In this document: piece by piece, positions 1 through 45,750 of the stretch
Position numbering within the stretch: position 1 is the stretch's first letter
Layout: every line of letters begins with the position of its first letter
IMG/VR virus record: IMGVR_UViG_3300024262_000057
Location: 1-45,750 of that record
Reading direction: 5' to 3' (one strand)
DNA: 45,750 nt
Source: a virus
The notes under the pieces: model-generated
Seen by the model: only the letters and a program-made list of their open reading frames with translations
The model's database searches: none
Told to the model about the DNA's origin: nothing
Program-made: the position numbers and the translations under genes

Positions 1-12
1 CTGCTGTTTCTG
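1..12. repeat. Terminal direct repeat, left copy (contig closure)
   Basis: The first 12 bases are identical to the last 12 (45739-45750). Overlapping the ends removes one copy and gives a circle of about 45,738 bp. The minus-strand ORF that runs off position 1 continues in frame at 45738. Because 12 is a multiple of three, frame alone cannot tell a 12-bp overlap from a real 12-bp tandem repeat. The overlap reading is favoured because it gives a natural sequence across the join. It is most simply an assembly overlap of a circular or permuted genome, not a biological terminal repeat. Confidence 0.8.
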
Positions 13-556
13 TAAGGGCAGTGCCAAGAATTTGAGCCAGATTCGATTTAACTACTCCTGAAGTGAAGTCAAGTTGCCCTGCAGCCGTGCCAGCAGATAT
101 TTTCATTGTGTCACCAGCCTCAGCAAACCCAGTGGCTGTAGCCCAGTCTCCTTGATTAGTTATCAATGTATTTATATCTGCTCCATTGTCATTCCCTGTC
201 TGAGCTGTGCCACTAACCTGTTTTGTATTAGCTTCCACTGGTTTCAGATCAAAACTACCTACAAAGCCAGTTGGATTTTGTGAATCAGCCGCAAGAGTAC
301 AAAAAACTGCGTATGTATTATTAGCTGCAAAGCCATTACCCGCCGTAGCCGCTATAGCTACTTCATAGCAACCCGCCGGATAGCCAGCAGCAGAAAGTAA
401 GACTGGCGTTGGACTATATACAGGAGCCGCATCTGCTGCCGCGCCTGCTAATCTCACATCACATGCCGGAGTGGCTCCATCATCTCCTGACCCTGATGTA
501 TTGTTAGATGCGAACCAGAAGAATACGGTAGACGTTAAAGTGGCATACTGCTTCAT
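1..556 (-). CDS. Tail/receptor-binding-like structural protein, N-terminal part (continues at 45738-44570)
   Basis: The ATG at 556 overlaps the stop codon of the preceding gene (ATGA), so the two are probably translationally coupled. The reading frame is open to position 1 and continues across the circular join into the ORF ending at 44570, giving a 574-residue protein. This part supplies residues 1-186. It begins MKQYATLTSTVFFWF and is rich in Ala, Gly, Thr and Ser, as in beta-rich phage tail proteins. The joined sequence reads LTETAGLIAAGFKKVF, a type of segment common in phage fibre and baseplate-upper proteins. It follows two other tail-like genes and the lysis genes. The exact function is not known; a host-contact or fibre-linked role is inferred. 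Confidence 0.7.
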   Translation of the reverse strand, partial: MKQYATLTSTVFFWFASNNTSGSGDDGATPACDVRLAGAAADAAPVYSPTPVLLSAAGYPAGCYEVAIAATAGNGFAANNTYAVFCTLAADSQNPTGFVGSFDLKPVEANTKQVSGTAQTGNDNGADINTLITNQGDWATATGFAEAGDTMKISAGTAAGQLDFTSGVVKSNLAQILGTALTETA

Positions 557-1716
557 AATAAACTCCCGTTAAATAAATCTGCTCCTAGATTACTCTTTTG
601 AAATTGATTCATTATTGCTCCTGACGGGCCAGCCGCCACATATTCTGCTGCCCCTACATCCCAGCCCGCATCGGCTGTGTCGGGCGTAGGCCTGGCGTTG
701 CCGGCAATATCCTTTTTGGATATGGCTTCACCGTTGGTGTCATTCTTGAAAAAGTCATCAAAATCGGAAGTTGCCGTTAGATCGTTATATGGGTTCCTAC
801 CACATCGTTGATCTGCTCCTATATTCCAGTCTGCCGATTCGGTAAGTGTGTAATCTTCCGATCCTACTGTCTCGTTAGTGAAACTGTTTAATCCTGTACT
901 TGTAAGATCCAGACTCTTATAATTATTATCTGCATGGACACTTTCTGCCGAGGTATCTTTAGACCCATTCCAACCGCTTGGAGCATCCCAGGAAGACGCA
1001 TCAAAATCCCCTCCGGTATTATTGGCCGCATAACAAGACCAGGCTATAGCTGTACCCACAGCAATCAGACTACTTATTCCTACCCCAGCATTTTTAATTG
1101 CGGTGCAACAAACTGCTCCACCAAGCCAAAATAAATGTGGCATCAGATATGCATAGCCGGTTGAAACGTGAATACCAATACCATCGCCACCGTAAACAAT
1201 ACAATTATATACCAGGCCTTGATCCACATCCACTCTGATTCCTTTACTGACATTAGATGCATCATTATTTTTACAATCAAAAACAACACAATTTATAGCT
1301 TTAATGTGAGCATAAGTTCTAAGATATATTGCTGTGCTTGTGCCAGCGTATGTCCCATTGTATCGTACAGTTACCTCCTGTATCCTACAATATGTTTCTT
1401 GCATCTGAAATAGTCTAAAAGAAGTTCCGGTGTAAATAAAATTAGCCCCAGTTCCCTTTTTGCCCGCAAATGGAGTAGCACAAGAAGATGATGATTTTAT
1501 AATGCGATAATGGGTGGCGTCTGTGTTTGTTGCTCCGGAAACGGATACTGCATCATTGTGATCCTGGCTATCATAACATTCGAGGGTGGATAGCCCTATC
1601 CCGCTTAGATCATTATCAGTAGCGGATTCCCAGGTAGCTAATGAACTATATTCAGGATCACCACCGCCAGGAAGCGAACCAACTCCACCTGAATCGTATG
1701 AATAAGTTTCGGCCAT
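553..1716 (-). CDS. Probable right-handed beta-helix tail protein
   Basis: 387 residues. The central part has short Val/Ile-rich strands with Asn and Cys at turns (for example CVVFDCKNNDAS), as in parallel beta-helix proteins. The C-terminal third ends with the block DIAGNARPTPDTADAGWDVG, a signature often seen after beta-helix repeats in phage and secreted surface proteins. No signal peptide is seen. GAGGACAAGAAATAA before the ATG supplies the ribosome site. It lies between a 211-residue protein of unknown role and the long tail gene that crosses the contig ends, in the same late transcript. A fibre, spike or receptor-binding role is likely; enzyme activity on glycans is possible but no catalytic residues can be assigned. 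Confidence 0.65.
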   Translation of the reverse strand: MAETYSYDSGGVGSLPGGGDPEYSSLATWESATDNDLSGIGLSTLECYDSQDHNDAVSVSGATNTDATHYRIIKSSSSCATPFAGKKGTGANFIYTGTSFRLFQMQETYCRIQEVTVRYNGTYAGTSTAIYLRTYAHIKAINCVVFDCKNNDASNVSKGIRVDVDQGLVYNCIVYGGDGIGIHVSTGYAYLMPHLFWLGGAVCCTAIKNAGVGISSLIAVGTAIAWSCYAANNTGGDFDASSWDAPSGWNGSKDTSAESVHADNNYKSLDLTSTGLNSFTNETVGSEDYTLTESADWNIGADQRCGRNPYNDLTATSDFDDFFKNDTNGEAISKKDIAGNARPTPDTADAGWDVGAAEYVAAGPSGAIMNQFQKSNLGADLFNGSLL

Positions 1717-2352
1717 TTATTTCTTGTCCTCAATGAAGATAGGTTGTATGAGATTAAGCCCGTCTGCTTCGATTACATACCGATTATTCTTTTTGTCATA
1801 ATAGTCCAGCTTGGATATATCCCGAATAGATGGGACATATAATTGTTCTTTATCCAGCATTTTACTGCTAGCTACATCCAACACCTTGAGATCATCTACA
1901 GGTATATTGAATCGCCGCTCCTTTAGGATACCAAGTAAAACTTCCGTCTTACCGTCTTCTGTTTCTTTATATCCAACATCGACCAGATCATAGTATGGCT
2001 CGCATAAGGCTTCCATCTGCGCTCTGGTCAATCCATCTATTGTTACAATGAGGAATTGTTTCCTCTCGGTAGGTGTCCATTTATTTCTATGTTCATAGGG
2101 CTTGAACGCTATAACATCGCCAGGTATTTCCCGTTTCTCGCATCCGGTACATGCATACACAAAGTATTTTTCCGTATCATAATCTGTAGGTTCATCAACA
2201 TGACGACTGACTGTTAGGTGTACTTGCTCTTCCCTGAATTGCTCTATACCCTGATAGTTAATCCCCATAGAGAGCTTGACGGTAGTCAGTTTATTCTCAC
2301 GTAGTTCATATCGCCACTTATTATGTCCAAATAGGGCTACAGACCATTTCAT
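1717..2352 (-). CDS. Unknown protein in the tail-fibre module
   Basis: 211 residues, no family recognised. A Cys pair (CTGCEKRE, near residue 70) could bind a metal but has no clear partner pair. The protein is soluble, with mixed charge and no signal peptide or membrane segment. The start is supported by TTGAGGTG about ten bases upstream. It lies between a secreted FN3-like protein and a beta-helix tail protein, 4 bases or fewer from each, so it is almost certainly cotranscribed with them. A structural or assembly role in the tail region is inferred from position only. Confidence 0.6.
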   Translation of the reverse strand: MKWSVALFGHNKWRYELRENKLTTVKLSMGINYQGIEQFREEQVHLTVSRHVDEPTDYDTEKYFVYACTGCEKREIPGDVIAFKPYEHRNKWTPTERKQFLIVTIDGLTRAQMEALCEPYYDLVDVGYKETEDGKTEVLLGILKERRFNIPVDDLKVLDVASSKMLDKEQLYVPSIRDISKLDYYDKKNNRYVIEADGLNLIQPIFIEDKK

Positions 2353-2355
2353 TTA

Positions 2356-2742
2356 TCACTGCACCTCAATCACTATCCCAGCAGGTTCCGATGTAACAGT
2401 GGGGCTCGGAGCCGTCTGGAGGCTGACCTCGTTGAAAAAAACCGATACAGCCGCACCTCCATCACTTTCATTTCCAGCGGCGTCATAGGCTGTTACTGTT
2501 ATCCCGTGTGCCCCCTCCTCAATATCGGGAATCGTGTAAGTAGTTGCATTGCCCGCATCGAATACCTGTGGGTAAATGCCGTTATGCGCTAGACCATCCC
2601 ACTTGGAAGGAGGGGCGTAATAGACATTGTATCCAGTAGTAATACCATCGGTATTTGCATCCCAAGTAACCAACAACTGAGCTGCCCACACAGGGAAAGC
2701 CAGAAATAATATTATAACCACTATCCCTAAAGTTCTTTTCAT
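2356..2742 (-). CDS. Secreted or virion-surface protein with a fibronectin type III-like domain
   Basis: The ATG at 2742 is chosen over an upstream GTG (2751) because GAGGTGGGG lies 5' of it and a signal peptide then starts properly: MKRTLGIVVIILFLAFPVWA, with a cleavable-looking A-x-A end. The mature part (about 105 residues) contains LLVTWDANTDGITTGYNVYY and ends a strand with GITVTAYDAAGNESDG, typical FN3 features. A signal peptide is unusual for a tail component, so the protein may be exported to the host envelope or surface. Its place between lysis genes and tail genes fits either role. Confidence 0.7.
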   Translation of the reverse strand: MKRTLGIVVIILFLAFPVWAAQLLVTWDANTDGITTGYNVYYAPPSKWDGLAHNGIYPQVFDAGNATTYTIPDIEEGAHGITVTAYDAAGNESDGGAAVSVFFNEVSLQTAPSPTVTSEPAGIVIEVQ

Positions 2743-2780
2743 TATCCCCACCTCACTATTTTATTACTATGTAATATCTC

Positions 2781-2801
2781 AAAATCCCTTTCCGAGAAGG
2801 G
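2781..2801 (-). terminator. Weak intrinsic terminator-like hairpin
   Basis: On the minus strand a CCCTT/AAGGG stem with a six-base loop is followed by ATTTT. It lies 3' of the lysis genes and 5' of the FN3-like gene. The stem is short, so it may only reduce read-through. Confidence 0.3.
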
Positions 2802-2826
2802 CTCGTGGAGAATCTTATGCTACTCA

Positions 2827-2949
2827 TCATCTCACCTTTGTCAGCCAATCAATCCCCCAATCTATAGCTTTCAAGAAAGGATATGCCAATGCAAAGAGAA
2901 TCAAGCCTCCTGTCATCCTACCCAGTATTGCCAGATCTCTACCGGTCAT
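2827..2949 (-). CDS. Small single-pass membrane protein, likely part of the lysis cassette
   Basis: A 40-residue ORF whose ATG overlaps the stop of the holin gene as TAATG, the classic arrangement for translational coupling. One hydrophobic segment (GGLILFALAYPFLKAI) is flanked by basic residues at the N-terminus and a Trp-rich amphipathic end. It is below usual ORF length cut-offs. The coupling to a holin suggests a second holin, antiholin or pinholin, but this is inference; no family was recognised. Confidence 0.55.
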   Translation of the reverse strand: MTGRDLAILGRMTGGLILFALAYPFLKAIDWGIDWLTKVR

Positions 2950-3272
2950 TATTTATCCCAATGAAATAATTTCCAAACTCTGGACTCGATCTTCTTTTTT
3001 AACCTCTCCAAAAAGGCATCGGTTTTAGCTTTTGGTAGAGCGGCAAGTGCAAAATTAACCGCTAGATCCAGTTTGTCGTTAGAGGGCAAATTCTTTCCTC
3101 TCTTCGCCACATAAGCCCGCCCTGCCTCTTCGGCATACGAGACGGCCTGGTCAACTACTGTGTCCTCCATTTCCATGTCCAACTTTTTATTGGCCTTGTG
3201 GAAAAACGCCCCGATGAATCCTGTTAAAACTGCCCCTAGTAGAGGGACAACTGCCAAAATTAATGTTTCCAT
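2949..3272 (-). CDS. Holin, LL-H type (phage holin superfamily 6-like)
   Basis: 107 residues. The N-terminal hydrophobic segment (about residues 3-24, ILAVVPLLGAVLTGFIGAFF) is followed by an acidic/basic helix with AVSYAEEAGRAYVAKRGKN and a C-terminal charged amphipathic part. This is the layout of LL-H family holins, which have one N-terminal membrane helix and a long soluble domain with the conserved segment A-V-x-x-A-E. AAAGGAGAGAGATC gives a strong ribosome site. It would form lesions in the inner membrane that release the endolysins encoded at 3741-4349 and 4364-4795. Confidence 0.75.
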   Translation of the reverse strand: METLILAVVPLLGAVLTGFIGAFFHKANKKLDMEMEDTVVDQAVSYAEEAGRAYVAKRGKNLPSNDKLDLAVNFALAALPKAKTDAFLERLKKKIESRVWKLFHWDK

Positions 3273-3287
3273 GATCTCTCTCCTTTT

Positions 3288-3512
3288 TTATTTTCTTAAG
3301 GCTTGTTCAATATTACCAAGCCTCTTTTCTATTTTCTCCATCCAGTGAATGATATTACCAGATCTTTCATCGCAGAATGTCCTACTCATTCCATTGCCAT
3401 TGACATTGCCTTTCTTCCCGTTAGTCCAAACCACTGCTGCTGATCTCAGCATGAAAAACCCAAACCCAACGCCCATACCACCTACTGCCATTCCCCAGCT
3501 AGGATCAATCAT
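3288..3512 (-). CDS. Small membrane protein with C-terminal coiled coil (lysis-associated)
   Basis: 74 residues. A Gly/Met/Phe-rich membrane segment (GMAVGGMGVGFGFFMLRSAA, about residues 7-26) is followed by a polar region and a short heptad-like helix (WMEKIEKRLGNIEQALRK) at the C-terminus. One membrane segment plus a short coiled coil between an endolysin and a holin resembles holin accessory proteins or antiholins. It overlaps the 3505-3747 gene by eight bases. The exact lysis role is inferred from layout and context. Confidence 0.6.
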   Translation of the reverse strand: MIDPSWGMAVGGMGVGFGFFMLRSAAVVWTNGKKGNVNGNGMSRTFCDERSGNIIHWMEKIEKRLGNIEQALRK

Positions 3513-3747
3513 TCCGTTTCTCCTTTGCCGTCTTCACCAGTTTAAGCTTCTCGCTAAAAGCCTCTACGCTTACTATCCATCGAGCGAGGCGCCCTTCGAC
3601 TTCCCACAGATGCCTGATTAGGCATTCATCCGTTCCGCTGATCCTGATTTGAGCAAACATAGTTTGCAGGGTATTTGTGATATTGTCCAGCTCCCCTTGC
3701 AGATTTTCTGTCGTTAGTTTTTTTATGGGTTTCCACTGCGTCAGCAT
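3505..3747 (-). CDS. Small helical protein in the lysis cassette, unknown
   Basis: 80 residues, predicted mainly helical with heptad-like spacing (LQGELDNITNTLQTMFAQI and later AFSEKLKLVKTAKEKR). No membrane segment or signal peptide. It overlaps the amidase gene upstream by seven bases and the membrane-coiled-coil gene downstream, so all are co-translated in one block. No family recognised; a regulator or chaperone of lysis is possible, but only by position. Confidence 0.55.
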   Translation of the reverse strand: MLTQWKPIKKLTTENLQGELDNITNTLQTMFAQIRISGTDECLIRHLWEVEGRLARWIVSVEAFSEKLKLVKTAKEKRND

Positions 3748-4349
3748 GTCAGCACCTTTGCCCCGGTTGCCTCTATATGGGCTTTATAATCCTTCCTGAT
3801 TATCTCCCTGATTCCCTCCACTATTGCCTCCGCCAGTGCTAGTCGTCCCTTATATGTTAATAGGGGGCGGGCATCCTTATCATTATCAATAAATAAGGGT
3901 TCCAGGATGATGCCCGGGCATTTGGTGTCCATAATAAATCCGAGATTGTCCCTGTGCTTTATGCCTCTATCCCTATTGCCCAACGCCTGCTGGATATGCC
4001 TTTGTAATATTTCGGCATACTCCTTCTCGGTATCGGTATTATATAGCGTTTCGCATCCATCAGCCCCTCCGGCAAAGGCATTGAAATGCAATTCTATAAC
4101 CAGACTCACAGGCTTAAGCTCGTGAATCGCATTAATGCTGTGAATCTTCCACTTTAAGGAATCCTGATAATCTGTAAATTGAGTGAGATGTATGTCTACA
4201 TCCAAAAAAGCTATCTCTTTATTGCCTGTGAATAGGGACATCACAACATCGCAAATCTGTAAAGCACAGCAATGTTCTCTCAGGTGATACTTGACGTTAT
4301 CCGCCCCGTACCGATCATTATCATGTCCTGCTGAAAGTATTATATGCAT
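3741..4349 (-). CDS. N-acetylmuramoyl-L-alanine amidase (amidase_3-like endolysin)
   Basis: 202 residues. The family pattern of zinc amidase_3 enzymes is visible in order: an N-terminal IILSAGHD (His9 as first zinc ligand), VIELHFNA (His88 as last zinc ligand), GCETLYN, and PGIILEPLFIDN (Glu150 as catalytic acid). The length fits a bare catalytic domain with no separate cell-wall-binding module. It would cut the amide bond between MurNAc and the peptide. No signal peptide is present, so export would rely on the holin. It follows the M15-like peptidase gene with a 14-base gap. Two peptidoglycan enzymes in one cassette suggest a combined attack on the wall. Confidence 0.85.
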   Translation of the reverse strand: MHIILSAGHDNDRYGADNVKYHLREHCCALQICDVVMSLFTGNKEIAFLDVDIHLTQFTDYQDSLKWKIHSINAIHELKPVSLVIELHFNAFAGGADGCETLYNTDTEKEYAEILQRHIQQALGNRDRGIKHRDNLGFIMDTKCPGIILEPLFIDNDKDARPLLTYKGRLALAEAIVEGIREIIRKDYKAHIEATGAKVLTC

Positions 4350-4363
4350 CTTTTATATCTCTT

Positions 4364-4795
4364 TTATCTCTTTTCGTTTCTGTCGTCAATATGATAAAAG
4401 GGTTTGTGGTAGCCCCACCAATATATTCCAAGTGCTGAGAATAATCCAAGCCTATCAATCTGCCGCATTACCTTTCTTGGGGATAATTTACACCAAAAAT
4501 CCAATGCTCGCCCGCGATAGTGATAGGAATCATCGGCATGCCCTGATGTGGCAAAGCCATCAATAATATTCATAGAAACATCAATAACTAATCTTAGAAG
4601 TAAAATTTTCTGCATAAAGACATAGTTCATTTCATCACCACACTCACGCGGTGTAAAGAACGAATACATCCCCGCCCATTGATCTTCCGTCATCCTCTTT
4701 CCTTCTCTTCTTACTGCCTTTGCGGTTACCGTCCTCGCGGAAAGAAACGAGGGCAACGGGAGGTAGACATTACCCTCGCAGAAGAGTGCTGTCAT
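4364..4795 (-). CDS. M15-like D,D-/L,D-peptidase, candidate endolysin
   Basis: 143 residues from the ATG at 4795, which overlaps the stop of the sigma gene (ATGA). An ATG at 4693 with GAAGGAAAGAGG upstream would give a 109-residue core and may be the real start. The M15 zinc pattern is present: SYHYRGRALDF (His92 and Asp99, H-x6-D), then PFYHIDDR (His134 and Asp136, H-x-D). The family cuts peptide cross-links or stem peptides in the cell wall. A sigma-28-like minus-10 motif (4811-4823) lies directly upstream. The N-terminal 34 residues look unstructured and may not be translated. Confidence 0.7.
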   Translation of the reverse strand: MTALFCEGNVYLPLPSFLSARTVTAKAVRREGKRMTEDQWAGMYSFFTPRECGDEMNYVFMQKILLLRLVIDVSMNIIDGFATSGHADDSYHYRGRALDFWCKLSPRKVMRQIDRLGLFSALGIYWWGYHKPFYHIDDRNEKR

Positions 4796-5115
4796 TTTAC
4801 TTCTTTACTTATATTATCTGCATTCAATCCATAGTGAACTATTTCCGGTTTTTTTTCTTTACTCTTTGTCCGATACGGACGCATTCCTTGATGCTGATTA
4901 ATCGCCGTCAACATCGCTCCCCTTATCCGCCGATACGCATACGTTATAAACTTAACCCCTCTCTTTGGATCATATCTTTCCCATGCCTCCATTAACCCAA
5001 TACACCCATAATCGTATAAATCATTTATATCCATTCCCTTCGGCAATCGAGAAGCAAAAGACTTTGTCATCTTTTTAACCTCCGGTAAATAATCAGCAGG
5101 GGAAGGTCTAATCAC
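4792..5115 (-). CDS. Minimal sigma factor, FliA/sigma-28-like region 2 only
   Basis: 107 residues from a GTG at 5115. An ATG at 5070 behind GGAGG is an alternative start giving 92 residues. Residues 8-73 align by eye with sigma-70 family region 2: DINDLYDYGCIGLMEAWERY (core-binding helix and 2.2), then KFITYAYRRIRGAMLTAIN (2.3-2.4). The closest familiar match is FliA, which has Y-D...F-x-T-Y-A-x-x-R-I-R-G-A-M-L. No region 3 helix-turn-helix or region 4 follows; the last 30 residues are basic and polar. I infer it binds host RNA polymerase and recognises a minus-10 element alone, as T4 gp55 does. It overlaps the gene upstream by eight bases and is coupled to the M15-like gene. Confidence 0.75.
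   Translation of the reverse strand: MIRPSPADYLPEVKKMTKSFASRLPKGMDINDLYDYGCIGLMEAWERYDPKRGVKFITYAYRRIRGAMLTAINQHQGMRPYRTKSKEKKPEIVHYGLNADNISKEVK
4811..4823 (-). promoter_or_regulatory. Candidate late promoter motif, copy 1
   Basis: On the minus strand this reads ATGCAGATAATAT, matching three other sites (25020-25032, 36754-36766, 41746-41758). It contains GCAGATAA, one base from the sigma-28 minus-10 consensus GCCGATAA. A start about seven bases downstream would place the mRNA 5' end just before the ribosome site of the M15-like gene. It lies inside the 3' end of the sigma gene, where it codes A-D-N-I. No shared minus-35 element is seen. Confidence 0.5.
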
Positions 5116-5674
5116 AAAGCTCGAATTGATCGGACTGATTGTTAGTTATCTCATCAAACTCAGCCTGAGTAATCTTCTGTGGATTTTTTACTAATATAGA
5201 TCGCTCCCACGTTTCGCCTTTACATACAGATCGTGCATCTATATTGACCAATACGGCAAAAGTAACTCCTACCGAATTTTCCTGAGCTTCACCCGTAGCA
5301 AGTATATAACGAGGGCCAGTAGTGTATGGTAGTTCCGGGTGGGGATCATTTATAAACTCTTGCCCTTTGTGATACGTCCGCTCCGGCTTTTTCTCCTTAA
5401 CTTCAGTGGCGTAGCCATTGTTTAGGAGCCAATTCCAATTACCAAATACATCCTCTCCAAGGCACCAACCATATACGACCTCCAAACTTGGCTCATCTAT
5501 CCATCCAAATTTCCTAACATACTTGTTAAATTCCCCACTACAGGGATTCGATTCAAATATACTCTGTCCGGATAAACTCTTTAGCTTCCTGTATGTTCTA
5601 TTCAGAGTTTTGTCTGTTATGGTGTCGGTTGCCATCTTGCCTGTGCCTATAGGATAATGCGGAAATGGAGGCAT
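5108..5674 (-). CDS. Unknown protein upstream of the phage sigma gene
   Basis: 188 residues from the ATG at 5674, or 175 from the ATG at 5635; both have only modest ribosome sites. No family recognised. It is soluble, with a Trp-rich centre (VVYGWCLGEDVFGNWNWLL) and a beta-rich C-terminal half. It overlaps the sigma gene (stop at 5108, sigma start at 5115), so expression of the two is probably linked. A regulatory partner of the sigma factor is possible, but nothing in the sequence shows it. Confidence 0.55.
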   Translation of the reverse strand: MPPFPHYPIGTGKMATDTITDKTLNRTYRKLKSLSGQSIFESNPCSGEFNKYVRKFGWIDEPSLEVVYGWCLGEDVFGNWNWLLNNGYATEVKEKKPERTYHKGQEFINDPHPELPYTTGPRYILATGEAQENSVGVTFAVLVNIDARSVCKGETWERSILVKNPQKITQAEFDEITNNQSDQFELCD

Positions 5675-5760
5675 ATATCCCCACAGAGAATCCGGCCATG
5701 TGCTTCTTGTATCTTAACCGTCTTCTTTGCCATCTTTCTATAAATCTCAGATACATCCAT
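5647..5760 (-). CDS. Small ORF of 37 residues with a strong ribosome site
   Basis: The ATG at 5760 is preceded by GGAGGAGACATT. The product starts MDVSEIYRKMAKKTVKIQEA and is basic. It overlaps the N-terminal part of the 188-residue gene in another frame. A longer ORF in a third frame (to 5598) uses the same DNA but lacks an equally placed ribosome site and ends in a His/Arg/Asn-rich tail that looks non-coding. No family recognised. Confidence 0.4.
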   Translation of the reverse strand: MDVSEIYRKMAKKTVKIQEAHGRILCGDICLHFRIIL

Positions 5761-5904
5761 AATGTCTCCTCCTTCCTGCCCCTATCCTCCTCCTTGCATA
5801 CTAAATATATACTTGTCAAACATTTTCTAAATTCCATACCCATATTTTTATATTTTTCATAGATAGGTCATAGGGAATGGAGAGACCTTATAAACGGTAA
5901 GAGA

Positions 5905-5940
5905 TACCCCCGGCCTCGCTCCCACGGGTGGTGGGGGTCT
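5905..5940. other. GC-rich inverted repeat in a 127-base intergenic stretch
   Basis: An ACCCCC/GGGGGT stem with a 21-base GC-rich interior lies between the HTH-zinc gene and the next leftward genes. It has no T-tract on either strand, so it is not a standard terminator. It could be an mRNA processing or attenuation structure. The rest of 5844-5970 is AT-rich; it holds an AGGTC/GACCT inverted repeat (about 5866-5891) but no clear promoter. Confidence 0.3.
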
Positions 5941-5970
5941 AGCTGGAGATCGGATCGGCGGTTTGCCTGG

Positions 5971-6309
5971 CTATGGCTTGCAATGTCGCTCAGTCATTAG
6001 TCTCTTGATGTGCCGATAGGTCGGGTCAGCATGGTTTAGTCTCCATGCTTTAGAGCATGTCAAAGAACAGAAGTGGTGTTGCCCTTGCCTAGCCTTGGCT
6101 TTGGAACGTATGAATGGATGCTCGCACTGATCACACTGTAATTGCACCTGATATCGGGATGTATCCACCTGCATGTCTCGCAGTATGTGCCATATAGCCT
6201 GGCGTGAGCGGTGATAGCTCCGTACTAACACGCTCATGGATACACCTGCCAAGTATGCCTGCTTTAAGCCCTGTCTCTCCTCGCCTGTGAGCCGTCTGAC
6301 TCTGTCCAT
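5971..6309 (-). CDS. HTH plus treble-clef zinc-finger DNA-binding protein
   Basis: 112 residues. The N-terminal half (residues 7-48) looks like a resolvase/homeodomain-type helix-turn-helix: LTGEERQGLKQAYLAGVSMS followed by a recognition-helix-like SRQAIWHILRDM. The second half has CDQC (residues 59-62) and CSLTC (81-85) in the C-x2-C/C-x3-C spacing of small phage zinc fingers related to HNH-type treble clefs, but without an HNH catalytic His-Asn-His. It is the first gene of the leftward operon that reaches the phage sigma factor. A transcription-regulator role is inferred. A consensus-like promoter and a strong GGGGG ribosome site precede it. Confidence 0.7.
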   Translation of the reverse strand: MDRVRRLTGEERQGLKQAYLAGVSMSVLVRSYHRSRQAIWHILRDMQVDTSRYQVQLQCDQCEHPFIRSKAKARQGQHHFCSLTCSKAWRLNHADPTYRHIKRLMTERHCKP

Positions 6310-6327
6310 AATTTACCCCCTGATATA

Positions 6328-6355
6328 ACTATACATATCTATTAAATAAAGTCAA
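6328..6355 (-). promoter_or_regulatory. Sigma-70 promoter for the leftward regulator operon
   Basis: Minus 35 TTGACT (6350-6355) and minus 10 TATAGT (6328-6333) are separated by 16 bases; each differs from consensus at one position. The ATG of the HTH-zinc gene follows about 20 bases downstream. An inverted repeat GTCAA-gttaa-TTGAC (6351-6365) overlaps the minus 35 box and is a candidate operator. Confidence 0.7.
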
Positions 6356-7105
6356 GTTAATTGACCTAATGCCAGTTAACATAAGATATCTTACCAGACG
6401 TTAGCCCTGAACCTTAAAGGTTAAAGTGATGCTTTAAGCTACACACTTTCTCATAGGGGGTGGCACAGGCAAGAGAGTATGCCAAAATGTATGATGTATG
6501 ATGTATGACATCACTACTGAATATAGCTGATGAGTCTCTGGTTACTAGTGTTGGGAGGCTAGGAGATAAGGTGAGTACGTGGTGGTTACTATATCGGTGA
6601 GGCCACCGCTTTGGTGGGCTAGGAGGATAAAGATTTGAGGGCAAGTTTCCCCCCTTGTGTTTTTGGGGGGTTGTCTGCATCCAGGAGCGTAGGGCTCCAG
6701 CTTGTCCAGGCAGTGCATTACCTAGCGGCTATCGCGTGGTAGCTCTTTGCAGCGTCCCCTAGCCTCACGGCTACACTGACGGGGTCTATGGTCATCTGGA
6801 TAGCTGGTTGTCTTCTTGTCCCGGTGCCAGCCAGGCCGGGGGCATGGGTTGAAGCTCGATCCTGCTCTTTAGATCTGTCTCTCATCATATAGGAGTAGTA
6901 TATATCATAAGTAGAAAGTAATATCAAGAGGATTATTTGCGGGCATTTAAAGCTTAACTTCATGCTTTAGGTTATGCATATCTGATGCCACATTTATTTT
7001 GGCTTGGTGGGGGCAGGCTGAGCGGGTGATTATTGGGCATAATGTAGATTGTTGGCATGGATTTCTCACATAATAGGGTAGAAGCAAAAAATTAAGGAGG
7101 CTATC
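6356..7105. other. Non-coding divergent control region
   Basis: About 750 bases between leftward and rightward operons. I see no convincing gene. Two minus-strand ORFs (6414-6680, 6718-6963) lack ribosome sites and have Pro/Ser/His-rich or irregular sequences. Visible structure: palindrome AAGATATCTT (6383-6392), inverted repeat AACCTT-A-AAGGTT (6410-6422), GTATGAT tandem repeats (about 6490-6507), a GCCACC/GGTGG hairpin (about 6602-6620), a six-C/six-G hairpin (6649-6670), GGAGC/GCTCC (6684-6698), and the related words GATGCTTTAAGCT (6429) and CATGCTTTAGGTT (6961). These are candidate operators or RNA structures. No confident promoter was found for the rightward genes. Confidence 0.5.
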
Positions 7106-7333
7106 ATGGATGAAGGGTTGAAATTTTTAGAGAGCAACATGAGGGCTGAATACCCTCGTTTGCAGGTGGGTGTTGTCTTAAAGACGGCAACGGGTGTGTC
7201 GATAATCACTAATATAACATATGATCCTGATCGCAACGAATTATACGTTATATTTGACAACGGCCAGAGGATAGGCGCCAATCAGATAATGAGGGCCCTC
7301 AGAGAGGGTCTTATGACCATTGTCGTGAAATAA
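7106..7333 (+). CDS. Small conserved-looking early protein, unknown
   Basis: 75 residues. Predicted alternating beta structure in the middle (VGVVLKTATGVSIITNITYD, then NELYVIFDNGQRIGA) with a terminal helix. First gene of the four-gene rightward operon, behind TTAAGGAGGCTATC, a strong ribosome site. No family or motif recognised. The position next to the control region and on the opposite strand from everything else suggests an early, host-directed role. Confidence 0.65.
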   Translation: MDEGLKFLESNMRAEYPRLQVGVVLKTATGVSIITNITYDPDRNELYVIFDNGQRIGANQIMRALREGLMTIVVK

Positions 7334-7350
7334 AAAGAAAGAAGGCCATA

Positions 7351-7515
7351 TTGAAAGCGGCAGAGACATCCAAGGTGATATGTGCGTGGTGCGGGAAGGT
7401 CATCAGGATAGGCAAAGAGCCAGCCTCTCATGGAATCTGCAAAGAGTGTGCAGCTAAGATGAGAGCAGACGGGTATCAAAAGTTTTACGATAAGCAATTA
7501 AAAAAGGAGGGGTGA
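7351..7515 (+). CDS. Small zinc-ribbon protein with a TTG start
   Basis: 54 residues. Missed by ATG-only searches: the start is TTG at 7351 with GAAGG six bases upstream. The sequence has CAWC (residues 11-14) and CKEC (residues 29-32) in the order VICAWCGKVI and HGICKECAAKM, a compact zinc-knuckle pair. A Lys-rich tail follows. It fills the gap between the first and third rightward genes and its stop is one base from the next ATG. Nucleic-acid or protein binding is inferred. Confidence 0.7.
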   Translation: MKAAETSKVICAWCGKVIRIGKEPASHGICKECAAKMRADGYQKFYDKQLKKEG

Positions 7516-7516
7516 G

Positions 7517-7861
7517 ATGGGTATTCCTAAAATATTAGAATATAACGGGCCAAAAACAGCTTTAATGCTTGCAATGTGCGAGGCATTAGAAAAACATATT
7601 GATGTGGAACAAAATTTCCCGGACTGGCCAAATTTCTCTACATATTTAGCGAGAGCTTGCTATGATCTATCACAACCCGAAGCAGAACCCGCCGATGTAA
7701 AGTGTGTCCGTTTTGCAAACGCGCTTTTGCTCCTGAGAAGTGAATACGTCTACCTTATGGATATGCTGGATAAATGCGAAATTTACTCAAAGGAAGGCAT
7801 CAGGATGAATAAAAAAATATATATGGACGGGGATCTCCGTGAATATCTGAAGGAGGGGTAA
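7517..7861 (+). CDS. Unknown helical protein of the rightward operon
   Basis: 114 residues, mostly predicted helix, soluble (for example ALMLAMCEALEKHIDVEQ and FANALLLLRSEYVYLMDMLD). AAAAAGGAGGGG supplies an excellent ribosome site. No domain recognised. One base separates it from the genes on both sides, so the four rightward genes form one transcript. Confidence 0.65.
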   Translation: MGIPKILEYNGPKTALMLAMCEALEKHIDVEQNFPDWPNFSTYLARACYDLSQPEAEPADVKCVRFANALLLLRSEYVYLMDMLDKCEIYSKEGIRMNKKIYMDGDLREYLKEG

Positions 7862-7862
7862 G

Positions 7863-8231
7863 ATGAGGTTTGTAATACCGTTTATCCTCCTAGCCGCCTT
7901 GCCGTTAAGAGGCTGGGCCTATGATTCTGTGACTAAAATAGATATGGCTCTGGAGCTTACCTGGGTCGCTCTCGATCTGTGGGATCTTAAGACTACGCAT
8001 GATCTTGTATCACGGAGAGACGAGGGGTATTATGAGACTAATCACTTTCTAGGAAAATATCCGGATCACAGCGAGCTAAATGTTTACTTTGCGGTCTGTG
8101 TGTTGCTACATGGAACTATAACATATGTACTACCACAGCCGTACCGGAGATACTGGCAGATACTTTGGATTGGCAGCAGTTTTAGGTGTGCTTACGGCAA
8201 TCATCGGGCAGGACTAAGAGTGAGGTTTTAA
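7863..8231 (+). CDS. Exported or membrane-associated protein with signal peptide
   Basis: 122 residues. An N-terminal signal-like segment (MRFVIPFILLAALPLRGWA) is followed by WDLKTTHDLVSRRDEGYYET and NHFLGKYPD, which I associate with a small phage and proteobacterial protein type of unknown function, and by a hydrophobic segment (NVYFAVCVLLHGTITYVL). It ends AGLRVRF. The protein probably sits in or across the inner membrane of the host. Last gene of the rightward operon; its stop codon lies inside a terminator-like hairpin. Confidence 0.65.
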   Translation: MRFVIPFILLAALPLRGWAYDSVTKIDMALELTWVALDLWDLKTTHDLVSRRDEGYYETNHFLGKYPDHSELNVYFAVCVLLHGTITYVLPQPYRRYWQILWIGSSFRCAYGNHRAGLRVRF

Positions 8232-8250
8232 CTCGCAGCGCTCTTTTTTT
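8216..8250 (+). terminator. Terminator of the rightward operon
   Basis: A GAGTG/CGCTC stem (with a T-G pair) ends in seven T residues (8244-8250). It overlaps the stop codon of the last rightward gene and faces the end of the leftward replication operon. An AGCGCT pair further on (8238-8243 and 8259-8264) could form a second hairpin serving either strand. Confidence 0.5.
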
Positions 8251-8345
8251 GCTTTCTAAGCGCTTTGTGCTGTTAAGACATACAAACGTATATCCCCCCC
8301 TCAACAAATGGCGTGGCGGTGGTAAATTGGCGCAGGAATGACGTG

Positions 8346-9176
8346 TCAGGGTTTGGGATCATATCTCTTTTCCCATGTTATCGCTACTCCTAGCGCAGCC
8401 CATAGGTCGTCATGCACTCCATACAGCGGCCCTTTTTGAGCTTTTATCCCAATTTGGGGGATCTTCCCTCCACCAGTAGGAGGGAACAAATCAATTATCG
8501 CTTGCCTTACGTTACTATCTTTTGCAAAAGTAGCATTACACAAATACATTTTAACGTCTCTTCTGTAGATATATTTATATTCCCCGTTCCACGCCTGAAT
8601 GAATCGGCCTATCCATACGCATGTTTCAAAAATGTCTTTACCGACAGGCATCCCGTAAGATGCCACCATTTCAATTGCTAAGATAGGCGTTGTGCCAAGC
8701 TGCGCAAGGATATTTAATAAATTGTAATTCCCCCATATACCCATATCTCTAATTTCAACACCGTCCCACAACACATAAGCCGATTTAATCGGACCCGGAT
8801 CTATCGCTAAGACTTTCATCTTATTCCTCTCGTTCTCCTCGTCCGGTATCTCGTAATCATGGGGGATGGGGAAGACACCACCGAAGGGATAAAGATCTAA
8901 ATTATACCTCCTTTTTGCTTCTTCTTTGGTAAGATAACTGCACCACTCCTCATGCATTGTCTTCATCCGCTTGGGCTTCGGTAGAGATGTGATCTTAGGT
9001 AGGCTATTGAACACAGAAGGGCAGGCATCTGATTTATAGTATTTCCCATCCATAGTATAACTGGCTAGAGATTCTCCCTTATTTTTACAATCAATAGGAT
9101 AGTCTTCACCTAAACGCACCATACAAATTTCTGTCCAACCAGATTGTAATGGGTTTGTTACTTTTAGTTCTGACAT
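8346..9176 (-). CDS. RuvC-like Holliday junction resolvase with an N-terminal extension
   Basis: 276 residues. From Met120 on, the sequence has the RuvC/RNase H pattern: KVLAIDPGPIKSAYVLWDG (first Asp), ILAIEMVASYGMPVG (Glu), and a C-terminal GVHDDLWAALGVA (Asp pair). These are the expected four acidic residues. It would cut branched recombination or replication intermediates before packaging. The first 119 residues match nothing I know, and GAGAGGAATAAG lies directly before the Met120 codon, so the nuclease may also be made as a separate 157-residue protein. It is the last gene of the recombination-replication operon. Confidence 0.8.
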   Translation of the reverse strand: MSELKVTNPLQSGWTEICMVRLGEDYPIDCKNKGESLASYTMDGKYYKSDACPSVFNSLPKITSLPKPKRMKTMHEEWCSYLTKEEAKRRYNLDLYPFGGVFPIPHDYEIPDEENERNKMKVLAIDPGPIKSAYVLWDGVEIRDMGIWGNYNLLNILAQLGTTPILAIEMVASYGMPVGKDIFETCVWIGRFIQAWNGEYKYIYRRDVKMYLCNATFAKDSNVRQAIIDLFPPTGGGKIPQIGIKAQKGPLYGVHDDLWAALGVAITWEKRYDPKP

Positions 9177-9177
9177 C

Positions 9178-9396
9178 TTATACCTCCTTGTTTGTGTTTA
9201 TAATACGTTGTGCCCTTGCTATAGCATAATCCCGTAATGTCTTATCTATCCTTTCATAATGAACAAATATTTGTGCCACATATCCATACCCGTCAGAAAT
9301 AAAAATGCACCCGTCTTTTTTTTCTATTCTCCACTGTTCATTATCAACCATCGCTTTAACGATATCTTTCTCTTCTTCTTTTGTTAATTTTGCCAT
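9178..9396 (-). CDS. Small unknown protein between initiator and resolvase
   Basis: 72 residues from the ATG at 9396, chosen because AGTGAGGAGGAATAG precedes it. An acidic helix (MAKLTKEEEKDIVKAMVDNE) is followed by beta strands (CIFISDGYGYVAQIFVHYE) and a terminal helix. No family recognised. It begins one base after the initiator stop codon and ends one base before the resolvase start. Confidence 0.65.
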   Translation of the reverse strand: MAKLTKEEEKDIVKAMVDNEQWRIEKKDGCIFISDGYGYVAQIFVHYERIDKTLRDYAIARAQRIINTNKEV

Positions 9397-9397
9397 G

Positions 9398-10615
9398 CTA
9401 TTCCTCCTCACTTAATATTTGGTTATAAACTTCTTCAAACTTTCCCGGCCAGAATCGCAAATCTCTAGTGATATTAGGTGGCGGGCAGATTTTGAGCGCC
9501 TTGTCCCGGATCGGATCTGCCTCCATAGCCGAGGTGTCTATATGCAGGTAATCGCCATATGCCTGGACTTGTCCTTTGTGCAACTGCAGCCATGCGAACA
9601 GTTGTCTGCTCACAGCCTTGCCTTTGTCCCCTTCTTGCAAATCGGTTACTTGCAGGATCTCGTCTTCCCACCTTCGAGCGGATAACCACCCCTGAGGCAT
9701 TTTGGGTATCCTATCCTTCGCCAAAATAGCCTTCCGCTCTATATTATACCTTTTTGCACCTGCAATAATCTTTTCAAATAAACCATTATCAATCTGCAAT
9801 CTCAGCCATACATCGCTGGCTTCCGCCATTCCACGCTTATCGCCAAAGGCATCCCAGAATTTAAGGAACATTTTTAATTGATCGCCTTTTAAAAATTTCC
9901 CTTTCCTAGTCCGATAGGAATCGGACATAATAGAGGTATTAGTATTAATACTTCTTTTATCTTTACTCTTATCGTTCTTACTATATAGTACGTTCTTTAT
10001 CTTTTCTTTCTTGTTTGTGTTCACTTTTTGCTTGTTTGTTGTTCGTTTTTTGCTTGTTTGTTGTTCATTTGTTGTTCGTTCCGGATTTCCCCGGGTTGGT
10101 AACCCAGCCAATTTATTATAGTTATTATAGAATATCTGTTGTTTATTTGTTGTTCGTTTTTTGCTTGTTTGTTGTTCATTTTTTGCTTGTTTGTTGTTCA
10201 TCTTTTGTTCATCTGTTGGTCGTTTGTTCATCTGTTGTTCATTCTGTTGTTCATTCCGGATTTCCCCGGGTTGGTAACCCAGCCAATTTATTATAGTTAT
10301 TATAGAATATCTGTTGTTCATTTCGATGTTCAAATTTCCCATTTTTTCTAAAATACGCAACCATCTCCACACAGTGAGTGGTGATTTATGTTTTTTTCCT
10401 TTCCTGGGGTAGTAATCTCGGTGGAGGGAAAATCTTCCGGTAATGAATTGTCCGGGCAATACTTTTACAGGGTTAATAATTCCCTGGATTGGCACCCATA
10501 TTTCTTTATGACTAGCGTTTAATAAACACAATGTCCAGAGCCTCCATAATTCCTCCCTTTGAAACACTTGCGAATCTATACTTTTCCTGTAGAGCTTTAT
10601 ATACCCACGCTCCAT
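9398..10615 (-). CDS. Replication initiator / replisome organiser-like protein with internal origin
   Basis: 405 residues from the ATG at 10615 (GAGGTAAGG upstream; an in-frame start at 10642 is less likely). Residues 1-115 look like the winged-helix N-terminal domain of phage replisome organisers (GYIKLYRKSIDSQVF, LTVWRWLRILEKMGNL, IITIINWLGYQ). A low-complexity Asn/Gln/Lys/Thr linker covers about residues 115-230. The C-terminal domain (about 240-405) starts LKMFLKFWDAFGDKRG. The linker DNA carries iterons, AT-rich tracts and a repeat read in two frames, the layout of lambda O and similar proteins whose genes contain the origin. It would bind the origin and recruit the host helicase loader or helicase. 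Confidence 0.7.
   Translation of the reverse strand: MERGYIKLYRKSIDSQVFQREELWRLWTLCLLNASHKEIWVPIQGIINPVKVLPGQFITGRFSLHRDYYPRKGKKHKSPLTVWRWLRILEKMGNLNIEMNNRYSIITIINWLGYQPGEIRNEQQNEQQMNKRPTDEQKMNNKQAKNEQQTSKKRTTNKQQIFYNNYNKLAGLPTRGNPERTTNEQQTSKKRTTNKQKVNTNKKEKIKNVLYSKNDKSKDKRSINTNTSIMSDSYRTRKGKFLKGDQLKMFLKFWDAFGDKRGMAEASDVWLRLQIDNGLFEKIIAGAKRYNIERKAILAKDRIPKMPQGWLSARRWEDEILQVTDLQEGDKGKAVSRQLFAWLQLHKGQVQAYGDYLHIDTSAMEADPIRDKALKICPPPNITRDLRFWPGKFEEVYNQILSEEE
10079..10143. repeat. 65-bp perfect direct repeat, copy A
   Basis: Identical to 10254-10318. The offset is 175 bases, not a multiple of three, so the same DNA is read in two frames of one protein: here it gives NNYNKLAGLPTRGNPERTTN in the linker. 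Confidence 0.95.
10254..10318. repeat. 65-bp perfect direct repeat, copy B
   Basis: Identical to 10079-10143. Read here as SIITIINWLGYQPGEIRNEQ, which completes the winged-helix domain. This is probably the original copy; the other is an out-of-frame duplicate within the tolerant linker. Confidence 0.95.
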
Positions 10616-10649
10616 CCTTACCTCAAAAAGCAAAAAGGGCATCCAAAGA

Positions 10650-11897
10650 TCATATCAGCCTTCCTTGTCTTGTAGCTTGCTTGATACGGGTCTCCGTCAT
10701 CTGACAATATTCACTTGATGCATCAATGACGATGTAATCGCGGCCATATTGTGCAGCTACCGCCGCCGTTGTGCCTGAGCCCACAAAGGGGTCTAATACT
10801 ATGCAGGGAATGGGACGCTCTACTTTACATTTACAGGTGGGCCGCCAGCCGATTGTTTTAACTTCGGTATATCCAGCATCACCCTTGCCGTTTATGTCCG
10901 CATAGGCTCCGTGATAGATTGCTGGACGGTAGCGTATATCATCTTTGGGCAATTCGGGTCGGGTTAACCGCTTTCTTTCAACAATTCTCTCCCATGGCGC
11001 CCCGCATTTGGGACAGCATCCCTTCTCGGATGTGCCAGCCAAGATACAAGGTTCAATTAGCTTGGGCGGGAAGGTGGCGAAGTGTGCTTCCTTGAAAGGG
11101 TGGGTTGCTACCGTCCAGACAGAGCGTTTATTGCGGCCTGTTTCTGCTAACTCTTCTTGATAAACAGATTCTTTACCTTTATTTTTACCTGGAGTATGCT
11201 CATAAGTATTACCACCCATAAAAGTAGTAGGCCGTCTTACAATAGTTCCCTCTTTTATTGCATCTGCATCATAATAATATCTATTATTCTTGGTCATAAG
11301 GAAAATGTACTCATGGCTTTTAGTCGGCCTATCCGTTACACTCTCAGGCATTGGATTGGGTTTGTGCCATATTATATCAGACCGCAGCCACCAACCATCA
11401 GCTTGAAGGGCTAGGGCTACACGCCAGGGTATGCCGCAAAGGTCTTTGGGTTTGAGGTTCTTTGGTGTGTTGTATTTATTCGGATATTCGGGCTGCCAAT
11501 TTTTTGATCGTTTATCCTCTGATTGGCCACCTTTACCGCTACCCGCATAACTATCCCCTAAATTAAGCCACAGCGTTCCATCCTTCCGCAACACCCGCCA
11601 TACCTCACGAAAAATCAAAACCATTTTTTCAACGTATTCTTCTGGGGTTTTCTCAAGTCCAAGCTCGGCTGGCTCGAAGTATTTTTGCAAATGTTCCGGT
11701 ATGTCTTTTTTGATGGTCAACTCTTTTTTTAGTGTTTCTAATTCATCTTGTGTTAAATTTTCTCGCAACTGAACCTTATCTGGTAAATATGACCGCAACC
11801 CCCAATATGGTGGACTGGTTATGCAACACTGCACGGATTCATCAAGCATCTGCTTCATTATATCCCGGCAGTCTCCCTGAATGATCCTATTTATCAT
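10650..11897 (-). CDS. DNA methyltransferase, N4-cytosine/N6-adenine type (beta class)
   Basis: 415 residues from the ATG at 11897 (MINRIIQGDCRDIM); an upstream in-frame start at 11954 would overlap the previous gene. Catalytic motif IV SPPYW (residues 28-32) comes first and the AdoMet motif DPFVGSGTT (about 369-377) last, the beta-class order. SPPYW is common in N4-cytosine and some N6-adenine enzymes. A Cys cluster (CCPKCGAPW and CKCK) before the last motif suggests a zinc-binding insert. No restriction enzyme gene lies next to it, so it probably protects phage DNA from host restriction or marks it for replication or packaging. Confidence 0.85.
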   Translation of the reverse strand: MINRIIQGDCRDIMKQMLDESVQCCITSPPYWGLRSYLPDKVQLRENLTQDELETLKKELTIKKDIPEHLQKYFEPAELGLEKTPEEYVEKMVLIFREVWRVLRKDGTLWLNLGDSYAGSGKGGQSEDKRSKNWQPEYPNKYNTPKNLKPKDLCGIPWRVALALQADGWWLRSDIIWHKPNPMPESVTDRPTKSHEYIFLMTKNNRYYYDADAIKEGTIVRRPTTFMGGNTYEHTPGKNKGKESVYQEELAETGRNKRSVWTVATHPFKEAHFATFPPKLIEPCILAGTSEKGCCPKCGAPWERIVERKRLTRPELPKDDIRYRPAIYHGAYADINGKGDAGYTEVKTIGWRPTCKCKVERPIPCIVLDPFVGSGTTAAVAAQYGRDYIVIDASSEYCQMTETRIKQATRQGRLI

Positions 11898-11917
11898 ATC
11901 AGCTATTATATTCTCTA

Positions 11918-12076
11918 TCAAACTGCGTAGGCTAATACGAAAAGCAAAGCACAAAGCCAGCCAGCAAAATAGTGAAACTCATAAATTTTTTTATGCTCGC
12001 TTACACCATATATAGCCAGAACTAAATTAAAGCCCGTTACCACGATTATAAGCGCATTAATTATATTATCGATCAT
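11918..12076 (-). CDS. Small two-pass membrane protein
   Basis: 52 residues from the ATG at 12076, preceded by AAGGAGAAT. Two hydrophobic segments (about residues 5-24 and 33-52) are joined by a charged loop (GVSEHKKIYEFHY). No family recognised. It stands alone between a terminator and the methyltransferase gene. Superinfection exclusion or an early membrane function is possible; a holin-like size is noted, but it is far from the lysis genes. Confidence 0.55.
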   Translation of the reverse strand: MIDNIINALIIVVTGFNLVLAIYGVSEHKKIYEFHYFAGWLCALLFVLAYAV

Positions 12077-12100
12077 ATTCTCCTTCTTTATCTCCTTCTC

Positions 12101-12129
12101 AAAAAAGTGCGGGGCCATTGCGACCCCGC
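12101..12129 (-). terminator. Intrinsic terminator in the early operon
   Basis: Minus strand: an 8-bp GCGGGGTC/GGCCCCGC stem with a five-base loop, then AC and six T residues (12101-12106 on the plus strand are A). It follows the 116-residue gene. The downstream methyltransferase and replication genes would need read-through, antitermination or their own promoter. Confidence 0.75.
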
Positions 12130-12149
12130 TATATTAAGGAGGTTATTGG

Positions 12150-12500
12150 CTATGATTTAATTTCTATGTTTAGAAGGGCGGGATTTAAGACCCCTCCAAC
12201 TTTATTTGCTTCATCCCCTTCGCTATGAAGTTGTTCCTCTTCATTCCATTTCTTGCGAAATTCTTCTCCGCGACTGTGGTATTTAGATACCATTTGGGCT
12301 ACGCAACCTGCCATAAAGGCAGTAATTCCTTCCGCTTTAACATCATCACAAGCCCGCCAAATAATTTGGCGGGCATCAAATTCCGCATCTTCATCTAAAA
12401 TCTCCATAACTCTACGAGCAACATCCACGCAACATTTCCCGTAAGAGTCATCATTAATCTTAACACACTCATTCCAAATCTTTTGTTCTACAATAGGCAT
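12150..12500 (-). CDS. Unknown small protein downstream of recT
   Basis: 116 residues, mainly helical and acidic, with a helix at residues 45-70 (ARQIIWRACDDVKAEGITAF). No metal-binding Cys pattern despite four Cys. AGGGAGACAAAAG supplies the ribosome site. It ends the first part of the early operon at a strong terminator. Function is not known. Confidence 0.6.
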   Translation of the reverse strand: MPIVEQKIWNECVKINDDSYGKCCVDVARRVMEILDEDAEFDARQIIWRACDDVKAEGITAFMAGCVAQMVSKYHSRGEEFRKKWNEEEQLHSEGDEANKVGGVLNPALLNIEIKS

Positions 12501-12535
12501 CTTTTGTCTCCCTTCAGACTATATTTTTTGGTTGT

Positions 12536-13438
12536 CTATGAGTTACTGTTCTCCACTGCGGCTGTCATTTCCGCCATCGCATCCTGTATCTTCTTTATAT
12601 CCGCCTTGGTCAGCTCCGCAGTGCTCTTGATCTCTTTTGGCTTTATGGTATCGGCAATAAAGTCATGCGCCACCGTCTGCTCACCGTTGAAGAATTCGAC
12701 AACTTTATCAAAGATGCTCTTGCCGATACTGCCAGATGCCTTTTTTGGGGGCTCATCGTCCCGTGGTGGCATTTCTGCTGCTTCGCCTATATGATTGGGT
12801 GCCTTTTCTTCTTGAGGTGGCTCAGGAGGCAATTCAGGGGTTAATTTGGCTTTGAGGGCTTTTACCTGAGATTGCCCTTTTTTACCTCCATCAGCAACTT
12901 GGATCTCTATCTGTTCAGGCTCCATATCGGCGGCCTCTTCTATTATGATCAACCCTTTGGTTGCATCAGCAAATCTATCTCTTAATGCCCATCCCCTGGC
13001 TCGCATCTGCAACATACGCCGTCTGTAATTCTGCCACGTACCAGGCTTTTTATCTAGGCCTGCTGCAACGGCATCTTTCAAACCAAAAACTACTGTATGG
13101 GGATCATGATTGCGCCTCTTAATTATGCAGGTAGCCTCTGTTTCTGTCTGTTCTTCTTTAATCCATTCGTAATCCGGGTGAACCTGCACGATAGCAAGCA
13201 GAGCATCGCCCCACACTGAGGGTCTGCCATTAATAACGGCAATATTCTGCACTGCCTGCATCGGGGCAAGACCGACCTCGGCCCCCATTTGGATGGCTAT
13301 TAATACATTACCTGGTTTGTCTTTGTAATCTCTTGGCGCCAGATCTGATCCAGCTATCATCTTTGCCAGCTCCATTGCCTCAGATACGTTTTGAGGCACG
13401 ATCTGAAACGGCCTTCCTACTTGCAATTCTTTACTCAT
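12536..13438 (-). CDS. recT: RecT-family single-strand annealing protein
   Basis: 300 residues. The core (about 10-165) has the RecT pattern: PGNVLIAIQMGAEVGLAPMQ, then AVINGRPSVWGDALLAIVQ, and WALRDRFADATKGL near its end. The C-terminal third is a Pro/Glu/Lys-rich linker followed by a charged helical tail. RecT anneals complementary single strands exposed by an exonuclease partner; the YqaJ gene lies two bases upstream. Together they form a two-component recombination system for repair, replication restart or concatemer formation. Confidence 0.9.
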   Translation of the reverse strand: MSKELQVGRPFQIVPQNVSEAMELAKMIAGSDLAPRDYKDKPGNVLIAIQMGAEVGLAPMQAVQNIAVINGRPSVWGDALLAIVQVHPDYEWIKEEQTETEATCIIKRRNHDPHTVVFGLKDAVAAGLDKKPGTWQNYRRRMLQMRARGWALRDRFADATKGLIIIEEAADMEPEQIEIQVADGGKKGQSQVKALKAKLTPELPPEPPQEEKAPNHIGEAAEMPPRDDEPPKKASGSIGKSIFDKVVEFFNGEQTVAHDFIADTIKPKEIKSTAELTKADIKKIQDAMAEMTAAVENSNS

Positions 13439-13440
13439 AA

Positions 13441-14397
13441 TTACCTCCCTTTTATTTGTTTTTGGATTTTTTTTACTTTAATACTGAATCGCCGATAACC
13501 TGCTCCTCGATATGTATATTTTGCATGAAGCTTAGGATGATCGGCCTCGAACTGTTTTGTATTAAATGCGAGTCTACCCTTAACATACGGCCAGCTAATC
13601 CCGTAAACAGGCTCATCAGGCATCTGGTATATTGCCCTGGATGCTTTGCCCATTACAGCTTGTATCTGGGCGGCGGCATCCTCTTTTCTTTTCTCGGCAG
13701 GGGCTATTATCTCGCTTGCCAGCAGCCAATCCATGATGGCATTGCCCATTTCATTATCATGCAAGGTAATCAATTCGCCATTGTCTTTAGGATATAGGCG
13801 GGCAAGTAAAGCAGTGTCAATCCCTGTTGCTATTGGCGGTATCTTCTTCAATACATGCTCGTGCCAAAACTCGGATTCTCGCTCAATCATCATGGTGATA
13901 AGCTCGTCATCCCGGGCAAAATCATATATCCTGAAATCCCTGCCACCGATAAGTACAGCGATACATCCCCAACTATAACTTGTAACAGCCAGATAGTGCA
14001 TAAGTTGTAACAAATACATTTCAGGCACGCCGTCTGACCATTGATCCACCATATATTGATTGGCTGTCTTACATTCCAGAATGCCTATACCTCGCTGATC
14101 TGTAAGGATCTCTCTATCGACATTAGCCAGCATCCAAGCATTGTCAGGATGTGCCAACATCCGATTGACCCGCCTGATTTTGTTTTCTGATCGCTTGGCG
14201 TATTCTTGAGCGACTACCTCTTCTAATGTACGCCCCCAATACATAGCCTCGTTGTCAGCCTTATTCTCTAATTCGCCTATTTTATCCAAATAGACTTCCA
14301 CCGCAGACTTATAAGGATTGAACCCTAAAATAGCCCCGACATCAGACCCGCCGATGCCTTTACGCCGATCCGCTAACCACTCTTCTCGTTTAATCAT
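13441..14397 (-). CDS. YqaJ-family (lambda exonuclease-like) viral recombinase
   Basis: 318 residues. The N-terminal signature WLADRRKGIGGSDVGAILG is typical of YqaJ. The PD-(D/E)xK active site is visible as ANVDREI (Asp) and GILECKTAN (E-x-K). The rest is helical with a basic C-terminus. It would resect double-strand ends 5' to 3' and load its partner RecT, encoded directly downstream. Strong ribosome site AAAGGGAGGTAAGCC; start overlaps the stop of the previous gene by four bases. Confidence 0.88.
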   Translation of the reverse strand: MIKREEWLADRRKGIGGSDVGAILGFNPYKSAVEVYLDKIGELENKADNEAMYWGRTLEEVVAQEYAKRSENKIRRVNRMLAHPDNAWMLANVDREILTDQRGIGILECKTANQYMVDQWSDGVPEMYLLQLMHYLAVTSYSWGCIAVLIGGRDFRIYDFARDDELITMMIERESEFWHEHVLKKIPPIATGIDTALLARLYPKDNGELITLHDNEMGNAIMDWLLASEIIAPAEKRKEDAAAQIQAVMGKASRAIYQMPDEPVYGISWPYVKGRLAFNTKQFEADHPKLHAKYTYRGAGYRRFSIKVKKIQKQIKGR

Positions 14398-14591
14398 GGC
14401 TTACCTCCCTTTGCTGCATATTTTACTCTTGCTTTACATAAATCCATTCTAATATATTCAATATCTGTGTCCTCAATTTTATCTTGACACCATGTAATAT
14501 CATCAAAAATAGATAATGGTTCACCCTTTGCCCCAACTTGAAGATATATCCGTGGTGGTGGTTTAAATATATCGTCTTTAGTATTCTTCAT
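14394..14591 (-). CDS. Small unknown protein before the exonuclease
   Basis: 65 residues, with a Pro-rich start (DIFKPPPRIYLQVGAKG) and an acidic middle, ending in basic residues. It overlaps both neighbouring genes by four bases. No family recognised. Its tight coupling to the recombination genes is the only functional hint. Confidence 0.55.
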   Translation of the reverse strand: MKNTKDDIFKPPPRIYLQVGAKGEPLSIFDDITWCQDKIEDTDIEYIRMDLCKARVKYAAKGGKP

Positions 14592-14890
14592 GGCTTCCCT
14601 CCTGCCACCCGAGACAGCATGGCTCTGTCTGCCTCAGATAAACGTTCCTCTTTTACCTGCGAGGCCAATTCCTCCTTTTCTCCCCCCGTATGCCAAACTC
14701 CCCACCGGTCTTGGTAGTCGTCTCTTGGTTTCCATCCACAAACAGGACATCTCTCTTCATCAGTATATGGGACATCATGCCACCGATGACAATCCTTACA
14801 GTAAAACCGTATACTATCATCGGGAGTCCCAGCCCACCACCTCTCTCCAGCCAGCATGGCTGATCTGTTTCTACTTTCTAATGATATCAT
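14588..14890 (-). CDS. Small zinc-ribbon protein
   Basis: 100 residues. CKDC (residues 30-33) and CPVC (46-49) form a zinc ribbon in FYCKDCHRWHDVP...EERCPVCGWKP. The N-terminal SLESRNRS is shared with the gene at 15476-15805; the four DNA differences between the two copies are all synonymous in this frame, which supports the ATG at 14890 as the true start. It overlaps the neighbouring genes. Binding of DNA, RNA or a host protein is inferred. Confidence 0.65.
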   Translation of the reverse strand: MISLESRNRSAMLAGERWWAGTPDDSIRFYCKDCHRWHDVPYTDEERCPVCGWKPRDDYQDRWGVWHTGGEKEELASQVKEERLSEADRAMLSRVAGGKP

Positions 14891-15089
14891 TCACTCTCTC
14901 GCTATCAGCCTTTTTAACTACTTTGAGGGCCTTATCGATTGCTGTAGTTAAATCCGCATCATAAACATCCTCCTGAAGTAAAGTTCCTTCTCTGTAGCTA
15001 TGTATATTCCACCTTCCCCCATACATAGTTATGGATAAACTATTATTACATTGTCGATTCAACCCCTCAATTATCTGTATTCCTTCCAT
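14871..15089 (-). CDS. Small unknown early protein
   Basis: 72 residues, beta strands then a helix (LTTAIDKALKVVKKADSERV). AAAAAGGGAGGTATAATAAG provides a strong ribosome site. No family recognised. Its C-terminal codons overlap the start of the zinc-ribbon gene. Confidence 0.6.
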   Translation of the reverse strand: MEGIQIIEGLNRQCNNSLSITMYGGRWNIHSYREGTLLQEDVYDADLTTAIDKALKVVKKADSERVNDIIRK

Positions 15090-15113
15090 CTTATTATACC
15101 TCCCTTTTTATTT

Positions 15114-15356
15114 TTACTCTCCAGAAACATTGTTTTTCTCTACTCCTATAGGCTCAACGGAAAGAATTTTAATCCCTTTCTTGATTCCTTTTTTCCAACA
15201 ATCCATGCATGACGGTTGCTTCGTAATTTCTTCTTGTTGCACTTCCAAAATTACTACAGCCTCATTTTCACATTGAGACCATTCAGGAAGTCCTAGAGTA
15301 AAAAGACCTCCATGCCTTGTCCATCCTTCACATCTCACTTTTATCCCCAGTGACAT
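15114..15356 (-). CDS. Small Cys-containing early protein, probable zinc binder
   Basis: 80 residues from the ATG at 15356, chosen over an in-frame start at 15398 because GGGAGG lies seven bases before it. Four Cys (VRCEGW, SQCENEA, PSCMDCWKKG) could make one zinc site. It ends VSGE, nearly the same as the VTGE end of the protein at 15789-16022. No family recognised. Confidence 0.6.
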   Translation of the reverse strand: MSLGIKVRCEGWTRHGGLFTLGLPEWSQCENEAVVILEVQQEEITKQPSCMDCWKKGIKKGIKILSVEPIGVEKNNVSGE

Positions 15357-15456
15357 CCCAAGCCTCCCTTTTTGGGTGGCAGATAGAATCACATCCATGC
15401 CAGGTCAAAGTCTCTTTAATTTGCGGCCCTATAGATTCAATAAAGCTACAAATCAT
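15328..15456 (-). CDS. Possible small ORF of 42 residues
   Basis: Fills the 119-base gap between two genes. The start ATG overlaps the stop of an 8-codon upstream ORF (AAATGA). It has Cys at positions 3, 22 and 26 and contains DVTGDK near its end, echoing the VTGE ends nearby. The ribosome site is weak, so it may be a chance ORF. Confidence 0.3.
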   Translation of the reverse strand: MICSFIESIGPQIKETLTWHGCDSICHPKREAWDVTGDKSEM

Positions 15457-15475
15457 TTCTGCTTAGAGTAGTTCT

Positions 15476-15805
15476 TCATCCTTGATTCCAGATTACTGTT
15501 CCATTCATACATTCACGGCATATATAAATTGCGAAACTTGCACAATCATGGGGCCAATATCCACCTTTACCTTTATTAGCATGTAGATCATACACAAATT
15601 GTGTAAAATCCCTTGGGTATACTCCTTCTTCTTCCATTCCTTCATGTGCTACAAATCCGATCCGTGCTTTTCCACCACATCTGCAACAAGATGTTGTTTC
15701 TGGAAATTTTGCCTGCCAGGTTTTCCCTAGCCCTTCTTTGCCTAATGTTACTTTCATTTTATATTCCCTCCTATTTTTTGATCTGTTCCTACTCTCCAGT
15801 GACAT
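15476..15805 (-). CDS. Small zinc-ribbon-like protein
   Basis: 109 residues from the ATG at 15805, which follows GAGGAGGCAGATA. An ATG at 15757 behind AGGAGGGAATATAAA is an alternative giving 93 residues. The upstream start is preferred because MSLESRNRS recurs at the start of the gene at 14890 with synonymous differences only. CCRCGGKA and a C-terminal CREC are spaced as a possible zinc site. Function unknown. Confidence 0.6.
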   Translation of the reverse strand: MSLESRNRSKNRREYKMKVTLGKEGLGKTWQAKFPETTSCCRCGGKARIGFVAHEGMEEEGVYPRDFTQFVYDLHANKGKGGYWPHDCASFAIYICRECMNGTVIWNQG

Positions 15806-16022
15806 TATCTGCCTCCTCTCCTGCCACCAGTGAAACCGTTTCTTTAGTTTCATTGTTTGCCTCCTCGTTTATTGATAACTGCTCGGTAATTAGATCTCTC
15901 AACTTAGCAAGCTCCTTTGTAATGAGGGCAATGAAAATAGTGCCTTCTCTGAGTTCACCTTCATCTAAGCAAGTAGATAGATAATGTAGATGTCCCCTAA
16001 GTCTTGCTATATCTGTTCTCAT
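15789..16022 (-). CDS. Small helical acidic protein, unknown
   Basis: 77 residues. The N-terminal two thirds form amphipathic helices (ARLRGHLHYLSTCLDEGE and FIALITKELAKLRDLITEQL) with coiled-coil character; the tail is Glu/Asn/Thr-rich and ends VTGE. Good ribosome site AGGAGATAATT. No family recognised. Confidence 0.6.
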   Translation of the reverse strand: MRTDIARLRGHLHYLSTCLDEGELREGTIFIALITKELAKLRDLITEQLSINEEANNETKETVSLVAGEEADNVTGE

Positions 16023-16042
16023 AATTATCTCCTATTCGGTTT

Positions 16043-16435
16043 CTATTCTGGTTTGCAGACATATCCATACTGCTGAGTGATACTTGATTCAAGTTTAACT
16101 ACTTTACATGTATCTGATTGCAGTTCTTTTGGGAAGTCTTCGGGAGGAGTTGAGATCCAAATAGTAATAGGATGATGCTTTCCTGTAAATTCAGCTATCA
16201 TATCTTTTGCGCCAAACCATATATCTCCTAACTTATCTTCCCATAATCCAAGGCCTTTCCTCAACCATAGCCTTGCCTTGTGAAGATCCTCCATTGAACC
16301 AACCTTAATGGTAAGATTACTAAGCATTAAGATCTTTACCCCTTTTGGTGGGTCATCTAAGGTATCAAGTAACTTTATATTCTCTTGATACTTCCGTATC
16401 TCCTCTAAAAATAGTTCTCTTGCGGATATTTTCAT
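16043..16435 (-). CDS. Unknown early protein
   Basis: 130 residues, mixed helix and strand, no motif recognised. The central part contains LWLRKGLGLWEDKLGDIWFG and later PITIWISTPPEDF. Strong ribosome site GGAGGTAGGT. It starts two bases from the stop of the signal-peptide gene. Function unknown. Confidence 0.6.
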   Translation of the reverse strand: MKISARELFLEEIRKYQENIKLLDTLDDPPKGVKILMLSNLTIKVGSMEDLHKARLWLRKGLGLWEDKLGDIWFGAKDMIAEFTGKHHPITIWISTPPEDFPKELQSDTCKVVKLESSITQQYGYVCKPE

Positions 16436-16437
16436 AC

Positions 16438-16818
16438 CTACCTCCTATTCCTTGGATAATCGTTCATAGTTAGTGGCACAAAATATACCGTTTTTCTCCC
16501 ATCAGGATAATGAACCGTTACCTCAATCCTCATCTCGGTAAATCCATGATGAGCTTTAACATACATGATGATGTTCTCAGGCCCATTCTTACCTAGATTT
16601 ATACAAGGCTGCCAGATATCGGTGCCCTTGCGCCACTTTTGCTGGATTCTACAGGTGTACCATGATCCTTCTGAATGAATCCTTTCCTGCAAGGAACCAG
16701 TCCAAACACCACCATAAGGCGATCCCGCATAGCAACATCTGGGCATGAACGCCGACGCAATGAACAAGATAGCCAGCAGGATTGCAATTTTTATCATTTC
16801 CTTATCAAACCAGGTCAT
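16438..16818 (-). CDS. Small exported protein with signal peptide
   Basis: 126 residues from the ATG at 16818, preceded by CCGAGGAAAAATAAA; an in-frame upstream ATG at 16854 lies inside the previous gene. The hydrophobic segment IAILLAILFIASAFMPRCCY ends in a plausible signal peptidase site (CYAG). The mature part is beta-rich with Trp and two Cys (WYTCRIQQKW, WQPCINLG) that could form a disulphide in the periplasm or outside the cell. An early exported protein could block superinfection or alter the envelope; this is inference. Confidence 0.65.
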   Translation of the reverse strand: MTWFDKEMIKIAILLAILFIASAFMPRCCYAGSPYGGVWTGSLQERIHSEGSWYTCRIQQKWRKGTDIWQPCINLGKNGPENIIMYVKAHHGFTEMRIEVTVHYPDGRKTVYFVPLTMNDYPRNRR

Positions 16819-16819
16819 T

Positions 16820-17005
16820 TTATTTTTCCTCGGTTGGATTAAGCGTTTGCTCATGTGACCAGGACATGAGATCGAGAAGAGACGCTTGAGATGGAAGTTT
16901 CCCTGTATGAGTAATAAAATCTGCTACTAATTCATCTACGGCTTTATGCAATTCAATATGTCTTTCTTTATGTTCTTTTTTGGTTAGCTTTTTCTCTTTT
17001 GTCAT
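16820..17005 (-). CDS. Small helical early protein
   Basis: 61 residues, Lys/Glu/His-rich N-terminus (KKLTKKEHKERHIELHKAVD) and a helix-turn-helix-sized second half (FITHTGKLPSQASLLDLMSW). No confident family. GGAGGAAAT precedes the ATG. Overlaps the ribbon-helix-helix gene by four bases. It could be a regulator acting with that protein. Confidence 0.6.
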   Translation of the reverse strand: MTKEKKLTKKEHKERHIELHKAVDELVADFITHTGKLPSQASLLDLMSWSHEQTLNPTEEK

Positions 17006-17166
17006 ATTTCCTCCTCCAGAAATGCCACAATCTTGAGATACAGCTTTAGTGCCCGCCTCAAGATAGCGGATTTGCGTTTGCCCTGAATCTGGGTTTCTTC
17101 TACCAGACCCTCAAAATCTTCCTTGCTTAATCGGGTGGGGACTACATAGGATTTCTTATTTGCCAT
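17002..17166 (-). CDS. Ribbon-helix-helix (CopG/Arc-type) regulator
   Basis: 54 residues from the ATG at 17166. A longer frame starting at a TTG (17193) would begin inside the promoter, so it is rejected. The strand SYVVPTRLSKEDFEGLVEE, then a turn (QIQGKRKSAILRRALKLYL), matches the ribbon-helix-helix fold. First gene after a consensus promoter with direct repeats upstream, so it may regulate its own operon. AGGAGG lies six bases before the ATG. Confidence 0.7.
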   Translation of the reverse strand: MANKKSYVVPTRLSKEDFEGLVEETQIQGKRKSAILRRALKLYLKIVAFLEEEI

Positions 17167-17184
17167 TTCTTTCCTCCTGCAAAA

Positions 17185-17213
17185 AGTATACAAACCCCTC
17201 CAATTTTTGTCAA
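17185..17213 (-). promoter_or_regulatory. Consensus sigma-70 early promoter
   Basis: Minus 35 TTGACA (17208-17213, perfect) and minus 10 TATACT (17185-17190, one mismatch) with an ideal 17-base spacer. The predicted start is about 12 bases before the ribbon-helix-helix ATG. Upstream lie imperfect direct repeats (TATATAGTAGGT about 17222 and TATATGTAGTAGGT about 17252), candidate operator sites. It drives the leftward early operon down to 8.3 kb. Confidence 0.88.
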
Positions 17214-17277
17214 GTAACTTTATATAGTAGGTAGGGAGTCCAAATGGTACTATATGTAGTAGGTGAACCAGAAGGGG

Positions 17278-20200
17278 TTAATCGCCAGGCAAAAGGTTTT
17301 CCTTTTTTAAAAGCTCCCCTATAACCGCCTCTTTCTCTTTATTGCTTGTGGCTGTCATAAACTCCTGGAGATATACTTCCCCGTGTTTCCGGGCGAGACC
17401 TACCATCATATTCCTATCAAATACATCCGGCTTTTTTATTAAAGCGATTACATCCTCTTTTGTCAAATGCTCGCCACGGATTATTTTATTAATGGCATCC
17501 TTTGCATCAAGAAGCTCTCTAACATTTTCCTTTTTTATCTCACCTTTTACTTCTCGCAAGTGCTCCCGAATCCCCTGATCGCTGACCTTAAGGAATCGGC
17601 CAAGAATGTTACTTGCAAATGGGAAATCCAATACCTCTTCGAGTTCAGATTTTACTCTGTCCACATCATCATACTTAAACTTATATACAATAGATGCCCC
17701 TGATTTGGCTGCTATCCATTTCAAAAAGGCCTCATGTGACCGCATATCCTTTGCTTCAAATATCTGCTCTGGTATCGCGTATCTCCCTTTAAAATGGTCA
17801 TAGGGATTTAACCCAGAAGCATATTGGATAACACCAGCCAAGAGTTCTACTCCTGGATGTATAGTCGGGGCTTGCCCTGCCATATAATCAAACAAGCCTG
17901 TTGCCACATCTCCCCAATTCAATTTCTCATGGTTCAGTATCTTCCAGAATATACCGCCCATAAACCGACTGGTCTCGTCAAGCGGGACCCTAAGATAAAC
18001 AGACTTGCCACTTTCAGTAAGCCCAAATGGGATACAAATATAATTGGTCTTATCGTATTCGCTCATACCATCGAAAATCTTTTTAGTCCCAAGTCCTAAT
18101 AATCCTATTGATGCTGCGTACATCAAGAGCTTTGGAATATACGTATATTTCGCTTGCTTCCATATAAACTCACTAGGTGTATGCGAAAGTGCCTCATAGT
18201 CTCCACGATAGCCCTCTTTTATGGCATTAGAGAATAACAGTATATTGTTATATATAGGGTAGCCTCTACCTAACCTTAAGAAATCGGGAGACCCGCCACG
18301 TGCTCTTACAATATGCCCAATTACTTCTGAGGGCATCTCAGGGAATGTCTTTTTTAAATACAGATATGAACCAATTTTTGTTGCACGCTCAAAGCCTCTA
18401 CCGACATTGGTAAAGTATGTAAAAAACATTCCGAAGGGTTTAATAATCTTGTTTTGAAATTTTAGGGGTTGTATGTGATACATTCTTAATAGCCGTTCTA
18501 CTTGCTTATCTTCAGGACGCAAGCCTCGTATGTCGGCAACAGAGATGAGCGTGTTGCCCTTTAGCATCTCATCGGCAACTTTATCGGGCACATCAAAGAC
18601 ACTTTTAAACCCCGATTTGATTCCCTTTCCATAAAAAGGCAAAAATTTTGATATACTTGCCCGGGGGAGCATCTTAGAGGCTCTCCAGTAATCTCTAAAT
18701 ATATTAAACATCCAGAAGCCATAGTTTAGTTCAACAAAGGCCATCCTGAATGGTTGTACGGTTGCCCCGAGCATTCGAGCGATTATTTGATCCTCTATTG
18801 GATTCGCACCGAAGATCTCTGCTATATATTTATCTATATAATAACCCTTGACCTTGCCTTTATCCAGATAGACAAGCAAACCCTGCCTGCTCCCTGCACG
18901 CGGGGATTTTACTTCATGGAACCGCCCATTCCATTTCCGATCAGCCTCTTTTATCTCATCCGGGAAATAATCATTGAGAAAGGATACAACCGATTCTGCC
19001 GCTTTCTTTCTGCTGATAGACTTAATAAGTGCTAGGTCTTTCATTATAGTGGCAGTAACGGGATTTGAAATTTCATTGAGAGTCCCTATCTGCGGGAAAA
19101 TCTTTGCACTTGGCCCTCTCCCGTGCCTTTCTTCAATATACTTAATTACATCGAAGGTTGCATAATTGTCAGCATCTCGCAGTTTCTTGGCGAGATCATC
19201 GTCCCACATATTCGCTTCAGTACCTTTATCTATTACATATTGATGTGTCTTTCTAAAAGACTGCTCTGCAACGTTTAATATTTTGATTTGTTCTTTTGTA
19301 AATAAACTTTGTATCTCTTTCAGCCGGGCCTTCGAGAGATTGGGAGTCCATCCCATTGGGTTAGCCATCTCTGCCCGCTCAGTAGATATCCTTTTGTGGA
19401 ACAAATACTCTCCGAAATCATCCCAGGACAGCCCGCTTTTCTCTAAAGGATTGCTGACTTTAATCCATAACTCTCTCAAGAACCACTCGGCCTCGCCTCC
19501 ACTGTAAGCCATTTCTTCAAGTTTATACCTTGGGTTTTTCCCTGCAGGAATATTGCGCTCTCCGATTTGCTTTACCTTCTTTAATAAGAACCAATTAGCA
19601 TCTATCATATCACGAGCTATAAAATCTTTCACGGGAGGCCTTTCTAATGAAAGAGCATAGGCATCATCGCCCCTTCTGAACATCTCTCTTATATCCTTAA
19701 CCCGTTTTTGCTCTACTTCGCCACTTCTGATATCGTCTTGGATCTCATCGTAAAGTTTTTTAACTTGTGGCTTTCTCTCAAGGTAATTAAAAAAACCTTC
19801 ATAAAAGAGAGGGGCCTTTGCTTTCAGCAATCCCGGAGCATTTATTAGCGCACTAAAAGCATCCGCATAAAGCTCTGTAGATTGATATCGATATTTAGTG
19901 AATTTCGGATTTGCCGCCGGATCAAAGGGTTTCCACTCCCTAGATAAAGCCCTTAATTCGTTTGTTACTTCATCCAGATTAAACAATCGCCGTTTCTTAA
20001 GTTCTTTATTAATTAAGCCCGCATATTTTCTGGCAATAGTTTCCTTTGTAATTTCAACCGGGATTTTCTTTCCTGTCTTTTCGGTCACAACTTTAGCAAA
20101 TCTTTTTAATTGCTCATGGACCTGCCCCTTCAGTGCCTCTTTAACTATATTTTTCTTTTCCAAGGTATTAAGCATTAAAATATAATCATACAGTTCAGGG

Positions 20201-22683
20201 TTTAATAACTTTGCTTTTTCTACTGCATTCCATATAGCTAAGACATCCTCCGAGCTAATAGGCAATTCCTTTTTGATTTCCTCATCGACCCATTTATTCG
20301 CTGATTCAGCCTTTACAAGTTTCTCTGCGATTCTCCGTATTCTATCCCTGTCTTTTTGTGTGAGTTCTCCAGGCATCCCAGGTGCTCTTGGCAATGTATG
20401 CTTCATATACTTTTTCAATACCGCAATACGCCCCAGGATATTGCCCCGTGACAATGTGCCTTCTGGCAACCAATCAACCAGATGCCCGATTTCATGGGAT
20501 AGTATGGCGGCAGCCTCATCAGAGTTTTTAAATATTTCGGCTTTTAATTCAATTCTGCCTGTTCCTTTAGGGTAAAACAAACCTGCGGCCATTTTTCTCC
20601 GCAACGCTTTTTTAACAGAAGGATACTTACCTTTCAGCAAAGCATTAGCTATCTTTACTACTTCTGGCATTTGAATCACGGCACGTTCTAATGTGGCATA
20701 GCCACCTACATCAGCATATCCTTCAGGGGGAGGTTTTTCTTCTATAACAGGCGGAATTTCTTTTGCAGGTTTAGCAATGACAGGCTTCGGGGCTTCGGGC
20801 TTGGCTTTGTGGGCTTTGTTCCAGATATCGGTGAGTTGGGATTTGGTCTTGATTTGAGAGGGATCGAAAACTATCATGCCGTCAGGAGTCTGAACCTTCG
20901 TGATCCCTTTTGGCTCCAAGACTTCTTCCCATATCAAATGTGCCAATGTAGGCTGATCCCATATACCTGCATCATTAGTTGCAATCCTTTCAGGGGATAC
21001 CTCACTTGCTAATGCCTCTGCTGTCGCTTGGTATTCCTGCAATATATCAGGATGTTTCTTGAACATTTCTGCAACATCAGCTTCAATGTCATAAGAACTA
21101 ACAGCGTTTTTACTATCAGTAATTACCCGATGCTCTCCATAACTCCTGACAGAATCTTCGCCACTTCTTTCTACAAACATCTGATAACCAGCTTTTGAAT
21201 CTACCGCCCGCCCAGATGGATCATTAGCGTATCTTACATATTCTCCCTGCCCCTCCACAAAATCCTCTGCCGTCTTGTATTTCTTCGCTTCTTCGATTAA
21301 CGGCTCAGGGGCTTCGGCTTTGTAAGCCTCTATTATTTTGTTATACTTTATCTCGGCCTCTTCGGCTGTTTTAGCAGAAAAGGATGACTCCTTTCCTTTT
21401 TCGGTAACACTAAACAGATGTTTATTAAGCAAAGGGTCTTCTGTTTCATATTGGATTTTCAATCCCTTTGCTTTAAGACCTTCAGCAATAGTTTTGCCAA
21501 TAATCTCCTCTTGAGCCTCTTTCTTACCAACCTTCTTTATTTCTGCCTCCCGTGGCGGCGTTTCTTTCTCAGGGGCTAGAGGTTTGCCTTTCCCCTCCTC
21601 AACAAATGGCGTGACGGGCTTCTCAGGGGGCATTTCGGCCTCTTTAGGGGCAAATTCACCTTCTTTAATGGGCAATTTGCCCGATACCGGTTGTATAGGT
21701 TCTTTATATGTAGGCTCAGGCCTTTCTTCTCCCATGCGAATGGTTGTTTCTCTTGCCCGCATAGCTTCGCTTTCTTTTATTGCCTCAGCCAATGTCATAT
21801 CGCCAGCTTCTATTCGTCTATCAAGTTCGCTTAGATATTTAGCTTTGTTTCGGATTACAGTAGTGCGCCACCATTTTGAGTCTCTAACACTTTTTGCTAT
21901 ATCCTTAACAGCTTTAGTCCCTCCAGGAACACCATAAGCAAGCGGTTCAAGCACACCAAAGAGAACCGTATTAAGAAGGATTTGATCTTTATCTCCTCCT
22001 CCTGTTGCTGCTCCTGCCGTCATACCTGCAAGAATATGTTGAAAGGCTGGCCTAATACCAGGGATAGTAGATGCTGCCATCTTTGTACCTACAAAAATAG
22101 GGCCTGCTCCCGCCATCCATCCTGCTATTCCTGCCGTCCTACCGTATATCTCCTTAACCGCATCAGGAATAGTTTCTGGCATCCGCTCTTTGTAGTATTG
22201 TACCCCTGCTTCTTGAGCCTCTTGCGCTTTCTCTGCCGCCGCTCCTGCTACTCCAGGAATATGCTTTGCAACTCCTAAAGGAATATCTGAAAAGAATTGA
22301 GCCGCTTTCTGTAATCCATAATTCAACGTATTTGCTACATCCTCAACGGATTGCCCCATATCGGATGCCATGCTTTTGATAGTGTCGATGTCTTTGTCGA
22401 TCTCAGGAAGGCGTATATTACTTATATCGAAACCGTACTCCGGTTGAACAGGTTTAAATGCTTCCTTGTCTTCTTCGGTAAGTGGGCCGACTCCTGGCTC
22501 TTTAGTGAAAATATCAGATATTACATCTTTGGCTTTTCCCAAAAAGGTAGGTTCTTGCCCTTGAGAAAGAATAGCCTCATGTCCATATACATCATAAAGT
22601 ATGGCTTTCTCGATTTCACTTTCCGGCATATCATCAGGGAATTGAACAACCATCCCCTTGTCGGGTATCTCTACGACAGGCAT
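17278..22683 (-). CDS. Very large internal virion / ejection protein with zinc-metallopeptidase motif
   Basis: 1801 residues. The start VVEIPDKGMVVQFPDDMPES is typical of large podovirus internal proteins. Residues about 130-250 have Ala/Gly-rich hydrophobic stretches; 290-660 are charged and Pro-rich. An HExxH site (SHEIGHLVDW, His near residue 730) marks a metallopeptidase-like domain. The C-terminal 500 residues resemble the large polyvalent-protein domains seen in phage and conjugative giants (FYGKGIKSGFK, GNTLISVADIRGL, FTYFTNVGRGFERATKIGSY). I infer ejection with DNA into the host, where the peptidase could act on wall or host proteins. It is the last gene of the late structural operon, just before the early promoter. 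Confidence 0.75.
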   Translation of the reverse strand: MPVVEIPDKGMVVQFPDDMPESEIEKAILYDVYGHEAILSQGQEPTFLGKAKDVISDIFTKEPGVGPLTEEDKEAFKPVQPEYGFDISNIRLPEIDKDIDTIKSMASDMGQSVEDVANTLNYGLQKAAQFFSDIPLGVAKHIPGVAGAAAEKAQEAQEAGVQYYKERMPETIPDAVKEIYGRTAGIAGWMAGAGPIFVGTKMAASTIPGIRPAFQHILAGMTAGAATGGGDKDQILLNTVLFGVLEPLAYGVPGGTKAVKDIAKSVRDSKWWRTTVIRNKAKYLSELDRRIEAGDMTLAEAIKESEAMRARETTIRMGEERPEPTYKEPIQPVSGKLPIKEGEFAPKEAEMPPEKPVTPFVEEGKGKPLAPEKETPPREAEIKKVGKKEAQEEIIGKTIAEGLKAKGLKIQYETEDPLLNKHLFSVTEKGKESSFSAKTAEEAEIKYNKIIEAYKAEAPEPLIEEAKKYKTAEDFVEGQGEYVRYANDPSGRAVDSKAGYQMFVERSGEDSVRSYGEHRVITDSKNAVSSYDIEADVAEMFKKHPDILQEYQATAEALASEVSPERIATNDAGIWDQPTLAHLIWEEVLEPKGITKVQTPDGMIVFDPSQIKTKSQLTDIWNKAHKAKPEAPKPVIAKPAKEIPPVIEEKPPPEGYADVGGYATLERAVIQMPEVVKIANALLKGKYPSVKKALRRKMAAGLFYPKGTGRIELKAEIFKNSDEAAAILSHEIGHLVDWLPEGTLSRGNILGRIAVLKKYMKHTLPRAPGMPGELTQKDRDRIRRIAEKLVKAESANKWVDEEIKKELPISSEDVLAIWNAVEKAKLLNPELYDYILMLNTLEKKNIVKEALKGQVHEQLKRFAKVVTEKTGKKIPVEITKETIARKYAGLINKELKKRRLFNLDEVTNELRALSREWKPFDPAANPKFTKYRYQSTELYADAFSALINAPGLLKAKAPLFYEGFFNYLERKPQVKKLYDEIQDDIRSGEVEQKRVKDIREMFRRGDDAYALSLERPPVKDFIARDMIDANWFLLKKVKQIGERNIPAGKNPRYKLEEMAYSGGEAEWFLRELWIKVSNPLEKSGLSWDDFGEYLFHKRISTERAEMANPMGWTPNLSKARLKEIQSLFTKEQIKILNVAEQSFRKTHQYVIDKGTEANMWDDDLAKKLRDADNYATFDVIKYIEERHGRGPSAKIFPQIGTLNEISNPVTATIMKDLALIKSISRKKAAESVVSFLNDYFPDEIKEADRKWNGRFHEVKSPRAGSRQGLLVYLDKGKVKGYYIDKYIAEIFGANPIEDQIIARMLGATVQPFRMAFVELNYGFWMFNIFRDYWRASKMLPRASISKFLPFYGKGIKSGFKSVFDVPDKVADEMLKGNTLISVADIRGLRPEDKQVERLLRMYHIQPLKFQNKIIKPFGMFFTYFTNVGRGFERATKIGSYLYLKKTFPEMPSEVIGHIVRARGGSPDFLRLGRGYPIYNNILLFSNAIKEGYRGDYEALSHTPSEFIWKQAKYTYIPKLLMYAASIGLLGLGTKKIFDGMSEYDKTNYICIPFGLTESGKSVYLRVPLDETSRFMGGIFWKILNHEKLNWGDVATGLFDYMAGQAPTIHPGVELLAGVIQYASGLNPYDHFKGRYAIPEQIFEAKDMRSHEAFLKWIAAKSGASIVYKFKYDDVDRVKSELEEVLDFPFASNILGRFLKVSDQGIREHLREVKGEIKKENVRELLDAKDAINKIIRGEHLTKEDVIALIKKPDVFDRNMMVGLARKHGEVYLQEFMTATSNKEKEAVIGELLKKENLLPGD

Positions 22684-22686
22684 AGG

Positions 22687-23439
22687 TCATTCACCTACTG
22701 GAACAAGTTTGCCATTTTCCCATATATGCGTAACGGTTGTATCTGCTGGCTTCTTTGCAGGGGCAGGTATTTTATATTCCCCTCTGTAATAATCTATCTC
22801 CTGATCTAAGGCATCCGTGATTTGCTTAATTCTATCCGGGCTTAGTTTTTTACCAACGAGACTTGTCATCAGCCCTGCCAAGGCACTGTTCTCTTTTCCA
22901 AGCACAGTTATATCTTCATTTGTAAGGCCTTGCGATTCTATCTTGCCTTTTAATACTTCCAAAGTCCTGATTTCTTTCCGTGCCCCCTCTGCATCTGTCA
23001 CTTTGTTTCTTGCATTGGTTATCTTTTGTTGTGCAGTAAGCCCCTTTTTCTCTAGTGGCTTCTGAAATATTGTTGGCTTCCCCGTCTCAGGATCTCTTCC
23101 CCAAACCGTACCTTCCCTGAATAGTCCTTCTCCTGTGGCTTTAATAGGCTCCCCCCACTTCTTTTTCTCTATCTCTAATGCCCCACTCTTTTGTAACAAA
23201 CCAATCATCTCGCCAAATTGATTTAAAGGCATGTGATATTTTTTAGCTATCTTCGCTATTCCTTTAGGCTCTACTTTACCTTTGCCCTCAGTAAATAAAT
23301 CCAGCATTTCATCGCCTGCCCGCTTCATTATCATGCCGCTCATAAAATTGCCCCAGGCATTAGATGCGTATTGAGCAGACTGCATCATCTGCTGATTCGG
23401 ATCTCGCTGTTGGCTTGCCAGTGCATTTATTACGCTCAT
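22687..23439 (-). CDS. Internal virion / ejection-associated protein
   Basis: 250 residues. Starts SVINALASQQRDPNQQMMQS, followed by an amphipathic stretch (GNFMSGMIMKRAGDEMLDL), then Lys-rich helices and a long coiled-coil-like region (about 125-215). It has no enzyme motif. Location between a membrane-active small protein and the 1801-residue internal protein fits the trio of ejection proteins of short-tailed phages. Identity is by context. Confidence 0.6.
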   Translation of the reverse strand: MSVINALASQQRDPNQQMMQSAQYASNAWGNFMSGMIMKRAGDEMLDLFTEGKGKVEPKGIAKIAKKYHMPLNQFGEMIGLLQKSGALEIEKKKWGEPIKATGEGLFREGTVWGRDPETGKPTIFQKPLEKKGLTAQQKITNARNKVTDAEGARKEIRTLEVLKGKIESQGLTNEDITVLGKENSALAGLMTSLVGKKLSPDRIKQITDALDQEIDYYRGEYKIPAPAKKPADTTVTHIWENGKLVPVGE

Positions 23440-23783
23440 GCGAATGAACCTCCTTGCCCACCATATAAACCTCCGGAGCTAGACACACCACTCGATGTAC
23501 GACCACTTGGGTTCGAACCTTGAGTACTACTTTTCTGCCCTGGCCCTGGCACCTGTGCCATTATATTTGCTATAGTGTTCTTGAGTTGTGGTGGTTGATA
23601 TCCGCTTCCATATAGCTGTTTCATAAAATCGGCCCATATCACCTTGCCTTCCGCAGACCTCGGGGCAGGTGTTACCTGCGTTTGCTGATAGCCAGAAGCA
23701 CTGCTATCTGAAGATCCTTTTCCAAAAAGATTGCCTAGAAAAGAACCTGCTGTTAATAATCCGATTGTGCCAAGAACGCTCAT
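23436..23783 (-). CDS. Small virion protein with N-terminal hydrophobic helix
   Basis: 115 residues. Starts with a short hydrophobic segment (VLGTIGLLTAGSFLGNLFGK), then Ser/Gly/Gln/Pro-rich low-complexity sequence ending in Gly/Ser repeats. This resembles ejection-pore or membrane-interacting internal proteins. Overlaps the next gene by four bases. Strong ribosome site GGGAGGCGGAGGGTGAT. Confidence 0.55.
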   Translation of the reverse strand: MSVLGTIGLLTAGSFLGNLFGKGSSDSSASGYQQTQVTPAPRSAEGKVIWADFMKQLYGSGYQPPQLKNTIANIMAQVPGPGQKSSTQGSNPSGRTSSGVSSSGGLYGGQGGSFA

Positions 23784-23784
23784 A

Positions 23785-24609
23785 TCACCCTCCGCCTCCC
23801 CACCAACCTAAGTCTTGCCCGCCTTGGTAGAGATTCATGCCTGTATTTGTCAGATTGGCAAGCGTGCTTACCTTCGTCATCCAGTCGGCCTCCGGTTGGG
23901 ACAGGTCGCCAAACTGTAGTGTCGATGGCAATCCATATCGCCTATTCTCTTCGGCCTGAGCAAGCTGGTTCACAATATCGAAATATTGCATCTCCGGCTT
24001 ATACAGAGGGTTCTCCTGCTGATATGCCCATTGCTCTGTAGGAGCCATCATCGAAGCGCCCATGCCTTTTTGAGCGAGAGCCTCGGTTATGCCAATATCC
24101 CGCACAGTTTGTCTTGGTACAAATGAGGCAGGAGCCGTCCCGCCCAAAGAGAATCCCACTTTGGACTCAGGGGCATTAAGCCTGTTTGCCAGCGCCGTTA
24201 AGGTATCGCCATATTTGCCTGTCGCCGCCTCCATCGCCCCCGTGTATGTGCCATGCTTTTCGCCCAGCCATTCCTGCTGCTCGCGCATCTTGTCGAGAAG
24301 AGGCTTTGTTTCTACATACTCATAATAATCGGCATCGCCAGGGTTAGGCGGGTTTGCTTCCCATTCTGCTAATTTCTTTTCTTGCTCTGCTTGCGCTATT
24401 TCTTCCTCTGTCGGGCCCAGATGACTAGCAAAATACTCTTCAAAACTATCATAACCTGGTGGTGCTGGTATCGTTAGGTTGGATAGGTTTATGTCGCTCC
24501 CATAATTGCCCCAGGCGCATTGCGCTACAGGCCCTTGGTAGTTGTAGCCCTCTTCTTCCAGGATGTTGCCGGTTTTTATGTCCACCACTACTTTAGTGTG
24601 TATTCTCAT
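23785..24609 (-). CDS. Internal virion protein, unknown
   Basis: 274 residues. The start, RIHTKVVVDIKTGNILEEEG followed by YNYQGPVAQC, is a pattern I associate with a phage structural protein family. Further on it is Gln/Ala/Glu-rich, with helical segments and an aromatic-Gly C-terminus (DLGWWGGGG). No enzyme motif. Sits between two other internal virion candidates. Confidence 0.6.
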   Translation of the reverse strand: MRIHTKVVVDIKTGNILEEEGYNYQGPVAQCAWGNYGSDINLSNLTIPAPPGYDSFEEYFASHLGPTEEEIAQAEQEKKLAEWEANPPNPGDADYYEYVETKPLLDKMREQQEWLGEKHGTYTGAMEAATGKYGDTLTALANRLNAPESKVGFSLGGTAPASFVPRQTVRDIGITEALAQKGMGASMMAPTEQWAYQQENPLYKPEMQYFDIVNQLAQAEENRRYGLPSTLQFGDLSQPEADWMTKVSTLANLTNTGMNLYQGGQDLGWWGGGG

Positions 24610-24616
24610 TATCGCC

Positions 24617-25003
24617 TCACATCATGCCCATAAGCATATTGGCGTACATCTGGTATGGAGCCATGGCATACGCAGGATATTGCGCCTGCGCTCCTGCCAT
24701 CTGTCCCTGCATACCTGCCTGGTAGCCCTGTGCCTGGTTTGCAATCTGCCTGATAGTATTGGATAAAGTATCGCTTGCCACGCTTGAATTAATCATGCCT
24801 CTGCCTGCCAGGTTATTAATCGTGTTCTGAACGGCAGGCTGCATTTGCGTTTGCGCAAACTGGCCGATCCCTTTTTGTGCCTGTCCGTAGATATTCTGCA
24901 TGTATTGAGGATAATTGTTCAGCATGAAATCGTATGCAGGCATCCCCTGATACATGCCCATTGGGATATTGAAATTACTTCCGCCCGTGCTTTCGTTCGC
25001 CAT
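24617..25003 (-). CDS. Small Gln/Met/Ala-rich internal virion protein
   Basis: 128 residues. Composition is dominated by Gln, Met, Ala, Asn and Tyr; NNLAGRGMINSSVASDTLSN in the middle resembles a conserved block in podovirus ejection proteins. First gene of the internal virion set. Candidate late promoter motif 2 lies directly upstream, so that the predicted mRNA start falls at the ribosome site AAGGAG. Confidence 0.6.
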   Translation of the reverse strand: MANESTGGSNFNIPMGMYQGMPAYDFMLNNYPQYMQNIYGQAQKGIGQFAQTQMQPAVQNTINNLAGRGMINSSVASDTLSNTIRQIANQAQGYQAGMQGQMAGAQAQYPAYAMAPYQMYANMLMGMM

Positions 25004-25019
25004 ATCTTACTCCTTACTT

Positions 25020-25032
25020 ATATTATCCGCAT
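25020..25032 (-). promoter_or_regulatory. Candidate late promoter motif, copy 2
   Basis: Minus strand ATGCGGATAATAT followed by AAGTAAGGAG. It contains GCGGATAA, one base from the sigma-28 minus 10 consensus. It lies between the tailspike gene and the first internal virion gene. A predicted start seven bases downstream gives a very short leader of about 12 bases. Confidence 0.5.
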
Positions 25033-25078
25033 CCGGCCATCAGGCCAGCTATGTTTACCGGTATGTAAGTTAAGTTCA

Positions 25079-27145
25079 TTAATACACCACCATTAATTCG
25101 CCTGTTGCTGTCCTGTAAACATCACCAGCCACCAACCCTCCCGCTAGGGCCGCTACATTGTTAGCATATACACCAAAAAAATCTATATGTTGCAAGCGCA
25201 CCATCATAATATACTGGATTGAACCGTGAGAACCGAATGTATAGCCGGAACCAAATGTTGCAGCCGCTGTGCCGAATGTCTTAGCCGACTCCTCGTTCTT
25301 AGAAAATCGGATTGTCGCCGCTAAGTTAGGATCTGTAACAGTCCCCTCTATGTTAATTAACACTGTTCCGGGGGCTGAAACATTCGTCAAATCAACATCT
25401 CCATAAATATCCTGGAACCAAAAGTTGCGCACATTACCAGCAGCAACACTCTGGTTTAGATTAGATTTTATGACTCTACACATTCCGGTTGTAGTTGCTG
25501 GTAAATGAGTGCTGGACCATGTAGCTGTTCCTATAACCCCCTGGATGTAATATATTTCCTCTGCATCAAGCATATAGCCACCGGTAGAATCTGCATGAAA
25601 TAGATCCCATGCATTAGTACTTTGGACAACGACTGTTTTGAGTTTAGACTGATGCATTCCTCTGTCCCTAATAACAGACCAGTTAGTGCTTGCTCTTTCT
25701 TCCACATAGATATTTTCAAGAGTAGTTTGATAACCATTGGTATCAAAAATAGGCACAGTAGGGTTATTAACTTGTCTAACTACGTTTACATTAAAGAATT
25801 TAGTACCCTGCACCTCGCCTCCAGCAGATCCATAAGTGTTATTAAAGCCAACGCTATAAAAGAAAGGCAAAGTCCAATTCTTTGCGGCACTATACACAGC
25901 CTTTATATTAGTGAAGGTTAAACGCCTCATACCATGCCAGGAAGTTGCAATACCGCTTTCTATATAAAGATTGGTAAACCTAATATCCGCAGCATCAATA
26001 TTGCTAACAAATATGCCCCAATCATCTGTAGCCCCATACATCTGGAGATCTGTAAAGGTTGAATTGTTTGTATATCCAAGGAATATATTGCCATAGTTAT
26101 TATCGAATATCAAATCCCTGCATATTTTATTGTGAGCCGATATAGTGTCTCCCCCAACCTGCATAGCATAGCTGGCTCTTTCTACCGTCCCACCTCCGGC
26201 ATAGGCAGTAAATCCGGTTGTGTTGTCGCTAATAGTAAAAGTGTTGACTGTGGCATTGGCAACTATATAAACGCCATTTATGGCGCTTAAATCGGGATTG
26301 GCAGCAGATTGTACACCAGTTGCGTTTCTGATTCTCGCCAATTCTCCGTTATCTAATCCATGCCCTGCCGCTGTTATCATGCAAGGATTGGCAATAGTTG
26401 CGGCAGTAATATTGGTAGTTGATATTGCCGCACCCGCATTTATCTGCTTTACTCGTTGTACTTGTCCTGAATAATATACCCCAACCTGCGAAGTTACCAA
26501 CAATAAGGAGCCATCAAGCGAATTCCCGTCCAATGTAAAATCTTCAAGGAGTCCTTTCCCGTCAAAGGTGATTAATGTTGTGTCTCCCGATAATCTCTGC
26601 AAGATAGTAGATTCTATCTCAGCGCCAGATAATCGCTGATCCCTGATTACATGGCCGCCAGTTGTTGCGTATGTTGTAGAAAGCAATCTGGTACAATCAT
26701 ATGCCGCTAACGCTTTTGTTATTGCAGCAGTCATATTAGTAGTGCCAGGGGTAGTATTCGTTGCCCACCATTCTACATAGTCATGCTCGATCGTGCCAGG
26801 GTCAAATACCACCGTCACATCGCTGTCAAACACCTGATATGAACTAGCCTCAAAACTCTTGAAAGTGATCGTATAGGGGCCAGAAAACAATGTGCCCTTA
26901 AGCGCCACCACATGAATATTAGACGGCACGGTACTATCAGCCGTAAGCGACTGTGTCTGGGATGTTACCAGCGTAACACTATCAGATCCTATGGCAGATA
27001 CAGCATCGGCGAAGGAGGTATAGTCGCTTGCAAACTCGATATTCTCCATGCGGTCATCGAGCGCATTCATCTGATTGCGCATAATCAATGCGGTCATGTA
27101 CTTATCTGACTGAGGCGTTCCTCTATCGTATCCTCTATATGTCAT
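25079..27145 (-). CDS. Tailspike / pectate-lyase-like tail protein
   Basis: 688 residues. Short N-terminal helical part (MTALIMRNQMNALDDRMENI) then a long parallel beta-helix: repeated short strands with Asn/Thr turns (DLIFDNNYGNIFLGYTNNST, DIRFTNLYIESGIA). The C-terminus has GLVAGDVYRTATGELMVVY, a common end of phage spike proteins. It would bind and perhaps cut host surface glycan. Near the C-terminus (codons for SAKTFGTAAATFGSGYTFG) lies a 91-bp segment identical to part of the 666-residue tail gene; this looks like an acquired block. Confidence 0.75.
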   Translation of the reverse strand: MTYRGYDRGTPQSDKYMTALIMRNQMNALDDRMENIEFASDYTSFADAVSAIGSDSVTLVTSQTQSLTADSTVPSNIHVVALKGTLFSGPYTITFKSFEASSYQVFDSDVTVVFDPGTIEHDYVEWWATNTTPGTTNMTAAITKALAAYDCTRLLSTTYATTGGHVIRDQRLSGAEIESTILQRLSGDTTLITFDGKGLLEDFTLDGNSLDGSLLLVTSQVGVYYSGQVQRVKQINAGAAISTTNITAATIANPCMITAAGHGLDNGELARIRNATGVQSAANPDLSAINGVYIVANATVNTFTISDNTTGFTAYAGGGTVERASYAMQVGGDTISAHNKICRDLIFDNNYGNIFLGYTNNSTFTDLQMYGATDDWGIFVSNIDAADIRFTNLYIESGIATSWHGMRRLTFTNIKAVYSAAKNWTLPFFYSVGFNNTYGSAGGEVQGTKFFNVNVVRQVNNPTVPIFDTNGYQTTLENIYVEERASTNWSVIRDRGMHQSKLKTVVVQSTNAWDLFHADSTGGYMLDAEEIYYIQGVIGTATWSSTHLPATTTGMCRVIKSNLNQSVAAGNVRNFWFQDIYGDVDLTNVSAPGTVLINIEGTVTDPNLAATIRFSKNEESAKTFGTAAATFGSGYTFGSHGSIQYIMMVRLQHIDFFGVYANNVAALAGGLVAGDVYRTATGELMVVY
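25205..25295. repeat. 91-bp perfect direct repeat, copy in the tailspike gene
   Basis: Identical to 30054-30144, in the same reading frame in both genes. It encodes about 30 residues including TFGSGYTFGSHGSIQYIM. Flanks are unrelated, so it is a sharp local duplication. Confidence 0.95.
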
Positions 27146-27170
27146 TTATATCCTTACATCCCCGTTGGAA

Positions 27171-27497
27171 TTAATCGTTGCATTTGACTATTCCCAGCTC
27201 TTCTATAGTCAAGGGCTCTCTTTGCCTACTATATGCCTCTATTTCATAAGGTATATTTCTATACGCTTTGTAATGCTTTTGGTATTTAATAAGATTCCAT
27301 AGATACCAACCTAAGTACTTCAGGCCAAAGACAATTAGGCCATCTTGCCGTATTTGGCCTATGTGAATAAGCTCATGTTTAATAAGAGTAGGGCAGGAGA
27401 GATAGTTTGGGCTCCTTACCCAGATATAGGGATATATTACAATTCCATTAATGCTATCCCATAATTTACAGTTGTACTTAATTCTTATCTTCATCAT
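27171..27497 (-). CDS. Small HExxH protein, SprT-like metallopeptidase fold candidate
   Basis: 108 residues. The zinc motif HELIH occupies residues 41-45, followed by aromatic residues and a short helix with Tyr/Lys (WNLIKYQKHYKAYRNIPYEI) and a downstream Glu/Tyr (EIEAYSRQ) that could supply the third ligand. No signal peptide. It overlaps the preceding tail gene by four bases and precedes the tailspike gene. A processing role on virion proteins or a peptidoglycan role is possible; size is small for an active protease. Confidence 0.6.
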   Translation of the reverse strand: MMKIRIKYNCKLWDSINGIVIYPYIWVRSPNYLSCPTLIKHELIHIGQIRQDGLIVFGLKYLGWYLWNLIKYQKHYKAYRNIPYEIEAYSRQREPLTIEELGIVKCND

Positions 27498-28405
27498 ATC
27501 CCCGTTGGCAGGAAATAGCCGTCTGTATGGATTGTCATAACACAGCTATTACTGCTAGAATGTTTCACTTCAATTTTTTGTGAGGAATCGCATGAAACTC
27601 TAAATTGGCCTGTATAACTAACTAGGTTTAAATCAAACAGAATAGGAAGATGATATACATCATGCCCTGTGCCAGAACTCCCATTCTTTCGCCAATAACC
27701 TGTTACCGCAGGAATTGTAGTTGTACCTATAAAGGTACATAGTGCCTCAGAAGCAAACTTTGGCAAGGTTAATGTTTCATCTGTCCATGTATCATCTATA
27801 TCAATAGCATCTAAATCAGTAACCTGGACATCATACTGCACAAAATCGCCGTCCTGCTGAAAATCCAACACATGAGAATCACTATCCGTCAGCACCGCGA
27901 AGATACATCTATCGCTCCCGTTATACCAGCCATGCTTGGAGGCAGACCATGCGGGCTCTGTCGTTACCGCCACTATTTCGGAATTAGTAATAACATTGGT
28001 AGCTGCCGTTACAATGGCCGAGTCGTCAAGATAGACATAGAACCAGTCGCTTGCCGCCAAATTCGTAGATCCCTCATTTGACCCTCCGCTGCCAAATTTA
28101 AAGGTCAAGGTCGAATCCCAATAAAGAATCTGATTCGTAGTTCCCCTATGATCGTAAGATGCAGGATATATACAAATCTCATCAGCGTCTTTATATGCGA
28201 ATCTTGCCCTGTTCTTAAAACCTAAAAGGAGTTTATCGAACATATTCTCGAATGAAGTGGTAACTGTGCTGCTATCAACCCCCACCTTGGCTTCCAGGGC
28301 TTCTATCGCATCGCCACGGTTATTGTGATACTCCGCCTTTGGGTAATGTGTGCCATCAACTAAAGTCGAGTAACTATCCAGACTTGTTGGAAAATTCGTA
28401 GACAT
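27494..28405 (-). CDS. Tail structural protein, probably fibre or connector
   Basis: 303 residues. The start TNFPTSLDSYSTLVDGTHYP followed by HNNRGDAIEALEAKVGVDSS is a common N-terminal block of phage tail fibre and tail-tip proteins. The remainder is beta-rich with Asp/Ser/Thr turns and no catalytic motif. Sits between the beta-propeller-like tail protein and the small HExxH protein. Confidence 0.65.
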   Translation of the reverse strand: MSTNFPTSLDSYSTLVDGTHYPKAEYHNNRGDAIEALEAKVGVDSSTVTTSFENMFDKLLLGFKNRARFAYKDADEICIYPASYDHRGTTNQILYWDSTLTFKFGSGGSNEGSTNLAASDWFYVYLDDSAIVTAATNVITNSEIVAVTTEPAWSASKHGWYNGSDRCIFAVLTDSDSHVLDFQQDGDFVQYDVQVTDLDAIDIDDTWTDETLTLPKFASEALCTFIGTTTIPAVTGYWRKNGSSGTGHDVYHLPILFDLNLVSYTGQFRVSCDSSQKIEVKHSSSNSCVMTIHTDGYFLPTGI

Positions 28406-28406
28406 T

Positions 28407-30407
28407 TCATAACTCCTTCGGTATTGTTTTTATGTATATCCCCTGAAACTTAAAGGGCTTCGTTATTGCAAAATTGTCCAGCCCGATCTGTAACGACTTG
28501 AAAGAGAAGAATATTCGTTGCCTAACTGGTGTATCTTCGATAGCATCGCTCTTTGTAACTACTGCCGTGCCGGCCCCGTTTTTGTAAAAGCTCACATTGA
28601 ATGTAGCGGCTGCACTACTGTCTCCGGACAGGTAGTATTCTGTAGCCAGGATAGCCCCGAATGGTACTTCTGTTACGCCCGTCTTTAAAGAATAATCAGG
28701 TTGGTTGCCGTCATCGTTTACGTCTGCTGATAATGTATATAGATATCCATTTGTGCAACCGATATAGAATGTATCGTTGATATATGCAAAAGCCGATGGC
28801 GTCAGATCTTTAAGTTCATATTCCGTCCAGGGATACTGTATCCTGCCTTTTAGTGGCACAGGACGTTTTGTATGACATACTAATATCTTGTCGTATCCGT
28901 TCAATTTTAGCAGGTATTGTCCATTGGCCGGATCGTAGACGGCAAATGCGCCTACATCCCAATTATCCTCTATAGTGGGCAATACAGGATCGCCCGCCGA
29001 TGATTCCCTTAAATCGCCATAAAGTTGTGTGCCACTTAAGGGGAAAACGCCCGCTTTGTTTGCAAACCAAATATCGTTCCCCGTGCTTACAATACTGTCT
29101 CGATTGGAATACATATTATGATTGACAGTCTCTTGGGCAAAGACATCGGGCGATGTAACCAATATTTTGACAAGGTATGGCGATTGAGGCTCACCTATGG
29201 CATATAGATCATCGTATAGCACCTGCAAGCCGCCCAGTTTAAAGTTGTTTGCATTGTCATCTATCAGGCCGATATAGCCGCCGCCAAAGGATGTACTGTA
29301 ATCAAAGATGCTATTGACGTTGGTGTATCTCACCCATCCGGGACTATCGGGATCTTTAAAAAACATCCTATTGTTTCTTGTCACTCCGAAACTGCCCTTT
29401 GGGGGTCTGCCTGGTTTCAGGCCGAATAAAGGAGTCCCCGTCCCTTCCTTCCACGATCCCTCATAATAATATTCTATAGTGGCCGTGGTGTCTTTATATA
29501 CATTTATATAATTGTCAGCATCCCCATTTTCATATTCGACCGAGAAGAAATAATTTGTGCTTGGCACCATATCGTATCCTGTTGCGAAGGCGAACGTAAT
29601 CTCCGTGGCATGCGTACTCAGCGAAGCGGAATCCATGGCAGTAGATGTAGCCAACACACTTGTCCTGGCCGAGTTATATACCTTGGCATAGATATTACCC
29701 GTTGGGCTGCCAACTGCCGCAATATCGCATCTAAGCTCTTTTGTCGGTATCGTATAACCGCTATCCCAATCAGATATGGTGACTCCGCCTCCACATGCCG
29801 TAACTGTCCCGTTAAGGCTTCGTGTGGTGTCCTGATCGTCATCGGTATAGTCGAACATATATCCATCGGAACCAGTGCCGTCATCGTAAGCCAGACTCAA
29901 ATCAGAGCCATCCCAGTATTTAATGTAGGAACCATCAAGAACAACCGCATGGCCAGCGAAGGGGATGACTGTCGCATCACCTTCCAGTGTGCCTATGGAC
30001 GTGGGAGCACCTGTTGCATCTATGTAATACAATTCATAATTGGCGTCTACTAACATAATATACTGGATTGAACCGTGAGAACCGAATGTATAGCCGGAAC
30101 CAAATGTTGCAGCCGCTGTGCCGAATGTCTTAGCCGACTCCTCGAAAAATACCTGCACTATCTGTTTAATCGCCGTCGCATCTGTAGTGATAGTGCTTGT
30201 ATATGCCGCTACCCCCTCTCTTGTCTCAAGCCTCCCAAAGTCGTTATATTTAAAGTTTGTCGCCACATCCAATTCGCCAGGCTCCAGTTGCTTATCGTTC
30301 TTGAGCCTGTTAATGCCCAGAGGAAAATTAGCAAACGGCACAGATTGTGTTTGCGCCTTTGGAGAGAAGGCTTTGCCTGTCTGACTTTTTATTTGAGGAA
30401 GAGGCAC
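28407..30407 (-). CDS. Tail / neck protein with beta-propeller-like repeats
   Basis: 666 residues from a GTG at 30407 (AGGAGGCGGTAA upstream). N-terminal FANFPLGINRLKNDKQLEPG is typical of tail proteins in short-tailed phages related in position to P22 gp10. Repeated short strands end with Gly-Tyr-Asp or Trp-Asp turns (AVVLDGSYIKYWDGSDLSLA, YLLKLNGYDKILVCHTKRP). Downstream of the adaptor gene. The 91-bp repeat lies at codons about 88-118; here it blends with its surroundings, so this is likely the donor. Confidence 0.65.
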   Translation of the reverse strand: MPLPQIKSQTGKAFSPKAQTQSVPFANFPLGINRLKNDKQLEPGELDVATNFKYNDFGRLETREGVAAYTSTITTDATAIKQIVQVFFEESAKTFGTAAATFGSGYTFGSHGSIQYIMLVDANYELYYIDATGAPTSIGTLEGDATVIPFAGHAVVLDGSYIKYWDGSDLSLAYDDGTGSDGYMFDYTDDDQDTTRSLNGTVTACGGGVTISDWDSGYTIPTKELRCDIAAVGSPTGNIYAKVYNSARTSVLATSTAMDSASLSTHATEITFAFATGYDMVPSTNYFFSVEYENGDADNYINVYKDTTATIEYYYEGSWKEGTGTPLFGLKPGRPPKGSFGVTRNNRMFFKDPDSPGWVRYTNVNSIFDYSTSFGGGYIGLIDDNANNFKLGGLQVLYDDLYAIGEPQSPYLVKILVTSPDVFAQETVNHNMYSNRDSIVSTGNDIWFANKAGVFPLSGTQLYGDLRESSAGDPVLPTIEDNWDVGAFAVYDPANGQYLLKLNGYDKILVCHTKRPVPLKGRIQYPWTEYELKDLTPSAFAYINDTFYIGCTNGYLYTLSADVNDDGNQPDYSLKTGVTEVPFGAILATEYYLSGDSSAAATFNVSFYKNGAGTAVVTKSDAIEDTPVRQRIFFSFKSLQIGLDNFAITKPFKFQGIYIKTIPKEL
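30054..30144. repeat. 91-bp perfect direct repeat, copy in the 666-residue tail gene
   Basis: Identical to 25205-25295 and in the same coding frame. See the paired entry. Confidence 0.95.
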
Positions 30408-31061
30408 TTACCGCCTCCTGTACTTTATCTTCATCTTGGTCGGCGTCCGTTTCCTGACAATCGCCATAGCCGACCGCTCAAGCTCATTATATATCCCTGT
30501 AAAATCAGCCGCTATATATCCTGCCTCTATCAATGCCATGCTGGTCATAAATTTGCTTAGAGCCCTGTTAAACAAATCATTGTACGGCATAACTCCATCT
30601 AAGGCCAAGTCAGACGTTTTGGCATAAAAATATGTTATTATGCTAAATGTCCCGCCTACAGGTGGCAGAAACCCGATGCTGGTATCGGTTAAGTAAAACA
30701 TAGTCGGTGTCGAACTGTCCCGTACATTGCCGATATACTCTACCTTTTCGCCCTCATCTACAGGGCTGAGAAAGGCATTGCCACAATAAACCCCTGTCTG
30801 CTCCGAATTCACGCCTTCAAACATCGCTACCAGATCCGTCATTGTATAACTTGAGAATCCATATAAATCCGTGCCCGATGTAGTGGTAATAGTAGACGTA
30901 TCAACGGCCAGCCTGCTTCTGTTCTCAATCAATAGTTGCCTTAAATAATCCAGTGCATCATTGAGATACACAAGCAAGACAGCGTCTGTCCACTGTGTTT
31001 CATCAGGGTCTTTCTTCCGTGCAATGCTATTATCTATTATGGTCTGAGGGGTCGTTGACAT
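30408..31061 (-). CDS. Head-to-tail adaptor-like protein
   Basis: 217 residues. The N-terminal helix bundle pattern (IIDNSIARKKDPDETQWTDA, LVYLNDALDYLRQLLIENRS) is that of phage connector/adaptor proteins, which dock under the portal. A beta middle section and a C-terminal helix with basic tail follow. Lies between the capsid block and the tail protein, the expected place for an adaptor such as P22 gp4. Family assignment is by position and shape, not a clear motif. Confidence 0.65.
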   Translation of the reverse strand: MSTTPQTIIDNSIARKKDPDETQWTDAVLLVYLNDALDYLRQLLIENRSRLAVDTSTITTTSGTDLYGFSSYTMTDLVAMFEGVNSEQTGVYCGNAFLSPVDEGEKVEYIGNVRDSSTPTMFYLTDTSIGFLPPVGGTFSIITYFYAKTSDLALDGVMPYNDLFNRALSKFMTSMALIEAGYIAADFTGIYNELERSAMAIVRKRTPTKMKIKYRRR

Positions 31062-32854
31062 TGCGCCTCCTTAAATCTCCTTATCTTCTCCGGAATATCT
31101 ATCGGGATGGGGTATGTTTTCGTGAGGATTCCCATCTTTTCAGCCTTATTATAATATTTTAAAGTTTGCTCAAAATCGCCTTTTTCCTGGTAGATAGATC
31201 CTATCAGATAAAGCAATATGCCATCCTTGGGGTAGGCTTTTAGCCCGACTTTTAATTCCTCGATAGCTTTATCCCGTCCGCCCCTATTCACCATTCTATG
31301 GCAGTAGCAATCGGCCACCAAATGAAGGCTGTACTTTGCCCATTCGCTTGGGCCTTTACTCTGACATTCTCTGACATTCTTAAGGCAACTATCGTAATCC
31401 TCAAGCTGGAGATAACTTGCCGCCAGATTATAATAATCAGTGCTTGAGCCATTGCCGTTATTTACTAATTTCGATAATATTTTAAAATTCCGTGCTGCTT
31501 TTCTCTTCCTATCCGTTATTGTAAAATAGCCGAAATGCTCTATGGGAATATTGGCTTTGTGTACTTTAAGTCTCGCCCGTACCATCGACGGAGTGAGTTG
31601 TTCGTGTATCTTGCCTTCCCATAGGACATCCGTCCTGTTAGGAAAGATACGCATCTGCCACGCATTAGATGGAGATCTTTCCTCAAATCGGTTCACTAAC
31701 TTCAACATAACGCCCATATCCCTGCTGAGGGATAGTTGCGGTTTAAGATTCATAAGTCGCTTTAAAGAGTCGGGTGGCATCCTATCATCCGCATCGAGCC
31801 ATAGGAGATAATCTGATTGGGCTATATCTTTTGCTTTATTTCTCGCGCCCGCAAAATCATCTCTCCATTGGTATCGTCTCACTTTGGCTCCGTAGGACTT
31901 GGCTATTTGAATTGTCTTATCGGTTGAACCTGTATCTACCACTACGATCTCATCTATAACATCACTCTGCAGATCACTAAGTAAGTGCCCTATCCTGGCC
32001 TCTTCATTCTTTGCGATTATAGTAACTCCGATTGTTGCCAGCAATTTGGGGTCTTTTGGGAAATCAGGCCAATTACACCCAAATAATTCCATTGTCGGAG
32101 GGACATTGCCCTTGCCATAGAAATTCTCTAATTTGGCTTTTAATATGTTTTGACTTTCCTCTGAACGCTCATTTGAGTTGCGTATCGAAGCAATAGAGCG
32201 TGTTATATCGGGTTTATGGTAGATAAAGACATCGGTGGCAATAATAAGTTTGTATCCGTTAAGTCGTAGTCTAAATGAATATTCCAGATCTTCGTTGCCA
32301 AAGAAGAAATCGCTGTCCAGCATACCAATATGATCTATAACATCCCGCCTTACCAACAGACAGAATCCAATCAGGAGTTTGGTCTCCAGGCTTTTCCCTT
32401 TATTCTGCCTATATATCGTCCTTGCAAATGTATCGGAGTCTATCTCGCCTAGATTCTTCTTAGTGTAATGGTGATCGAATCTTTGATACCCTCCTACATA
32501 ATTAGAAATCGGCCCCACAGCGCCTACATCGTCTTTGAAGTGCGCCAGCATACGCTTCAGCCAGTTCTTTGTAACCACCGTATCGGGATTAAGCAAAAGC
32601 ACATATTCGCCCTTAGCCGCTTTTATTCCCCGATTACATCCCTTGGAGAACCCTTCGTTTTCATCATTCAAAATTACTTGAGCATCGAGGCTTGTATGTT
32701 GCAAATATTCCCGTGTTCCGTCGGTAGATGCATTATCGACTATGATAACTTCATAAGGAGTATGCGTATAATCCTTAATGCTGCTGAGGCATCTAGGCAA
32801 TTCAAAGATGGAATTATATGTCAATATAACAATGCTTACTTTAGGTTTCTTCAT
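31037..32854 (-). CDS. Double GT2-type glycosyltransferase with TPR tail
   Basis: 605 residues from the ATG at 32854 (MKKPKVSIVILTYNS), chosen because the zinc-ribbon gene upstream ends within it. The first GT-A domain (1-270) has VIIVDNASTDGTREYL and LLLNPDTVV. The second (about 270-460) has ATIGVTIIAKNEEARIG, VVVDTGSTDKTIQIAKSYGA and LLWLDADDRMP, the aspartate metal site. The rest has TPR-like helices (YNLAASYLQLEDYDSCLKNV, DGILLYLIGSIYQEKGDFEQ). It sits inside the virion structural operon. Glycosylation of capsid/tail proteins or of a host surface glycan is inferred. Confidence 0.8.
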   Translation of the reverse strand: MKKPKVSIVILTYNSIFELPRCLSSIKDYTHTPYEVIIVDNASTDGTREYLQHTSLDAQVILNDENEGFSKGCNRGIKAAKGEYVLLLNPDTVVTKNWLKRMLAHFKDDVGAVGPISNYVGGYQRFDHHYTKKNLGEIDSDTFARTIYRQNKGKSLETKLLIGFCLLVRRDVIDHIGMLDSDFFFGNEDLEYSFRLRLNGYKLIIATDVFIYHKPDITRSIASIRNSNERSEESQNILKAKLENFYGKGNVPPTMELFGCNWPDFPKDPKLLATIGVTIIAKNEEARIGHLLSDLQSDVIDEIVVVDTGSTDKTIQIAKSYGAKVRRYQWRDDFAGARNKAKDIAQSDYLLWLDADDRMPPDSLKRLMNLKPQLSLSRDMGVMLKLVNRFEERSPSNAWQMRIFPNRTDVLWEGKIHEQLTPSMVRARLKVHKANIPIEHFGYFTITDRKRKAARNFKILSKLVNNGNGSSTDYYNLAASYLQLEDYDSCLKNVRECQSKGPSEWAKYSLHLVADCYCHRMVNRGGRDKAIEELKVGLKAYPKDGILLYLIGSIYQEKGDFEQTLKYYNKAEKMGILTKTYPIPIDIPEKIRRFKEAQCQRPLRP

Positions 32855-33017
32855 CCAGGCACCTTTTGCATACATAAAATCCGTCTTGATAAATGAGTTC
32901 ATCTTTGGGAAACTGAAAACCACACCTGTCGCATACGATTGTCGATGTAGTTACCGTGCTTGACTCGCCGCCAAGCTCACTTATCTGAGTTATGCTCGCA
33001 AGATATATTTCACGCAT
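32841..33017 (-). CDS. Small zinc-ribbon protein upstream of the double glycosyltransferase
   Basis: 58 residues. CDRC (35-38 approx.) and CKRC (53-56 approx.) in TIVCDRCGFQFPKDELIYQD and FYVCKRCLDE. It starts with an ATG at 33017 and its stop codon lies inside the first codons of the glycosyltransferase gene, so the two are coupled. It is too short for most ORF filters and shares no frame with neighbours. Role unknown; adaptor or RNA-binding function is possible. Confidence 0.7.
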   Translation of the reverse strand: MREIYLASITQISELGGESSTVTTSTIVCDRCGFQFPKDELIYQDGFYVCKRCLDEET

Positions 33018-33021
33018 ATTG

Positions 33022-33049
33022 TAAATAAAGAGGGGCGCAAGGCCCCTCT
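33022..33049 (-). terminator. Intrinsic terminator after the decoration-like gene
   Basis: Minus strand AGAGGGGC/GCCCCTCT stem with a five-base loop, then TTATTTA. It would end or reduce transcripts from the capsid genes. Downstream genes could rely on read-through. Confidence 0.6.
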
Positions 33050-33052
33050 AAA

Positions 33053-33451
33053 TTATGTAGTTCCAATTGCCATCCAACCGCAAGTGATGGTCTCATCCGA
33101 AGCCGCCGCCGCTGTTTCATCCCATACTTTCAGTATGATGCTACTAACGGTTGTCCCGTCAATCGCCGCCGTAACAGCAGCGGATACAGTGGTAGAATCC
33201 TCAGCCATCGAAGCAACCACCACATTTACCGTTGTAAGTCCCGTTGCAATAGTGAGTATGCCAACAACATCGGCAGTATTCATGGTCATAAGTTTTCCGG
33301 CAGTAATAGCAGTAATAGCAGTTCCATCCGTATTTGCGCCATCGGTAACATTCAGTTCTAGGCCACTTGCCGTAATTGTAACTTCGCTTCCAAGCGCCCC
33401 AATTCCTAATGTCTCAGGACTAAATTTTGTTACCCGTGTCCAATCAGCCAT
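33053..33451 (-). CDS. Small beta-rich head protein, possible decoration protein
   Basis: 132 residues, Thr/Ala/Val/Ile-rich with almost no Arg/Lys or Trp, and regular beta alternation (LTIATGLTTVNVVVASMAED, TTVSSIILKVWDE). Placed right after the major capsid gene and before a terminator. Capsid decoration or stabilisation is inferred by composition and place. Ribosome site AAGGGGGGG. Confidence 0.6.
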   Translation of the reverse strand: MADWTRVTKFSPETLGIGALGSEVTITASGLELNVTDGANTDGTAITAITAGKLMTMNTADVVGILTIATGLTTVNVVVASMAEDSTTVSAAVTAAIDGTTVSSIILKVWDETAAAASDETITCGWMAIGTT

Positions 33452-33462
33452 GATTCCCCCCC

Positions 33463-34368
33463 TTATGCGCCAGCATCCTTAAAGATATTCATCGGATCTG
33501 CAACTTCTATACTGTTCCTAAGCGAAACCTTGAAGAGTGCATCACCTGTGTCGAAGTCTCCTTCTCTTGCAAATACTGCCGGCTCCCTTGTGAAGTAAAT
33601 CGGGCCTCTTGCCGGGTCTTTCTCGCCGATGTAATAACGTGCATTGGTATCCGTGACATAAGGCGAAGTATAATAGGTCAGCTTTGGCCTAGCATTTCTG
33701 AACTCGTTGATCGCCCTATTGGCAGTCGTAGGGTTATCAGTAGAATTAAACAGTTTTGCCAGATCCCACTCAAGAGCGGAATTAGCAACAACTATTCTAC
33801 AGCTCCCCTTCCTGTTGATGTACTTGCCTCTATGATCCTGAAGAGATTCGTACTGAGCAATATCGGTTTCCAGAGAGTCCAGGCTTATTGCAGCCGCCGT
33901 GCATAGATTGTCATAGGTTGAACCATCCAGTCTGACATGCTCGTCATAAAAGACAACCTGGCCGTCAGCCGCTGTCTTGGTTATGCTGTTGAGCATATCG
34001 AATGCAATTATATTGATTGTCTCAGCCGCAGATTTACCTAGTTCGGCCGCAATTCCTTCCATAACACCATAGAGATCGTCCGCAATGCATTCGGCGGTAA
34101 TCCGCACTCCCGATGCCCATGTTTTGTGTACCCACTTTTTGGGTGGCCCCTGGATACGGGCATCATAAGTGATCCCTGTTCCTTCAGGCTTTTCCGTCAA
34201 AGCTCCAAGCCCGCTCATGTATCCGATTTCTTCGTAAGCAGCCTTAGATTTTTTAACCGTGAAAAGAGTTCTCCACGGTTCCCCATACCGTTTGAAATTA
34301 CTCACAGCGATCATAAAGAGGCCAGGAGTAATCACATGATTAAATCTTGATCTAGTTTCAGTAGCCAT
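33463..34368 (-). CDS. Major capsid protein (HK97-fold)
   Basis: 301 residues. Starts TETRSRFNHVITPGLFMIAV. The central block WVHKTWASGVRITAECIADD, followed by DLYGVMEGIAAELGKSAAET, is a typical spine-helix region of HK97-fold major capsid proteins, and the C-terminal RNSIEVADPMNIFKDAGA is consistent. Preceded by a small head protein and scaffold gene and followed by a decoration-like gene, the normal head module order. The length is average for a small-genome capsid subunit. Confidence 0.85.
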   Translation of the reverse strand: MATETRSRFNHVITPGLFMIAVSNFKRYGEPWRTLFTVKKSKAAYEEIGYMSGLGALTEKPEGTGITYDARIQGPPKKWVHKTWASGVRITAECIADDLYGVMEGIAAELGKSAAETINIIAFDMLNSITKTAADGQVVFYDEHVRLDGSTYDNLCTAAAISLDSLETDIAQYESLQDHRGKYINRKGSCRIVVANSALEWDLAKLFNSTDNPTTANRAINEFRNARPKLTYYTSPYVTDTNARYYIGEKDPARGPIYFTREPAVFAREGDFDTGDALFKVSLRNSIEVADPMNIFKDAGA

Positions 34369-34379
34369 TTATAGTCTCC

Positions 34380-34916
34380 TTATACGCCCTGAGTGATTGT
34401 GCTGCCGCTAAGTGAATGCTCATGGATAACCACAACTACGTCCTGGTTAGCTCCCCAAGCATTGCCCTGTGTTTCAAGCAAGCCTAAAATCTTTAAGTTA
34501 GCATCCCCCGTCGATACTGTTGTTATGTAAGATGCTGATATACCCGTATAGGTGCTTGCATCGCCCAAAACAAGATCCGCTGTTCCGCCGACATCGACAG
34601 AACTGAGCGCACCAGAACATTTAACTGCGTATCTCTGTTGCGGGTCTGTAATAACCAACGCCTTATAGGTATCATTACTCGGTGTACCGCCAGGATAATA
34701 ACTCACGGGTATTCCGTCAGCATCTACAACGCCAATACAAACACCAGCATTATCTTCATTACCTGCCACAGCGAGAGCAACACCGTTAGATGCAACAATC
34801 TCTACCACATCGCCGTAACCCATTATGCTGGTAGTCGGACTGATATTGAACATCTCTGGAGGTCTAACTTCCTTTCCTATGGGCTTCAACCCATATTTTC
34901 CAGATGAATTAGCCAT
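34380..34916 (-). CDS. Head decoration / stabilisation-type protein
   Basis: 178 residues, beta-rich (VVEIVASNGVALAVAGNEDN, YKALVITDPQQRYAVKCSG). Gly and Val content and lack of helices resemble capsid-binding decoration proteins. It lies just upstream of the major capsid gene. Ribosome site AAGGAGAAGTAGAA. Confidence 0.6.
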   Translation of the reverse strand: MANSSGKYGLKPIGKEVRPPEMFNISPTTSIMGYGDVVEIVASNGVALAVAGNEDNAGVCIGVVDADGIPVSYYPGGTPSNDTYKALVITDPQQRYAVKCSGALSSVDVGGTADLVLGDASTYTGISASYITTVSTGDANLKILGLLETQGNAWGANQDVVVVIHEHSLSGSTITQGV

Positions 34917-34938
34917 TTCTACTTCTCCTTATCTTTTT

Positions 34939-35529
34939 TTATTCGGCAAAATCTACTTCGCTCCCTGGCTCACCTGGGGGGATATTGAGAGCTTCGGTAC
35001 TCCCCGTGTGGTCTGTCACAGCCTGTGTTTGCTGGCGTCCTATTACCTCATCGCCTTCACCTGATTTGTAAAAGCGAGAATCTTCTTTTTTCTTATCCTC
35101 AACACTTCTGAGCAGGCGTTTGTAATCCATGCCCTGTTGTTTCATCATCTTATTCTTAACATATCTGGGCATAAACAAAAGCACATGCCGTGTATGTCCG
35201 TGTCGTTCTACGGCCCCCGATGGGGCAAACTCGATCTCTGGTATCCAGGAACATTTTACTCTGCTGCATATTTGCCATCCAGCCGCCTGATACTTTCTAA
35301 GCATTCTGTCTGTGGCTTCGCAGAAGACAAAGGCGTGATACTTTTTATCCTCTTTGCAGGATTCGGGAAGTTCAAACATAGAATAAAATCTTTCATGTTT
35401 AAGTACGGCTCCCAATTTAGGAAAGACCATCTCTTCCTGTTCTTGCAACAGGCGTTGTATTGTTTCATCTCCGCTATTCAACATATGGTGAACAACTTGC
35501 GGGATTTCTTGTTTTATATTTTCAGCCAT
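34939..35529 (-). CDS. Unknown protein in the head module
   Basis: 196 residues. The N-terminal third is helical and acidic (GDETIQRLLQEQEEMVFPKL), the middle contains aromatic/basic residues and a His-rich turn (AVERHGHTRHVLLFMPRYVK), the tail is disordered and acidic. It overlaps the scaffold gene by eight bases and precedes the decoration-type gene. No family recognised. A head assembly role is inferred from position. Confidence 0.55.
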   Translation of the reverse strand: MAENIKQEIPQVVHHMLNSGDETIQRLLQEQEEMVFPKLGAVLKHERFYSMFELPESCKEDKKYHAFVFCEATDRMLRKYQAAGWQICSRVKCSWIPEIEFAPSGAVERHGHTRHVLLFMPRYVKNKMMKQQGMDYKRLLRSVEDKKKEDSRFYKSGEGDEVIGRQQTQAVTDHTGSTEALNIPPGEPGSEVDFAE

Positions 35530-36478
35530 TTTGTTCTCCTCCTAAATGTGCAAACTTCGCATATTCTTTAGGGTTATATCCTTGCTCCTTGCACCAGGCT
35601 CTTTGGGTAGGCGTTAAATTATCCGCACCGCCCTGTTGCGCCCCTTGACTGTGCGCAACTCCTTGGCCTAAAATCCGCTCTTGCCTGTTCCCTTCAATCT
35701 GAGTGTGATTAGCCATTGTTTTGAGCTTTTCATTTTCGAGAAGAGTATTGGCAAGTTTTACATGAGTGTAAAACATCTCAGGATTATGTTTCAGCATATA
35801 GTCGATTTCATCCTGGGTATTATTTTCAAACAACATCGCTTGACTCTTTTTGAATAATGCGCTGTCCTTACTCGTGATATCAGGGAACTCAGTATTTAGT
35901 TTGTTGTTTGTCTTTGTTATCCTCTCCTGGAAATCTGCGACTTCTTCCGAGTCGGGAAGAACATCTACCGGTTTGGCCGCTATCTTATCGTCCTCTGATG
36001 CTGGCGGAGTTACGGCATCTACAATATCTTCCCTGAGCACGCGGTCTCGCTCCGGTTCGTAATTATCAGAACCAGCCTCTTTCAATCCTTCCAGATAAAT
36101 GCGGTTCTTCTCTCGCTTTTCTGCCAGGTCGGCCTTTTGTATGTCTTTTTTCCGTTGCTCCTCCATGAAGGCAAGCCTTCGTTGTGTCTCCGCCAGGTTT
36201 GCATCAGATCTAACTCCTTTTTCCTTAAGCCTGCCAATTTCTACTCTCTGTGCCGCAAATGCCCTGCTCGCAGGCGTACTAGCCGGAGACTCTTCCGGTT
36301 TCTTTTCAGATTCCTTTTCCTTGGGTTCCGCCTTCCCCTCTGTTGCTGTCTCTGTCTTTTCTTCCTTTCCAGGGAGCTTGCCTTCTTGACTGAGGGTGTC
36401 AGATAAAGATTCGTCGGTTTCTTCTGTCTCAAAGAAATTATCGACTTTTTCTTCTACGCTCACTTCTTCGATAGCCAT
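35522..36478 (-). CDS. Scaffolding protein
   Basis: 318 residues. Highly charged and disordered N-terminal half (Lys/Glu/Pro/Ser), a coiled-coil region (SRAFAAQRVEIGRLKEKGVR, then KREKNRIYLEGLKEAGSD), and a helical C-terminal capsid-binding-like region. Such composition, with position between portal and capsid genes, is the hallmark of phage scaffolds that direct procapsid assembly and then leave. Strong ribosome site AAGGAGTAAAAGACA. Confidence 0.75.
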   Translation of the reverse strand: MAIEEVSVEEKVDNFFETEETDESLSDTLSQEGKLPGKEEKTETATEGKAEPKEKESEKKPEESPASTPASRAFAAQRVEIGRLKEKGVRSDANLAETQRRLAFMEEQRKKDIQKADLAEKREKNRIYLEGLKEAGSDNYEPERDRVLREDIVDAVTPPASEDDKIAAKPVDVLPDSEEVADFQERITKTNNKLNTEFPDITSKDSALFKKSQAMLFENNTQDEIDYMLKHNPEMFYTHVKLANTLLENEKLKTMANHTQIEGNRQERILGQGVAHSQGAQQGGADNLTPTQRAWCKEQGYNPKEYAKFAHLGGEQNG

Positions 36479-36531
36479 TGTCTTTTACTCCTTTCCCAAT
36501 CTCACGTTTAAAGTCTGTGGCAGACTACAAT

Positions 36532-36564
36532 AAAAAAAGCCCTCTCGGTTTCCCAAGAAGGCTT
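36532..36564 (-). terminator. Strong intrinsic terminator upstream of the scaffold gene
   Basis: Minus strand: 12-bp stem AAGCCTTCTTGG/CCGAGAGGGCTT with a GAAA tetraloop, then seven T residues. It lies between a 32-codon ORF and the scaffold gene. It would define the 3' end of the packaging-portal-GroES transcript or of a short transcript from motif 3. An AGTCTG/CAGACT inverted repeat (36512-36526) lies just beyond it. Confidence 0.88.
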
Positions 36565-36627
36565 GTTGCGTGCTCGGCTTAAATTTGATGCGTTAAAGAG
36601 GCACCAATATGTTATATTATCTTTTCC

Positions 36628-36726
36628 CTATATAATTTCCCCCTTCTGTATCTTCTCCAGCAAAGACACTAATTGTTTCAGGCTTCTAAGTAAAGCCTTA
36701 ATTAATTGGTGCACCTCACTGCTCAT
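36628..36726 (-). CDS. Small helical ORF of 32 residues
   Basis: Starts with an ATG that overlaps the end of the 100-residue gene by 11 bases; GGAGAAAGG lies upstream. The product SSEVHQLIKALLRSLKQLVS is amphipathic and helical. Motif 3 lies 28 bases upstream of its ATG and a strong terminator follows, so it may form its own short transcription unit. It could also be a chance ORF. Confidence 0.4.
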   Translation of the reverse strand: MSSEVHQLIKALLRSLKQLVSLLEKIQKGEII

Positions 36727-37018
36727 GTATAAACACCTTTCTCCATATACTTAATATTATCTGCATCGACTTAGTTTTTATACTCTCCCTCTTCTCTTTC
36801 GACACATATAGTTCCGGTAACCGCAAGATAGATTCATTTTCAGCGATAACAGCATTCAGAGCGTGAATAGTAAATAGATTTTCCTCCAATGTAATGCTAT
36901 CCTTGCATTCCATCATGGCAAAATTATGCAGCATCCGCACATGATTCTCAAGCCGAGCCTGTAAATCCTTCTGATACGCAACAAAATCAGGATTAAGCAT
37001 TAAATCTATCTTAGCCAT
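36716..37018 (-). CDS. Unknown helical protein after GroES
   Basis: 100 residues, all-helical (FVAYQKDLQARLENHVRMLH, LEENLFTIHALNAVIAENES) with a basic C-terminal end. Its start overlaps the GroES stop. No family recognised. A head assembly or portal-related role is inferred from place. Its last third contains motif 3 in a reading frame different from that of motif copy 1. Confidence 0.6.
   Translation of the reverse strand: MAKIDLMLNPDFVAYQKDLQARLENHVRMLHNFAMMECKDSITLEENLFTIHALNAVIAENESILRLPELYVSKEKRESIKTKSMQIILSIWRKVFIHEQ
36754..36766 (-). promoter_or_regulatory. Candidate late promoter motif, copy 3
   Basis: Minus strand ATGCAGATAATAT then TAAGTATATGGAG. It contains GCAGATAA. It lies in the coding part of the 100-residue gene, where it is read M-Q-I-I-L. 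The next features are the 32-residue ORF, the strong terminator and the scaffold gene. Confidence 0.45.
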
Positions 37019-37317
37019 TAGTCCTCCACCACCGTGCCAAGAATATCCCCCTCGGCAATAACCGTATAGGTTTCCCTTTCAACCAGTATATCCGTGCCCG
37101 CATATCTGGATACAAATACATACTCGCCTGCCTTTATATCGACAGGCCTTACCTTACCTAGCGCCTTGTTAAATATCCCTGGGCCTACCGCAAGGACTTT
37201 GCATACCTGTTGTGTGTCCTTTGCAATGTCCGGTATAATAATTCCGCCGGATGTTGCTTCCTCTTCCTCGATTCGCTTAATTAATACATAATTTCCTTTT
37301 GGCATAAACTTTTTCAT
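37018..37317 (-). CDS. groES: Phage-encoded GroES-like co-chaperonin
   Basis: 99 residues, the normal length for GroES (about 97). The pattern fits throughout: an N-terminal strand (GNYVLIKRIEEEEATSGG), a mobile-loop region ending IIIPDIAKD, CKVLAVGPGIFNKALGKVRP, then VDIKAGEYVFVSRYAGTDI and a C-terminal EGDILGTVVED. It would cap host GroEL and help fold large capsid or portal subunits, as T4 gp31 does. It lies between the portal and head genes. No GroEL gene is present, so the host supplies the partner. Confidence 0.85.
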   Translation of the reverse strand: MKKFMPKGNYVLIKRIEEEEATSGGIIIPDIAKDTQQVCKVLAVGPGIFNKALGKVRPVDIKAGEYVFVSRYAGTDILVERETYTVIAEGDILGTVVED

Positions 37318-37340
37318 ATATCCTCTCCTTCCCTAAAGGA

Positions 37341-39488
37341 TTATCCCGTCTGTGTTCCAGGGCTTAAATATGCCTCTACCCAATCTTTAGCCATCTTCTT
37401 TCTTAAGTTAATAATAGCTTCCTTTATATCGTCATCCGACATAAGCTGTGGGTTCATCTGCTTTATCTTCTCTGCCTCTGCCATATCCATGAGTTTGCGT
37501 TTCTGCAAGGTATCAAACACACCCTTAAGCATCTCAAGTTGTTTTCTCGGCTCCATCATCTGCTCTTTCATATCGGACTTCATAATGCTGTCGGATACTT
37601 GTCCCTGCATTTGCTGCTGTTTCTGCTGCTGCTGTTTCTGCTGCATATATTGTTGTATGACCTGTGTAATTTCCGGATTCTGGCTCACAGCCTGGAGGAT
37701 AATCAGGAAAGCAGGATTGATAAATTTCTCGGGATCTTTTCTCTGGTAAGTATGCATCAATTCTTTAAACATCTCCACTTGGTTTACGAAAGGCATCTGT
37801 CCTACAAGTTGCATAAGCTCGACTTGTTCCCTTCTGTCTATCATCTCGTTATGTGCGCTATCGGAAATACAGATAGAGAAATCAAAATCGCCTTGTAATG
37901 CCGTAACATCGACTTGCTGAAAATCTTTCCCGCCCGGAAGTTGCATTATTGCATCGACAGGCATAAACCAGGCATACAAAAGCATATCTTGCTTTATGAT
38001 CTCTTCCAACTGCTCTTTAAGAGGTTTGGCCTGGTAATTGTGTTTTAACTGTCCTTCCTGCAAGATCATCTTCATACCTGCAGCTGTGCCCGCTCCTTGC
38101 CCCATCTGAATATCTTGAACACCGGAAGTATAAGAACTTACTGCGATAAGCCTTTCAAGAAATGCCGTTATGAGATTGATATATTCTACGAAAACCTGTG
38201 CTGTTACGCCAAGCTGAGGAAATAGAATGCTTCTCGGGTCGCCGATAACGGGATTAGCTCCTCCTGGCTGTATTTCCAGCTCATTGGGCAGTCCCGTTAC
38301 CCCTTCATTGTAGAAGAAGAACGGCGCAATCTGGATAGTACCGCTATCGATCATCTGGTTGAGCAAATCATTGATCGCCTTGGCGTGATGTCTGACTTTG
38401 TGAGGAATACCCGTTCCAAATTGTTTATCCCCATTAGAGAATAGCAGAAGACGTTTTATCGGTTTCACATTGTTATAATAAACCTCCCGCATGTACTGTT
38501 TCCGTATAATTGTGTGGCTATCCTTTGTTATGGTTATTATACACCAATCGGGATCATCACCTTCTTTAAGAGCAAAGTAAGGGATATATCCCTCGATGCA
38601 TTCTATCTTCTTTCTTGTCCGTTCGTCCTGTATGCCCAGTCTGGCAGTATCGGCAGCCAGACTATCAGAACCCCGCTGCTCTGTCTCTTCATCGAGTAAC
38701 TTTTCGGTGATATTGATATATGGCCCTTTGCCCCCGGCCTTGGTGCTCTGCTCCTTTAACTCATCATACGAGATCCATATGTCCCGCAATGTCGGGCTTC
38801 TGTCCCACTCAGGCGTTTCGTCGGGCCCATAAACCTTTTCCATTGTTACAAGTTCATTGACTACCCTGAATACTTTTTCCTCTTTATCGGATACTTCATC
38901 AACGAGCTTTTGCTCTGGCTCTATCCCTGCCCTCGTAATAGCTTGAAGTTGCACTTCGTCCGTTACTCTCTCGCCTGTAGTAGGATCTATGAGAACCGTT
39001 CCGATAAATCGTTCTTTCTGTTTAACCAGTTTCTCTTCATAATATGGGAATATATATTCTGTGCCGTCTATCAATAATTCATGTATGTACTTTGGGATAT
39101 GTTTTTGCCATTTTATGTTATGCATCAACGCCCATTCAACAAAGCCTTCCACTCTCGGCGCTAACTCTACGGATTCCTTTTTGTTGGCTTTTATTTCTAC
39201 TATATCCCTTTCTTTGCCGATCAAGGCATTGACTATCCGAGGTTCGATATTATCAAGCACAATGGCGGAAACCATCAAACTATAATTGGCACAGTCCGGC
39301 CATGGGAAATCCTTTGGCTTTCTGTAGCCATCGTAATCTTCCCTGCTCTCTTTTGCCTCTTTCATTATTTTCTCTCTGTAATCAGAGTCATGGTATTCAT
39401 CGTAAAGATCGACCAAATAGCTGACTATTGGGTCTTCATCGTTACCTAGACGATCCCTTGTCGTTTCCGTTGCGTATTCTATTGCCAT
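37341..39488 (-). CDS. Portal protein, P22-like
   Basis: 715 residues, in the size range of P22-type portals. The N-terminal block SREDYDGYRKPKDFPWPDCA, followed by SLMVSAIVLDNIEPRIVNAL, and the later HHAKAINDLLNQMIDSGTIQ are typical of short-tailed phage portals. The C-terminal quarter is coiled-coil with a long Gln-rich stretch (MQQKQQQQKQQQMQGQ), likely part of the barrel/tunnel. It forms the dodecameric ring through which DNA enters and leaves. Located directly after TerL with a three-base gap. Confidence 0.85.
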   Translation of the reverse strand: MAIEYATETTRDRLGNDEDPIVSYLVDLYDEYHDSDYREKIMKEAKESREDYDGYRKPKDFPWPDCANYSLMVSAIVLDNIEPRIVNALIGKERDIVEIKANKKESVELAPRVEGFVEWALMHNIKWQKHIPKYIHELLIDGTEYIFPYYEEKLVKQKERFIGTVLIDPTTGERVTDEVQLQAITRAGIEPEQKLVDEVSDKEEKVFRVVNELVTMEKVYGPDETPEWDRSPTLRDIWISYDELKEQSTKAGGKGPYINITEKLLDEETEQRGSDSLAADTARLGIQDERTRKKIECIEGYIPYFALKEGDDPDWCIITITKDSHTIIRKQYMREVYYNNVKPIKRLLLFSNGDKQFGTGIPHKVRHHAKAINDLLNQMIDSGTIQIAPFFFYNEGVTGLPNELEIQPGGANPVIGDPRSILFPQLGVTAQVFVEYINLITAFLERLIAVSSYTSGVQDIQMGQGAGTAAGMKMILQEGQLKHNYQAKPLKEQLEEIIKQDMLLYAWFMPVDAIMQLPGGKDFQQVDVTALQGDFDFSICISDSAHNEMIDRREQVELMQLVGQMPFVNQVEMFKELMHTYQRKDPEKFINPAFLIILQAVSQNPEITQVIQQYMQQKQQQQKQQQMQGQVSDSIMKSDMKEQMMEPRKQLEMLKGVFDTLQKRKLMDMAEAEKIKQMNPQLMSDDDIKEAIINLRKKMAKDWVEAYLSPGTQTG

Positions 39489-39491
39489 TCA

Positions 39492-40820
39492 TTATCCTCC
39501 ATATCCACAGGCTCGGCGATTTGTTTTAGTTTTCTTATGTTTAGAGCGAGACTGTAGCATCTGTATTCCCTGCGCCAGACTTTGCATTCCGTCTGCTCCG
39601 TGGCAAGCCCAATCGTGCCTTGGTTTATCCATGAATGTCTGCATTTTCTCGTTAAATTCTTTTCTGTAGTTTTCAAGACAGGATATGCCAAGTTCACATT
39701 TTTTGGCATCAAACCAAAACCTCTGAAAGAGATTCCGCACCATCTCTATCCCGTCTTCCTTTGCTTCTACTCTGGGACAAACAATAAAGTCAAGCCCAAG
39801 TTCTCTTGCCGTCTGCCTCCGTGTCTTACCTGTAGACAATGACCGCACTTCTATATCATGTGGGCCAAAGTGCATCCCATAAACGTATTCTTTATTCTGC
39901 AAATATTTTGCGTAATGCTTAAGACTTTCCCCGCTGTTTTCATAGTATTCTATAATATGAATCTCTTGTCCAACCAACTGAAAGAACCAGATAGAGGTAC
40001 TATCATCCATACCAAGATCCCATGCCGTGTGAACCGATGTCGCGGGATCGTAAGGCACATTGCAGATTCTTTTCTGGCGTTTAACTTCTATTATCCACTG
40101 CCCATAGTATGCGCCCTGTACTTCTATCAAATCCCAACTACCATCCCGCCATGCACGTTTAAGATCCCCGGGCAAACCGTCAAGGAATCTGATATAACCA
40201 GGATCTATATTCATGAGGTAGGGATTATCATCCACTTTTGCGGGAATAAATACCCGTGTCCTTTTTGTGATAGGATCTTTATATGGCTGTCCCGGAGTTG
40301 CCACATCAACAAATCGACTCTTTACCCACTTATGCCCTGGCCCTCCTGGGTTCGTAGTGGCAAAAACCTGTGGCGGTAATCCAACCACTGTGCTTCTGCA
40401 AGATGATATTAATTTTAAATAACTCTCCTGTATGGGGATCTGCGTTAATTCTTCTATAAGTATGCGCTGGTATTCATGCCCCTGGTATTTCTCATAAGCA
40501 TTTTCGTCCTTCAAGTGCCCTGTTTTAATATAGGCGCCGCTTGGAAACTTAAAGATGGGGGGATTCCCCACTGTTGTTACCCCTGTTCCCTCATACATCC
40601 GTCTCGCCCTGATTACCCAATCCGTTAAATCGTCAGCATTACGCCTGATTACCAGTTCGGCAAGTTTGGGGTTGTCAGTATCATAAAGTAACCAACCGAA
40701 GCCTGCATCCGTTTTACCTCCACCCCTTGCGCCCCCGTACATGACTTCAAACTCATCTCTGATCAGGGCTTCACTTTGTTTTGGCGTTGGCACCCAATGC
40801 GGCTTTGCTTCCTGTTCCAT
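39492..40820 (-). CDS. terL: Terminase large subunit
   Basis: 442 residues. ATPase Walker A YGGARGGGKT (residues 28-37) and Walker B region RILIEELTQI (about 116-125). The nuclease domain has AWDLGMDDSTSIWFF (about 267) and CHGADGMQSLAQ (about 407), the RNase H-like acidic positions. It pumps and cuts concatemeric DNA. Start overlaps the small-subunit gene by 50 bases. Circular permutation of the assembly is compatible with headful packaging, but the type cannot be decided from sequence alone. Confidence 0.92.
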   Translation of the reverse strand: MEQEAKPHWVPTPKQSEALIRDEFEVMYGGARGGGKTDAGFGWLLYDTDNPKLAELVIRRNADDLTDWVIRARRMYEGTGVTTVGNPPIFKFPSGAYIKTGHLKDENAYEKYQGHEYQRILIEELTQIPIQESYLKLISSCRSTVVGLPPQVFATTNPGGPGHKWVKSRFVDVATPGQPYKDPITKRTRVFIPAKVDDNPYLMNIDPGYIRFLDGLPGDLKRAWRDGSWDLIEVQGAYYGQWIIEVKRQKRICNVPYDPATSVHTAWDLGMDDSTSIWFFQLVGQEIHIIEYYENSGESLKHYAKYLQNKEYVYGMHFGPHDIEVRSLSTGKTRRQTARELGLDFIVCPRVEAKEDGIEMVRNLFQRFWFDAKKCELGISCLENYRKEFNEKMQTFMDKPRHDWACHGADGMQSLAQGIQMLQSRSKHKKTKTNRRACGYGG

Positions 40821-41214
40821 CTCTTTTCCTATCTATCTTCCTCTCCGGTAAAACTACCACGCCTATGGTCTTGCCGTTTTTGCCGCTAATGGATACATCC
40901 TTTGCATCTCTCCATCCGCTACAATTCTTAAGGGCAAAGTAGACTGTTTTGGCCTCATATTCCTTTGCAAGTCCCAATGTCGCTAATTTGGCTTCTTGTG
41001 CGGCTTTGGCCTCTTCGTAAAGCTTTCCACATGTTTCAGGCCATTTTTTAGCCCATTCTCGCAAATTCTTTACATAATAACCCCGGTCTTTAGTAAATCT
41101 AATGAAGAATATCTGTTTGGGTTTCTCGAAGTCGTGAAGCCACTCAATCAGCTTCTCGATCTCCTTTTTTGCCTTTGGTTCCGTCCATATTATTGGTGGT
41201 CCATGTCTTGCCAT
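40771..41214 (-). CDS. terS: Terminase small subunit-like protein
   Basis: 147 residues. The helical core (KAKKEIEKLIEWLHDFEKPK, then LREWAKKWPETCGKLYEEAK) and the C-terminal strand (GKTIGVVVLPERK) match the pattern of phage DNA-packaging small subunits that recognise the pac site. It ends in a Lys/Arg/Ala-rich tail that overlaps the TerL gene. Directly upstream of TerL, the normal place. Confidence 0.75.
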   Translation of the reverse strand: MARHGPPIIWTEPKAKKEIEKLIEWLHDFEKPKQIFFIRFTKDRGYYVKNLREWAKKWPETCGKLYEEAKAAQEAKLATLGLAKEYEAKTVYFALKNCSGWRDAKDVSISGKNGKTIGVVVLPERKIDRKRDGTGSKAALGANAKTK

Positions 41215-41224
41215 TATTAAACTC

Positions 41225-41551
41225 CTAAATCATATATGCAATCAGCGCTGATCCTCCTGTGCCTGAGAGCTTTATTGTTATTCCATTAGTTGCGGTACGA
41301 TATGCCTGGGTTTCCCCGCCCATTAATTCGTCGCCTTTCACCAGCACATACGACAATTCAGTCCCTGTTACGGTTGTCGCATTGTCATATACAGTCAATG
41401 TGGCGGTATTAGTCCCATCAGTATATGCGATGGCGCTCATCAGAATGCCTGGTTTAGCAAGGACTACCGTTCCCGACTGTCCAACAGTCATTAATCCCGA
41501 TGATGTTGTTAAGGGAAGCTCGCTTGTTACCGGTCTATGTGCAGTTGCCAT
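41225..41551 (-). CDS. Small beta-rich structural protein
   Basis: 108 residues, Thr/Gly/Ala/Val-rich with alternating strands (GQSGTVVLAKPGILMSAIAY, TATLTVYDNATTVTGTELSY). Composition fits virion surface or decoration proteins. It lies between the small basic protein and TerS. Ribosome site AAGGAGATAGATT. Confidence 0.6.
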   Translation of the reverse strand: MATAHRPVTSELPLTTSSGLMTVGQSGTVVLAKPGILMSAIAYTDGTNTATLTVYDNATTVTGTELSYVLVKGDELMGGETQAYRTATNGITIKLSGTGGSALIAYMI

Positions 41552-41554
41552 AAT

Positions 41555-41728
41555 CTATCTCCTTTTCTTCTTTTTTTTCTTTGGCAAACCCTTTTCCTTT
41601 GTTGCTGCAAACTCATGGAGTTGGGTCTTTGTCATCTTCGTTACGGCCCGATTACGCTTATATACCTTTTCAGGATGATGTTTAGCGAGGCCCATTAATT
41701 TGCGTTGCTTTTTACTTTTAGCTGGCAT
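41555..41728 (-). CDS. Small basic protein, DUF3008-like
   Basis: 57 residues: PAKSKKQRKLMGLAKHHPEK, and a C-terminal ELHEF-type segment (TQLHEFAATKEKGLPK) ending in KKKKKKRR. This is the shape of the DUF3008 family of small phage and prophage proteins. Strong ribosome site AGAGGAGACAATC. Highly basic, so nucleic-acid binding is likely. It is the first gene after motif 4 and heads the packaging operon. It falls below usual ORF length limits. Confidence 0.7.
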   Translation of the reverse strand: MPAKSKKQRKLMGLAKHHPEKVYKRNRAVTKMTKTQLHEFAATKEKGLPKKKKKKRR

Positions 41729-41745
41729 GATTGTCTCCTCTTATA

Positions 41746-41758
41746 ATATTATCCGTAT
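41746..41758 (-). promoter_or_regulatory. Candidate late promoter motif, copy 4
   Basis: Minus strand ATACGGATAATAT then TATAAGAGGAG. It contains ACGGATAA, two bases from GCCGATAA. It covers the stop codon of the last glycosyltransferase gene and lies directly before the packaging-head operon. Predicted mRNA 5' end falls just before the ribosome site of the DUF3008-like gene. Confidence 0.5.
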
Positions 41759-42345
41759 TCTCCATAAATCTCCCTTGGAACAGCAACATTTCCCGTCCCG
41801 GGTTTAGCATGACTCCATTTCTCTGAAATAATCCCTACATTGTCCCACCAATAAATATTATATTTCCCTTCATCGAAGATACTTTTAATATAATAGAAAT
41901 CTCCCATCCGGGGAGCCCCGAAACTTTCAATATACTTCTGGAAAACTTCATTTTTAGTAATAATGCACCCACCCCCGATATGTCCTGCAATAGGATACTT
42001 TCTCCAAAATTCATCGGAAGGATAAATCGCCCCGCAAATTCTGGTTCTTAGCATAATGACATCGGGGCAATTATTAACTTCCACGGTTGTTTTTAAAGAT
42101 GCAATAAATTCATTACTTTGTATATAATCATCATCATCCATTAACATAACATACTTTCCTTTTGCTCGTGATCGATGCACATAAAACTGCTTATTAGCCC
42201 AATGCAGCCCTTTTCCCACATCATCAACTATAAAAATCTGCTGCCAGTCTTGATCCATCTGATTCTTTAAAGATTGCATATTTTTCTTTAATCTATCCGG
42301 TCTTTTGTAGCATCTCGTTATAATTGTAAGGAAAGGTTGTTTCAT
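41749..42345 (-). CDS. GT2-type glycosyltransferase
   Basis: 198 residues. GT-A pattern: FLTIITRCYKRPDRLKKNM, QQIFIVDDVGKGLHWANK, and YVMLMDDDDYIQ (Asp70-73, the D-x-D metal site), then GHIGGGCIITKNEVF. Short for the family, so it is probably only the catalytic domain. It overlaps the previous glycosyltransferase by four bases and is last in the radical-SAM cassette. Substrate unknown. Confidence 0.75.
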   Translation of the reverse strand: MKQPFLTIITRCYKRPDRLKKNMQSLKNQMDQDWQQIFIVDDVGKGLHWANKQFYVHRSRAKGKYVMLMDDDDYIQSNEFIASLKTTVEVNNCPDVIMLRTRICGAIYPSDEFWRKYPIAGHIGGGCIITKNEVFQKYIESFGAPRMGDFYYIKSIFDEGKYNIYWWDNVGIISEKWSHAKPGTGNVAVPREIYGEYG

Positions 42346-43040
42346 TTTAATATCTCATATATTTCATCTTTCATCCCTGGAAAGTGCTTATCTAACCATT
42401 TATTAGGTGTATCTATTTCCTTAATGTATACTGTATTTGCTTTTATAATATGCTCCCATGTATCTGCCATATCCCAACTACCCTTAGGAGACAAGATAAC
42501 TCCACCAACTTCACAAGTCTTTCCCCTTGCTTTCATCAGTATTTTCCACATTTCTCCATCAGGGTATATTCGTTGAATAGTACCATAAACTTCCCAATCC
42601 ATTCTATCTAAATACTGTCTCGTAAAAGCCACACCAGAACCAAAAAAATCTACCCTTGTCTTATAACGTATCTGATAAATAGCTTTTGTTTTAGTCATAT
42701 CCCATATCACTTTAACACCCAAAGCATCATATCCATCAGCCTTTTCTATACATAAGGCATTATAATTTAAAGCAAGTAAATCATCGCTACCTGTTACCAT
42801 AACCATATCAGGGTTATATTTTCTAGCCTGAAAGATTCCAGCCTGAATTTTCACTCCAAGTTTATTATTACTATAATGAATATATTCCACACCACACCTA
42901 TTCGCTGTTTCCTCGTCTTGAGGACAACTACCCACTAAAATAATTTTATAGAATGGAATAGTCTGTCTTTTCAAATAACTTATTACCAGCTTAGTTATTT
43001 CTGGTCTTTTGTAAATAGGTACAACACAAATAACTTGCAT
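42342..43040 (-). CDS. Glycosyltransferase, GT-A fold
   Basis: 232 residues from the ATG at 43040 (MQVICVVPIYKRPEITKLV) behind GGAGATATTT. The N-terminal Rossmann-like strand and VMVTGSDDLLALNYNA (Ser-Asp-Asp as D-x-D) define a GT-A fold. The DNA is visibly more AT-rich than nearby structural genes. Between the radical SAM gene and another glycosyltransferase. A sugar-nucleotide transferase of unknown acceptor. Confidence 0.7.
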   Translation of the reverse strand: MQVICVVPIYKRPEITKLVISYLKRQTIPFYKIILVGSCPQDEETANRCGVEYIHYSNNKLGVKIQAGIFQARKYNPDMVMVTGSDDLLALNYNALCIEKADGYDALGVKVIWDMTKTKAIYQIRYKTRVDFFGSGVAFTRQYLDRMDWEVYGTIQRIYPDGEMWKILMKARGKTCEVGGVILSPKGSWDMADTWEHIIKANTVYIKEIDTPNKWLDKHFPGMKDEIYEILK

Positions 43041-43053
43041 AAATATCTCCATT

Positions 43054-43980
43054 CTAAATCCATTGTCTATGCTCAAGACAAGTAGCCAAAATATGATTAA
43101 CTGCTAGACCCTTACAACCAGATGGACAAAGAGAGGTATCAGCATTTCTTAGTACGTCTTGCCGTTTGGTAGAATAAATTATATTAGATAAGGAAGACTC
43201 TCGTAAGTCTCCAACTTTAAAACGAGGCCAAGAGCATGTACATATCCAACATTCTCCTTCTACTGTAATAGACATATGAAAGTTACCGAAAACACACTTC
43301 GGTGGCATTGAATACTCTGCTCTATCTTGGCGGATTATTACCTTAAACTTCTCCGTTTCTTGCATTTTAATTACTTCTTGTTCTTGGTTACTTATCCATA
43401 TAGTACGATTATTTTCATCTGGCCGTATCTGTAAATAATTTACATTCTGCCTTTTTGCCCATTTAGCAAGACTTACAAGATTACTACGATTCTCCTCAGT
43501 TACAATAGCTTGAACGCCTGTGTAAGTTTGTCTTGTGGAAGATGTAATGTTTTCAAATAAACATATAGGCAAAGGAACTCCTCGAATGCTCTCATATATA
43601 TTGGGACTCACAGAATCAATACTAAATTTTACCCACTGGAAATAGTCAAAAATATCAGAGGACACTTTGACTGCTCCATTAGTAATTAAACCACATGGAA
43701 TAGATGTTTTATTAAAAAGTTCGATATGACCTAATAAGGGTTCACCTCCTCCACAAACAGAGATACCCTCAACACCAAGTTCGCTAGCTTGTTTTAATAT
43801 ATCAAGTAACATGTTCTCAGTCATTATTACTTCATTGTGTTTAGCTGTGCAATATTTACAATGTTGATTACATTTATTAGAAGGTTGAATATCCAAAGTA
43901 ATGGGGATAACGGGATCTCCGTTCCAGAATGCTTGTAATCTGTCTGGATAGTTTAATAATTTTGAAGCATTACCTATCAT
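43054..43980 (-). CDS. Radical SAM / SPASM-like enzyme
   Basis: 308 residues. The [4Fe-4S] motif CNQHCKYC (Cys37, 41, 44) follows PVIPITLDIQPSNK; GGGEPLL and FSIDSV are further radical SAM landmarks. The C-terminal part has CVFG, CWICTC and CPSGC, a Cys-rich arrangement like an auxiliary-cluster (SPASM/twitch) domain with SWPRFKVGDLRESSLSNIIY. Such enzymes modify peptides, sugars or nucleotides. It is followed directly by two glycosyltransferases, so a sugar- or peptide-modifying pathway is likely; substrate unknown. Confidence 0.8.
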   Translation of the reverse strand: MIGNASKLLNYPDRLQAFWNGDPVIPITLDIQPSNKCNQHCKYCTAKHNEVIMTENMLLDILKQASELGVEGISVCGGGEPLLGHIELFNKTSIPCGLITNGAVKVSSDIFDYFQWVKFSIDSVSPNIYESIRGVPLPICLFENITSSTRQTYTGVQAIVTEENRSNLVSLAKWAKRQNVNYLQIRPDENNRTIWISNQEQEVIKMQETEKFKVIIRQDRAEYSMPPKCVFGNFHMSITVEGECWICTCSWPRFKVGDLRESSLSNIIYSTKRQDVLRNADTSLCPSGCKGLAVNHILATCLEHRQWI

Positions 43981-43981
43981 A

Positions 43982-44158
43982 TCATCCCCCTATGAGTTTT
44001 TTAAATCCTGAACCTATAATTTTCCAGAATATACCTCCCGCCACTGCCTCCCCAAGGGCATCCAGCAACCCATAAGTTGTTGCTAAACATGCCCTCTCCG
44101 ATGCTGTCACCGGCTTCTTTGGGTACGCTCCAAGACTAACGACTGCGAACCAATTCAA
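43982..44158 (-). CDS. Small protein with a TTG start before the radical SAM gene
   Basis: 58 residues. TTG at 44158 lies seven bases after GGAGG (AGAGGAGGACGTTAT). It begins NWFAVVSLGAYPKKPVTASE and ends in an amphipathic segment (GGIFWKIIGSGFKKLIGG). It fills a 155-base gap, overlaps the 145-residue gene by 23 bases, and its stop is one base from the radical SAM start. No family recognised. Given the context a peptide substrate or membrane-active peptide is worth considering. Confidence 0.55.
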   Translation of the reverse strand: MNWFAVVSLGAYPKKPVTASERACLATTYGLLDALGEAVAGGIFWKIIGSGFKKLIGG

Positions 44159-44573
44159 ATAACGTCCTCCTCTTGAAGCCTAGCTTCTTACCTTTTATTC
44201 TCATATTAACAATCTGATTGAATCTCTTTTGCAATAGCTTGGTCGATTCAACCTTATTTTCTATATCCACCTCGAACACCCTTTTGAGGATATGATGAAT
44301 AACATCCGTCCCGCTGTTGGTTATCCCACAACCGCAGGTGCATCCTGTAAGAGAGAACTTTCTGCCGTTGGCAATCTCAGAAAAAACCTCGAATAGAATC
44401 AGGTCTACTATTTCCTGTCCGATTCCTTTAGCGGCTGCCTCCTTCCTGATGTACTGAATGGAGACACCAAAGTCGTTGTTCTTACTATAGCCTTCATCCC
44501 GCCATAGTTGTTCAAAGTCTACATCGAATTCATTCTGAAACTTAGTCTGTAAATCTTCAATCGCTTTTATCAT
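44136..44573 (-). CDS. Unknown protein with a Cys cluster downstream of the long tail gene
   Basis: 145 residues. A C-x-C-x-C-type cluster (TGCTCGCGITNSGTDVIHHI, Cys about 78-82, His 92-93) in the centre may bind metal. The rest is helical and basic at the C-terminus (NMRIKGKKLGFKRRTLFELV). Start overlaps the stop of the long tail gene (ATGA). No family recognised. Confidence 0.6.
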   Translation of the reverse strand: MIKAIEDLQTKFQNEFDVDFEQLWRDEGYSKNNDFGVSIQYIRKEAAAKGIGQEIVDLILFEVFSEIANGRKFSLTGCTCGCGITNSGTDVIHHILKRVFEVDIENKVESTKLLQKRFNQIVNMRIKGKKLGFKRRTLFELVRSR

Positions 44574-45750
44574 TGCACCATCCTCTTTCTGGTAGTGGTT
44601 GATCCATCCGAGCTAAAGGCCGCTGCAATCGAGCCGATTAATTCATTAGCGTCATTATATTGATTTGTAGCCCCATCAGCTTCGGTAACTTCCATCTTAT
44701 TTACCAAGGCGATCATCAAGTAGTCGAGATCTGAGCCTGCCGCCTCTATTGCTGTTTTAACTGCTGCTGCAGTAACTAAATCAGTATTGGTCATACAAGT
44801 ATCTGTCAACACCACGCCCTGCACTTTATTTGTGCTTGGATCATAACCAGCATCGACAAAATCTTTTAAATCAGTTATTGATTGTGTATCGTTTATCATA
44901 GTCACCAAATCAGCCTGTCCATGCTGCATTACAAAATAGCCTGTGCCTGCCGCCGGATTAGTAGCCCATGCCCTATGAACGGTTGCTACTTTGGTTGCGC
45001 CGACATAATCGGTAATGATTCTTGCCTGCCCCTTGCCTATTCCACTAACTGTTGCAATTATTTGACCGTTGTAAATATCATTAGTTGCCACGGCTACACC
45101 ATTCAAGGTTATAGTAGTAGCACCACCACCAACAGCAGCGCCTTCATTGTCATACTCAAGACCACTATCAGCAAAGATAACAAACTCAGAATCACTGCTA
45201 GGATTCACTCTCCAGTCTTGATTTACGGTAGCCACCTTGGTTGCGCCGATATAATCAATAATCCTTCTGGATTGTCCCGCTCCTGTCCCTCCGTAGAGCA
45301 TAATAATACCAGGATCGTATTGTCTGTCTGTAGCTGAGGCATTCTCATCAAGGGTAATTGTATTAACAGATCCGGCCTGAGCTGTCTCTTGGCGAACTGC
45401 ATTATCTGTAAGCTGACGTAATCTCCTACCGGCAGTAGTAGCTGTATTATGAGTAGCTCCTGTGAGAACCTCATCCCATACTGCATCAGCACATTCAGCA
45501 TGAACATCAGCCGCAATCTTAGCGGCTGTAAGCGCATCTGCATTAATTGCAGCAGCCGTAAGAACATTAGCCCCCATCGAAGATACAGCACATCCGGCTG
45601 CTGCTGTAATATTAGTTGGTGTGGCAAAACCCGTGGCTTTATAATCAGCCAATGCCGCACTTGGCACATTTGGACTAGCCGCCGTGAAGATTGGATCTGC
45701 TATATTAAACACCTTCTTAAACCCTGCTGCTATCAATCCTGCTGTTTCTG
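44570..45750 (-). CDS. Tail/receptor-binding-like structural protein, C-terminal part (begins at 556)
   Basis: Continuation across the circular join of the gene that starts at 556; residues 187-574. A TTG at 45736 is not the real start. Two tandem repeats of about 65 residues (45167-45364 and 44927-45118) share IIDYIGATKVATVNQDW and IITDYVGATKVATVHRAW, a fold unit of fibre-type proteins. The C-terminus has a helical part (AADGATNQYND-type turns). Followed with ATGA overlap by the 145-residue gene. Probably a tail or fibre protein. Confidence 0.72.
   Translation of the reverse strand, partial: ETAGLIAAGFKKVFNIADPIFTAASPNVPSAALADYKATGFATPTNITAAAGCAVSSMGANVLTAAAINADALTAAKIAADVHAECADAVWDEVLTGATHNTATTAGRRLRQLTDNAVRQETAQAGSVNTITLDENASATDRQYDPGIIMLYGGTGAGQSRRIIDYIGATKVATVNQDWRVNPSSDSEFVIFADSGLEYDNEGAAVGGGATTITLNGVAVATNDIYNGQIIATVSGIGKGQARIITDYVGATKVATVHRAWATNPAAGTGYFVMQHGQADLVTMINDTQSITDLKDFVDAGYDPSTNKVQGVVLTDTCMTNTDLVTAAAVKTAIEAAGSDLDYLMIALVNKMEVTEADGATNQYNDANELIGSIAAAFSSDGSTTTRKRMVQ
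45739..45750. repeat. Terminal direct repeat, right copy (contig closure)
   Basis: Identical to 1-12. See the left-copy entry for the circular join. Confidence 0.8.

Follow-up and report, generated by a model that had tools for sequence, protein, structure and literature searches.

A stand-alone sigma-28-type region 2 protein encoded just before the lysis genes of a phage

A phage genome in IMG/VR, searched here as the entire linear virus record (45.7 kb; this whole stretch is referred to below as the window), encodes a protein of 107 amino acids (P0001). It is a genuine, folded domain 2 of the sigma-28 type, and domains 3 and 4 are missing. Our preferred explanation is a late sigma subunit dependent on a partner protein, by the split-sigma logic of SigO-RsoA and T4 gp55-gp33 (probability about 0.4). 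The gene and its parts are located as follows:

complement(4792..5115), minus strand: stand-alone sigma-28-type region 2 protein (P0001), 107 aa, GTG start
4792..5070, minus strand: possible shorter form, 92 aa, from an in-frame ATG (M16) with GGAGG 8 nt upstream
4888..5094, minus strand: Sigma70_r2 match (profile search), profile positions 4-69 of 71
4792..4881, minus strand: C-terminal tail (residues 79-107 and the stop codon), modeled mostly at pLDDT <50, without a match to region 3/4

A preliminary description of this DNA had placed the protein at 4792-5115 without naming a strand; the 107-aa ORF is indeed there, on the minus strand, and the plus strand over the same interval is interrupted by stops. 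The GTG start and the stop of the upstream 188-aa gene fall within a shared 8 nt, leaving no gap, and the Shine-Dalgarno before the GTG is weak. Initiation at M16 would drop part of the first sigma2 helix. Because Y9, P11, and V13 match FliA-type proteins, the 107-aa form is, judged from sequence, more likely to reflect the ancestral start, with the 92-aa form also possible. Codon usage is close to the phage's own (rank 39 of 42, among the most typical), and the gene is genuine and well settled in the phage genome.

The Sigma70_r2 profile matches residues 8-76 (E = 4.8e-16, 58.7 bits, cut-off 24). Because this score equals that of region 2 in a full-length phage FliA-type factor, region 2 is not visibly decayed. 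PHROG 351 (sigma factor) also matches, with E = 1.8e-19. The top NCBI family is TIGR02479 (FliA_WhiG) at 76.6 bits, 34 bits ahead of the next non-FliA family (42.5 bits); its whole-protein cut-off is not reached (76.6 of 189.6 bits, over profile positions 4-85 of 224). The nearest PDB sequences are FliA proteins, identity to Escherichia coli FliA is 40% over residues 9-87, and in the cellular replicons of a plasmid collection the best matches listed are, where annotated, FliA/WhiG-type sigma genes (34%-42% identity). The segment IGLMEAWERY corresponds to residues 39-48 and TYAYRRIRGAML to residues 58-69, and the residues D32, L33, G40, L41, F56, T58, and Y59, which are invariant or common in relatives, are all retained.

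The AlphaFold2 model has pLDDT >90 across most of residues 1-76, which adopt the fold of sigma domain 2. It superposes on 1sig (Z 12.4, 1.3 Å, 72 residues), on 3ugo with −10 DNA (Z 11.9, 1.0 Å, 71 residues), and on Pseudomonas aeruginosa sigma-28, 9wsm (Z 11.3, 3.4 Å, 76 residues); the better superpositions on sigma-70 and sigma-A domain 2 fall at 1.0-1.5 Å. It should be noted that Foldseek gives weak E-values (2e-3) at probability 1.0 for this short model, and the fold claim rests on superposition and profile scores rather than on those E-values. The profile search proposed in the preliminary description returned both a significant region 2 match and FliA as the best family. The identity claimed there, a sigma factor reduced to region 2, is upheld by profile, structure, and neighborhood, and its derivation from FliA by the family ranking.

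What follows region 2 is a tail of ~30 residues that is predicted to be disordered (AlphaFold2) and includes IVHYGLNADNISKEVK; no homology was found for it after residue 78. Pfam region 4 models have zero matches in the record at E ≤ 10. We also made our own region 4 profile from 31 relatives, with four held-out relatives as controls (20.9-44.2 bits), on which P0001 scores −1.5 bits. Between them, Pfam and this profile detect no region 4 in any frame of the 45.7-kb record, so the lack of regions 3 and 4 reported earlier stands, and the separate ORF for region 4 that would have spoken against it was searched for across the record without success. The top hit to our profile (11096-11218, plus strand, E = 0.011) covers 41 codons on the strand opposite a methyltransferase gene. 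A region 4 remnant within the tail was considered at the HTH-like segment GLNADNISKEVK, where MAFFT placed it, and was rejected given no Pfam match and the −1.5 bits. A frameshift or stop artifact is unlikely to be hiding region 4, since the next 430 nt are taken up by an endolysin-like ORF and no nearby frame yields a region 4 score.

Region 2 itself has been altered at its end. The helix of regions 2.3-2.4 is FliA-like up to about L69, after which the stretch conserved in FliA, LDxLRxxDWVPRSVR (end of 2.4 and start of 3.0), is replaced by LTAINQHQGMRPYRTKS. The preliminary description had credited the protein with both the core-binding and the −10-recognition parts; this holds for the helix to about L69 and fails for the conserved stretch beyond it. 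The position of the sigma-70 tryptophan pair is occupied by R62-R63, and the pair is absent in FliA too; in sigma-28, this absence is linked to poor promoter melting and a requirement for near-consensus promoters (PMC12781870). Overall, the docking portion is well preserved, and the portion responsible for reading and opening the −10 element survives only in part.

Comparison with known systems places the protein closest to FliA/sigma-28, which it resembles in region 2 sequence and fold and in having no tryptophan pair, although FliA has regions 3 and 4 and the LDxLRxxDWVPRSVR stretch, all of which P0001 lacks. In the split sigma SigO-RsoA, RsoA carries the sigma2 part and a separate protein carries sigma4 (PMC8103513). 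RsoA of Bacillus subtilis is, by description, a separate small sigma2 protein like P0001, but it is bacterial and has a known partner in SigO, whereas P0001 comes from a phage and has no partner found in the record. T4 gp55 works with gp33 and docks onto the beta-prime coiled coil through its region 2-like part (PMC2988020). Acting with gp33 and gp45, gp55 is a phage late factor in which the region 2-like part underlies promoter recognition; it has 185 aa and a clamp-binding C-terminus, compared with 107 aa for P0001. The phiEco32 factor gp36 (214 aa, annotated as ECF) is a phage sigma with no region 4 homology and a single-element promoter, tAATGTAtA (PMC8948821). The preliminary description had likened the protein to T4 gp55 as a minimal sigma recognizing only a −10 element. 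No such likeness was recovered at the sequence level: BLASTP detects no similarity to gp55 (E = 0.37, tail only) or to gp36 (E = 26), and their regions 2 score 13.1 and 18.3 bits, respectively, versus 58.7 for P0001. By these scores, P0001 lies much nearer to a canonical sigma than either of them.

Cut-down sigma factors are already known in a few phages and bacteria. Two short phage proteins in BFVD described as “RNA polymerase sigma-70 region 2” (A0A6J5NZV1, 123 aa, and A0A6J5PZY2, 143 aa; one marked as a fragment) have the sigma domain 2 fold, at 27% and 24% identity to P0001, respectively. Because these entries, gp55, gp36, and RsoA exist, a stand-alone region 2 is not unheard of. It is nevertheless rare among the relatives, because all of them continue beyond region 2: 38 of the 38 distinct phage, viral, or MAG relatives with a readable ORF run at least 76 residues past the matched part (one Lak-phage ORF, which probably uses another genetic code, was excluded), and the 34 cellular matches, from one phylum, have open frames of 188-617 aa. 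No close relative of P0001, including any stand-alone copy, was found in the collections searched, and scans with the neighbor gene, portal, amidase, and HTH protein found no relatives. The terminase is shared with 25 viral contigs, none of which has the region 2 gene (0/25), and the six compared share only the terminase and an occasional enzyme, too little for that absence to bear on conservation. Within the collections searched, the phage stands apart, with no close relative from which conservation or a partner could be inferred.

The gene sits between the replication and recombination genes, which precede it, and the lysis genes, within the following group:

6328..6355, minus strand: sigma-70-like promoter TTGACT-16-TATAGT (10/12), upstream of the HTH gene
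5971..6309, minus strand: HTH/zinc-like protein, 112 aa, predicted N-terminal helix-turn-helix, CxxC/FCSxxC C-terminus
5108..5674, minus strand: upstream overlapping gene, 188 aa, no family and no relatives found; possible partner
4364..4693, minus strand: M15-type endolysin-like gene, immediately following the region 2 gene
3741..4349, minus strand: Amidase_3 endolysin (family match)
2949..3272, minus strand: holin (PHROG 608, weak)

Reading leftward, the order is HTH/zinc-like protein, 188-aa protein, region 2 gene, M15-type gene, amidase, two small ORFs, and holin. The region 2 gene heads the M15-peptidase/amidase/holin cassette, as the preliminary description had it in placing the gene just before the lysis genes. 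Such a position is that of a late regulator, for example, lambda Q. The promoter at 6328..6355 may drive an operon that includes the region 2 gene; the number of sigma-70-like sites in the record is not above that in shuffles. Incidentally, two unlike endolysin-type genes stand here in tandem, the M15-like peptidase, complement(4364..4693), and the Amidase_3 protein, complement(3741..4349). The only HTH candidate nearby is the HTH/zinc protein, which we rejected as a region 4: It scores 1.9 bits on our region 4 profile (controls 20.9-44.2), and the fold matches listed for it (from a low-confidence model) are general HTH domains, with sigma domain 4 absent among them. For its predicted HTH, the structure ranked first is the GcrA DNA-binding domain (Z 7.9, 1.5 Å, 48 residues), a match that falls inside the chance range and is not decisive. 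The same phage encodes a CcrM-like DNA methyltransferase, complement(10650..11954).

De novo motif search in the gaps between genes returned nothing above shuffles. Sites resembling the FliA −10 with at most one mismatch are over-represented (62 vs. 37), mostly within genes, and were not accepted as promoters. One shared element was found:

4802..4821, minus strand: 20-nt element GCAGATAATATAAGTAAAGA, 3′ end of the region 2 gene, 27 nt before ATG 4795
25011..25030, minus strand: second copy GCGGATAATATAAGTAAGGA, 27 nt before the ATG of gene 25003

The pattern GC[AG]GATAATATAAGTAA[AG]GA occurs exactly twice, both times on the minus strand and 27 nt before an ATG, and no −35 partner is seen by eye at either copy. 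The ATG at 4795, which would lengthen the M15-type gene to 143 aa, was chosen after the match had been seen. The element is the best pair among upstream regions (0/60 shuffles), and its first eight bases differ at one position from the FliA −10, GCCGATAA. When the 12 nt beside the ATG are removed, shuffles reach its score in 5/60 and 31/60 cases, and other two-copy repeats of similar score are present in the record. The element is thus only a lead, a candidate −10-type site or a shared ribosome-binding leader.

In the explanation that we prefer, the region 2 protein would bind the host RNA polymerase at its beta-prime clamp helices. It would contribute one half of a late sigma activity, namely docking and promoter opening. 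A second factor, either a divergent or host region-4-like protein or an activator, would choose the promoters, and the two together would switch on the lysis and other late genes after replication. Polymerase binding is suggested by fold and family, late timing by gene position, and partner dependence by the missing region 4 and tryptophan pair and the altered end of region 2.4, given which P0001 alone is unlikely to be good at promoter selection or opening. No frame of the record has a region 4 match that could point to the partner, which may lie outside the record (linear, and perhaps incomplete), be of host origin, or not exist. Two further points count against this explanation: The gene gaps gave no significant promoter motif, and no close relative was found with a stand-alone copy. 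A bolder version, which we regard as a long shot, is that the phage cut a flagellar-type sigma down to domain 2 and made of it a lysis or late switch with an unrecognized factor, perhaps the HTH/zinc protein. If true, this would be a further independent route to a split or reduced viral sigma, starting from a canonical sigma-28.

The expectation of poor promoter selection by the protein on its own is why we place partner dependence ahead of the other explanations. One of these is a stand-alone late sigma that reads a −10 element only, with no partner, in the manner of phiEco32 gp36, for which the copies of GC[AG]GATAATATAAGTAA before the lysis cassette and gene 25003 would be candidate sites. 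The precedent of gp36, without region 4 homology and with a single-element promoter (PMC8948821), speaks for such a factor, as do the two copies on the same strand at equal distance from an ATG, with no −35 visible, a score that no shuffle reached, and the near match to the FliA −10. However, one of the two ATGs was a post hoc choice, the trimmed element lies within the shuffles, and a pair of copies, in a record where similar repeats exist, can equally be a ribosome-binding leader. Moreover, P0001 has neither the tryptophan pair nor a FliA-like end to region 2.4, and no motif in the gaps exceeds shuffles. We consider −10-only action, which the preliminary description had suggested, to be improbable.

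The same pattern of loss, with the core-docking domain well kept and the −10-reading end of 2.4 and all −35-reading parts gone, would suit a competitor of host sigma that sits on the beta-prime clamp helices without directing initiation, thereby shutting off or redirecting transcription of the host. An early position would suit shut-off better than the neighborhood of lysis genes, and core binding by an isolated domain 2 should be weaker than that of a full sigma; we rate this as unlikely. The gene may instead be what is left of an acquired FliA-type sigma gene, cut after region 2 and now functionless, in line with the greater length of every relative examined (38/38 phage, viral, or MAG and 34 cellular), with the failure to find a stand-alone relative, and with a tail lacking found homology after residue 78. 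Against decay stand the intact region 2 (58.7 bits), the native codon usage, and the tight packing of the ORF behind the upstream gene (8-nt overlap), and we are inclined to doubt that it is a remnant. If functional, the protein would be a minimal sigma from nature, made from an ordinary sigma-28 domain 2. One could then test directly what domain 2 achieves by itself on core polymerase, including whether the poorly melting sigma-28 works without regions 3 and 4, and it would offer a compact part for orthogonal transcription.

Several other features of the record deserve mention. A 116-aa protein, complement(12150..12500), matches the Pfam family Tad4 (type I Thoeris inhibitor; 39.3 bits, cut-off 25) and PHROG 9822, and is a candidate anti-defense protein. 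A 96-nt stretch occurs, 98% identical, in two virion genes (25200-25295 and 30049-30144), presumably the result of recent internal duplication or gene conversion. At 9996-10323, tandem units of 11 nt encode Gln/Asn/Lys-rich repeats in a DnaD-like loader, along with a 79-nt duplicated block. Finally, glycosyltransferase-like proteins and a radical SAM-like protein, recognized by eye, are encoded amid the virion genes on the minus strand (31037-32923, 41749-43076, and 43054-43980).

Follow-up and report, generated by a model that had tools for sequence, protein, structure and literature searches.

The window, i.e. the whole 45,750 nt stretch of DNA analysed (IMG/VR record IMGVR_UViG_3300024262_000057), encodes a short phage sigma factor and carries four copies of a 13-mer motif ahead of late gene blocks, which raises the question of whether these sites are promoters for that sigma factor. 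We consider it probable that they are -10-only late promoters, read by a phage sigma consisting of region 2 only, and the promoter interpretation given in the initial annotation is supported by the sequence analyses described here. What was observed is the sites, their placement, a sigma domain, no detectable region 4 and no shared -35 element.

Motif copies and adjacent genes

A pattern scan for ATRCRGATAATAT gave four exact matches in the window, all on the minus strand and none on the plus strand, and the reversed pattern gave no matches. This confirms the four-copy, minus-strand motif of the initial annotation, at the same coordinates. Copy A (ATGCAGATAATAT, 4811-4823) is located inside the sigma gene, at its 3' end, ahead of the lysis block. 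Copy B (ATGCGGATAATAT, 25020-25032) is intergenic and precedes the ATG at 25003. Copy C (ATGCAGATAATAT, 36754-36766) lies in ORF 36716-37018 and precedes a short ORF (36726) as well as the capsid block, and copy D (ATACGGATAATAT, 41746-41758) spans the stop codon of ORF 41749-42345, ahead of the packaging block. The replication block contains no exact copy. From the end of the motif to the first base of the ATG (4795, 25003, 36726 and 41728) the coordinate distance is 16, 17, 28 and 18 for copies A to D, respectively, and a purine-rich ribosome site follows closely in the three copies that end 16-18 from the start codon. The motif had been claimed to occupy three different codon registers, and it does: copy A is read as A-D-N-I, where the sigma gene ends, copy C as M-Q-I-I in ORF 36716-37018 and copy D as G-stop, where ORF 41749-42345 ends, with the fourth copy being intergenic. 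Transcription is predicted to start at approximately 4806 (copy A), 25015 (B), 36749 (C) and 41741 (D).

The four sites partition the late genes into four operons. In brief, the first gene after copy A is endolysin-like, of the M15 type (4364-4795, minus strand; PHROG endolysin 2e-4, matches to M15 falling under the Pfam cut-off), followed by an Amidase_3 gene (3741-4349; Amidase_3 6e-22) and a gene with a weak holin match (2949-3272; Phage_holin_6_1 0.0029, under the cut-off). The first gene after copy B is found at 24617-25003 on the minus strand, and the block ends with ORF 17278-22683, encoding an 1801 aa protein that gave no useful family match; the label "internal virion" stems from the initial annotation. 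The copy C block encodes the major capsid protein (33463-34368, minus strand; PHROG major head protein 1e-15). The copy D block encodes the large terminase (39492-40820, minus strand; PHROG terminase large subunit 3.2e-39), followed by a portal-like connector (37341-39488; phrog_332 connector 1.9e-7). The suggestion that the motif marks the starts of late blocks holds in that all four sites open such blocks, with the reservation that a strong intrinsic terminator (stem of 12 pairs with a T run; 36537-36564, minus strand) is located between copy C and ORF 35522-36478, separating copy C from the scaffold/capsid genes.

Occurrence of the motif relative to chance

When up to two mismatches were allowed, 11 motif matches were found vs 8.1 expected, and CRGATAATAT with one mismatch gave 10 vs 10.5 expected, i.e. 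no enrichment in either case. The core GATAATAT is enriched, with 8 found vs 3.7 expected, and none of 100 shuffles reached 8. Groups of four similar 13-mers had 515 centres on the whole strand vs 20-87 in 18 random genomes. A repeat tract at 10.0-10.3 kb accounts for many of the 40 centres listed.

The motif is the only 13-mer common to four of the 57 upstream regions within one mismatch. Randomised upstream sets held a four-member 13-mer in 0, 2, 4 and 1 per 200 under four null models, and further random upstream sets in 1 of 60. Random windows on the same strand held one in 15 of 200 draws, a figure that is inflated because these windows could overlap, and six window sets shifted into genes held none. 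With words of 11 letters, 23 centres were found in the upstream regions vs 4.6 for random sets, and the six that were shown are A-rich.

In a position weight matrix (PWM) scan, scores of 18.8-20.5 were obtained for the four sites. The next match, at 16.05, is a 12/13 decoy at 923-935 inside ORF 553-1716, and the remaining matches among the 25 best listed score at most 12.98. Such a scan had been expected to yield few or no hits away from late block starts; the four sites do come out on top, with a gap to the next match, and that next match sits inside a gene. In leave-one-out scans, the expected number of chance matches as good as the omitted site was 0.03, 0.03, 0.03 and 0.55, the last value belonging to 41746, which is the weakest site and only moderately unusual on its own.

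The phage sigma factor

The gene at 4792-5115 (minus strand) encodes a 107 aa protein with sigma-70 region 2 only (Pfam Sigma70_r2, E 4.8e-16), the one region 2 match in the record. The nearest sigma class is FliA/sigma-28. NCBIfam FliA_WhiG matches residues 8-90 with E 2.3e-21, which is under the model's full-length cut-off (TIGR02479, 76.6 bits vs 189.6). The predicted structure is confident to approximately residue 75 and resembles sigma domain 2 of solved structures. A further 31 residues lie beyond the region 2 match, and the sigma gene overlaps the open endolysin-like gene. The C-terminal tail, HYGLNADNISKEVK, is modelled with a short low-confidence helix at 102-105. The region 4 models PF04545 and PF08281 match nothing in the record, which agrees with the description of the protein as a phage sigma lacking region 4; it should be noted that a divergent region 4 could escape both models. 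D81 and R84, which we take to be specificity residues of FliA, align with T70 and N73 of the phage sigma.

Predicted promoter elements

The -10 consensus of sigma-28 is GCCGATAA (PMC2859248). By our count, three of the sites match it in 7 of 8 bases and the remaining one in 6 of 8, which bears out the claim of a sigma-28-like core; GCRGATAA is one base apart from the sigma-28 -10. The stretch GATAAT also matches the sigma-70 -10 (TATAAT) in 5 of 6 bases. A common -35 was not found at the four sites, as had been stated: sigma-70-type matches reach at best 2-3 of 6 bases, no better than at random positions, and the sigma-28 -35 TAAAGTTT, which stands eleven bases upstream of the -10, is matched at best in 2, 2, 3 and 4 of 8 bases with spacers of 10-12, which is also the random level. 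A search for an upstream element shared by the four sites found none.

Two sigma-70-type promoters were found elsewhere on the minus strand. TTGACA-17-TATACT at 17185-17213 opens the early/replication block, is of the host type and is the only 11/12 sigma-70 match in the scans made. TTGACT-16-TATAGT (10/12) at 6328-6355 lies upstream of the sigma gene and 19 bases before the start of ORF 5971-6309. A search of Rfam gave no match in the window at the curated threshold. Two leader matches over a structured stretch (E 0.14 and 0.89) were weak and we do not believe them.

Proposed mechanism and alternative explanations

We suggest that host RNA polymerase with sigma-70 would act early in infection, starting at 17213-17185 to give the replication block and probably also at 6355-6328 to give the operon that leads to the sigma gene. 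The 107 aa protein would then bind the host core enzyme via region 2 and melt the ATRCRGATAATAT element, for which it is presumed to be specific. Transcription may begin approximately seven bases downstream of the element, with both start points and timing being predicted. The output would be four late operons, each with a very short leader: one for packaging/portal, one for scaffold/capsid, one that closes with the 1801 aa protein, and one for lysis and further late genes that crosses the circle junction. Counting against this reading are the failure to find a relative in which sigma and motif co-occur, the terminator after copy C, the 12/13 decoy inside a gene, the lack of enrichment at loose settings, the chance expectation of 0.55 for site 41746, the 15 of 200 random windows, the 5/6 match of GATAAT to sigma-70, the T70 and N73 at the positions of D81 and R84, and the mismatch between predicted and mapped promoters in phage 7-11, discussed below.

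The absence of a shared upstream element also bears on a variant of this reading, in which the phage sigma is half of a two-part sigma similar to RsoA/SigO and a further protein, of the phage or of the host, provides the upstream contact. We regard this variant as unlikely. RsoA of Bacillus consists of region 2 alone, according to the accessible part of PMC8103513, and the small protein encoded at 5971-6309, upstream of the sigma gene on the same strand, has a weak helix-turn-helix match. Its best PHROG match, however, is an HNH endonuclease (the structure model is of low confidence), and neither PF04545 nor PF08281 has a match in the record. Slightly less likely still, in our view, is the idea that the sites are promoters for a host sigma (sigma-70 or FliA) and the phage sigma serves another role. 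The resemblance of GATAAT to TATAAT and of GCRGATAA to the sigma-28 -10 (7/8 at three sites) would fit such promoters, but neither type of -35 rises above random at any of the four sites, the TG is one base off for an extended -10 as read from the sequences, an ordinary sigma-70-type site stands at the early block instead, and the phage encodes a dedicated sigma.

It is improbable that the element acts in the mRNA, as an A/U-rich leader before the ribosome site that boosts translation of each block's first gene. Three of the four copies do end 16-18 bases from a start codon with a purine-rich ribosome site nearby; the fourth copy, however, is at 28, the conserved part is not plain A/U but includes CRG and GATAATAT, and none of the 25 best matches listed lies at the capsid gene, for which we assume strong translation. 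We give least credence to chance, i.e. four similar words in an A+T-rich genome that were selected by eye. Four-member 13-mer groups are frequent genome-wide, the two-mismatch setting shows no enrichment and 15 of 200 random same-strand window sets hold such a group, all of which fits chance, but random upstream sets hold one in only 0-4 of 200, the leave-one-out expectation is 0.03 for three sites, and all copies are placed on one strand ahead of four late blocks.

Comparison with known systems

Similar arrangements are already known in a few other viruses, and the phage of the window is probably a candidate further case. According to the accessible parts of PMC8948821, gp36 of phage phiEco32 is without region 4 and uses a single-element promoter, tAATGTAtA, with starts 6-8 bp downstream; six experimentally identified sites precede middle and late genes, and these promoters are without a -35. 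The window system appears similar in having region 2, no region 4 found and a single element before late genes with no -35. It differs in its motif and in that the protein, of 107 aa, is nearest to FliA/WhiG. The T4 late box is TATAAATA and differs from the window motif. The sigma likeness of T4 gp55 is limited to domain 2, and its 8 bp box at -10 comes without -35 conservation, as far as the accessible part of PMC2988020 describes it. T4 gp55 has a hydrophobic/acidic sliding-clamp epitope at its C-terminus and acts with gp33; no such epitope was recognised by eye in the tail HYGLNADNISKEVK.

The likeness to sigma-28 (FliA/WhiG) consists of the nearest region 2 and a -10, GCCGATAA, one base from GCRGATAA. 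Unlike sigma-28, the window sigma is without regions 3 and 4, and the -35 TAAAGTTT was not found at the sites. SigO-RsoA of Bacillus subtilis is similar in containing a stand-alone region 2 protein, but a separate region 4 protein was not detected in the record with the two Pfam models. Phage 7-11 also has a sigma (SaPh711_gp47) with a handful of late promoters. Its predicted motif had four long copies (PMC4331800), and the mapped starts gave a bipartite motif unlike that prediction, according to the accessible part of PMC8948821. As described there, this sigma differs from the window sigma in having region 4 and bipartite promoters, and the case is a warning for motif prediction.

More tentatively, and with somewhat more doubt than confidence, we speculate that a minimal sigma of region 2 and a short tail, nearest to the FliA/WhiG type, runs the whole late programme of a phage of approximately 46 kb from four -10-only promoters, as a stand-alone promoter-recognition factor that arose independently of T4 gp55. 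The window asks how little sigma suffices for promoter choice, a question for which a 107 aa protein, core RNA polymerase and four short DNAs would be the components. If our reading is true, there would be a further lineage besides T4 and phiEco32 in which a sigma without region 4 drives the late programme, and this may be a compact promoter system in its own right. If it is false, it would be a second caution, after phage 7-11, on promoters inferred from low-copy motifs.

Relatives of the phage and distribution of motif and sigma

Literature searches showed nothing on this phage among the matches listed, and megablast of 25001-45000 against phages gave no match. Scans of viral_contigs gave 3 loci for the sigma and 25 for the large terminase, with none for the portal-like protein, the capsid or a 666 aa late protein (28407-30407); these scans require an exact short peptide, and distant kin are therefore missed. 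At E 0.001, Sigma70_r2 was absent from all 25 terminase records, which may be fragments, and the three matches among the 28 records were those retrieved by the sigma itself. GATAATATWA occurs in 10 of these 28 terminase or sigma records. Stretches of 14 records, 13 of them terminase relatives, were compared using tblastn (G011 and G014 were covered to 20 kb). The terminase was seen in the stretch covered for 12 of the 13, and each had at most one other protein in common with the window: a methyltransferase (G004), a helicase loader (G007 and G008) or a glycosyltransferase (G005).

In phages, tblastn retrieved 934 records for the terminase, 87 for the sigma (E 0.01), 2 for the portal-like protein and 20 for the capsid. 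We searched 13 of the 20 capsid records whole, MW202601 included; these are named phages whose capsid or connector is related, and none had a Sigma70_r2 match. With one mismatch allowed, three of them have one copy of the motif and none has more, compared to five in the window. The proposed comparison of related phages for co-occurrence of sigma and motif was possible on distant capsid relatives only, and gave 0 of 13 with sigma region 2 and at most one motif copy each. Searches of IMG/VR contigs and capsid-related phages did not turn up a relative in which the sigma and the motif occur together.

The motif followed by GGAG was found in 55 stretches in IMG/VR, which by our arithmetic is near chance for a collection of this size. 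We searched 48 of these records whole, as background and not as relatives: 45 have one copy, three have two and none has more, and the other seven loci have one copy each. The rate from the 48 records predicts 0.07 extra copies per 45.75 kb vs the 3 seen. Three of the 48 have a region 2 match, two of them above the cut-off, with one motif copy in each of the three.

Alignment identified sigma relatives at 44 IMG/VR loci. Of these, 43 are longer (159-350 aa, ORF length) and L104 (94 aa) is a frameshifted copy; of the 45 sigmas compared, the shortest that is unbroken is the 107 aa sigma of the window. It is not the sole region-2-only sigma, an idea ruled out by a Pfam scan of ten of the shortest intact relatives at E 0.1, in which five (L112, L113, L118, L120 and L121) matched region 2 but not region 4. 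These sigmas are similar to that of the window in having Sigma70_r2 without a Pfam region 4 match, but are longer (159-167 aa) and distant, with 27-33% identity over the matched stretch. No motif with up to one mismatch was found in their records; as these are distant, the absence counts only against a widely shared specificity. The single genome_contigs match to the sigma came from a MAG with the label Deltaproteobacteria; the protein matched is a sigma that is longer and distant. A 123 aa region 2 fragment is also present in the viral structure library.

Motif sites and late gene blocks

The motif proposed in the initial annotation is confirmed as four exact copies on the minus strand, at 4811-4823 and 36754-36766 (ATGCAGATAATAT), 25020-25032 (ATGCGGATAATAT) and 41746-41758 (ATACGGATAATAT); in the window, neither the exact pattern on the plus strand nor the reversed pattern was found. 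Every copy (4/4) precedes A/T-rich DNA, then a ribosome site and an ATG. Measured in coordinates, motif end and start codon are 16 apart at 4811-4823, 17 at 25020-25032, 28 at 36754-36766 and 18 at 41746-41758. One copy is intergenic; the other three lie over upstream genes, each in a different register, as had been claimed.

The ends of the record overlap by 12 bases, and once this overlap is removed a 578-aa ORF (1-552 and 44570-45738, minus strand) crosses the junction, which makes a circular or circularly permuted genome probable. With the record closed in this way, the four sites divide the minus strand late genes into four blocks, in agreement with the proposed position before late blocks. 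Packaging and portal-like genes follow the site at 41746, the capsid block the site at 36754, a block ending in an 1801-aa ORF the site at 25020, and lysis and further genes running across the junction the site at 4811. The names scaffold, internal virion and tail are labels from the initial annotation or from position; family searches covered two of the ORFs bearing these names, 35522-36478 and 17278-22683, and gave no useful match for either. A phage-encoded Cpn10 (GroES-like, Pfam 1.2e-22), at 37018-37317 on the minus strand, adjoins the portal-like gene. A glycosyltransferase-like gene (41749-42345) and a radical SAM/SPASM gene (43054-43980) lie either side of ORF 42342-43076 (minus strand), and this stretch, 41749-43980, directly precedes the packaging operon. 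The proteins of 25079-27145 and 28407-30407 (minus strand) have ESAKTFGTAAATFGSGYTFGSHGSIQYIM in common, a repeat in two late genes.

The replication block encodes a RecE-like exonuclease, RecT, a DnaD-like loader, a methyltransferase and a resolvase, and holds no exact motif copies. It opens at TTGACA-17-TATACT (17213-17185), the only 11/12 sigma-70 match in the scans, and upstream of the sigma gene a 10/12 match precedes the ORF at 6309 by 19 bases. As a class, sigma-70-like matches show no clear enrichment (53 against 42.6 expected, sd 6.7), and these two promoter candidates thus rest on position.

Significance of the motif

Four similar 13-mers are in themselves a weak argument, since the minus strand holds 515 13-mer centres with at least four sites at one mismatch, against 20-87 in 18 random genomes, and looser mismatch settings give no enrichment: at two mismatches the motif has 11 matches in the window (8.1 expected), and CRGATAATAT at one mismatch has 10 (10.5 expected). 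Many of the 40 centres listed, of the 515, belong to repeats around 10.0-10.3 kb; the gene 9398-10642, for the DnaD-like helicase loader, contains a repeat tract with many Asn, Gln, Lys and Thr residues at 10000-10320 (minus strand). The shorter GATAATAT is enriched (8 against 3.7 expected), a count reached by 0 of 100 shuffles.

What makes the difference from ordinary repeated 13-mers is the position upstream of genes. Among the 60-nt regions upstream of 57 starts hand-picked from the ORF list, ATGCGGATAATAT alone of all 13-mers matches four at up to one mismatch. Such a word occurred in 0, 2, 4 and 1 of 200 random upstream sets under four null models, in 1/60 on repetition, in 0/6 sets moved 60-300 nt into genes, and in 15/200 sets of random same-strand windows, which may overlap and so count a site twice. 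Word length 12 gave three centres in the upstream regions, of which two are this motif (random sets had a mean of 0.25); lengths 14 and 15 gave none.

A PWM scan covering both strands ranks the four sites, with scores of 18.8-20.5, top of the 25 matches listed. Fifth is an in-gene match, at 923-935 inside ORF 553-1716 (score 16.05); the remaining listed matches score at most 12.98. On leaving each site out, the chance matches expected at its score are 0.03 for three sites and 0.55 for 41746. A whole-record search of 48 IMG/VR records with the motif near GGAG found one copy in 45, two in 3 and more than two in none; from this background (1.98 Mb), 0.07 extra copies would be expected in 45.75 kb, with a Poisson P(>=3) of 5e-5.

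The phage sigma factor

As had been claimed, ORF 4792-5115 (minus strand, 107 aa) encodes a sigma factor in which region 2 is found and region 4 models are blank. It matches Pfam Sigma70_r2 (4.8e-16, residues 8-76), PHROG sigma factors and NCBIfam FliA_WhiG (2.3e-21, residues 8-90, under the model's full-length cut-off), and FliA proteins are its closest solved relatives by sequence. Over the whole record, Sigma70_r2 was found in this single place, and the Sigma70_r4 and Sigma70_r4_2 profiles gave no match. The AlphaFold2 model (17 sequences) has a mean pLDDT of 82.3, at least 90 for 71 residues and about 50 beyond residue 80. The top Foldseek match is a Pseudomonas sigma-28 (E 1.6e-3, probability 1.00; none reaches 1e-3). 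A second structure aligner gave Z 11.1-12.5 over the best 50 matches listed, nearly all sigma proteins or complexes that contain one; helical bundles can reach the same level.

An open endolysin-like gene overlaps the sigma gene, which therefore does not look like the 5' part of a longer sigma that has been broken. Among 44 related IMG/VR sigma loci, 43 have longer ORFs (159-350 aa) and one carries a frameshift, leaving the window sigma the shortest intact one. Of ten of the shortest intact relatives, five (L112, L113, L118, L120 and L121; 161, 161, 159, 165 and 167 aa) match region 2 but no Pfam region 4 model. Phage sigmas lacking a recognised region 4 are thus not rare, and, judging from these profiles, greater length does not mean that region 4 is present. 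What is special about the window system is its very small FliA-like sigma.

Proposed promoter recognition

The sigma-28 consensus is given as TAAAGTTT-n11-GCCGATAA in PMC2859248. In the order 4811, 25020, 36754 and 41746 the sites read GCAGATAA, GCGGATAA, GCAGATAA and ACGGATAA, agreeing with its -10 in 7, 7, 7 and 6 of 8 bases by hand count, which upholds the closeness proposed. The lack of a common -35 was likewise borne out: the best scores for the sigma-28 octamer (2, 2, 3 and 4 of 8) and the sigma-70 -35 (2, 3, 3 and 3 of 6) are ordinary for random positions, and the sharing of 6-mers upstream of the four sites does not exceed chance (1 observed, 0.9 expected). Sites free of a -35 should be what a sigma without region 4 would use. 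D81 and R84 are specificity determinants of FliA; they align with T70 and N73 of the window sigma, and FliA kinship alone therefore does not predict this motif.

The best available reading, which we consider probable, is that the four sites are -10-only promoters of the phage sigma without region 4. Parallels are phiEco32 gp36, in which region 4 is missing and whose promoters consist of a single element (tAATGTAtA) with transcription starting 6-8 bp downstream (PMC8948821), and T4 gp55, with likeness to sigma in domain 2 only and an 8-bp box without a -35 (PMC2988020). SigO-RsoA, where regions 4 and 2 are divided between two proteins (PMC8103513), is the parallel for a less probable variant in which the phage sigma is one half of a split sigma and another protein makes the upstream contact; this variant overlaps with the -10-only reading, and our confidence in the one does not exclude the other. 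That a minimal, region-2-only FliA-like sigma runs the whole late programme from the four -10-only promoters is a more tentative proposal, lowered slightly by the five other phage sigmas without recognised region 4. Phage 7-11 is a warning case for promoter prediction from repeats: there, four repeats of about 12 bp were highly significant as predicted promoters (PMC4331800), yet primer extension gave a different, bipartite motif (PMC8948821).

Two points fit the -10-only reading less well. Under it, the match at 923-935 would have to lack activity or be of no importance. Further, a terminator (36564-36537, minus strand) with a 12-pair stem and a T run lies between the copy at 36754-36766 and ORF 35522-36478, and the 219-nt predicted RNA spanning it (36530-36748, minus strand) is more structured than shuffles (z -3.3). 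This copy may thus give a short structured leader, with capsid expression reliant on read-through; the RNA is a possible attenuating leader or small RNA. An additional GATAATAT followed by AAC at 36614-36621 (minus strand), upstream of the same ORF and before the terminator, is a possible weak fifth site.

Search for relatives

A further weak point of the reading is that no relative with both sigma and motif was found. Searches of 13 named phages whose capsid or connector is related (from a set of 20 capsid records) gave no sigma region 2 (0/13) and at most one motif copy each at one mismatch, which is no more than consistent with motif and sigma travelling together. The motif is absent, at up to one mismatch, from the five records with other region-4-less sigmas. 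In terminase relatives L020-L029 the alignment extends over residues 6-242 or 9-242 only, which suggests a split or interrupted terminase gene.
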